The notes beneath the pieces were generated by a model. It searched no databases and had not been told where the DNA came from. It worked only from the letters and a program-made list of their open reading frames with translations. Below, in pieces: positions 1 through 38,429 of a DNA stretch of 38,429 bases (within the stretch, counting starts at the first letter, position 1; each line of letters begins with the position of its first letter). The translations under genes and the position numbers were made by a program. This stretch comes from Caulobacter sp. 32-67-35 (GTDB lineage: Bacteria > Pseudomonadota > Alphaproteobacteria > Caulobacterales > Caulobacteraceae): contig NCEV01000063.1 of the NCBI GenBank assembly GCA_002280875.1, positions 1 to 38,429 on the forward strand, given 5' to 3'.

Positions 1-563
1 AGGGGAATGTCGTAGCCGATCTTGGCGCCGTCGCGGTCCATCGAGGTCAGCAGGATCTCGCCCGCGCCGCGTTCCACCACCTTGGCCGCCCAGTCGACGA
101 CGTCGAGGCCGGTGTCCTTGCGACCGCCATAGGTCCAGACGTTCCAGCCGCTGCCGTCCTCGCGCAGCTTGGCGTCGATGGCCACCACGATGCACTGGGC
201 GCCGAAGGCGTCGGCCCCGGCGGCGATCAGATCGGGATTTTCCACGGCGGCGGTGTTGGTCGAGACCTTGTCGGCGCCCGCCAGCAGCAGGCGACGCATG
301 TCGGCCACCTCGCGCACGCCGCCGCCGACCGAGACCGGCATGAAGCAGACCTCGGCGGTGCGGGAAATCACGTCCAGGATCAGGCCCCGGCCCTCGCTGG
401 AGGCGGTGATGTCCAGGAACATCAGCTCGTCGGCCCCGGCCGCGTCATACGCTCTTGCTTGCTCGACCGGATCGCCGGCGTCGCGCAGGGCCACGAAATT
501 GACGCCCTTGACCACCCGCCCGTCCTTTACGTCGAGGCAGGGAATGATCCGGGTCTTCAGCAT
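1..563 (-). CDS. hisF: Imidazole glycerol phosphate synthase cyclase subunit HisF (3' end beyond window)
   Basis: HisF pairs with HisH. It cyclises PRFAR with ammonia from HisH to give imidazole glycerol phosphate and AICAR, in the cytoplasm. Read on the minus strand, the protein begins [23 protein letters not shown], where the early Asp of CLDV is the catalytic acid of this (beta/alpha)8 barrel. [20 protein letters not shown] and [16 protein letters not shown] follow in family order. About 187 codons are present, so roughly the last quarter lies beyond base 1. The ATG shares bases with the TGA of hisA (ATGA overlap), which fixes the start and implies translational coupling. It is the last visible gene of the his operon. 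Confidence 0.95.
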
Positions 564-1288
564 CAGGTCGCCGCCACCGTCAGGGCTTCGGCCGGGCGGA
601 TCGTGCCGGCATAGAGCGAGCGACCCAGGATGGCGCCGGCGATCTTGACGCCCGGACGGGCCTTCAGCCGCTCGATGTCGGCCACGGCGGCGACGCCGCC
701 CGAAGCGATGACCGGGATCGAGACGGCGTCGGCCAGCTCGCCCACGCCCTCGACATTGACGCCCGTCAGAGCGCCGTCGCGGCTGATATCGGTGATGATC
801 AGGGCGGCGACGCCGGCGTCCTCGAAACGGCGCGACAGGTCGATGGCCGAGAGCTCCGACAGGCCGGTCCAGCCGTCGACCGCCACCTTGCCGTCGCGCA
901 CGTCGACGGCCACGGCGATCTGCTCGGGCCACAGCTTGGCGGCCTTTTTGACTAGGTCAGGATCATGCACGGCGATCGTGCCCAGGATCACGCGGGACAC
1001 GCCGGCTTCGATCCAGGCCTCAATGCCCTCCAGGGTGCGGATGCCGCCGCCCAGCTGCACGGGGATCGAGATCGACTCCAGGATCGACTGCACGGCGGCC
1101 GTATTGACCGACTTGCCCTCGATGGCGCCGTTCAGGTCGACCACGTGCAGCCACGAGAAGCCGTCCTTGACGAAGCGTTCGGCCTGATCGGCGGGGCTGT
1201 TGTTGAAGACCGTGGCCTTTTCCATGTCGCCGTGCAGCAGGCGCACGCACTGGCCGTCCTTCAGGTCGATGGCGGGATAGAGGATCAT
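563..1288 (-). CDS. hisA: Phosphoribosylformimino-5-aminoimidazole carboxamide ribotide isomerase HisA
   Basis: HisA catalyses the Amadori rearrangement of ProFAR to PRFAR, the step before HisHF. The 241-residue protein starts [17 protein letters not shown], with the catalytic Asp in AIDL. It carries the GGGIR phosphate loop, the second catalytic Asp region ([16 protein letters not shown]), [11 protein letters not shown] and the late ASGGV phosphate motif, so the barrel is complete. I chose the ATG at 1288 because it overlaps the hisH stop as ATGA, matching the hisA/hisF junction. An ATG at 1297 would add three residues (MAP) and cannot be excluded. The gene is in the middle of the minus-strand his operon. 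Confidence 0.95.
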
Positions 1289-1926
1289 GGGCGCCATTCC
1301 AGAAAGTTGGCGAGCAGGGATAGCCCTGCGGCTTGAGATTTCTCAGGGTGAAACTGTACGCCTGCGACATTGTCCTTGACCACCGCCGCCGTGAACGGGC
1401 CGCCGTGGTCTGTGGTCGCCAGAACGTCAGCCGGATCGGTCGGCGTCAGGGCGAAGGAGTTGGCGTAGTACATGTGGGCGCCGTTTTCGACGCCCTGAAA
1501 AAGGGGGTGATCACGCGTCAGTTGGATCGCGTTCCAGCCCATGTGCGGAATCGTCAGGCTGGGGTCGCTGGGCGCCAGTTTCCTGACCTCTCCGGGAATC
1601 CAGTCCAGGCCGGGGGTGACCCCGAATTCCAGACCGCGCGTGGCCAGCAGTTGATGGCCGACACAGATGCCCAGGAACGGAACGCCCCGGCCATGCACGG
1701 CCTGGTTCATGGCCTCATAGACGCCCGAGGCGTCCAGGCCCGCGCGGCACGAGGCGAACGCCCCCACGCCGGGCAGCACCACGCGGTCGGCGGCGGCCAC
1801 AAGCGAGGGTTCCGCCGTGACAACGATGTCAGCGGCGATCCCCCGGCGACGGGCCGCCTCACGCAGGGCCTTTTCGGCCGAACGCAGGTTGCCCGACCCG
1901 TAATCGATCAGGGCGACGGTCTGCAT
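1285..1926 (-). CDS. hisH: Imidazole glycerol phosphate synthase glutamine amidotransferase subunit HisH
   Basis: HisH hydrolyses glutamine and channels ammonia to HisF. The 213-residue protein begins [16 protein letters not shown] and has the class I amidotransferase features: VVLPGVGAF, the nucleophile elbow [10 protein letters not shown] with the catalytic Cys, and the His-Glu pair in VQFHPEKSQ near the C terminus. Length and motif order are normal, with no sign of damage. It lies 12 bases after the hisB stop and overlaps hisA by an ATGA junction, so hisB-hisH-hisA-hisF appear to be one transcript. Confidence 0.96.
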
Positions 1927-1938
1927 GAGATCAGTGTC

Positions 1939-3417
1939 CTACAGAACGCCCTTGGTGGAGGGAGCCAGGCCGCCGGTCTTGGGGTCGATCTCGACCGCCT
2001 GACGCAGCGCCCGGGCCAGGGCCTTGAACCCGCTCTCGGCGACGTGGTGGGTGTTGTCGCCGTACAGGGTTTCCAGATGGACGCAGGCCCCGCAGTTCAT
2101 GGCGAACGCGTGGTGGAACTCCTTGAAGAGTTCGGTGTCCATCTCGCCGACCTTGGGCCGTTTGAAATCGACCTTCCAGATCAGATAGGGCCGGTTGGAC
2201 AGGTCGATGGCGCAGCGCGTCAGGGTCTCGTCCATCGGGATATAGGCCGCCCCGAAGCGGCGGATGCCCTTGAAGCCGTCCAGCGCCTTGTTCACGGCCA
2301 GACCCAGCACGATGCCGGTGTCTTCCACCGTGTGGTGCATGTCGATGTGCAGGTCGCCCTTGGTCTCGACCTTCAGGTCGAAGCCGCCATGGCGCGCGAA
2401 GCTCTCCAGCATATGGTCGTAGAAACCAATGCCGGTGGAGATCGTCGAGACGCCGGTCCCGTCGAGATCGATCCAGACCCGGATCTGGGTCTCCTTCGTC
2501 TCGCGGACCACTTCAGCGGTGCGGGCCATGACCGGCAGCGGGCGGCCCTGGGACAGGCCAAAGAGGAAACCAGCGGCGTATTGGTCGCCCGCGCCGGTCG
2601 TGTCCACGACTTTTTCCACGGGATAGGCAGAGATTTCGTGAACCTGACCGCCGGCGGCCACCACCGAGCCCCGCTCGCTGCGGGTGACGGCGGCGATGGT
2701 GACCTTTTCTGACAGGGCCTTCACGGCCGCGTCGAAGTCGTCGGTCTCGAACAGGGCGCACACCTCTGCGGCGTTGGCGAAGACGATGTCGCACTGGGTT
2801 TCGATGAAGCCCAGCAGGCCGGCGCGGTGACGCTCGACCACGAAGCTGTCGGACAGCGTGATGGCGATCTGACGACCGGCGCCATGGGCCAGGGCGGCGG
2901 CCTTGGCGAAGGCGCGGCGGGCTTCAGGCGGATCGAACAGATAGCCTTCCAGATAGGAATAGCGCGCCGCCTCGATGATCGCCGGATCGACATCGGCGCT
3001 GGTCAGCTCCACGCAGGCGCCCAGATAGGTGCTCATGGTGCGCTGGGCGTCAGGGGTGACGTTGATCAGGCTCTGGGCCGTGGCGGGGCCCTCGGCCAGC
3101 GACGGGGTGGTGAAGGCGCAGCCGATGGCCTTCATGTCGTGGCGAAATACGTTGCCCAGCTGGTCGTCGGCGACTTTGCCGATGAAGGCGCCCTTGCCGC
3201 CGAAGCTGGCGACGCCGGCCACGGTGTTGGCGGCGCTGCCGCCCGAGGCCTCGATGGCGGCGGCCATCACGTCATACAGGCTGGCCGCCCGCGCCGGATC
3301 GATCAGGGCCATCGAGCCCTTCACCAGACCCTCGCGCGCAAGGAAGGCGTCGTCGCACTGGGCGATGACGTCGACGATGGCGTTACCGATGGCGGCGACG
3401 TCGTAGAGAGCGGTCAT
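1939..3417 (-). CDS. hisB: In-frame fusion of a truncated PfkB-family (adenosine kinase-like) sugar kinase with imidazoleglycerol-phosphate dehydratase HisB
   Basis: One open frame encodes two unrelated enzymes. The C-terminal 196 residues, from the Met codon at 2527-2529 ([22 protein letters not shown]), are a full-length HisB. They contain the metal-binding [10 protein letters not shown] and [10 protein letters not shown] motifs and MDETLTR, and would dehydrate imidazoleglycerol phosphate. The preceding 296 residues are a ribokinase-type kinase that stops right after its catalytic motif and lacks the usual C-terminal end. The start is taken at the ATG at 3417 ([13 protein letters not shown]); a TTG at 3429 would add four residues. 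HisB and this kind of kinase are normally separate proteins, so the fusion either reflects a deletion of the kinase tail plus spacer or is an assembly error. HisB may still be made from its own internal ATG. Confidence 0.85.
2530..3417 (-). pseudogene. PfkB/ribokinase-family kinase (adenosine kinase-like) missing its C-terminal end
   Basis: This is the kinase half of the fused frame. It shows the N-terminal AIGNAIVDV strand, the GSMALID and [16 protein letters not shown] substrate-binding region, and the signature [17 protein letters not shown], whose Asp is the catalytic base. Members of this group are usually about 330 residues. Here the sequence runs only to LSQGRPLPV (residue 296) before HisB begins, so roughly 30 residues that close the nucleotide pocket are absent. 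The start is divergent from the ATP-grasp gene at 3542, and the 124 bases between them should hold both promoters. Nucleoside kinase specificity is inferred from overall resemblance and is not proved. Confidence 0.75.
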
Positions 3418-3541
3418 GGAGATCGGCAAGCCTTTGAAAGAGCAGGGGACGCAAAGCGTTTAAGGGCTGGCAAGTAAAGGAAGCGTGCTGCCAAGGCAAC
3501 GAAGGCTTGCCCCTGGCCCTGCGACATTCTAACCGCCAGGC

Positions 3542-4408
3542 ATGACCTCACCGACCGCTGATATCCTGATCCTCGCGCCGTCTTCGGAAAACGCCGCCTA
3601 TGCCGCTGCGGGCGTACGGTTGTTCGAGCGACTTTCCGCGCCGCTGCGCGCCCGCGGCCTGACCGTGGCGAGCCAGCCCTGGACCGATCCGGTCGATCCC
3701 GAGGCGGCCCGGCTGGTCTTGCCCTTGCTGGCCTGGGGCTATCACCTGCGCCAGCCTGCCTGGTTTGCTCAGCTGGACGCCCTGGAGGCCGCCGGCGTCC
3801 CGGTGATCAATCCGGTTCCGACCCTGCGCTGGAACACCACCAAGACCTATCTGATCGAGTTGGAGAGCAAGGGCGCGCCCGTCGTGCCGACCCATGCCCA
3901 TGATCGCCTGACACCCGAAGCCCTGGCCGCAGCCTTTGACGCCTTTGGCGTCGATGAGCTGGTGGTCAAGCCGCAGATCTCCGGCGGCTCGCAGGACACC
4001 GTGCGGGTCAGGCGTCACGATGATCTGCAGGGTGGCCCGCCCGGCGCGGCCCTGATCCAGCCGTTCCTGCCCGCCGTGGGCGAGGAGGGCGAGCTGTCGC
4101 TGTTCTATTTCGACGGCGTCTTCAGCCATGCGGTCACCAAGGTCGCGGCTAGCGGCGATTTCCGCGTGCAGCCGCAGTTCGGCGGCCTGGTCAGCAGCGT
4201 CGCGCCCGAGCCAGAGGCCCTTCGCGCGGCCCAGATGGTGCTGGAAGCCGCCGACCAGCCTCTGACCTATGCCCGTATCGACCTGATCCGGGGCCTGGAC
4301 CACACACCGCAACTGATGGAGCTGGAGGTGATCGAGCCTGATCTGTTCCTCGAGCATGCCCATGACGGCGGCGCGGCGTTCGCGGCGGCGGTGATGGCCC
4401 GGCTCTAG
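3542..4408 (+). CDS. ATP-grasp family protein (RimK/glutathione synthetase-like), substrate unknown
   Basis: The 288-residue protein has an N-terminal Rossmann-like pre-ATP-grasp part (DILILAPSSENAAY...). A central stretch, NTTKTYLIELESKGAPVVPT, is followed by ELVVKPQISGGSQDTVRV, where the Lys and the glycine-rich loop would bind ATP. ALIQPFLPAV and GELSLFYFDGVFSHAVTKV follow, and the end has ARIDLIR and MELEVIEPDLFLEHA with acidic Mg-binding residues. Such enzymes join a carboxylate to an amine or thiol via an acyl-phosphate. The acceptor cannot be read from the sequence. The ATG at 3542 is the first in frame. The gene is divergent from the his operon and 48 bases upstream of the GST-like gene. 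Confidence 0.75.
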   Translation: MTSPTADILILAPSSENAAYAAAGVRLFERLSAPLRARGLTVASQPWTDPVDPEAARLVLPLLAWGYHLRQPAWFAQLDALEAAGVPVINPVPTLRWNTTKTYLIELESKGAPVVPTHAHDRLTPEALAAAFDAFGVDELVVKPQISGGSQDTVRVRRHDDLQGGPPGAALIQPFLPAVGEEGELSLFYFDGVFSHAVTKVAASGDFRVQPQFGGLVSSVAPEPEALRAAQMVLEAADQPLTYARIDLIRGLDHTPQLMELEVIEPDLFLEHAHDGGAAFAAAVMARL

Positions 4409-4456
4409 CGGATGGCTGGGAGCGACTTATCTAGGTTGTAACCGCAGGAGTTGCTG

Positions 4457-5100
4457 ATGTCCGATCTCTCCGCCTTCCCGATCACGACCCGCTGGCCCGC
4501 CAGGCATCCCGATCGCCTGCAGCTCTATTCGCTGAACACGCCCAACGGCGTGAAGGCCTCCATCATGCTGGAGGAGATCGGCCTGGCCTATGAGCCTCAC
4601 CTGATCGACATTGGCGCGAACGAGACCTGGGGGCCGGAATATCTGTCCCTGAATCCGAATGGCAAGATACCGGCGATCATCGATCCCGATGGTCCGGGGG
4701 GCAAGCCATTGGCCTTGTTCGAGTCCGGCGCGATCCTGCTTTATCTGGCCGAAAAGACCGGCAAGCTGCTGCCCGCCGATCCCGCGCTTCGCTATCAGAC
4801 GATCCAGTGGGTGTTTTTCCAGGTCGGCGGCGTGGGGCCGATGTTCGGGCAGCTGGGCTTTTTCCACAAGTTCGCCGGCAAGGACTATGAGGACAAGCGC
4901 CCGCGCGACCGTTATGTCGCCGAGAGCAAGCGCCTGCTGGGGGTTCTGGACTGCTGGGCATGGTGCGCAATCTGGTCGGCTACTACGATGCGGGCGAGCT
5001 GGTCGACTATGCCAGCCTGAAGTCTGTTCCGGTCTGGCTGGAGCGCTGCCTGGCGCGACCGGCCGTGCAGCGCGGGCTGGAGATTCCGGCGAGGGTTTAG
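4457..5100 (+). pseudogene. Glutathione S-transferase, YfcG/YghU-like (Nu class), internal block missing and frameshifted
   Basis: The N-terminal part is a clean thioredoxin-fold GST domain: LYSLNTPNGVKASIMLEEIGL, SLNPNGKIPAI and LFESGAILLYLAEKTGKLLP, the pattern of disulfide-reductase GSTs such as YfcG. The helical domain proceeds through YVAESKRLLGVLD to about base 4955. The next family segment (usually ...GRDWIMGDDYSIADIA) is absent, and the sequence resumes in another frame with GMVRNLVGYYDAGELVDYASL and ends at the TAG at 5098-5100. By comparison with the family about 20 residues are missing. I chose the ATG at 4457, which has GCAGGAG seven bases upstream, over the TTG at 4451. Both flanks look undamaged. 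Confidence 0.8.
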
Positions 5101-5110
5101 CGTCCAAATA

Positions 5111-5243
5111 TTCCGCTCTCCCCGGCGGAGGCCGGGGCCCAGATCGAACCCCTAGAAGTCGGAGTGTTCGCAAGGCCGCGTGGCGCATCCACCCCAAACG
5201 CTCGGGATGAATCTGGGTCCCGGCCTTCGCCGGGAAGAGCGGA
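5111..5243 (+). repeat. Intergenic inverted repeat (palindromic element) between the GST gene and nth
   Basis: The left arm at 5111-5144 (from TTCCGCTCTCCCCGGCGGAG to CCCAGAT) is the near-perfect reverse complement of the right arm at 5211-5243 (from ATCTGGGTCCCGGCC to AAGAGCGGA). About 66 bases lie between the arms. The wording (CCCGGCGAAGGCCGGGACCCAGAT type) is typical of dispersed intergenic repeats in Caulobacter and relatives, from memory. It separates the end of the GST gene from the convergent end of nth and could fold as a bidirectional terminator-like hairpin. No coding potential is seen. Confidence 0.7.
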
Positions 5244-5251
5244 GTTTGGGG

Positions 5252-5871
5252 TTACGCGCCCAGGAACAGCTCCCGCGAGGGACACAGGTCCGCGATCTTG
5301 CAGACCTCGCACCGGGGCTTGCGCGCCACGCACACATAGCGGCCGTGCAGGATCAGCCAGTGATGGGCCCGGGTCTGATAGGGCCCGGGCACGATCCGCA
5401 TCAGATCGTCCTCGACCGCGTCGGGCGTCTTGCCGGCCGACAGTTTCAGCCGGTGGTCTTGCGGCCCACGCCGGGCAGGCTTTCCAGGTCGGCGCGGTTC
5501 AGCGGCACCTGCCCGCCGTGGCGGTCGATCAGGATCTGGGCCGAGGCGATGACGTTCTTGGCCTTGGTGCGGAACAGGCCGATCGAGGCGATGTAGCGGA
5601 TCAGGCCTTCCTCGCCGAGCGCCAGCATGGCCTCGGGGCTGCCTGCGACCTGGAACAGCGGCCCGGTGGACTTGTTGACCTGAACATCGGTGGCCTGGGC
5701 CGAGAGCGCGACCGCCGTCACCAGCTCATAGGGGTTGTTATAGTTCAGCTCGGTCTTGGGCCGCAGTTCCAGGCTCTCGAAACGATCGAACAGCACCGCC
5801 ACCCGTTCACGCTCGGCTGGCGAGATCCGCTTGGCGGTGCGTTTGCGGACAGGTTTTTTCACAAGAGCCAT
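5252..5871 (-). pseudogene. nth: Endonuclease III (Nth), internal block missing and frameshifted
   Basis: Nth is a DNA glycosylase/AP lyase that removes oxidised pyrimidines. The N-terminal part reads ELNYNNPYELVTAVALSAQATDVQVNKST and goes to LPGVGRKT at about base 5455, which includes the helix-hairpin-helix and the catalytic Lys. In another frame the protein resumes at LKLSAGKTPDAVEDDLM and runs through HHWLILHGRY to an intact iron-sulfur motif (C-X6-C-X2-C-X5-C in CVARKPRCEVCKIADLC) and TAA at 5252-5254. The missing piece, about 28 residues by family comparison, includes the catalytic Asp of the VDTH motif, so the gene as written is dead. The start is placed at the ATG at 5871; an ATG at 5883 would add four residues. 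It is divergent from the DUF2244 gene. Confidence 0.85.
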
Positions 5872-5935
5872 TAACTTGACCATGCCGTGATGCGACCCCC
5901 TCGCCAAGGCGGCGATGCATGCCTAAATCGATGAC

Positions 5936-6442
5936 ATGGCCGGGCCGCTTTACATGGACGCCGTGATCAAGCCCAACCGGTCGCTCAGCCGGCGGGGCCT
6001 TCACGTGGTGCTGGGCGTTGTTCTGGCCTTCAACCTGATCATTGCGCTGTTTGTCCTGGGGGTGGGCGCGCCGCTGGTGCTGCCGTTTCTGGGTCTGGAC
6101 GTGGCGGCGATCTGGCTGGCCATGAACGCCAGTTTCCGGGCCGCCGAGCGTCGCGAACGGGTGCGGGTCACCGCCGAGGCGATCACGGTCAGCCGCGAGG
6201 ACGAAAAAGGCGCTCGTCTGGTCTGGACTTCGCCCACCGCCTTTACCGGCGTGGATGTCGATCAGCCGGGCGAGCATGAGGCGCGGGTTCGGCTGCGCAT
6301 TTATCGCCGCCGCCTGACCGTGGCCCGGGCGCTCAGTCCGCCCGAACGGGTGGAGTTCGCCGACGCCCTGCGGCGCGCCATCCGCGAGGCGCGCGCCGAG
6401 CGCTATGCCGCGCCGGGGGCTGGAGCCGGCGCGCCAGCGTGA
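5936..6442 (+). CDS. DUF2244 family integral membrane protein
   Basis: The 168-residue protein matches the pattern of the DUF2244 family of alphaproteobacterial membrane proteins: YMDAVIKPNRSLSRRGL, then two adjacent hydrophobic helices at roughly residues 22-62 (VVLGVVLAFNLIIALFVLGV and PLVLPFLGLDVAAIWLAM). The start after the helices (FRAAERRERVRVTAEAITV) leads into a beta-rich, basic C-terminal domain. The function of the family is not known to me. The TGA overlaps the GTG start of the next gene (GTGA), so the two are probably co-translated. It is divergent from nth. Confidence 0.75.
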   Translation: MAGPLYMDAVIKPNRSLSRRGLHVVLGVVLAFNLIIALFVLGVGAPLVLPFLGLDVAAIWLAMNASFRAAERRERVRVTAEAITVSREDEKGARLVWTSPTAFTGVDVDQPGEHEARVRLRIYRRRLTVARALSPPERVEFADALRRAIREARAERYAAPGAGAGAPA

Positions 6443-7359
6443 GCAAGAACCGGGCGGACACGCCTGCGGAGGGCGCATACGGTCCCGCCATGGCTCTCGA
6501 CATGCACCCCTCAGAAACCTTCGCCCGTCTGTCCGAGCGCTCGGCGGACTATCACCGCATGGCGGTGGCCCTCGACTGGCTGGCCGAGCGCTGGCAGGAG
6601 CGCCCGTCGCTGGATGAGGCCGCCGGCGCGGTCGGCCTGTCGCCGTTCCACTTCCAGCGGATCTTCACCCGCTGGGCCGGGGTCAGTCCGAAGACCTTTG
6701 TTGCGGCCATCGCCCATGCCGAGGCTCGCAAGTCGCTGGAAGCCGGCGCCAGCGTGCTGGATGCGGCCTATGACGCCGGGCTTTCCGGTCCCTCGCGCCT
6801 GCACGACCTGTTCATCGCCCAGGAAGCCGCCACACCGGGCGAGGTGCGGCGTCGCGGAGCCGGTATGGCCTTGCGGTATGGCTGGGCGCCCACGCCCTTT
6901 GGCAAGGGCCTGTTCGTGATGGCCGAGCGCGGCCTGGCGGGCCTGGCCTTTTCGGACGGCGACGACGAAGCGACCTTCGCCGACATGCACCGCCGCTTCC
7001 CGGCCGCCGACTGGGTCTGCGACGATGAGGCGGCTAGCGCGACGGCGATCCACGCCTTTGCGGGCGGGCAGGGGCCCCTGCCGGTGGTGCTGATCGGCTC
7101 GCCGTTCCACATCCAGGTCTGGAAGGCCCTGCTCCGCATCCCGGTCGGCGCGACCGGCACCTATGGCCAGGTGGCGGAATGGGCCGGTAAGCCCAGGGCC
7201 TACCAGGCGACGGGCGGGGCAATCGGGGCCAATCCGATCTCGCTATTGATCCCCTGCCACCGCGCCATCGCCAAGGACGGGCGGTTGACCGGGTATCACT
7301 GGGGTCTGGCGCGCAAGGCGGCGATGCTGGGGATAGAGGCGGTGGCGGTGGCGAACTAG
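6439..7359 (+). CDS. Ada-like protein: AraC-type DNA-binding domain fused to O6-methylguanine-DNA methyltransferase
   Basis: The 306-residue protein has an AraC helix-turn-helix module at about residues 25-135 (LDEAAGAVGLSPFHFQRIFTRW, then LDAAYDAGLSGPSRLHDLF). It is followed by an alkyltransferase domain with FHIQVWKALLRIPVGATGTY and the active-site motif IPCHR (Cys 273), ending in the family pattern TGYHWGLARKAAML. It would repair O6-alkylguanine by suicidal methyl transfer and probably regulates transcription. Unlike E. coli Ada it has no N-terminal zinc domain with the phosphotriester-accepting Cys. The GTG at 6439 overlaps the previous stop; an ATG at 6490 (MALDMHPSE) is an alternative start. 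The convergent hslU gene ends 58 bases downstream. Confidence 0.9.
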   Translation: MSKNRADTPAEGAYGPAMALDMHPSETFARLSERSADYHRMAVALDWLAERWQERPSLDEAAGAVGLSPFHFQRIFTRWAGVSPKTFVAAIAHAEARKSLEAGASVLDAAYDAGLSGPSRLHDLFIAQEAATPGEVRRRGAGMALRYGWAPTPFGKGLFVMAERGLAGLAFSDGDDEATFADMHRRFPAADWVCDDEAASATAIHAFAGGQGPLPVVLIGSPFHIQVWKALLRIPVGATGTYGQVAEWAGKPRAYQATGGAIGANPISLLIPCHRAIAKDGRLTGYHWGLARKAAMLGIEAVAVAN

Positions 7360-7416
7360 ACCGCGACTCGCCCCCTCCTGACCGCGTAGCAGCCCGGTGG
7401 GGGCAAGTGTTCGCCG

Positions 7417-8712
7417 CTACAGAATAAACCGGCTCAGATCCGAATCCGCCGCCAGGGCGCCGACCTTGTCGGCCACATAGGCCGCGTCGATCGTCACCGT
7501 CTCGCCGCCGCGATCAGCCGCCGAGAAACTGATCTCCTCAACCACCTTTTCCAGGATGGTCTGCAGCCGTCGCGCGCCGATGTTCTCGACCGAATTGTTC
7601 ACTGCCACGGCCGCGTCGGCCAGGGCGTCGATGGCGTCAGGCGTGAAGACCAGGGTCACGCCTTCGGTCAACAGCAGGGCCTGGTGCTGGCGGATCAGGT
7701 TGGCTTCGGGTTCGGTCAGGATGCGGCGCAGGTCATCGCGGCTCAGACCTTTCAGCTCCACCCGGATCGGCAGGCGGCCCTGAAGTTCGGGCAGCAGGTC
7801 GCTGGGCTTGGCCACGTGGAAGGCGCCTGAGGCGATGAACAGGATGTGGTCGGTCTTCACCGGGCCATACTTGGTCGAAACCGTCGTGCCCTCGATCAGG
7901 GGCAGCAGGTCGCGCTGCACGCCCTCGCGCGACACATCGGCCCCGCCACGCTGGGAGGACGAGGCCACCTTGTCGATCTCGTCCAGGAAGACGATGCCGT
8001 GGTTCTCGGCCAGTTCCAGAGCTTCCTGGGTCAGGGCCTCCTGATCCAGCAGCTTGTCGCTTTCCTCGGCGATCAGCGGGGCGTGGGCGCCGGCCACCGT
8101 GGTCTTGTGGGTCTTGGTGCGACCGCCGCCGAACGATTTCATCATCTCGGAAAGGTTTAGCACCGAGCCGCCGGGCTGACCGGGGATCTCGAACATCCCG
8201 CCGCCGCCGGTATCGGCCAGCTGCAGCTCCACTTCCTTGTCGTCCAGCTCGCCGGCCCGCAGCTTCTTGCGGAAGCTTTCGCGGGCGGCGGTCGAGCCGG
8301 GTCCGGTCAGGGCGTCGAGGATGCGCTCCTCAGCGGCCGCCTCGGCGCGGGCCCGCACGCCGGCCCGGCGCTTGTCGCGCACCATGCCCAGGGCGCTTTC
8401 CACCAGGTCGCGGACGATCTGGTCAACGTCGCGGCCCACATAGCCCACCTCGGTGAACTTGGTGGCCTCCACCTTCAGGAACGGGGCCTGGGCCAGCTTG
8501 GCCAGGCGGCGGGCGATCTCGGTCTTGCCGACGCCGGTGGGGCCGATCAGCAGGATGTTCTTGGGGGTGACCTCATCGCGTAGGTCGGCCGGCACGCGAC
8601 GGCGGCGCCAGCGGTTGCGCAGGGCGACGGCGACGGCCTTCTTGGCGTCGGTATGGCCGACGATGAACCGGTCGAGCTCGGAAACGATTTCGCGGGGAGA
8701 GAACTCGGTCAT
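7417..8712 (-). CDS. hslU: ATP-dependent protease ATPase subunit HslU (ClpY)
   Basis: HslU is the AAA+ unfoldase ring that feeds substrates to the HslV peptidase. The 431-residue protein starts [19 protein letters not shown] and carries Walker A GPTGVGKT, the pore motif GYVGRD, Walker [11 protein letters not shown] and the sensor-2 region [20 protein letters not shown]. Its C-terminal tail LSRFIL is the segment that inserts between HslV subunits. The length is normal and the reading frame intact. The ATG overlaps the hslV TAA (TAATG), so hslV-hslU is one operon. As drawn, its partner gene is interrupted. Confidence 0.97.
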
Positions 8713-9127
8713 TACAGGCTTTCAACCGTCAGATTGCCGTTGGTGTAGACGCAGATCTCGGCGGCGATCGCCATCGCCTTGCGGGCGATCTCTTCGGCCG
8801 AAAGATCCAGGTCGATCAGGGCCTTGCCGGCCGCCAGGGCATAGTTGCCGCCCGAGCCGATGGCCGCCACCGAACCCCCGCCGGCGCTTTCGCCGGGCTC
8901 CAGCACGTCGCCCACGCCGGTGACGGTGTAGATGGCGGTGGCGTCGGCCACGCGAAACCGGCCACCACCTTGCCGCCGGCCAGCCTGCGCACCTTGCGGG
9001 CGTTGCCCTTGACGACGGTTGGGCCCATGGAGACCTGGCCGTCTCCGGCGATCACGGTCTGTCCGTTCTTGCGCACCGCCAGAATGGTCGTGCCGTGCCA
9101 GTCTGGGAAGGAATTGCTGTTTTGCAT
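8712..9127 (-). pseudogene. hslV: ATP-dependent protease peptidase subunit HslV (ClpQ), internal block missing and frameshifted
   Basis: The front part, [22 protein letters not shown], contains the catalytic Thr of the HGTT motif after a short propeptide. It continues normally ([24 protein letters not shown]) to KVVAGFA at about base 8957. The family's next segment (FTLIERLE...RTDRYLRRLEA) is gone, and the sequence resumes at [38 protein letters not shown] in a different frame. The C-terminal half is otherwise perfect to NGNLTVESL. About 49 residues are missing by family comparison. The start is taken at the ATG at 9127 rather than the ATG at 9136. It is divergent from the MoeB-like gene 40 bases away. 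Confidence 0.88.
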
Positions 9128-9167
9128 GTCTCGCATGTGGCGAGGCTGGCTGCGGAGATCAAGCGCG

Positions 9168-9905
9168 ATGAGCTTTTCGGACGGCGAGGTCGAACGCTAT
9201 GCCCGCCATCTGGTGCTGCGCGAGGTGGGCGGACCGGGGCAGCAGAAGCTGAAGGCAGCCCGTGTGCTGCTGGTCGGCGCGGGTGGTCTGGGCGCGCCGG
9301 CCGCGCTCTATCTGGCCGCCGCCGGGGTGGGGACGCTGGGCCTGGCCGACCCTGACGCCGTGTCGCTGTCGAACCTGCAGCGGCAGGTGCTGTACCAGAC
9401 CGCCGATGTCGGCCGGTCCAAGGTCGAGGTCGCTTCCGAGCGCCTGACCGCGATCAACCCGCACGTCACCGTCGCAACCCACCCGGTATGGCTGGACGCC
9501 GCCAATGCTCGCGACCTCGTCGCGCGGTATGACCTGGTGCTGGACGGCACAGACGACTTTGCCACCCGCTTTGCCGTCAGCGACGCCTGCCTGGCCGAGG
9601 GCAAGCCCCTGGTCAGCGGCGCCCTGGGCCGCTGGACGGGTCAGGTCGGAGTGTTCCACGGCCAGCCCTGCTATCGCTGCCTGGTGCCCGAGGTTCCGCC
9701 AGACGCCGAGACCTGCGCCCTGGTGGGCGTGGTCGGGGCCCTGGCCGGGGTGATCGGGTCGATGATGGCGCTGGAGGCGGTCAAGCTGATCGTCGGCGCC
9801 GGCGAGCCCCTGAACGGCCGGCTGCTGATCTATGACGCCCTGGCCGCCGAGACCCGCACGGTCCGGATCGGCGCCGATCCGGCTTGCCCCGCCTGCAAAG
9901 CTTGA
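9168..9905 (+). CDS. MoeB/ThiF/HesA family ubiquitin-like protein-activating adenylyltransferase
   Basis: The 245-residue E1-like enzyme would adenylate the C-terminal glycine of a sulfur-carrier protein (MoaD- or ThiS-type) in molybdopterin or thiamine synthesis. It has the nucleotide-binding loop [23 protein letters not shown], the [16 protein letters not shown] motif, [10 protein letters not shown], and two CxxC zinc pairs (CYRC and the C-terminal CPAC). No C-terminal rhodanese domain is present. MoeB and ThiF cannot be told apart here because no moa or thi neighbour is present. The ATG at 9168 is the first Met giving the family's N terminus ([19 protein letters not shown]). Confidence 0.88.
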
Positions 9906-9967
9906 CGGCGGACCCGGGCGGGCCTTCTCTGATCCCATAAGAACAAGAGCTTCCGAGGGAGAAGGCC

Positions 9968-10936
9968 GTGAAGACGCTGGTTGGCGGTCTGTTGACCGCT
10001 GTGATGCTGATCGTGGTGCTGGCGGCCGTCGGATGGCTGGCCCTGCAACGCAAGGACATCCCCTACGACAGTCTGGAAGCCAAGTACGACAGTCCGGCCT
10101 CGCAATACATGGATCTGGGCGGCGGTGTGCGCGTGCACTATCGCGACGAGGGGCGACGCGAGGGTCCCACCCTGGTGCTGGTTCACGGCTATTCAGCGTC
10201 GCTGCATGCCTGGGAGCCCTGGGTGCGGTCGCTGTCGAGCGACTATCGCGTCATCAGCCTGGACCTGCCGGGCCACGGTCTGACCCGGTCAGACCAGGGC
10301 TATCCGGCGGGTCGTCAGGGCTATGGGGCGGTGGTCGACCAGGTGACCCGCAAGCTGGGGGTCGAGCGCTTCACCCTGGCCGGCAATTCCATGGGCGGCG
10401 GCGTGGCCTGGGAATATGCGGTCGATCATCCCGACCGGGTCGAGGGCCTGGTGCTGGTCGACGCGGCGGGATGGCCCCGCGATGGCGGCGGTTCCGTATT
10501 GATCTTCGAGGTTTTGCGCCATCCGTGGGGCCGGGCGGTGCTGAAGAATGTCGACACCCGCCCCCTGGTTCGCCAGGGCCTGCAGTCTGCCTATCTCGAT
10601 GACGCTCTGGTGACGCCGGAGCTGGTGGATCGTTATGTCGAACTGGCCCGCGCGCCCGGGCATCGCGACATCCTGCTGGGCCTGCAGACCGGCCCGCGCC
10701 GCGAAGCGACGCCGCAGGTGCTGTCGAAGATCAAGGCCCCGACCCTGGTGATGTTCGGCCAGAAGGACACGGTCATCCCCGCCACCGACGGCGATCGCTT
10801 CGCCGCCGCCATCCCGGGCTCGACCCTGATCGTCTATCCCGACGTGGGCCATGTGCCGATGGAACAGATCCCCGACCGTTCGGTTCAGGACCTGAAGACC
10901 TGGCTGAAGGCCAAGGTCTATGCGGCCGTCCCCTGA
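9968..10936 (+). CDS. Membrane-anchored alpha/beta hydrolase
   Basis: The 322-residue protein starts at a GTG preceded by GAGGGAGAAGG. It has an N-terminal hydrophobic helix at residues 4-25 (LVGGLLTAVMLIVVLAAVGWLAL), then an alpha/beta-hydrolase fold. The oxyanion loop is LVLVHGYSASLHAW, the nucleophile elbow is GNSMGG with Ser 141, the acid is in MFGQKDTVIP and the His in YPDVGHVPMEQ, so the catalytic triad is complete. The substrate is unknown; lipases, esterases and epoxide-hydrolase relatives share this pattern. The catalytic domain probably faces the periplasm. It ends 18 bases before the convergent dehydrogenase gene. Confidence 0.85.
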   Translation: MKTLVGGLLTAVMLIVVLAAVGWLALQRKDIPYDSLEAKYDSPASQYMDLGGGVRVHYRDEGRREGPTLVLVHGYSASLHAWEPWVRSLSSDYRVISLDLPGHGLTRSDQGYPAGRQGYGAVVDQVTRKLGVERFTLAGNSMGGGVAWEYAVDHPDRVEGLVLVDAAGWPRDGGGSVLIFEVLRHPWGRAVLKNVDTRPLVRQGLQSAYLDDALVTPELVDRYVELARAPGHRDILLGLQTGPRREATPQVLSKIKAPTLVMFGQKDTVIPATDGDRFAAAIPGSTLIVYPDVGHVPMEQIPDRSVQDLKTWLKAKVYAAVP

Positions 10937-10954
10937 GGGTCGGCCGGCAAGCCT

Positions 10955-11941
10955 CTACAGCATTGACGGAATGACGCGGTCTGGCGGCCTGTGGCCGTCC
11001 ATGAAGGTCTTCACGTTGACGATGACCTTCTCGCCCATGTCGATGCGGCCCTCGACCGTGGCCGAGCCCATGTGGGGCAGCAGCACGACATTGGGCAGCT
11101 TCAGCAGCTTGGGATTGATGGCCGGCTCGTGCTCGTAGACGTCCAGCCCCGCGCCGGCCAGGTCGCCGCGCGCCAGCATGTTGGCCAGGGCGCCTTCATC
11201 GATGACCTCGCCGCGGGCGGTGTTGACCACGATGGCGTGCGGCCGCAGCAGCTTCAGGCGGCGGGCCGACAGCAGGTGATAGGTGGCGGGCGTGTGCGGG
11301 CAGTTGACCGAGATGAAGTCCATCCGGGCCAGCATCTGGTCGAGGCTCTCCCAGTAGGTGCAGCCCAGCTCCTCGGCGATGCGCGGGCTGACGGGCTTGC
11401 GGTTGTGATAGTGCACCTGCATGCCGAAGGCCTTGGCGCGGCGGGCCACGGCCTGGCCGATCCGGCCCATGCCGATGATGCCCAGGCGCTTGCCCCACAG
11501 GCGGCGGCCCAGCATCCAGGTGGGCGACCAGCCATGGAAGCCGCCGCTCTTGACCACCTCGGCGCCTTCGACGACGCGGCGCGAGGCGGCCATGATCAGG
11601 GTCATGGTCAGGTCGGCGGTGTCTTCGGTAAGCACGCCGGGCGTGTTGGTGACGATGATGCCGCGCGCATTGGCCGTGGCGACGTCGATATTGTCGACTC
11701 CGGCCCCGAAATTGGCGATCAGCTTGAGTCGATCGCCGGATCGCGACAGAAGGCGCGAGTCGATCCGATCGGTGATCGTCGGCACGAGCACATCGGCCCG
11801 CCCCATCGCATCGATGAGTTCATCCGCCGTCAACGGTTTGTCGGTGACGTTGAGTTCGGTGTCGAACAGCTCGCACATGCGCGTCTCCACCGGATCGGGG
11901 AGTTTGCGGGTGACGATGACTTTGAGCTTGCGGGCTGCCAT
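10955..11941 (-). CDS. D-isomer-specific 2-hydroxyacid dehydrogenase (glyoxylate/hydroxypyruvate reductase-like)
   Basis: The 328-residue protein starts MAARKLKVIVTRKLPDPVE. It has NFGAGVDNIDV, the NAD(P)-binding motif LGIIGMGRIGQAVARRAKAFG, and the catalytic Arg in VNTARGEVID, Glu in DVYEHEP and His in LLPHMGSAT. These mark an NAD(P)-dependent reductase of glyoxylate, hydroxypyruvate or a related 2-keto acid. HNRKP after the second strand may favour NADP, but that is a guess. I preferred the ATG at 11941 over an upstream extension to 12031, which adds an un-family-like 30-residue leader that overlaps the divergent gene. The frame is intact. Confidence 0.9.
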   Translation of the reverse strand: MAARKLKVIVTRKLPDPVETRMCELFDTELNVTDKPLTADELIDAMGRADVLVPTITDRIDSRLLSRSGDRLKLIANFGAGVDNIDVATANARGIIVTNTPGVLTEDTADLTMTLIMAASRRVVEGAEVVKSGGFHGWSPTWMLGRRLWGKRLGIIGMGRIGQAVARRAKAFGMQVHYHNRKPVSPRIAEELGCTYWESLDQMLARMDFISVNCPHTPATYHLLSARRLKLLRPHAIVVNTARGEVIDEGALANMLARGDLAGAGLDVYEHEPAINPKLLKLPNVVLLPHMGSATVEGRIDMGEKVIVNVKTFMDGHRPPDRVIPSML

Positions 11942-11999
11942 GGGCGGTTTGAAAAGCTCTCTCTGACGGGCGTTTGAAAACCTGTAGCAAAGGGGCCCG

Positions 12000-12539
12000 A
12001 TGGGGCCAAGCAACATGCCGTCGAATTGCAAACATCGTTCGTTCGGTATCGTCGCCGCGCTGGCCCTGGCGGGGTTCGCCTCAAGCGCGGGCGCCGCCGA
12101 TCCGCCGCGCGTGACGCCCTCAGGCCTCGAGGTGCCGCGCTACGTCTCCCTGAAGTATGAAAAGGTCAACGCCCGCAATGGTCCGGACGAGGCTCATCGT
12201 CTGCTGTGGGTCTATCGCGCCAAGGGCCTGCCGGTGCAGGTGGTGGCCGAAACCCGCGAATGGCGGCGGATCTGCGATCCGGAAGGCGGCCTGGCCTGGG
12301 TGCACAAGCGCACCATAGATGGTCGCCGCACCGCCATGCGCCTCCAGCCCCAGCCGCTGGCCCTGCTGGTCAACCCCAAGGAGGGCGCCAGGATCAGCGC
12401 CTGGCTGCGGGGTCGCTCGACCGCCAGCCTCGACAAGTGCGAAAAAGGCTGGTGCCGACTGAAGGCCGAGGGATCGTCCGGTTGGGCGCGCGAGGGCGGG
12501 ATCTGGGGCGCGTCTCCGCAGGCCCAGTGCAAACCCTGA
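12000..12539 (+). CDS. Secreted SH3-like domain protein
   Basis: The 179-residue protein has a Sec signal peptide (FGIVAALALAGFASSAGA, likely cut before ADPP) and is probably periplasmic. The mature part contains bacterial SH3-type repeats of the kind found with peptidoglycan-binding proteins: VPRYVSLKYEKVNARNGPDEAHRLLWVYRAKGLPVQVV, EWRRICDPEGGLAWVHKRTIDGRRTAM, and a second half with KCEKGWCRLKAEGSSGWAREGGIWG. Three Cys residues in the mature part could form a disulfide. An ATG at 12015 (MPSNCKHRS) is an equally good start. It is divergent from the dehydrogenase by 58 bases. A role at the cell wall is inferred from the domain only. Confidence 0.8.
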   Translation: MGPSNMPSNCKHRSFGIVAALALAGFASSAGAADPPRVTPSGLEVPRYVSLKYEKVNARNGPDEAHRLLWVYRAKGLPVQVVAETREWRRICDPEGGLAWVHKRTIDGRRTAMRLQPQPLALLVNPKEGARISAWLRGRSTASLDKCEKGWCRLKAEGSSGWAREGGIWGASPQAQCKP

Positions 12540-12581
12540 CCGGCAAGGGGCGTGACGAAGGACCCTGAAGCGTTCACAAGC

Positions 12582-12596
12582 GTTACTGAAAGTAAC
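12582..12596 (+). promoter_or_regulatory. Short inverted repeat upstream of fabA, possible operator
   Basis: GTTAC-TGAAA-GTAAC, with five-base arms and a five-base spacer, lies 37 bases upstream of the fabA start in the 94-base gap after the SH3-like gene. The position would suit control of the fab cluster. No regulator can be named from the sequence, and so short a repeat could occur by chance. Confidence 0.3.
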
Positions 12597-12633
12597 ATTG
12601 AGGCGCGACCCACCGTCGTGCTAGGGCGTGACC

Positions 12634-13149
12634 ATGCAACAGAGCTCCTACACCTACGACGAACTCCTGGCCTGCGGTCGGGGCGAGATGTTCGGCCCCG
12701 GCAACGCGCAGCTGCCGGCGCCGCCGATGCTGATGTTCGACCGCATCGTCCGGATCGAGGCCGAGGGTGGCAAGCACGGCAAGGGCTATGTCGAGGCTGA
12801 ATTCGACATCAATCCCGATCTCTGGTTCTTCGGCTGCCACTTTATCGGCGACCCGGTGATGCCGGGCTGCCTGGGCCTGGACGCCATGTGGCAGCTGGTC
12901 GGCTTCTTCCTGGGCTGGTCTGGCGGTCCCGGCCGCGGCCGCGCCCTGGGCGTCGGCGAAGTGAAATTCACCGGCCAGGTCACCCAGGACGTCAAGAAGG
13001 TGGTCTACAAGATCGACCTGAAGCGGGTGATCATGCGCAAGCTGGTCATGGGCATCGCCGACGGCGTCCTGGAAGCTGATGGCAAGGTCATCTACGAGAC
13101 CAAGGACCTGAAGGTCGGCCTGTTTACCGCAGAGCAAATGGCGTCGTGA
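12634..13149 (+). CDS. fabA: 3-hydroxydecanoyl-ACP dehydratase/isomerase FabA
   Basis: FabA dehydrates 3-hydroxyacyl-ACP and isomerises trans-2- to cis-3-decenoyl-ACP, the entry to unsaturated fatty acids. The 171-residue protein matches the family length. It carries the hot-dog active site [22 protein letters not shown] with catalytic His 69 and the Asp of GLDAMWQ, plus [13 protein letters not shown] and the family C terminus. The ATG at 12634 ([12 protein letters not shown]) is chosen; a GTG at 12628 would add two residues. fabB follows 66 bases downstream in the same direction, the classical fabA-fabB pairing of bacteria that use this anaerobic route. Confidence 0.96.
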
Positions 13150-13215
13150 TCCAGACGTAAGGTCGACCATCAGAGTCGATCCCCTTCTGGGTCCGGGGAG
13201 ATAAGAGGAAGTTTC

Positions 13216-14353
13216 ATGCGTCGCGTCGTCGTAACAGGACTGGGTATCGTCTCGTCCATCGGCAACACCGCCAGCGAGGTGCTCGCCTCGCTGCGGGAAG
13301 CCAGGTCCGGCGTGGTCGCCGCGCCCGACTATGCGGAGCTTGGCTTCCGCTGCCAGGTGCACGCCACGGTCAAGCTCGACGCGTGGGAAGCCCTGGTTGA
13401 CCGCCGCGCGGCGCGCTTCCTGGCCCCCGGCACGGCCTACGCCCACATCGCCATGGAACAGGCGATCGCGGATTCCGGTCTCGAAGAGTCTGAGATCTCC
13501 AACGAGCGCACCGGCCTGATCGTCGGCTCCGGCGGTCCGTCCACCCGGGTGATCGTCGAGGCCGCCGCCACGACCAAGGAAAAGGGTCCCAAGCGCATCG
13601 GCCCGTTCGCGGTGCCCAAGGCCATGAGTTCGGGCCCCTCGGCGGTGCTGTCGACCTGGTTCAAGATCCGCGGGATCAACTATTCGATCAGCTCGGCCTG
13701 CGCCACCAGCGCCCACTGCATCGGCGCGGGCGCCGAGCAGATCCAGATGGGCAAGCAGGACATCGTCTTCGCCGGCGGCTGCGAGGAGCTGGACTGGACC
13801 CTGTCCAACCTGTTCGACGCCATGGGCGCGATGAGCAGCAACTTCAACGACCGCCCCACCGTGGCCAGCCGCGCCTACGACAGGGACCGCGACGGCTTCG
13901 TGATCGCCGGCGGGGCAGGCATCGTCGTCCTGGAAGAGTACGAGCACGCCAAGGCGCGCGGCGCCAAGATCTATGGCGAAGTGGTCGGCTACGCCGCCAA
14001 TTCCGACGGCTTCGACATGGTCGCCCCTTCCGGCGAAGGCGCGGCCCGCTGCATGAAGCTGGCCATGGCCGAAGCTGGCAATCGCACCATCGACTATCTG
14101 AACCCGCACGGCACCTCCACGCCGGTGGGCGACAGCAAGGAAATGGGCGCGGTTCGTGAGGTGTTCGGCGACAAGGCCCCGCTGATCTCGTCGACCAAGT
14201 CGCTGACGGGTCACAGCCGAAAACCTGGATCCCGAGTTCGCCGACCTGCCGATCCTGCTGCAACGCTCGGACAAGCCCCTGACCACGGTGATGTCCAACA
14301 GCTTCGGCTTTGGCGGCACCAACGGCACGCTGATCATCAGCAAGGCCGATTGA
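13216..14353 (+). pseudogene. fabB: 3-oxoacyl-ACP synthase I (FabB), internal block missing and frameshifted
   Basis: FabB condenses malonyl-ACP with acyl-ACP and is needed to elongate cis-unsaturated chains. The start ([17 protein letters not shown]) follows GGGGAGATAAGAGGAAG. The catalytic Cys 162 in [12 protein letters not shown], the His in [14 protein letters not shown] and the Lys and His in STKSLTGHS are all present up to about base 14218. Then the LGAAGVQEA... segment is lost. The sequence resumes in another frame at [22 protein letters not shown] and ends with the expected [18 protein letters not shown] at the TGA at 14351-14353. About 27 residues are missing. As the gene pairs with fabA in unsaturated fatty-acid synthesis, a genuine loss would be surprising. 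Confidence 0.9.
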
Positions 14354-14473
14354 TCCCACGCCGCTGGAGGGTTCCAGCGGCGCGCTGACCCTGATAGCTA
14401 AATCCCCACGATGACGGGTGACGGCGGCCCATGCGGGCTGGCCGTCCTATCCCAGAGCACGGAGCGCCAACCC

Positions 14474-15289
14474 ATGGCCGACGATTACGCATTCCCCAAG
14501 GGCGAGCTGATGCGGGGCAAGAAGGGCCTCGTCATGGGCGTGGCCAATCACAATTCCATCGCCTGGGGCATCGCCTCGCAGCTGGCCGCCCAGGGCGCCG
14601 AGATGGCGTTCACCTATCAGGGCGAAGACCTGGAGCGCCGCGTGCGGCCGCTGGCCGAGAGTATCGGCGTCTCGACCATGATCCCGGCCGACGTCACCGA
14701 TGACGCCTCGATGGACGCGGCCTTCGCCGCCATCGAGGAAAAGTTCGGCACGCTGGATTTCGTGGTCCATTCGGTGGCCTTCGCCAACAAGAACGAGCTG
14801 AAGGGCTCGTTCGTCGAGAACACCACGCGGGAAGGCTTCCTGACGGCCATGAACATCTCGGCCTTCAGCTTCGTCGACGTCGCCAAGCGCGCGTCGCGGA
14901 TCATGCCCAACGGCGGTTCGCTGATCACCATGACCTATCTGGGGTCGGAGCGGACCATCCCCAACTACAACACCATGGGCGTGGCCAAGGCGGCTCTGGA
15001 GGCCTGCACCCGCTACATCGCCCGCGACCTGGGTCCCAAGGGTATCCGGGTCAACGCCATCTCGGCGGGCGCCATGCGCACCCTGTCGCTGGCCGGCATC
15101 TCGGGCGGCCGGGGCATGATCGCCCAGGGCCGCGCGTTCAGCGCCATGAAGGAAGACACCTCGATGGAAGGCGTCGCAGGCTGCGCCCTGTGGCTGGCTT
15201 CAGACCTGGGTCGTTCGACCACGGGCGAGGTCGTCCACGTTGACGCCGGCTTCCACATGATGGGCATGCCGGACGAAGCGGAAGCCTGA
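14474..15289 (+). CDS. fabI: Enoyl-ACP reductase FabI (NADH)
   Basis: FabI reduces trans-2-enoyl-ACP in the last step of each elongation round and is the target of triclosan in other bacteria. The 271-residue protein has the SDR-type nucleotide loop GVANHNSIAWGIA and the divergent FabI catalytic arrangement Tyr 155 and Tyr 165 with Lys 172 (YLGSERTIPNYNTMGVAK). VNAISAGAMRTLSLAGISG follows, and the end is GEVVHVDAGFHMMGM. The ATG at 14474 gives the normal N terminus (MADDYAFPKGELMRGKKGL); the frame is open further upstream without family resemblance. It ends the fab cluster before a strong terminator. Confidence 0.95.
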   Translation: MADDYAFPKGELMRGKKGLVMGVANHNSIAWGIASQLAAQGAEMAFTYQGEDLERRVRPLAESIGVSTMIPADVTDDASMDAAFAAIEEKFGTLDFVVHSVAFANKNELKGSFVENTTREGFLTAMNISAFSFVDVAKRASRIMPNGGSLITMTYLGSERTIPNYNTMGVAKAALEACTRYIARDLGPKGIRVNAISAGAMRTLSLAGISGGRGMIAQGRAFSAMKEDTSMEGVAGCALWLASDLGRSTTGEVVHVDAGFHMMGMPDEAEA

Positions 15290-15311
15290 TCGGCCGCTTC
15301 CGGCAGGATAG

Positions 15312-15340
15312 GGCCCCGCCTTGTCGGCGGGGGCCTTTTT
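15312..15340 (+). terminator. Rho-independent terminator after fabI
   Basis: A GC-rich stem (GGCCCCGCC pairing with GGCGGGGGCC, loop TTGTC) is followed directly by TTTTT and lies 23 bases after the fabI stop. The position and form are typical of an intrinsic terminator closing the fab transcription unit. Confidence 0.85.
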
Positions 15341-15341
15341 C

Positions 15342-15393
15342 TAGAGCATTTTCCGATAAGTGTGAAACGGTTATCGGATCGAAAAATGCTCTA
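15342..15393. repeat. Palindromic intergenic repeat unit 1
   Basis: Arms TAGAGCATTTTCCGATAA (15342-15359) and TTATCGGA...AAATGCTCTA (15371-15393) pair except for a five-base bulge, around an 11-base loop. The wording AGAGCATTTTCCGATAA is, from memory, a common dispersed intergenic repeat in several alphaproteobacteria. It directly follows the fabI terminator. Confidence 0.75.
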
Positions 15394-15404
15394 AACTTTT
15401 GATT

Positions 15405-15457
15405 TAGAGCCCTTTTCGCCCGACTCTGATGAAGCCATCAGGTCGGAAAGGGCTCTA
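15405..15457. repeat. Palindromic intergenic repeat unit 2, overlapping the tetR stop codon
   Basis: TAGAGCCCTTTT at the left and AAAGGGCTCTA at the right form the outer stem. CGAC/GTCG and CTGATG/CATCAG make the inner stem, so almost the whole unit folds. It starts with the same TAGAGC word as unit 1, lies 11 bases further on, and contains a GANTC site at 15422-15426. The last three bases are the TAG stop (minus strand) of the tetR gene. It may act as the terminator of the efflux operon. Confidence 0.7.
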
Positions 15458-16063
15458 GGGTGCGTAGGCGCGCATGAATCGCTTGGCGGCCTCGCCCGCC
15501 AGGCTGTCCAGTTCGGCCTCGGACTTGTCGAGCGGCAGGCTCAGCAGGGCTCGCAGCTGGCTTTGGCCCAGAACCATGCCCGAAAAGAACTCGGCGGCCT
15601 GGTCGAAGTTTTCGACGTGCAGTCGGCCGACGCGGGTTTCGGTCTCCAGATAGGCGGCCAGTTGGCGCCGGGCCTGGCGGGGACCGGCCTCGAACACCTC
15701 ATGGGCGATGTCGGGCATTTCTCCTGCGCCCTGGATGATCACCCGCATGACCGAATAGCCCTTGTTGACCAGAACGGCCTCCAGCATCGAACGGGCATAG
15801 GCCTGCAGCGCGAGGCGGGGGTTGTCGACGGCGCCGGGGTCGCGCAAGGGCGCGGTGATCCGGTCCACCCGGCGCGCCATCAGGGCGCGGACCAGCTCGG
15901 CCTTGGAGCCATAGTGGTTGTAGACCGTCTGCTTTGAGACCCCGGCGCGTCGGGCGATCGCCTCCATCGGCGCCCCCAGGCCGCGCGCGCCGATTACCTC
16001 GACGGCGGCGTCGAGGATCGCTTCGGTCTTGGCGATGTCGATCTGTCCGGGGATCCTGGGCAT
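15455..16063 (-). CDS. TetR/AcrR family transcriptional regulator of the adjacent efflux operon
   Basis: The 202-residue protein has an N-terminal helix-turn-helix (MEAIARRAGVSKQTVYNHYGSKAELVRALM) and a helical ligand domain of the AcrR/AefR-type (YARSMLEAVLVNKGYSVMRVI, FFSGMVLGQSQLRALLSL). The ATG at 16063 overlaps the MFS stop (TGATG). The gene is therefore the last of the operon hlyD-MFS-tetR, which suggests feedback control of its own efflux pump, possibly through the palindrome at 18855-18870. A TTG one codon upstream is an alternative start. The inducer is unknown. Confidence 0.85.
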   Translation of the reverse strand: MPRIPGQIDIAKTEAILDAAVEVIGARGLGAPMEAIARRAGVSKQTVYNHYGSKAELVRALMARRVDRITAPLRDPGAVDNPRLALQAYARSMLEAVLVNKGYSVMRVIIQGAGEMPDIAHEVFEAGPRQARRQLAAYLETETRVGRLHVENFDQAAEFFSGMVLGQSQLRALLSLPLDKSEAELDSLAGEAAKRFMRAYAP

Positions 16064-17670
16064 CAATGCGCGTCCGAAGGGGGCGGGGCCGAGACGGCGG
16101 CGGGCCTGGCCAGAAGCGAAACAAAGGCCGCGCCGAAGCAGCCGATCGCCAGGAGGGTGAAACTGTCGCCAAAGGCCAGCACCGTGGCGTTCCGCTCGAT
16201 CATCTGGGACATCGCCTTCAGGCTGGCGCCCTCGGGATCGGCCACACCCATCTGGGTCATCCGCGCCGTCAGGCCGGCGATCATGGCCTGGGCCTCGCCG
16301 CTGGTGTGCGACAGTTTCGAGGTCATGTCGCTATAGTAGAGGGCTGTCTGCTGGGTGATGCTGGTGGCCAGCAGGGCCAGGCCCATCGCCCCGCCGGTGT
16401 TGCGCGCGAGGTTCACCAGGCCGGAGGCGTTCTTGACCATGGGGGGCGGCAAGGTGCTCATCGTGATCTGCTGTGTGGCGATCATTGCGATCATGACCCC
16501 CACCCCGCGACAAGCCTGAACCCCGGCGAATTCCCAAAAACCCCACTCCGTGGTCACGCCGTGGGCCATGTACATGCCCCAGCCGGCCAGCATGAAGCCC
16601 ACGAACAACGGGATGCGCGGATCTGACCTGCGCACCAGCCGGCCGGCGATCGGCCCCGTGGCGAACATCGACAGGCCCGAAATGACCATCGTCGTCCCGA
16701 CCTCCGACGCGGAATAGTTCCTCACCCGGCTCAGGAACTGGGGCAGCAGGAAGGTGCCGCCAAACAGGCTGGCGCCGGATATGGCCGTCATCAACAGCCC
16801 GATCGAGAAGTTGCGATTGGCGAAGGCGCGCAGCTCCACGATCGGATTTCGGTAGCTGAGTTGCCGCCAGACGAAAATCGCGCCGGCGACCAGGGCCAGG
16901 ACCGACAGGCCCAGAATGACATCGTCATCGAACCAGCCGTCCTTGGCGCCTTCCTCCAGCACAAATTGCAGGCTCATCAGGAAGGCCGCCATGGCGGCCA
17001 GGCCGAACCAGTCGAAGCCGTGCCTGAGGCTGGGGTCGCCCTTGTCGAAATCGCCCCAGCGCGCCACGCCAAACAGCACGACCAGGCCGATGGGCACGTT
17101 GATGAAGAACAGCCACCGCCACGACAGCCACTCGGTCAGATGGCCGCCCAGGGTGGGTCCGACGGTGGGCGCCAGGGTCACGATCAGGCCCATGATGACG
17201 CTGGCCGTGACCCGGCGCTCGGGCGGGAAGGCCGTGAAGGCCACGGCGAACACGGTCGGGATCATGGCGCCGCCAATGAAGCCCTGCAGCGCCCGCGTCA
17301 GGATCATCATGTCGATCGACGAGGACAGACCCGTCAGCACGCTCATGATGATGAAGCCCGCGCACGAGGCCAGATACAGGCGCTGGGTCCCCCATAGGCG
17401 CGACAGATATCCCGACAGGGGGATCATCACGACCTCGGGGATCAGATAGGCGGTCTGGATCCAGCTGACCTGGTCGGCGCTGGCGCCCACCCCGGCCTGG
17501 ATCTGCGGCAGCGAGGCGGCCACGATCTGGATGTCGAGAATGGCCATGAACTGGCCGATCACCATGGCGCCAAAGCCCAGGAACAGCTTGGTCCAGTCGG
17601 CCTGGCTCAGGGTCTTTGCCGGAACGGCCGGGGCTAGGCCCCCGGGAGCGGGCGGGGCGGCGTCGGTCAT
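16063..17670 (-). CDS. DHA2 (EmrB/QacA) family major facilitator multidrug transporter
   Basis: The 535-residue protein has the length and repeated hydrophobic pattern of 14-helix drug:H+ antiporters. It shows FMAILDIQIVAASLPQIQAGVGAS in helix 1 (the D residue and VAASLPQI pattern of EmrB), SWIQTAYLIPEVVMIPLSGYLSRLWG, the motif-C-like helix IVTLAPTVGPTLGGHLTEWLSWRWLFFINVPIG, and further helices to the C terminus. It forms a tripartite pump with the HlyD-type adaptor encoded just upstream (stop to start gap 9 bases) and an outer-membrane channel not found here. The substrate is unknown. Confidence 0.92.
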   Translation of the reverse strand: MTDAAPPAPGGLAPAVPAKTLSQADWTKLFLGFGAMVIGQFMAILDIQIVAASLPQIQAGVGASADQVSWIQTAYLIPEVVMIPLSGYLSRLWGTQRLYLASCAGFIIMSVLTGLSSSIDMMILTRALQGFIGGAMIPTVFAVAFTAFPPERRVTASVIMGLIVTLAPTVGPTLGGHLTEWLSWRWLFFINVPIGLVVLFGVARWGDFDKGDPSLRHGFDWFGLAAMAAFLMSLQFVLEEGAKDGWFDDDVILGLSVLALVAGAIFVWRQLSYRNPIVELRAFANRNFSIGLLMTAISGASLFGGTFLLPQFLSRVRNYSASEVGTTMVISGLSMFATGPIAGRLVRRSDPRIPLFVGFMLAGWGMYMAHGVTTEWGFWEFAGVQACRGVGVMIAMIATQQITMSTLPPPMVKNASGLVNLARNTGGAMGLALLATSITQQTALYYSDMTSKLSHTSGEAQAMIAGLTARMTQMGVADPEGASLKAMSQMIERNATVLAFGDSFTLLAIGCFGAAFVSLLARPAAVSAPPPSDAH

Positions 17671-17679
17671 CGCCGGCGC

Positions 17680-18783
17680 CTAGCGCGCGGCGCCCTGGCG
17701 GGCCACCTGGGCCGGCGCCAGGCCCGCCTCGGCGAAGGAGGGGCCTGAGCGGTCTCGCACATCGACCTTGACCTCGACCGACAGGCCCGGCCGCAGGGCG
17801 CCGCCCAGCCGGGAGGGATCAACCGCGATCTTGACCGGCAGGCGCTGGGTGATCTTGGTGAAATTGCCCACCGCGTTCTCGACTGGGATCAGGGCGAACT
17901 CCTGACCGGTGGCGGGCGCGAAGCTGTCGACCTTGCCGTGGATGGCTTGCTTGCCAAAGGCGTCGGCCTTGATCTGGACCGACTGACCCACGCGCAGGCG
18001 CGAGACCTGGGTTTCCTTGAAATTGGCGACCACATAGCTCTGGCCCAGCGGCACGATCGACATCAGAACCGCGCCGGGCTGGACCAGCTGGCCCGGCCGC
18101 ACCGCGCGGGCGCCGATCACGCCTGCGACCGGCGCCCGCAGCACGGTGCGGTCCAGATCCAGCCGCGCCTGGGCGACAGCGGCCTGGGCCGCCGAGGCCT
18201 GGGCCGCTGTCTGGGCCCGGGCCGAACCCAGAGACTGGGCCGCGCGACGTTCGGCCTCGAGCGCCGCCTGGGCGCTGGCCACGGCGGCGGCCGACTGGGT
18301 GGCGCTGGCGCGCGACGTCTGCACCTTCTGCTGCGAGACCCAGCCCTGATTGGCCAGGCTGTCATAGCGCTCCAGGTCGGCTCTGGCGCGTCCGGCGTCG
18401 GCCTGGGCGGACGAGACGCCCGCCGCCCGCTGGGCGATCAGGGCTTGCTCCAGCAAGGCCTTGTCGTCGACCGCGCACACGGCGGCGTCCAGGGCCTGGG
18501 CGTTGGCGATGGCCTGGTCCAGCCGGGCCTGGAACGTCGCGGGGTCAATCCGCGCCACCACCTGGCCGACCTCGACCCGCTGGTTGTCCGCGACCAAGAT
18601 CTCGATGATCGCGCCAGACACCTGTGGGCTGATCTGCACGGTGTCGGCCTGGACGAAGGCGTTGTCGGTCGCCTCAAAGCGCTGCTTGTCGATGAACCAA
18701 AGCACGCCGCCGATCAGGATCGCCCCGGCGGCGACGCCGGCGACGACCATGGGGACCAGATTTTTCTTTCCCGGCGCAGCCAT
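17680..18783 (-). CDS. HlyD/EmrA family periplasmic adaptor of the efflux pump
   Basis: The 367-residue membrane-fusion protein has one N-terminal transmembrane helix (residues about 9-30, LVPMVVAGVAAGAILIGGVLWFI). It is followed by the first half of the lipoyl domain (ISPQVSGAIIEILVADNQRVEVGQVVARIDP), a long Ala/Gln-rich alpha-hairpin (about residues 90-205), the second lipoyl half (TVLRAPVAGVIGARAVRPGQLVQPG) and a beta-barrel. It would link the MFS transporter to an outer-membrane channel. It is the first gene of the operon, and the palindrome about 72 bases upstream is a plausible operator. Confidence 0.92.
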   Translation of the reverse strand: MAAPGKKNLVPMVVAGVAAGAILIGGVLWFIDKQRFEATDNAFVQADTVQISPQVSGAIIEILVADNQRVEVGQVVARIDPATFQARLDQAIANAQALDAAVCAVDDKALLEQALIAQRAAGVSSAQADAGRARADLERYDSLANQGWVSQQKVQTSRASATQSAAAVASAQAALEAERRAAQSLGSARAQTAAQASAAQAAVAQARLDLDRTVLRAPVAGVIGARAVRPGQLVQPGAVLMSIVPLGQSYVVANFKETQVSRLRVGQSVQIKADAFGKQAIHGKVDSFAPATGQEFALIPVENAVGNFTKITQRLPVKIAVDPSRLGGALRPGLSVEVKVDVRDRSGPSFAEAGLAPAQVARQGAAR

Positions 18784-19086
18784 GAGTCAAAACCTCGCCA
18801 AACCAACCGCTGGATCGCCGATAGAAGGGTCAAGCGCGATCAGCAAGCGATAATTGGACGCGATCGTCCAGAAATCAATCTGCCGGAAGGCCGTCGCCTG
18901 GCTGCGGCAGCGTTGCGGGACCGGGCGGCGGCGCCCATCTGTGACATCTGGTCGCAATTTCGTCTTGCGCGAGAATCAGGACTAACTAAAAGCGGTCCCC
19001 CCGCTGCAACCAAGCAAGGGGGAGCGCGTATCCCTCATGCGACTCCGTTGGTCGCGCCCGCTACGCCCGCGCCAAAGGATGCGCCA
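18784..19086. promoter_or_regulatory. Divergent intergenic region between the efflux operon and a 43-codon gene
   Basis: About 300 bases without a convincing gene. It holds the palindrome TGGACG-CGAT-CGTCCA near the efflux side, a GANTC site (GAATC) near 18972, and an AAAGGA ribosome-binding site just before the small gene at 19087. No clear -35/-10 pair was identified on either strand. Confidence 0.5.
18855..18870. promoter_or_regulatory. Candidate TetR operator for the hlyD-MFS-tetR operon
   Basis: TGGACG-CGAT-CGTCCA is a perfect 16-base palindrome (the central CGAT joins two six-base arms), set in AT-richer flanks, 72 bases upstream of the hlyD start. TetR-family regulators of efflux operons usually bind such short palindromes at the pump promoter, and the operon encodes a TetR protein. 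The assignment is an inference from position and symmetry. Confidence 0.5.
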
Positions 19087-19218
19087 ATGAACGTTCAGCC
19101 CCCGCTGGGTCAATCACCCCTCGCCATGTTCCGCCCCGTGCTGTGGCTTGCCGCTGCAGCCTTTGCTGCGGGCTTTGGCGGCTACATGCTGTTGGGCCTG
19201 CGCGCCATCAACGGCTAG
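19087..19218 (+). CDS. Small single-pass membrane protein (43 aa), function unknown
   Basis: The frame begins MNVQPPLGQSPLAMF and ends RAING. It contains one hydrophobic helix rich in Ala and Gly (VLWLAAAAFAAGFGGYMLLGL). A good ribosome-binding site, AAAGGA, lies seven bases before the ATG, and the frame stops just before the convergent dut gene. I do not recognise a family. The codon bias matches the neighbours, and the site, spacing and hydrophobic helix support a real small gene; the longer upstream reading frame in the same register looks like a shadow. Confidence 0.55.
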   Translation: MNVQPPLGQSPLAMFRPVLWLAAAAFAAGFGGYMLLGLRAING

Positions 19219-19221
19219 CGA

Positions 19222-19683
19222 CTAGCTCGACACCCCGGTTGAGCCGAAGCCGCCGGCGCCCCGGTCGGTGGAGTCCAGATCGTCGACCTCGACCAGCGTC
19301 CATTGCGGCGCCGCCGCGATGACGCCCTGGGCGATGCGGTCGCCCCGGCGGATGGTGAAGTCTTCCTCGCCCAGATTGATCAGCAGCACGCAGACCTGGC
19401 CGCGATAGTCGCTGTCGATGGTGCCAGGCGCATTGGTCACCGTGACGCCGTTCTTGAACGCCAGGCCCGAGCGCGGCCGAACCTGCATCTCATAGCCGTC
19501 AGGGATCGCCACCGAAAAGCCGGTGGGCGCCATGCAGCGCGCGCCCGGCTTCAGCACGATCGGTTCGTCTTCCGGCACATGGGCCCGCAGGTCGAAACCC
19601 GCCGCGCCGGCCGTGGCATAGGTCGGAACCGGCAGGTCGGCATTGCCGTCCCAACGCTTGAAGCGGATCGTTTGAGCGGTCAT
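19222..19683 (-). CDS. dut: Deoxyuridine 5'-triphosphate nucleotidohydrolase (dUTPase)
   Basis: Dut hydrolyses dUTP to dUMP, keeping uracil out of DNA and supplying the thymidylate pathway. The 153-residue trimeric-type enzyme shows the conserved motifs in order: AGFDLRAH (motif 1), [14 protein letters not shown] (2), [17 protein letters not shown] (3), [10 protein letters not shown] (4), and the C-terminal [14 protein letters not shown] loop (5) that closes over the substrate. Length and motifs are normal. coaBC lies 63 bases upstream, also on the minus strand, a common pairing in bacteria. Confidence 0.97.
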
Positions 19684-19746
19684 GCGGCGGTTCCTGAAGT
19701 CTAGCCGAGCGGCTGTAGCTGATTTGCCCCGAGGGCGGCCAGTCCC

Positions 19747-20961
19747 CTAGGCGAGAGCTTCCGCGATCCTCAGGGCGATGGCGCGCGCCACCTCGTTCTT
19801 GGACGCACGGTCCCAGCGCTCGGTCTTCTTGCGCGTGACCAGCAGTACGGCATTGTCTTCGCCGCCCATGACGCCAGGCTCGGTGACGTCATTGGCGATG
19901 ATCCAGTCGCAGCCCTTGCGCGACAGCTTGGCGCGGGCGTGCATCTCCACATCATTGGTCTCGGCCGCGAAGCCGACCACCAGCTTGGGCCGCATCGGAC
20001 CCGTGGCCGAGACGGCGGCCAGGATGTCGGGGTTTTCAACGAAGGTCAGGGCTGGCGGTCCGCCCTTTTCCTTCTTCAGCTTGGTCCCGAAGGCCTCGTC
20101 CACCCGCCAGTCGGCGACGGCGGCCACGAACACCCCCACATCGGCCGGCAGGGCGGCCTGGCTGGCGGCCAGCATCTGGCGAGCGGTCTCGACATCGATG
20201 CGGGTCACGCCAGGCGGGGTGGGCAGGAAGACCGGGCCGGCGATCAGGGTGACCTCGGCGCCCAGTTGCGCCAGCGCTTCGGCGATCGCAAAGCCCTGCT
20301 TGCCGCTGGAGCGGTTGGTGATGCCCCGAACCGGGTCGATGGGCTCAAAGGTGGGGCCGGCGGTGACCAGCGCGCGCTTGCCGGCCAGGGGTTTGGCGGC
20401 GGGGCCTTCAAGCGCGTCCATGACCGCGGCGAAGATGGTCTCCGGCTCGGCCAGACGCCCGGGGCCAAACTCGCCGCAGGCCATGGCCCCCTCGTCGGGT
20501 CCAACGATCGTGACGCCGTCGGCCTTCAGGGTGGCGATATTGCGCTGGGTGGCCGGGTGCAGCCACATCCGCACGTTCATGGCCGGGGCCATCAGCACTG
20601 GCTTGTCGGTGGCCAGCAGGGTGGTGGAGGCCAGGTCGCCGGCCAGGCCATGGGCGGCCTTGGCGATCAGGTCAGCGGTCGCCGGCGCCACCACCACCAG
20701 GTCGGCCGAGCGCGACAGCTGGATGTGGCCCATCTCGGCCTCGTCGGTCAGGGAGAACAGGTCATCATAGACCCTGTCTTCGGCCAGCGAGCCCAGCGAC
20801 AGCGGCGTCACGAACTCGGCGCCGGCCCGGGTCAGGATCGGGCGCACGCCCACCCCGGCCTTGCGCAGCAGGCGCGTCAGCTCCAGCGCCTTGTAGGCCG
20901 CGATGCCGCCGCCAACGATCAGAAGAACCCGCTTGTCGCTCACGCCGGTTGGTCTCCGCAT
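19747..20961 (-). CDS. coaBC: Bifunctional phosphopantothenoylcysteine decarboxylase/phosphopantothenate-cysteine ligase CoaBC
   Basis: CoaBC makes 4'-phosphopantetheine in CoA synthesis: CoaB ligates cysteine to phosphopantothenate and CoaC decarboxylates the product. The N-terminal flavoprotein half has VLLIVGGGIAAYKALELTRLL, VVAPATADLIAKAAHGLAGDL, PAMNVRMW and the Cys motif GMACGEFGPGRLAEPE. The C-terminal half has ALVTAGPTFEPIDPVRGITNRSSGKQGFAIAEALAQLGAEVTLIAGP and ends with the usual nucleotide-binding lysine region. The 404-residue length from the ATG at 20961 is normal; a GTG at 20943 (MSDKRVLL) is an alternative start. It precedes dut. Confidence 0.93.
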   Translation of the reverse strand: MRRPTGVSDKRVLLIVGGGIAAYKALELTRLLRKAGVGVRPILTRAGAEFVTPLSLGSLAEDRVYDDLFSLTDEAEMGHIQLSRSADLVVVAPATADLIAKAAHGLAGDLASTTLLATDKPVLMAPAMNVRMWLHPATQRNIATLKADGVTIVGPDEGAMACGEFGPGRLAEPETIFAAVMDALEGPAAKPLAGKRALVTAGPTFEPIDPVRGITNRSSGKQGFAIAEALAQLGAEVTLIAGPVFLPTPPGVTRIDVETARQMLAASQAALPADVGVFVAAVADWRVDEAFGTKLKKEKGGPPALTFVENPDILAAVSATGPMRPKLVVGFAAETNDVEMHARAKLSRKGCDWIIANDVTEPGVMGGEDNAVLLVTRKKTERWDRASKNEVARAIALRIAEALA

Positions 20962-21017
20962 TGCTTCCGCCCTTATGGCCCAAGCCTGGCGAACAGACAA
21001 AGGACAAGCTCATGACG

Positions 21018-21027
21018 GACTCGACTC
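21018..21027. promoter_or_regulatory. Two tandem CcrM (GANTC) sites in the coaBC/lipoprotein divergent region
   Basis: GACTC occurs twice back to back (21018-21022 and 21023-21027) in the short gap between the divergent starts of coaBC and the lipoprotein gene. In Caulobacterales GANTC is the target of the cell-cycle methyltransferase CcrM, and GcrA uses methylated sites at promoters. Tandem sites at a promoter are worth noting, but no direct link to either gene is shown. Confidence 0.4.
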
Positions 21028-21082
21028 GCGTTCCGCTTTCGTTCATTAATCGGTAAGGTTGAACTGATGGGGTCAGGGGATC

Positions 21083-21652
21083 ATGAGGTTGAACAGATTT
21101 CACATCGCTGCAAACCGCTGGCGGGGCGCGGCCCTGGCGGCGACAGGCGCGCTGGTCCTGGCGGCCTGCGATGGCGGGGCGTCTGCGGTTCGCGCGCCCA
21201 AGGGCGGCGAGCGCGCCGTGGCCAACACGACGACAGAGGCGCCGCCGCCGTCTGAAACCCGACGCGGTGATCCGCGCGATGCGCCGGTCCGTCTGGTGTC
21301 GGGCAAGCCCTTCTGGGCGGCCAATCGCACCCGCACGGCCGAGGAAAACGCCGAGCGGGCCTTTGAGCGCAATGGCGAGGCCTTTGGCGCCGTCACGGTC
21401 GATGACTATGTCGAGGCGGCGCACAGGTTTGTCGCCAATCCGCCCAAGGGCGCCGAGACCCTCAAGCGCGCCAATGGCGACACCCTGATCTATGATCCGG
21501 GCGGCAACATCTTTGCGGTGGTCTCGCGCGAGGGCGCCCCCCGGGCCCTGTTCAAGCCTGACGATGGCGCAGCCTATTGGGATGTGCAAAAGGCCCGCGA
21601 GAACCGCCGGTCGACGGTCGCCCAGGGCCGAGGCGCGGCCGACAGCGGCTGA
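21083..21652 (+). CDS. Putative lipoprotein of unknown function
   Basis: The 189-residue protein has a signal peptide ending in a lipobox (ALVLAAC, Cys 29), so it should be acylated and tethered to a membrane, probably facing the periplasm. The mature part starts with a low-complexity linker (EAPPPSETRRGDPRD) and is otherwise hydrophilic, with NRTRTAEENAERAFERNGEAFGAVTVDDYVEAAHRFV and ANGDTLIYDPGGNIFAVVSREGAPRALFKP. No known family is recognised. AGGGG just before the ATG is a good ribosome-binding site. The TGA abuts the convergent ubiB stop. Confidence 0.75.
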   Translation: MRLNRFHIAANRWRGAALAATGALVLAACDGGASAVRAPKGGERAVANTTTEAPPPSETRRGDPRDAPVRLVSGKPFWAANRTRTAEENAERAFERNGEAFGAVTVDDYVEAAHRFVANPPKGAETLKRANGDTLIYDPGGNIFAVVSREGAPRALFKPDDGAAYWDVQKARENRRSTVAQGRGAADSG

Positions 21653-23155
21653 TCAGCCAAACAGCAGCGCCCCGGCCGTAAAGGCCAGGGTGGCCACCCC
21701 TGCGCCCGCCGCGAACCAGGCCAGCGGCCGGGGCCTCGGCGCGGCCGCCACGGCTACCGTCGCGGGCGCTTCGGCCAGGCGCGCCATGGCCCGCAGCGCC
21801 TTCAGGGCGTCGTCGGCGAAGTCGCGCACCTTGGCGGCGGGGGACAGCTCGCGGGTGATCCAGCGGCGCACCACCGGATCGGCGGCGGACCAGATGTCGT
21901 GGGCCGGGTCGATCCGACGGGCCACGCCCTCGACCGTCACCATGGTCTTCTGCAACAGCACCAGTTCGGGCCGCAGGGCCATGTCGAACAGGGCGGTGAT
22001 CTCGAACAGCTGGGCCAGCAGCCGGCCCATCGAGATGTCGCGGGCGTCCAGGCCAAACACCGGTTCGCCCACGGCGCGCAGGGCCTGGGCGAAGGCGTCC
22101 ACATCCTGGTGGGCGGGCACATAGCCGGCGTCGAAATGGATGCGGGCCACGCGCGGGTAGTCGCGGTTCAGGAAGCCGTACAGGATCTCGGCCAGATATT
22201 TCCGCTCGCCGGGACCCAGGCGTCCGATGATGCCGTAGTCGACGGCCACCACCCTGGCCGGGGCGGCGACAAACAGGTTGCCCTCATGCAGGTCGGCGTG
22301 GAACAGGCCGTGATCCAGGGCCTGGGCCAGGAAGCCCCGGGTGATGTTCTGCGCCAGGGCCTTGCGGTCCAGACCCGGCAGCGCCAGCGCCTCGGGGTCC
22401 GACAGCGGCTGACCCTCGGCCCAGGCCAGGGTCAGGACCCGCTTGCCGACGCCGTCCCAGACCACGGCCGGGGCGGTCATGAAGGCGTCCTTGGCCATCA
22501 CCTCGCCCAGCTCGGCGCAGCCGGCGGCCTCGAAGCGCAGGTCCATTTCCAGATCCAGCGCCCGGATCACCACCTCGACAAAGTCGCGCGGCTTCAGGCG
22601 ACGGGCCTCGGGAACCAGCCGTTCGGCCAGATCGGCGGCCAGGCGCAGCACGGCGCTGTCCTGGGCGACCTGGCGCTCGATGCCGGGGCGCAGGACCTTC
22701 ACCGCCACCTTGCGGCCGTCCAGCAGCCAGGCTGGATGCGCCTGGGCCAGGGAGGCGGCGGCGACGGGCTCGTCCAGCTGCGAAAACAGGGTCTCGATCG
22801 GCCGGCCCAGATTGCGTTCGATCTCCTCGCGGGCCTGGCTGAGCGGGAAGGGCGGCAGACGATCCTTCAGGCGCGACAGGTCCTCGGCGAACGGCGTGCC
22901 GAAGATGTCGGCCCGGGTCGACAGGAACTGGCCCATCTTGATCGCGGCGGGACCCAGGCCTTCTAGGGCGCCGGCCAGCCGCTGGCCCGGTCGCCCCAGC
23001 TTAGCGCGGGGGCCGGACAACAGCCGCAGCGTCCGCGCCGCCAGCCGCGCCGGCGGCGGCAGCACCGGATCCAGCTCGCGCGGGATCAGGGCGTCGGCCC
23101 GGATCAGCACCCAGCCCGCGCCGACCAGGCGCCAGAACGCGGACATCTGCCCCAT
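21653..23155 (-). CDS. ubiB: UbiB family protein required for ubiquinone biosynthesis
   Basis: UbiB belongs to the ABC1/ADCK atypical kinase family and supports ubiquinone synthesis at the membrane. The 500-residue protein has the KxGQ motif (AAIKMGQFLSTRADIFG), the Ala-rich nucleotide loop (AAASLAQAH in place of the usual P-loop), FHADLHEGNLFV and AVDYGIIGRL as metal-binding Asp motif. Hydrophobic segments at the very C terminus (LAWFAAGAGVATLAFTAGALLFG) anchor it. It starts three bases after the ubiE stop, so ubiE-ubiB form one transcript; the two proteins act in the same pathway. Confidence 0.95.
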   Translation of the reverse strand: MGQMSAFWRLVGAGWVLIRADALIPRELDPVLPPPARLAARTLRLLSGPRAKLGRPGQRLAGALEGLGPAAIKMGQFLSTRADIFGTPFAEDLSRLKDRLPPFPLSQAREEIERNLGRPIETLFSQLDEPVAAASLAQAHPAWLLDGRKVAVKVLRPGIERQVAQDSAVLRLAADLAERLVPEARRLKPRDFVEVVIRALDLEMDLRFEAAGCAELGEVMAKDAFMTAPAVVWDGVGKRVLTLAWAEGQPLSDPEALALPGLDRKALAQNITRGFLAQALDHGLFHADLHEGNLFVAAPARVVAVDYGIIGRLGPGERKYLAEILYGFLNRDYPRVARIHFDAGYVPAHQDVDAFAQALRAVGEPVFGLDARDISMGRLLAQLFEITALFDMALRPELVLLQKTMVTVEGVARRIDPAHDIWSAADPVVRRWITRELSPAAKVRDFADDALKALRAMARLAEAPATVAVAAAPRPRPLAWFAAGAGVATLAFTAGALLFG

Positions 23156-23158
23156 GGA

Positions 23159-23917
23159 CTAGACGGCCCAGCCCTGGTGCATCGCCGCGACGCCGCCCGT
23201 GAAGTTGCTGATGGTCACCCGCCTGAAGCCGGCATTTTCCATCATCGTCGCGAAAGTGCGCTGGTCAGGAAAGCGCCGGATGCTCTCGACCAGGTACTGA
23301 TAGGCCTCGCGATCCTTGGCCACCCACTCGCCGACCTGGGGGATGACCTTGAAGCTGTAGGCGTCATAGGCTTTGGCCAGCGCCTCGGTGACCGGCCGCG
23401 AAAACTCCAGGCAGAGGAAGCGGCCGCCGGGTTTAAGCACCCGCCGCGCCTCGCGCAGGGCCGCGTCGATGTCGGTGACATTGCGAATGCCGAACGAGAT
23501 CACATAGGCGTCGGCATAGGCGTCGGGCAGCGGCAGGCGCTGGGCGTCGCCCACGGTCCAGGTGATTTCCGGCTCGCCGCCCTTCTCGATGCCGGCGGCG
23601 ATCATCTCGGCATTGTAGTCGATGATGTTGATCATCGCGTCGGGGCCGCCCCGGCGCTCCTGGGCGCGGCGGGCCATCTTCGCGAAGCGGCGGGCCATGT
23701 CGCCGGTGCCGCCGGCGCAGTCGATGATCACCTCGCCCGGCTGCGGGTTCAGGCGCGCGGCGACGGCGTCCTTCCACAGCCGGTGGACGCCCCCGCTCAT
23801 CAGGTCGTTCATCAGGTCGTAGTTCTTGGCGACTCTATCGAAGACGCCTCGCACCAGGCCGGCCTTCACCGAAGGATCGACGTCCTTGAAACCGAATGTG
23901 GCGGCAGGCTTGCTCAT
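23159..23917 (-). CDS. ubiE: Demethylmenaquinone/2-methoxy-6-polyprenyl-1,4-benzoquinol methyltransferase UbiE
   Basis: UbiE performs the C-methylation step of ubiquinone synthesis with S-adenosylmethionine. The 252-residue class I methyltransferase has the family-signature [31 protein letters not shown] and the SAM loop [17 protein letters not shown]. It continues with [60 protein letters not shown] and ends [14 protein letters not shown], all typical of UbiE. It is the first gene of the ubiE-ubiB operon and divergent from mutM, whose start is about 80 bases away. Confidence 0.97.
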
Positions 23918-23998
23918 GACGTCTATCGACCAGGCTCTCTATATGCTGGATCGCTCTTAGACCGCCGACCGCGTCGCGTCATCACCTTGAGGCCGCCC

Positions 23999-24862
23999 TT
24001 GCCTGAATTGCCCGAAGTCGAGACCGTCCGGCGCGGCCTGGAGCCCGTCCTGAGCGGCGCCCGCCTGAGCCGCGTGCGCGCCAACCGGCCCGACCTGCGG
24101 TTCCCGCTACCCGAGGGTTTCGTCCAGCGGCTGACGGGGGCGAAGATCCTGCGGCTGGATCGCCGCGCCAAATATCTGCTGGCCCCGCTGGATCGTGGCG
24201 ACACCCTGGTGATGCATCTGGGCATGACCGGGCGCTTCGAGATCGCCGCCCCGGAAGGCACGATACGCCCCGGCGCCTTCGCCCGCGAGGTCAAGCCCGA
24301 CGACAAGCACGCCCACGTGGTCTTCGAGACCGAAGCGGGCGCGGTGGTCACCTATCACGACCCCCGCCGCTTCGGGTTCATGGACCTGATCGCCACCGAC
24401 CGCGTCGACCGCCATCCGTGGTTCGCGACCATGGGTCCCGAGCCACTGGGCGAGGGGTTCAACCCCCAGACCCTGATCAAGGCCTTCGCGGGTCGCAAGC
24501 AAGGCCCCAAGACCCTGCTGCTCGACCAGAAGACCGTCGCGGGCCTGGGCAATATCTATGTGTGCGAGGCCCTGCACCGGGCGGGCATCTCGCCATTCAA
24601 GCCCTCGGGGATGATCGCCGGCAAGCGGCTGGGACCGCTGACCACGATCATCAAGGAGGTCCTGGCCGAGGCCGTCGAGGTGGGCGGCTCCACCCTCAAG
24701 GACTTCGCCGCCGCCGACGGGGCGCTGGGCTATTTCCAGCACCGGTTCCGGGTTTACGACCGCGAGGGGGAGCCGTGTCCGACGTCGGGGTGTGGGGGCG
24801 TGATCGCGCGGGAGGTTCAGGCCGGGCGGTCGACGTTCTTTTGTCCGGTGTGTCAGGTGTGA
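23999..24862 (+). CDS. mutM: Formamidopyrimidine-DNA glycosylase MutM (Fpg)
   Basis: MutM excises 8-oxoguanine and formamidopyrimidines and nicks the AP site. The catalytic N terminus after Met removal is Pro, and the sequence PELPEVETVRRGLEP is classical. The catalytic Lys region (ILRLDRRAKYLLAPL), MHLGMTGRF, QKTVAGLGNIYVCEALHRAGISP and the C-terminal zinc finger (CPTSGCGGVIAREVQAGRSTFFCPVC) are all present. The start is a TTG at 23999: the ATGs upstream in the open frame lie in sequence unlike the family, and only this codon puts Pro at position 2. The resulting 287 residues match the family. It is divergent from ubiE. Confidence 0.95.
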   Translation: MPELPEVETVRRGLEPVLSGARLSRVRANRPDLRFPLPEGFVQRLTGAKILRLDRRAKYLLAPLDRGDTLVMHLGMTGRFEIAAPEGTIRPGAFAREVKPDDKHAHVVFETEAGAVVTYHDPRRFGFMDLIATDRVDRHPWFATMGPEPLGEGFNPQTLIKAFAGRKQGPKTLLLDQKTVAGLGNIYVCEALHRAGISPFKPSGMIAGKRLGPLTTIIKEVLAEAVEVGGSTLKDFAAADGALGYFQHRFRVYDREGEPCPTSGCGGVIAREVQAGRSTFFCPVCQV

Positions 24863-24877
24863 GGGAGCGTTTCGAGT

Positions 24878-25480
24878 TCAGGCGAGCCTTGGTGTCGGAT
24901 AGCCCAGATAGGCCCGGCTGAGCCGCACCAGCTCATCCTCGAACTCCTGGCTCAACAGGAAGTCGGCGCCTTCCAGGACGGCGGCCCGCATGGCCCCTTG
25001 CACGGACCGAGCCAGAACAAAGGCTTGAACCCGCGTCAGAGGACGGCCCTGCGCGTCGGTCAGGCCGCTTTCCGCCGCCGCGAACCTTGCGGCCAGTTGG
25101 CTATGATCTGCCTGCGCCAGCAGGGTTGTCATGGCGATCCGTCGCGCCCGACTGCGACCAGCGAAGGCTCCAAGAAACGCGCGTATCATCGCCCTGTCCT
25201 TGGCCAGACCCCGTTCGGCTCCCTCCAGCACCAACGTGATCGCCTGCCGGTGCGCTTCTGTCTCTCGTAGAGCCAGGGCCAGCAGGATCGCCTGCTTGTC
25301 CGGAAAGTAGCGATAGAGCGTGCCGATGCTCACCCCCGCGCGCCCAGCCACCGCATTGGTGTTGAATCCGGCTTCCCCTTCGGCCTCCAGAACCTGAGCT
25401 GCAGCCTCCAGAACGAAGTCAACGGAGGCTCGGGCGCGCCGTTGCCGGGGAATTTTGCGAACGGTTTCAATAGCGCTCAC
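24878..25480 (-). CDS. TetR family transcriptional regulator
   Basis: The 200-residue protein has an N-terminal helix-turn-helix (FNTNAVAGRAGVSIGTLYRYFPDKQAILLALAL) and a helical C-terminal ligand domain with no recognised subtype (RARRIAMTTLLAQADHSQLAARF, ARSVQGAMRAAVLEG). It is divergent from the thioesterase-like gene at 25577, with a 96-base gap that holds a candidate operator at 25507-25522, so it probably controls itself and that gene. The end is convergent with mutM (15-base gap). Confidence 0.85.
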   Translation of the reverse strand: MSAIETVRKIPRQRRARASVDFVLEAAAQVLEAEGEAGFNTNAVAGRAGVSIGTLYRYFPDKQAILLALALRETEAHRQAITLVLEGAERGLAKDRAMIRAFLGAFAGRSRARRIAMTTLLAQADHSQLAARFAAAESGLTDAQGRPLTRVQAFVLARSVQGAMRAAVLEGADFLLSQEFEDELVRLSRAYLGYPTPRLA

Positions 25481-25506
25481 CTAAGGCCCCCCACGACGCC
25501 GTCTTC

Positions 25507-25522
25507 TTGACTAGTCGAGTAA
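25507..25522. promoter_or_regulatory. Candidate operator between tetR and the thioesterase gene
   Basis: TTGACT-AGTC-GAGTAA contains the perfect palindrome GACTAGTC and partly symmetric flanks (ACT...AGT). It sits about 27 bases upstream of the tetR start and 55 bases before the thioesterase. A TetR-type dimer binding here could control both genes. The symmetry is imperfect. Confidence 0.35.
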
Positions 25523-25576
25523 CAGAGGCCGCCCACCAACCCTACCCTTCGCCACGCAACTTGGCGGGAGAACAGG

Positions 25577-26047
25577 ATGACGTGGGCGACCGATCGACTC
25601 GACGCCTTGAAAGCGGGGACCGCAACCCCGCCGCCGATCGTTGAGACCCTGAAGCTGGGCCTGATCGACGACTGGGGCGAAGGCTGGGTGCGCAAGTCTT
25701 GGAGTCCGAGCGCGGATCTCGCCACCGCCGACGGCTCGCTGTTCGGCGGCTATCTGGCGGCGCTGGCTGACCAGGTCCTGGCCTTTGCGGCCATGACGGT
25801 GGTTCCGCACGATCGGTTCTACCGGACGGTAAATCTGCAGGTGAACTTCCTGAAGGTGGGGCGCAGCCACCCCCTCGTCATCGAGGCGCGCATTGTGGCC
25901 CAGACTCGGCAGCTGATTACCGCACGCGCCGAGTTTCGTCGGGACGATGGGGCTTTGATTGCCGACGCCACCGCCCAGCAGATCCTGATGGCCTTCGACC
26001 ATTGGCCGGCGGAGCAGGCGGCCATCGAGGCTTTGGGTGGGCGGTAG
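25577..26047 (+). CDS. PaaI-type hot-dog thioesterase family protein
   Basis: The 156-residue protein resembles the PaaI/YbgC-like single hot-dog thioesterases. GSLFGGYLAALADQVLAFAAMTVVP is the active-site helix region with the usual GG and acidic residue, followed by YRTVNLQVNFLKVGRSHPLVIEARIVAQTRQLITARAEFRRDDGALIADATAQQILM, the standard beta-strand order. It probably hydrolyses an acyl-CoA or similar thioester; the substrate is unknown. It is divergent from a TetR gene. It is followed by a repeat-rich region and not by another gene. Confidence 0.75.
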   Translation: MTWATDRLDALKAGTATPPPIVETLKLGLIDDWGEGWVRKSWSPSADLATADGSLFGGYLAALADQVLAFAAMTVVPHDRFYRTVNLQVNFLKVGRSHPLVIEARIVAQTRQLITARAEFRRDDGALIADATAQQILMAFDHWPAEQAAIEALGGR

Positions 26048-26115
26048 ATGTCTGTTTGAGCGATGTCGAAGTCTTGGCCTCGCTCTCCAAGAAACCGGAC
26101 GCCCCGCGTCCCGCT

Positions 26116-26265
26116 CATCCTTAAATCTCTTGGAGGCTGCAGCGTGCCGGCGTGGAAAGGTCTGTCAAGGACCGCCTCCGGCGGCCGCGTCGCGGCGACG
26201 CGAAAGCGTCGTCCTTGAGAGACCTTTCCACGCCGGCGATCGTCTCGCCGTGAGATTTAAGGATG
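26116..26265. repeat. Long intergenic inverted repeat 1
   Basis: The arms, from CATCCTTAAATCTC and GCCGGCGTGGAAAGGTCT through CAAGGAC on the left, match in reverse order GTCCTTGAGAGACCTTTCCACGCCGGC and GAGATTTAAGGATG on the right, with a few mismatches. The unit could fold as one hairpin of about 54 bases per arm around a GC-rich loop (26173-26210) that is itself palindromic (GCCTCCGGCGGC, GCGTCG...CGACGC). No coding potential is obvious. Confidence 0.8.
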
Positions 26266-26299
26266 GCTCCCTTCGGCGCGAAGGCGGCGGGGCGCCGTT

Positions 26300-26425
26300 T
26301 AAGTCCTCCCCCCAGCGGGGGAGGCGGCCGGAGGCCGGTGGGGGAAGACCGCAATGAGTCAACGGCGACTTCCCCCTCCGTCGGCCCGAAGGGGCCGACA
26401 CCTCCCCCGCCAGGGGGAGGACTTA
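26300..26425. repeat. Long intergenic inverted repeat 2
   Basis: TAAGTCCTCCCCCCAGCGGG at the left pairs with CCTCCCCCGCCAGGGGGAGG and ACTTA at the right, with an inner GGGGAAG/CTTCCCC arm pair (GGTGGGGGAAGACC against GACTTCCCCCTCC). The outer arms are preserved, so the unit is one nested palindrome. The CCTCCCCC wording is a common intergenic element in Caulobacterales, from memory. It lies 34 bases from repeat 1. Confidence 0.75.
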
Positions 26426-26560
26426 TGAGGATACGCCGCGCTCAATCCCCGTTCTTTCCCGAACAAACCCAAGCTCAATCAACCGCTTGTAAAAATCTTC
26501 ATCGCGCCAATCCTCGGCGCTGAAACCGCCCGCATACTCACTCTCACCTGACAGCACGGG
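26423..26560 (-). pseudogene. Possible C-terminal remnant of an unrecognised protein
   Basis: The minus-strand frame ends GFSAEDWRDEDFYKRLIELGFVRERTGIERGVSS, which has the amphipathic, acidic-basic look of a genuine protein tail. Upstream, the open frame (back to 26860) has proline- and arginine-rich text with no domain and no plausible start with a ribosome-binding site. The stop lies within the right arm of repeat 2. It may be a leftover of a gene whose 5' part was lost, or simply a chance frame. Confidence 0.25.
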
Positions 26561-26926
26561 AAGGGCGTCCGGCCGGCGACCAGCGACGGCTGTCAGGGGT
26601 GATCGAGCGGGGTCAGTCGGAGTCGCGAGAGCGGGGGCCGGCAGGCTTAAAGGAGGACAGGGGACGTAAACCTGTCCATCGGGGATCTGCCAGGGTCCCC
26701 GCCCGTCCGAAGGTTCGCTCCGGGTCCTCCGGGAGAGCCGAGGCTGCAGCTCAACTATCCCATCATCCGGGCGAGGCCCGGACGCTCCGCGACCCTTCCC
26801 ACCCCCATCGCAGCGAAAGCGCGAGGCTATGAGCCCATGTCCGCTGGTCGTCACGGCCAAGGCGCCGCTGAGTTCCCTTCGCCGCGACGCGCTCTATAAA
26901 GCGAGCGTCACAAGGAGAGACCCGCG

Positions 26927-27501
26927 ATGGCCGACTACCAGACCCTGATCGTCGAGACCGCCCCGGACGGCGCCGCTGGCGTCGTGCTGATCCGGCTCAA
27001 CCGGCCCGAGGCGCTCAATGCGCTGAACGCGGCGCTGTTGGGCGAGCTGGCCCAGGCGTTGGGCCAGGCCCAGGCCGACGACGGCGTGGGCTGTATCGTC
27101 CTGACCGGCTCGGCCAAGGCCTTTGCGGCGGGGGCCGACATCAAGGAGATGTCGGACAAGACCTATGCGGAGATGTTCAAGGCCGACTTCTTTACCGCCG
27201 GGGCGCGCGCCATCGAGCAGTGCCGCAAGCCGATCATTGCCGCCGTGTCGGGCTACGCCCTGGGCGGGGGGCCGACATGCTGCTGGCCGAGGTGCTGGCC
27301 ATGGCGGCCAAGATCGCCAGCCAGTCGCCCCTGGCCGTGGCCATGAACAAGGAGCTGGTCAACGCCGCCTATGAGACGACCCTGACCACGGGCGTGGCCC
27401 TGGAGCGACGCCTGTTCCACTCGCTGTTCGCCTTCGAGGATCAGAAGGAGGGGATGGCGGCCTTCGTCGAGAAGCGCAAACCCGACTTCAAGGGGCGCTG
27501 A
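26927..27501 (+). pseudogene. Enoyl-CoA hydratase/isomerase (crotonase family), internal block missing and frameshifted
   Basis: The front half is a clean crotonase: VVLIRLNRPEALNALNAALLGEL, CIVLTGSAKAFAAGADIKEM (oxyanion-hole and CoA-binding region) and KPIIAAVSGYALGGG at about base 27272. The next family part (CELA..., FGQPEI.LG..PG.GGTQRL, which carries the two catalytic Glu residues) is missing. The reading resumes in another frame at ADMLLAEVLAMAAKIASQSPLAVAMNKELVNAAYETTL and ends FAFEDQKEGMAAFVEKRKPDFKGR. About 70 residues are missing by family comparison. The start has AAGGAG nine bases upstream. It would normally act in beta-oxidation of acyl-CoAs. Confidence 0.88.
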
Positions 27502-27554
27502 GGCTGGGATGCGACCTCTGGCCGCACCCAGATGAGATTGGTCGCCACAGCCCG

Positions 27555-27583
27555 TTGACCCCGGCCAAGGGTTCCCGTATATC
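27555..27583 (+). promoter_or_regulatory. Putative sigma-70 promoter of rpsT
   Basis: TTGACC (27555-27560), a 17-base spacer and TATATC (27578-27583) make a near-consensus vegetative promoter 67 bases upstream of the rpsT start and after the echA stop. The expected start of transcription is around 27590. Confidence 0.65.
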
Positions 27584-27649
27584 CGCGCGCTCAAGATTTT
27601 CCCTGCTTCGCGGCTGTCCCGCGCGGCTGTCCGTTTGAAGGTCCTACCT

Positions 27650-27925
27650 ATGGCCAATAATCCCGGCGCCAAGAAAGCGATCCGCAAGATCGCCCGTCGC
27701 ACCGAGGTGAACACCGCTCGCCGTTCGCGCGTGCGCACGTTCCTCCGCAAGTTTGAAGACGCCCTGGCGGGCGGCGACGTCGCCGTCGCCAAGAGCGCCT
27801 TTATCGAGGCTCAATCGGAGCTGATGCGCGCCGTTTCCAAGGGCGTGGTTCATCCGAACACGGGTTCGCGAAAGGTGTCCCGCCTGGCCGCCCGTCTGAA
27901 GAAGCTGGACAAGGCAGCCGCCTAG
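27650..27925 (+). CDS. rpsT: Small ribosomal subunit protein bS20
   Basis: bS20 binds 16S rRNA in the 30S body. The 91-residue basic protein starts [36 protein letters not shown], the classic S20 opening, and ends [20 protein letters not shown]. An upstream in-frame start at 27635 would add a non-family MKVLP. A promoter lies upstream and a strong terminator just downstream, so it is probably monocistronic. dnaA follows after a 398-base gap. Confidence 0.97.
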
Positions 27926-27975
27926 TCCAAATTCTGGACGAACGACGTTCGGCCAAGAATTTCAAGTATTTACAG

Positions 27976-28010
27976 AAGCCGGTTGGAGCAGTCCAACCGG
28001 CTTTTGCTTT
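27976..28010 (+). terminator. Rho-independent terminator after rpsT
   Basis: AAGCCGGTTGGA (27976-27987) pairs perfectly with TCCAACCGGCTT (27992-28003) around a GCAG loop, and is followed by TTGCTTT. It lies 50 bases after the rpsT stop and separates the S20 gene from the dnaA leader. Confidence 0.9.
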
Positions 28011-28323
28011 GTGTTCGACTGCACGCTTTTCAGAAATAACAACGTCCAAAAAAGAGCGGACTTAACTATTCCCTTGCCAGGCGAGGGGCTCTCGCGAGTC
28101 AACAGAAATATCCGATCCCGGACGCAAGTTTTCCGTTTGACCGGCAGGGTCGGCTGGCTAGTTTAGGCGTCTCAGCGCTCTTCCAGTCCTTGGAAAAAAT
28201 GGCGGCGGCAGAACCTATGCGTTCTGCTGACTAAGCCCCCTTGTGCGTTGAGAAACCGGTCGTTCGCCATGGGGGGCGTGCGGCTGGCATGCGGGCGCGT
28301 TTAATGTACGAGGCGGTGGACGA
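28011..28323 (+). promoter_or_regulatory. dnaA upstream region with housekeeping promoter, long leader and CcrM site
   Basis: TTGACCG (28137-28143), a 13-base spacer and GCTAGTTT (28157-28164) match the Caulobacter housekeeping form TTGACG-N10-14-GCTANAWC. The start would be near 28172, giving a leader of about 150 bases before the ATG at 28324. From memory, C. crescentus dnaA has a leader of about this length that affects translation in starvation. A GANTC site (GAGTC, 28096-28100) lies upstream of the -35. No dense cluster of DnaA boxes (TTATCCACA-like) is visible, so I do not call a replication origin here. Confidence 0.6.
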
Positions 28324-29790
28324 ATGACAATCAAGGGTGGGGTGGCGAGCCAGGATTTTTCGGCTGCGATTCCAGCGGTTGCCTGCGAGCCGGCCGGCGG
28401 GGTCTGGCACAAGGTCTGCGCCGTGCTGAAGCGTGAGCTGGGTGACGCATCCTTCGGATCGTGGATCGCGCCAGCCCTGCTGCGTGAAGGTCCGTCTGGC
28501 GATGTGGTTCTGGTCACGCCGACCGGGATCGCCCGCGACTGGATCCGTCGCAGCGCCTGGCGCCGCATCAGCGAACTGTGGACCGCCAATGATCCGACGG
28601 CGCGCCGTATCGACCTGAAGTCGCGTCTGGAATTCGAAGCCGCGGCCGGCGCCTATGTCGACGTCGCCAAGGCCGAGCCGATCGAGATCGTGCTGCCCGT
28701 TTCCACCGACGCCCCCAGCCTGGCCCCGGTTCCCACCGGCAAGCCTTCGCGCACCCAGGGCCTGCAGGAACGCTTCACCTTCGAAACCTTTGTCCCCGGT
28801 CCCGCCAACGAATTCGCCCATGCCGTGGCGCGCCGGGTGGCGAGCTGGGCTGACGGCCACTTCAACCCCGTTCTGTTCCACGGCCCCTACGGCTTTGGCA
28901 AAACCCACCTGCTCAACGCCCTGGCCTGGGAGGCCATGCGTCAGGCCCCGACCAAGCGCGTGGTCTATCTGACCGCCGAGCGCTTCCTGTCGACCTTCGT
29001 GCGCGCCGTGATGGATCGCCAGACGGCCGCCTTCAAGGAAGAGCTGCGCGCCGCCGACCTGCTGATCATCGACGACGTGCACTTCATCGCCGGCAAGCAG
29101 TCGACGCAGGAAGAGCTGTTCCACACCCTGACCGCCTTGGTCGAGGAAGGCCGCCGCGTCGTGTTCTCGTCGGACCGTCCGCCGTCGGCCATGACCGAGA
29201 TGGACGCCCATCTGCGCTCGCACCTGTCGGCGGGCCTGGTCTGCGGCCTGGAGCCGGCCGACCGCTCGCTGCGGATGGGCATTCTGGAACGCAAGATCCA
29301 GACCCTCTCGGCCGCGCATGGCTCGGACCCGACCATGCGGCCCGACGTGCTGCAGTTCCTGGCCGACCGCTTCACCGACAGCGTCCGTGAGCTGGAAGGC
29401 GCGCTCAACACCCTGTCGGCCCGGGCCGGTGAGGGCCTGTCGCGCCTGACTCTGGAAGAAGTGCAGGCCATCCTGCGGCCGCACCTGCGATCGGGCGAGA
29501 AGCGCATCACCATCGATGACATCCAGAAGGCCACCGCCGACCATTACGGCATGAAACAGGCCGACCTGCTGAGCGAGCGCCGCAACCGCGCCATCGCCCG
29601 TCCGCGTCAGGCCGCCATGTGGCTGGCCAAGCAGCTGACCACCCGGTCGCTGCCGGACATCGGCCGGCGGTTCGGCGGTCGCGACCACACCACTGTCCTG
29701 CACGCCGTGCGCCGCATCGAGGCCCTGCGCGCCGAGGACAGCGCCCTGAACCATGACCTGGAAGTGCTGACGCGCAAGCTGCGCGGCTAG
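28324..29790 (+). CDS. dnaA: Chromosomal replication initiator protein DnaA
   Basis: DnaA binds origin boxes and opens the duplex at initiation. The 488-residue protein has an N-terminal domain with FGSWIAPALLREG and RDWIRRSAWRRISELW, then a short linker. The AAA+ core has FVPGPANEFAHAVARRV, Walker A GPYGFGKTH, Walker B LLIIDDVHFIAGKQSTQEELFHTL, and RELEGALNTLSARAGEG with the sensor-2 Arg. The DNA-binding domain IV has LLSERRNRAIARPRQAAMWLAKQLT and the signature GGRDHTTVLHAVRRIE. The sequence is close to my memory of C. crescentus DnaA, the best single indicator of the organism. Both its promoter and its terminator are visible. Confidence 0.99.
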   Translation: MTIKGGVASQDFSAAIPAVACEPAGGVWHKVCAVLKRELGDASFGSWIAPALLREGPSGDVVLVTPTGIARDWIRRSAWRRISELWTANDPTARRIDLKSRLEFEAAAGAYVDVAKAEPIEIVLPVSTDAPSLAPVPTGKPSRTQGLQERFTFETFVPGPANEFAHAVARRVASWADGHFNPVLFHGPYGFGKTHLLNALAWEAMRQAPTKRVVYLTAERFLSTFVRAVMDRQTAAFKEELRAADLLIIDDVHFIAGKQSTQEELFHTLTALVEEGRRVVFSSDRPPSAMTEMDAHLRSHLSAGLVCGLEPADRSLRMGILERKIQTLSAAHGSDPTMRPDVLQFLADRFTDSVRELEGALNTLSARAGEGLSRLTLEEVQAILRPHLRSGEKRITIDDIQKATADHYGMKQADLLSERRNRAIARPRQAAMWLAKQLTTRSLPDIGRRFGGRDHTTVLHAVRRIEALRAEDSALNHDLEVLTRKLRG

Positions 29791-29838
29791 GCCTGGGCGG
29801 GCCTGTTGGCGGCGTCTGCGTCCGGTTAGATATTGAGA

Positions 29839-29867
29839 GGGGTCGCCCGATGGGGCGGCCCCTTTTT
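29839..29867 (+). terminator. Rho-independent terminator after dnaA
   Basis: GGGGTCGCCC pairs with GGGGCGGCCCC around a three-base loop (the central base pairs differ slightly), followed by TTTTT. It lies 48 bases after the dnaA stop, just before the convergent end of alkB. Confidence 0.85.
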
Positions 29868-29870
29868 CGT

Positions 29871-30488
29871 TCAGGCCGGCGTGGCGCGTCGCAGGGTCAG
29901 ATTGATCCGCCCGCCATCCGGGACGATGCTGGACGAACTGACCAGGATCCGGTCCACGCCGTGAAACGCCAGTCGCGCCGGCCCCGACAGCCGGCAGACA
30001 TCGCCGGAGGCCAGTTTCAGGCTGCGGGTCGGGTCCTTGCGGCTGGTCCCGCCGATCCGGAACACGGCCGTGTCGCCCAGCGAGATGGACAGCACCGGAA
30101 AGCGCGGATCGGCTTCGTCGCGATCCTGGTGCGGACCCATGCGAGCCTGACCGCGATAGAGATTGATCAGGCAGGAGTCGGGCGGGGTGTCCGGGTCGCC
30201 CAGCTGCGTCCACAGATCCAGCAGGGCCTGGGGCATGGCCGGCCAGGGCTGGCCGGTGCCCGGATGGGTGTCGGCATAACGATAGCCGCTGGCGTTGCTG
30301 GTCCAGCCCAGAGGTCCGAAACTGGTCATGCCCACGCTCATCGCCTTGCCATAGGCCGTGGCGTAGTTCGCGAACGGCGCCGTTTCTGCGGCCTGGAGCA
30401 CGTCGGCGATCAGCTCGGCCTGAACCTGCGGCGACAGCAGGCTCGGCCAGAGGTCAAAACCCGGAACGACTTCGAGGGGCTGGATCAT
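29871..30488 (-). CDS. alkB: Alpha-ketoglutarate-dependent DNA repair dioxygenase AlkB
   Basis: AlkB demethylates 1-methyladenine and 3-methylcytosine using Fe(II), oxygen and 2-oxoglutarate. The 205-residue protein has MTSFGPLGWTSNASGYRYADTHP (substrate lid), NLYRGQARMGPHQDRDEADPRFPVLSISLGDTAVFRIGG with the iron-binding His 120 and Asp 122 (HxD), the distal His in FHGVDRI and the 2-oxoglutarate Arg in RINLTLRR. It starts MIQPLEVVPGF at 30488 and is divergent from the aminopeptidase; it is convergent with dnaA. No adaptive-response regulator lies next to it. Confidence 0.95.
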   Translation of the reverse strand: MIQPLEVVPGFDLWPSLLSPQVQAELIADVLQAAETAPFANYATAYGKAMSVGMTSFGPLGWTSNASGYRYADTHPGTGQPWPAMPQALLDLWTQLGDPDTPPDSCLINLYRGQARMGPHQDRDEADPRFPVLSISLGDTAVFRIGGTSRKDPTRSLKLASGDVCRLSGPARLAFHGVDRILVSSSSIVPDGGRINLTLRRATPA

Positions 30489-30581
30489 TACGTATATTTA
30501 ACGCGCCGGAACCGGGCGGAAGGTGTTGGTTCGCGCCTTCGACCATCTTGGTCGACCATATTTTCCAACTTGGGGCCGTTC
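30489..30581. promoter_or_regulatory. alkB/pepN divergent region with TCGACCAT repeats
   Basis: TCGACCAT occurs twice (30539-30546 and 30552-30559) in direct orientation, and between them GACCA-TCT-TGGTC (30541-30553) and the perfect palindrome TGGTCGACCA (30549-30558) give mirror symmetry, about 25-45 bases before the aminopeptidase ATG. This would suit an operator for either gene. No regulator is known. Confidence 0.4.
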
Positions 30582-33236
30582 ATGCGTCGTCTTCTGTCTT
30601 CCGCGGCTGTCGCCGTGCTCCTTTTCGCCGCGACCGGCGCCCCGACTGTCGCCCTGGCCAGCCAGACCCCGGGCGCCACCGCCCAGACCGTCACCACCCA
30701 GCTGCCGCGCACCGTCGTGCCCTCGCACTACGATGTAAGCTTCACGCCCGACGCCGCCAACCTGACCTTCACGGGCTCGGTGCAGATCACCGTCGAGGTG
30801 CTGGAGCCCACAAGCACCATCGTGCTGCAGGCCCATGAGCTGACCTTCGCCAAGGCCTCTATCAAGGGTTCGGGCAAGGGCGCCGGCGCGGCGACCATCG
30901 CGGTGGACGACAAGGCCCAGACCGCCAGCTTCACCTTCGCAAAGCCTGTCGCCAGGGGCCGCCATGTGCTGTCCATCGACTATGCCGGCAAGATCAACAC
31001 CCAGGCCACTGGTCTGTTCGCCCTGGACTATGAGACCGACGCCGGCAAGAAGCGCGCGATCTACACCCAGTTCGAGGCTCCCGACGCCCGCCGGTTCATC
31101 CCCTCGTGGGACGAGCCCTTTTACAAGGCCACCTTCAGCCTGACGGCCACCGTGCCGACCGGCCAGATGGCGATCAGCAACATGCCGGCCGAAAAGACGG
31201 TCGATGTCGGCGGCGGCAAGAGCCGGGTCACCTTCGCGACCTCGCCCAAGATGTCGACCTACCTGCTGTTCTTCGGCCTGGGCGAGTTCGAGCGCGCCAC
31301 GACGACGGCGGCCGGGACACAGATCGGCGTGATCACCAAAAAGGGCGACCTGGCCCAGGCGCAGTTCGCGTTGAAGTCGGCTGGCCCGATCCTGGAGTGG
31401 TACAACGACTATTTCGGCGTCAACTATCCGCTGCCGAAGCTCGACCACATCGCCGCCCCGGGTCAGAGCCAGTTCTTCGCCGCCATGGAGAACTGGGGCG
31501 CGATCTTCTATTTCGAATATGCCCTGCTGCTGGATCCGGCCCTTTCGACCCAGGAGGACCGCGAAGGCGTCTACACCACGGTCGCCCACGAGACGGCTCA
31601 CCAGTGGTTCGGCAACCTGGTCACCATGGCCTGGTGGGACGACCTTTGGCTGAACGAGGGCTTCGCAACCTGGCTTGAAGGCCGCACCACCGAGAAGTTC
31701 TTCCCCGAGTGGAACAGCGCCCTCAACGCCATCGCCGGCCGTGAATACGCCATGGGCCTGGACGCCCTGGCCACGACCCACCCGGTGGTCCAGCCGATGA
31801 AGACCGTCGAGGAGGCCAGCGAGGCCTTTGACGGCATCACCTACCAGAAGGGCCAGGCTGTCATCGGCATGCTGGAATCCTATGCTGGCGCCGACGCCTG
31901 GCGCGACGGCGTGCGTAGCTACATCAAGGCCAACACCTATGGCAGCACCGTCACCGACGACCTGTGGGGCGCGGTCGAGGTCGCGGCCGGCAAGCCGATC
32001 AAGGCCATCGCCCGCGACTTCACCCTGCAGCCCGGCGTGCCGCTGATTACCGTCTCAAGCGCCGGCTGCGTCAACGGCGCCGCTCAGCTGACCCTGACCC
32101 AGGGCGAGTTCACCAAGGATCGCCCCGGCAAGACCCCGCTGCGCTGGAGTGTGCCGGTCGCCTCGCGCGCCGTGTCGGGCGGCGCGCCGGTCCAGACCCT
32201 GGTCGAGAACGGCGAGGCGAAGGTCGGCGTGCCAGGCTGCGGCCCCGTGGTCGTCAATGCCGGCCAGGCGGGCTATTTCCGCACCCTCTACACGCCGGAA
32301 CTGTTCAAGGGCCTGGCGGCGAACTTCGCCAGCCTGCAGCCCATCGATCAGCTGGGCCTGCTCAGCGACGTCTACGCCCTGGGCCTGGCGGGTCTGCAGC
32401 CTGCCACTGACGCGCTGGACCTGTCCATCGCCACGCCGATCGCGGCCGATCCGAAGATCTGGAGCCGGGTGACCGCCATCTATGGGGCCATCGACAGCTA
32501 CTATGACGGCATGCCGGCCGAGCAGGCCCAGTTCCGCAAGGTGGCGCTGGCCAGCCTGTCGCCGCTGATGACCCGGGTCGGCTGGACCGCCAAGTCTGGC
32601 GAGAGCGGTCCGGAAGCCACCCTGCGCGGTGACGTGATCGCCGTGCTGGGCCGACTGGGCGACCCGGCGGTGGTGGCCGAGGCCAAGCGCCGCTACGCCG
32701 CCGACAAGACCGACCCGGCGGCCGTACCAGGCCCGCTGCGCAAGACCATCCTGGGCATTGTCGCCGCCTCGGCGGACGCCGCCGGCTGGGAGGCCATGCG
32801 CGCCCAGGCCAAGGCCGAGACCAACGCCCTGCTGCGCACCGAGCTCTATACCCTGCTGGGCGCGGCGCGCGATCCGGCGCTGGCCAGGCGGGCGCTGGAG
32901 CTGGCCATGACCGACGAGCCGGGCGCCACCACCTCGCCCAACATCATCAGCCGGGTCGCCGGCGGGCATCCGGACCTGGCCTTTGACTTCGCGGTCGCCA
33001 ACAAGGCGGCGGTCGAGGCCAGGGTCGACGCCTCGGGCCGCACCGGCTACCTGGCCTCGCTGGGCGGCCGCTCGTCAGACCCGGCCATGCTGACCAAGCT
33101 GGACGCCCTGACCGCATCGGACGCAAGCTTGTCGCGCGAGGTCGAAAAGGCCAAGGCGGCGGTGGCCTATCGCCTCTCCGTGCGCGAAGACCAGCTGCCG
33201 GCTATCACCGCCTGGGTGAAAAAGACCGGCGGCTGA
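30582..33236 (+). CDS. Secreted M1 family metallopeptidase (aminopeptidase N-like)
   Basis: The 884-residue protein has a signal peptide (MRRLLSSAAVAVLLFAATGAPTVALAS) and is probably periplasmic or exported. The M1 core shows VPSHYDVSFTPDAANLTFTGSVQI, the exopeptidase motif AAMENWGAIFYFEYALLLDP (GAMEN equivalent), and the zinc site HETAHQWFGNLVTMAWWDD with H336, H340 and E359 (HExxH-x18-E). The C-terminal part is an ERAP1-like domain (about residues 550-884). It removes N-terminal residues from peptides, supplying nutrients. The ATG at 30582 is chosen for its signal peptide; the open frame upstream of it is unsupported. It is followed by a terminator and dnaK. Confidence 0.93.
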   Translation: MRRLLSSAAVAVLLFAATGAPTVALASQTPGATAQTVTTQLPRTVVPSHYDVSFTPDAANLTFTGSVQITVEVLEPTSTIVLQAHELTFAKASIKGSGKGAGAATIAVDDKAQTASFTFAKPVARGRHVLSIDYAGKINTQATGLFALDYETDAGKKRAIYTQFEAPDARRFIPSWDEPFYKATFSLTATVPTGQMAISNMPAEKTVDVGGGKSRVTFATSPKMSTYLLFFGLGEFERATTTAAGTQIGVITKKGDLAQAQFALKSAGPILEWYNDYFGVNYPLPKLDHIAAPGQSQFFAAMENWGAIFYFEYALLLDPALSTQEDREGVYTTVAHETAHQWFGNLVTMAWWDDLWLNEGFATWLEGRTTEKFFPEWNSALNAIAGREYAMGLDALATTHPVVQPMKTVEEASEAFDGITYQKGQAVIGMLESYAGADAWRDGVRSYIKANTYGSTVTDDLWGAVEVAAGKPIKAIARDFTLQPGVPLITVSSAGCVNGAAQLTLTQGEFTKDRPGKTPLRWSVPVASRAVSGGAPVQTLVENGEAKVGVPGCGPVVVNAGQAGYFRTLYTPELFKGLAANFASLQPIDQLGLLSDVYALGLAGLQPATDALDLSIATPIAADPKIWSRVTAIYGAIDSYYDGMPAEQAQFRKVALASLSPLMTRVGWTAKSGESGPEATLRGDVIAVLGRLGDPAVVAEAKRRYAADKTDPAAVPGPLRKTILGIVAASADAAGWEAMRAQAKAETNALLRTELYTLLGAARDPALARRALELAMTDEPGATTSPNIISRVAGGHPDLAFDFAVANKAAVEARVDASGRTGYLASLGGRSSDPAMLTKLDALTASDASLSREVEKAKAAVAYRLSVREDQLPAITAWVKKTGG

Positions 33237-33261
33237 ACGCCACACCGTCTATGCCTTGACG

Positions 33262-33303
33262 ATGGCCGCGCCGCCCCCAGGGCTGGGGTGCGCGGCCATT
33301 TTC
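33262..33303 (+). terminator. Terminator after the M1 aminopeptidase
   Basis: ATGGCCGCGC (33262-33271) pairs with GCGCGGCCAT (33290-33299), with an inner CCCCAG/CTGGGG hairpin, followed by TTTTCC. It closes the aminopeptidase unit just before the dnaK promoter. Confidence 0.75.
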
Positions 33304-33573
33304 CATCATCGGGCTTGAAGATTCCCCTTCGTAAGATGAGGGAATGGACTTGCGGGGCGGTATGCATCCCCCATATCGGCTTCCAAGCGGGGTTGACGGG
33401 CTCGTCAACTTCGGGGAACGCACTCTGCCCGCTCGACTTCGGTCGCAACGGGCAGGATTGGATCAACGGTTAGAAAGTTCGACCAGACGGGGACGGAGCG
33501 AGAAAAACCGGGGCGCTTGCGTCTAAGGCCCTTGTCACCGCCGTCCGCCATTCAGGAGCGACAGGTTCACACT
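33304..33573 (+). promoter_or_regulatory. dnaK upstream region with a sigma-32-type heat-shock promoter and a long leader
   Basis: CTTGCG (33349-33354), a 14-base spacer and CCCCATAT (33369-33376) fit the sigma-32 consensus CTTGAA-N13-15-CCCCATNT well in the -10 element. Transcription would start near 33383, giving a leader of about 190 bases before the ATG at 33574. A second possible -35 (TTGACG at 33393-33398) might belong to a housekeeping promoter, but no good -10 follows. The only other features in the 337-base gap are the terminator above and the ribosome-binding site (CAGGAG) before dnaK. Confidence 0.7.
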
Positions 33574-35466
<1,893 letters not shown>

Positions 35467-35478
35467 TTCGCCATGCGC

Positions 35479-35519
35479 GCGCCGCGGAACGTTTCTGACA
35501 TGATCGTTCCGTGGCCGCG
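35479..35519 (+). other. Hairpin in the dnaK-dnaJ spacer
   Basis: CGCGGAACG near 35482-35491 pairs with CGTTCCG near 35505-35511, extended by GC-rich flanks. No T-run follows, so it is not a clear terminator; it may attenuate dnaJ relative to dnaK. It lies 13 bases after the dnaK stop, in a 161-base spacer that otherwise shows nothing. Confidence 0.35.
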
Positions 35520-35627
35520 TTTGCTTGATCCGCGCGCTTGTGACGCCTTGCGTCGCTCGCCGGAAACCACCACCTCTTTTCCCATCACCGCCTCTCCCGT
35601 GGGCCTCTTGGGCGCCAGACGCTGACG

Positions 35628-36773
35628 ATGCGCGACTATTACGAAATCCTGGGCGTGACCCGGACCGCCGACGATGCGGGCCTGAAGGCCGCGTTCCGCA
35701 AGCTGGCGATGGAGCACCATCCCGACCGCAATGGCGGTTGCGAGGATGCGTCCGGCCGCTTCAAGGAAATCAACGAGGCCTATTCGGTCCTGTCCGATCC
35801 CCAGAAGCGCGCAGCCTATGACCGGTTCGGCCATGCCGGCGTCAACGGCGGCCAGGGCGGCGGCGGGTTCAGCGGCGATCCCAGCGACATCTTCAGCGAT
35901 GTCTTTGGCGATGTGTTCGGCGAAATGTTCGGCGGCGGCCGTCGCCCGTCCAACGGCCCCCAGCGCGGCCAGGACCTGCGCTACGATCTGGAGATCTCGC
36001 TGGAGCAGGCCTATGCCGGCGCCGAGGTCGAGATCAAGGTGCCCGCCGCCATCACTTGCGAGGTCTGCGACGGCTCGGGCGCCAAGGTCGGCACCAGCCC
36101 GACGGTCTGCGGCACCTGCGGCGGCCACGGCCGCGTGCGGGCCACGCAAGGCTTCTTCGCGGTCGAGCGCGGCTGCCCCCGCTGCGGCGGTTCGGGCCGG
36201 CTGGTGTTGGACCCCTGCCAGAGCTGCAATGGCCACGGCCAGGTGCGCCGCGAGCGCGTCCTGTCGGTGCGCATCCCCGCCGGCGTCGATGACGGCGCCC
36301 GCATCCGCCTGTCGGGCGAAGGCGACGCCGGCGCCCGCAGCGGCCCGCGCGGCGACCTCTACATCTTCCTGTCGGTGATCCCGCACGAGCTGTTCGAGCG
36401 CGATGGCCTGGATCTGCTGTGCACCGTGCCCGTGCCGATGACCGTGGCCGCCCTCGGCGGCGAGATCGACGCCCCCTGCCTGATGGGCGGCGAGGAATGC
36501 GACGGCACGTGCAAGATCCCCGTCAAGGTTCCCGAAGGCGCCCAGACCGGCAAGACCGTCCGCCTGAAGGGCAAGGGCATGCCGTCCCTGCGCAGCCGCC
36601 AGCGCGGCGACCTGGTGGTGGAACTGTTTGTCGAAACCCCGACCCACCTGTCGGCCCGGCAAAAGGAGCTCCTCAAGGAGCTGGCTGGCCTGTGCGGCGA
36701 GAAACAGAACCCCAAGTCGGCCAACTTCGTCGGCAAGGCCAAGCGGTTCTGGGACGAGGTTACGGGGAGCTAG
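35628..36773 (+). CDS. dnaJ: Chaperone protein DnaJ (type I Hsp40)
   Basis: DnaJ delivers substrates to DnaK and triggers ATP hydrolysis. The 381-residue protein has the J-domain ([34 protein letters not shown]) with the HPD motif, a Gly/Phe-rich region ([16 protein letters not shown]). The zinc region has four CxxCxGxG repeats: [32 protein letters not shown]. The C-terminal substrate domains carry [31 protein letters not shown]. The frame is intact. It forms a unit with dnaK and ends convergently with the TonB-like gene, six bases apart. Confidence 0.98.
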
Positions 36774-36779
36774 CCGGCT

Positions 36780-37349
36780 CTAGGGCCTGCGCGGTTTGCG
36801 GCGGTGTCCCAGGCCAAGGACCATGGCTACAAGCAGGACGAAAGCCACGGCGGCTATCCCGGCCACGACCTTTTGGTCGTGAGCGGGTAAAGGTTGCGGT
36901 GGTTTAGCGGGCCCGCGCTGCTCCTCTTTGACCAGCCCGACACGAAACAACTGCAACAGCGTGAAGACTGGCGACGCCTCGCCCGCTGTTTTGGGCTGGA
37001 ACGGCTCGCTCCGAGGGACCTGGAACACGACCGGTATGGTGACATCCGGGAGGCTGTCAGCTCCGGCTTCGGGCGGGATCATCCGGAACTTCTGCGACAG
37101 TGCCAGCGCCGCGACGCCGAAATCCTCGCCGGCCGGCGCTTCTGATACTATTCGACAATCGCGCAGCAGGCCGTCATAGCCGACCTTGCAGTTGATCACG
37201 GCCTTGCCGTCGATCTCCTTGCGTTGGGCATGGGCGGGATAGGCCCACTCCATGTCATCCGCCGTCGGCTTTTCGAGCCAGTCGGGCTTGTAGCGCCCCA
37301 TCACGGCCGGCCGCTCCGGAGCGGCGACAAGCGCTTTGGATGCAGACAT
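36780..37349 (-). CDS. TonB C-terminal-like domain protein with a C-terminal transmembrane helix
   Basis: The 189-residue protein has a TonB-C-like domain at about residues 33-112 (AYPAHAQRKEIDGKAVINCKVGYDGLLRDCRIVSEAPAGEDFGVAALALSQKF and VTIPVVFQVP). A linker rich in Pro (GPAKPPQPLPAHDQ) follows, then one hydrophobic helix (VVAGIAAVAFVLLVAMVLGLG) and a basic tail (HRRKPRRP). Ordinary TonB has its anchor at the N terminus, so this order is unusual. A signal peptide is not seen at the N terminus. The ATG at 37349 is chosen; a TTG at 37391 would extend it. It is convergent with dnaJ. The role in receptor energising is uncertain. Confidence 0.6.
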   Translation of the reverse strand: MSASKALVAAPERPAVMGRYKPDWLEKPTADDMEWAYPAHAQRKEIDGKAVINCKVGYDGLLRDCRIVSEAPAGEDFGVAALALSQKFRMIPPEAGADSLPDVTIPVVFQVPRSEPFQPKTAGEASPVFTLLQLFRVGLVKEEQRGPAKPPQPLPAHDQKVVAGIAAVAFVLLVAMVLGLGHRRKPRRP

Positions 37350-37451
37350 GTTTGATCCCCAACCTTGGGGCGATTTAGCGTTAGTTCTCAACGACAGGCA
37401 ATCAGCTCAGTGCGCGATGTTTGAGCCCTTCGCCTTTCCGCTGTTGGCGGT

Positions 37452-37727
37452 CTAACTGAAGAGCTCGCTGTGGGAACCCAGTCTCAGGAGCTCGATCGTC
37501 GTCTTGGTCTTCCGATAGATCAGCACCAGGTCAGGCTTCAGGTGGCAGTCGCGACAACCCTTCCAGTCGCCCCTGAGCTGGTGATCCCTGTTGGCGACAG
37601 GCAAAGGAATTTCATTGACCAGCAGAGCCACCGTCGCCTTGAAAACGGCGTCCAGGTCCGTGTGCCTGCCGGCCTTTTCGCGCTTGTAGTCGCGCTTGAA
37701 CTGGCCTGTGATGTCGAGCGCCAGCAT
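37452..37727 (-). CDS. YafQ-family mRNA interferase toxin (RelE superfamily)
   Basis: The 91-residue protein has the YafQ pattern: RDHQLRGDWKGCRDCHLKPDLVLIYRK near the end, with the catalytic-type residues His 49, His 62, Asp 66, His 86 and Phe 90 at the positions expected by comparison with E. coli YafQ. Such toxins bind the ribosome and cleave mRNA within the reading frame. The ATG at 37727 has GGAG six bases before it. It is divergent from the DinJ-like antitoxin at 37836, separated by 108 bases with a palindromic operator; usually the antitoxin gene comes first in one operon. Confidence 0.88.
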   Translation of the reverse strand: MLALDITGQFKRDYKREKAGRHTDLDAVFKATVALLVNEIPLPVANRDHQLRGDWKGCRDCHLKPDLVLIYRKTKTTIELLRLGSHSELFS

Positions 37728-37786
37728 TCTGTGTCTCCGAGGATAAAGGGCGCGGCGCGCGAGGTTTCAGATTGACGGCTGACGTC

Positions 37787-37809
37787 TTGTAGCTACATTG
37801 TGGCTACAA
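37787..37809. promoter_or_regulatory. Palindromic operator between the toxin and antitoxin genes
   Basis: TTGTAGC (37787-37793) and GCTACAA (37803-37809) are exact seven-base inverted arms around nine bases, and TGTAGCTACA (37788-37797) is itself a perfect palindrome. It lies 59 bases upstream of the toxin start and 26 bases upstream of the antitoxin ATG. A DinJ dimer binding such a site would be expected to repress both divergent genes. Confidence 0.6.
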
Positions 37810-37835
37810 CGCTGATCCGTGAAGGACCAATCATC

Positions 37836-38093
37836 ATGGCAGCCCTGGACACGGTCAGAGCGCGGATCGATGCAGACCTGAAACGGGACGCGACGGCGGC
37901 GCTGGCCGATATGGGTCTCACGATTTCGGACGCGATCCGGCTCATGCTGGTTCGAGTGGCCGCCGAAAAGGCGCTGCCGTTCGATGTGCGGACGCCGAAC
38001 GCCACGACACGGGCCGCCATTGAAGCGGCTGATCGGGGTGAGCTTTCTCGCTTTGAAAGCGTCGATACGGCGTTGGCTGACCTCAACGACTGA
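37836..38093 (+). CDS. RelB/DinJ-family antitoxin, partner of the adjacent YafQ toxin
   Basis: The 85-residue protein has the N-terminal ribbon-helix-helix DNA-binding domain of DinJ (TVRARIDADLKRDATAALADMGLTISDAIRLML), the conserved VAAEKALPFDVRTPN stretch, and a disordered C-terminal part that would wrap the toxin. DinJ binds and neutralises YafQ and represses the locus. I chose the ATG at 37836, which has GAAGGA nine bases upstream; a GTG at 37800 would start inside the operator. It is divergent from the toxin. mutS begins 186 bases downstream. Confidence 0.88.
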   Translation: MAALDTVRARIDADLKRDATAALADMGLTISDAIRLMLVRVAAEKALPFDVRTPNATTRAAIEAADRGELSRFESVDTALADLND

Positions 38094-38130
38094 TGGTTCG
38101 CTGACGAGCTCTGCCTCTTCAAGCGCAGTT

Positions 38131-38147
38131 GTCATGGAATCCATGAC
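38131..38147. promoter_or_regulatory. Perfect palindrome containing a CcrM (GANTC) site upstream of mutS
   Basis: GTCATGGA-A-TCCATGAC is a perfect 17-base palindrome with a GAATC (GANTC) site at its centre (38137-38141), 133 bases before the mutS ATG in a 186-base region that has no gene. CcrM methylation of this site could affect protein binding, and GcrA-type activation of repair genes is known in Caulobacter. Any effect on mutS is inferred. Confidence 0.45.
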
Positions 38148-38279
38148 AGCTGAACTGGTCGTCAACGGCCCCCTCGCTCATGCCGCCCCTCTCAATGGCC
38201 GAACAAACCTTCAGCACAAAACAGGAACATTCTACATGGCGCTTCTGCGAAGCAGCGTCAAACGTTAAGTCATGGCGTC

Positions 38280-38429
38280 ATGAACGCCCCCGCCTCCGCT
38301 TCCGTCCAGACCTATGACGCCACCGGCGCGACGCCGGTGATGCAGCAGTTCTTCGAGATGAAGGCGCGGCAGCCGGACGCCCTGATCTTCTTTCGGATGG
38401 GCGATTTCTATGAGCTGTTCTTCGACGAC
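38280..38429 (+). CDS. mutS: DNA mismatch repair protein MutS (5' end only)
   Basis: MutS recognises mismatches and starts repair with MutL. Only the first 50 codons are in the window: [50 protein letters not shown]. The mismatch-binding motif (the Phe of the [10 protein letters not shown] region, Phe-x-Glu type) is already visible and settles the assignment. The ATG at 38280 is the first codon giving the family N terminus. The rest lies beyond the window. Confidence 0.95.

Follow-up and report, generated by a model that had tools for sequence, protein, structure and literature searches.

The six clean junctions in the window, which is the whole 38,429-base contig C17 of a Caulobacter draft genome, are most likely a data error rather than a biological feature. 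We consider it very likely that they are assembly artefacts, in which the contig ends on the two sides of a short unsequenced hole were fused, in most cases with no Ns between them. The parent draft comprises 4.10 Mb in 163 contigs, with a completeness of 96.3 and a contamination of 1.8.

Six junctions with short losses in the window

The junctions were compared by blastn against the syntenic stretches of four same-genus genomes and against a second set of 12 loci taken from the listed matches of the kinase gene, giving 16 relatives tried overall. Among the matches listed, the kinase gene is closest to L039 (protein identity of 95%), which is labelled as alphaproteobacterial only, and the next nine are from Caulobacter; 12 of the 20 relatives given belong to the same genus as the window genome. 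The named matches of the kinase gene thus put the window within Caulobacter or beside it. Against up to 16 related stretches, all six junctions lie where the first-pass annotation had called them (Table 1). The length comparison with relatives that it had proposed as a check revealed a sharp block missing at each of the six sites, counting only relatives aligned on both sides of a junction and differences of -50 to 400 bases.

Table 1. Junctions and adjoining genes in the window, with the length missing relative to the genomes aligned on both sides
Feature	Position	Strand	Description	Missing length (relatives)
hisB	1939..2529	-	intact including ATG; family scan	
PfkB-family kinase	2530..3417	-	without C-terminus; family scan	
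Junction 1	2529..2530		~110 bases gone between the kinase 3' part and hisB; in-frame apparent fusion	103-139 bases, spacer included (15/15)
Junction 2	4950..4951		within GST-like gene (4457-5100, +); out of frame	61 bases (3/3)
Junction 3	5455..5456		within nth (5252-5871, -); out of frame	73 bases (15/15)
Junction 4	8951..8952		within hslV (8712-9127, -); out of frame	148 bases (10/11; exception L042)
Junction 5	14218..14219		within fabB, beta-ketoacyl-ACP synthase I (13216-14353, +); out of frame	80 bases (4/4)
Junction 6	27270..27271		within echA, enoyl-CoA hydratase (26927-27501, +); out of frame	217 bases (2/2)
Possible seventh loss	7353..7389		spacer before hslU; weaker since outside genes	68 and 76 bases (two relatives)

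The five losses within genes are constant in length over the compared relatives, with the hslV of L042 as the single exception. As the earlier reading had it, all five leave their genes out of frame, none of the missing lengths being a whole number of codons, and the coding sequence on either side is intact: 11 junction-side fragments were accepted by Pfam and family scans of the flanking pieces, with no stop inside. These scans assign both halves of hslV (HslV) and of echA (enoyl-CoA hydratase), and the upstream halves of the GST-like gene (GST N-terminal domain), nth (endonuclease III) and fabB (beta-ketoacyl-ACP synthase I); what lies downstream of the junction in GST (49 aa) and in fabB (44 aa) matched no Pfam family. 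The further claim that each gene lacks one internal block holds for these five genes and fails for the first site, where the loss lies at the end of the kinase gene.

At this first site, the loss takes the kinase C-terminus, the stop codon and the spacer ahead of hisB, whose ATG is kept and whose match extends to position 196 of the 196 of the HisB family model. The kinase and hisB consequently run as one open frame of 496 aa from a TTG at 3429, an apparent fusion produced by a loss at a gene end rather than inside a gene. The spread in missing length at this junction is consistent with a loss that spans the spacer as well as the kinase end.

Two larger length differences were seen beside these genes. 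Between hslU and hslV (window position 8712), 7 of the 16 relatives carry ~870-940 additional bases, which are absent from the window and from three of the same-genus genomes (G006, G012 and G001); this is probably natural gene content and not an assembly fault. Between fabB and the next gene (14349-14461), four same-genus relatives have ~0.9-1.9 kb more, of varying length, a difference that is likely natural gene content as well, though it may be a larger assembly loss.

Loss rate in the window compared to its relatives

Losses of 30-500 bases were counted by one script if evident against two or more further genomes. The window has six in 32,499 bases (2529, 5455, 8951, 14218, 27270 and the spacer at 7353), compared to one in 117,365 bases for the equivalent region of the four same-genus relatives (G006, 0 in 29,716; G012, 1 in 33,994; G001, 0 in 26,776; G008, 0 in 26,879). 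Junction 4950 was reached only by the second set of relatives and hence stands outside this count. Over the first 13 kb, comparison with the 12 named loci gave four losses in 12,823 bases for the window (2529, 4950, 5455 and 8951) against 12 raw losses in 192,022 bases for the loci around the kinase gene. Of the latter, 11 vary in size between the comparison genomes, as spacers do, and the remaining one is 36 bases long, or 12 codons. The losses in the window are more than expected by chance.

Similar losses on other contigs

From the same assembly, 20 further stretches were taken, of which four, all short contigs, consist of Ns throughout, 16 were tagged, 10 were comparable and seven had two relatives. 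In these seven, the assembly shows three losses in 47,656 bases, compared to one in 95,129 bases for the relatives. The three comprise 103-104 bases in a quinone-oxidoreductase-like gene, 35 bases in a yebC-like gene and 88-89 bases at rpsL-rpsG; outside the window, gene names are our reading of the relatives' open frames, with the exception of S12. Losses therefore recur across unrelated genes and contigs, as an artefact predicts, with a contrast to the relatives that is strong in the window and smaller elsewhere. Additional losses were seen against a single relative, for example in a gene read as metH and, with 103 bases, on contig C90, whereas 20 kb sampled from a long contig contained no loss common to the relatives that align there. 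Loss density varies across the assembly.

The rpsL-rpsG loss (contig C137, near 6772) removes the 3' end of rpsL together with the start codon of the gene read as rpsG. S12 was found once in the assembly, where it covers model positions 2-92 of 110, in comparison to positions 2-109 in all five relatives. Indispensable genes are thus among those hit, in that the sole S12 copy found is truncated and the rpsG start is gone. An organism with a truncated rpsL as its only copy and an rpsG without a start would hardly be viable.

TonB-receptor genes were considered as a further measure of the loss rate and dropped as too coarse: among the matches listed, at least nine rows cover nearly the full model span, one gene is split internally and several are cut off where a contig ends. 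The split gene, a TonB-dependent receptor on contig C139 near 22180, lies in two pieces covering model positions 1-58 and 76-868, and is probably another such join.

An under-sized gap and probable joins without Ns

On contig C1, a run of 37 Ns (L119:15110-15146) covers the beginning of an mnmE-like gene; past the run, this gene picks up at the position of codon 18 in G003. The 37 places would need to hold ~49 bases of mnmE in addition to the end of the preceding gene; G003 has 127 bases at this site, and G001 has ~107 bases more than the assembly's own sequence. As the missing mnmE start exceeds the 37 places, the draft contains under-sized gaps, one of which is this run. A letter-for-letter mask would have kept the length, and we therefore read the run as an assembly gap given too few Ns. 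No other N run occurs in the ~650 kb of readable sequence from the assembly, which indicates that joins without Ns are the rule in this draft; such joins are less usual for scaffolders. In the exceptional relative at hslV, L042 (Caulobacter BIN40; 3366-3501), a run of 10 Ns within hslV lies beside ~126 bases that do not align to a relative's hslV, and this break is a separate assembly error of L042.

Sequence at the junctions and the missing parts

Junction sequences were analyzed at 12 of the 18 listed sites. The set excludes the N gap, site 7384 in a spacer, and the sites c2390, g10224, g15234 and g15812, the last four since their flanks align loosely; three of the 12 (b2012, f16654 and g5719) rest on a single relative, and the b2012 loss, with 129 bases a multiple of three, could be natural. 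Microhomology, measured on the relative's sequence and thus approximate, amounts to 0-1 base at all of the 12 sites but one, where it reaches three bases. The junctions therefore lack the direct repeats of a repeat-mediated deletion, either by slippage or by recombination, and this origin is not supported. Over the same 12 sites, the missing stretches are without bias in GC and folding (mean z of -0.20 and -0.13, respectively); the segment missing at 2529 folds strongly, exceeded by only ~1% of 200 background windows. Sequence-dependent dropout was accordingly rejected, and holes left by thin coverage fit better than hard sequence.

That the missing part of a split gene lies at another place in the genome was also considered and found unsupported for hslV and echA, for which the assembly, with some of its short contigs given as N, was searched. 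For the middle part missing from hslV the assembly contains no other match, nor does any other proteasome-family match occur at E 0.001. The missing part of echA gave only short or distant matches in the assembly (107 bases at 73%, 76 at 75%, 72 at 74% and 38 at 87%).

Origin of the junctions

We propose that the reads would leave short holes of ~35-220 bases, possibly owing to thin coverage, and that the contigs on either side would be linked, presumably by read pairs. The linked contigs would then be placed directly next to each other, as a rule without intervening Ns; in the sampled part, one join has an N run, and this is shorter than the hole. Genes spanning a hole would thus appear cleanly deleted and frameshifted. 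A consensus procedure that drops stretches without coverage would be an alternative step of equal outcome, as a CLC-type "update contigs" step does. The losses on other contigs, the blunt junctions, the lengths indifferent to frame, the damaged single-copy rpsL and the too-short N gap all favor this reading, which the first-pass annotation had already named as the simplest: segments dropped in consensus building or gap joining. Nothing here supports its less likely reading of a real or programmed deletion. Counting against the artefact are the rarity of N runs in the draft, the smaller contrast outside the window, the uneven density of losses and the 12 raw losses of the other relatives around the kinase gene.

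If the organism itself carried the deletions, short blunt deletions would have accumulated in a recent burst, as early gene decay. Clean junctions flanked by open fragments are what very recent deletions would leave, and end joining could produce the blunt ends. However, the sole rpsL is truncated, the gene read as rpsG has no start codon, and hslV and fabB are affected as well; moreover, similar losses occur on several contigs, yet genome size and completeness (4.1 Mb and 96%) are normal for the genus. This explanation is therefore scarcely credible. We regard as equally far-fetched a living Caulobacter lineage with frequent short blunt deletions throughout its genome that tolerates truncated S12, HslV and FabB. 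Somewhat less remote, though still very unlikely, are deletions in the sequenced molecules instead of the cell, where jumps during PCR or amplification gave deleted reads that reached the consensus. Polymerase jumps could plausibly produce losses of these sizes, and the strong folding of the segment at 2529 would suit one. A jumping polymerase is expected to move between short direct repeats, whereas the microhomology is 0-1 base at all but one of the 12 sites and the sites as a set are biased in neither folding nor GC; in addition, the jump product would need to dominate the reads at every site.

Significance and comparison with known assembly errors

Joined contig ends offer a caution, in that a draft that is 96% complete and 1.8% contaminated can hide joins without Ns, which give rise to false pseudogenes, to false fusions such as kinase-HisB and to essential genes that only seem lost. 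Quality checks limited to N gaps would overlook them. A narrow literature search, covering portions of the papers concerned, returned none that describes joins losing bases without Ns; PMC5053417 and PMC4216380 have no bearing on the matter.

In its passages on local errors, the work of Chen et al. 2020 (PMC7111523) reports that local assembly errors left uncorrected, together with gaps where scaffolds were joined, are a source of incomplete or incorrect protein-coding genes in public databases, and that not even one read supports such errors. The junctions described here resemble these errors of metagenome-assembled genomes, as far as those passages go, in that faults of assembly or scaffolding yield broken protein-coding genes. 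They differ in form: the errors covered there are N gaps, Ns placed between flanks that in fact overlap, and unsupported consensus (PMC7111523), whereas most joins in the present draft are without Ns and have lost bases. The present junctions were judged by the assembled sequence, in a Caulobacter draft that may be a metagenome bin or an isolate.
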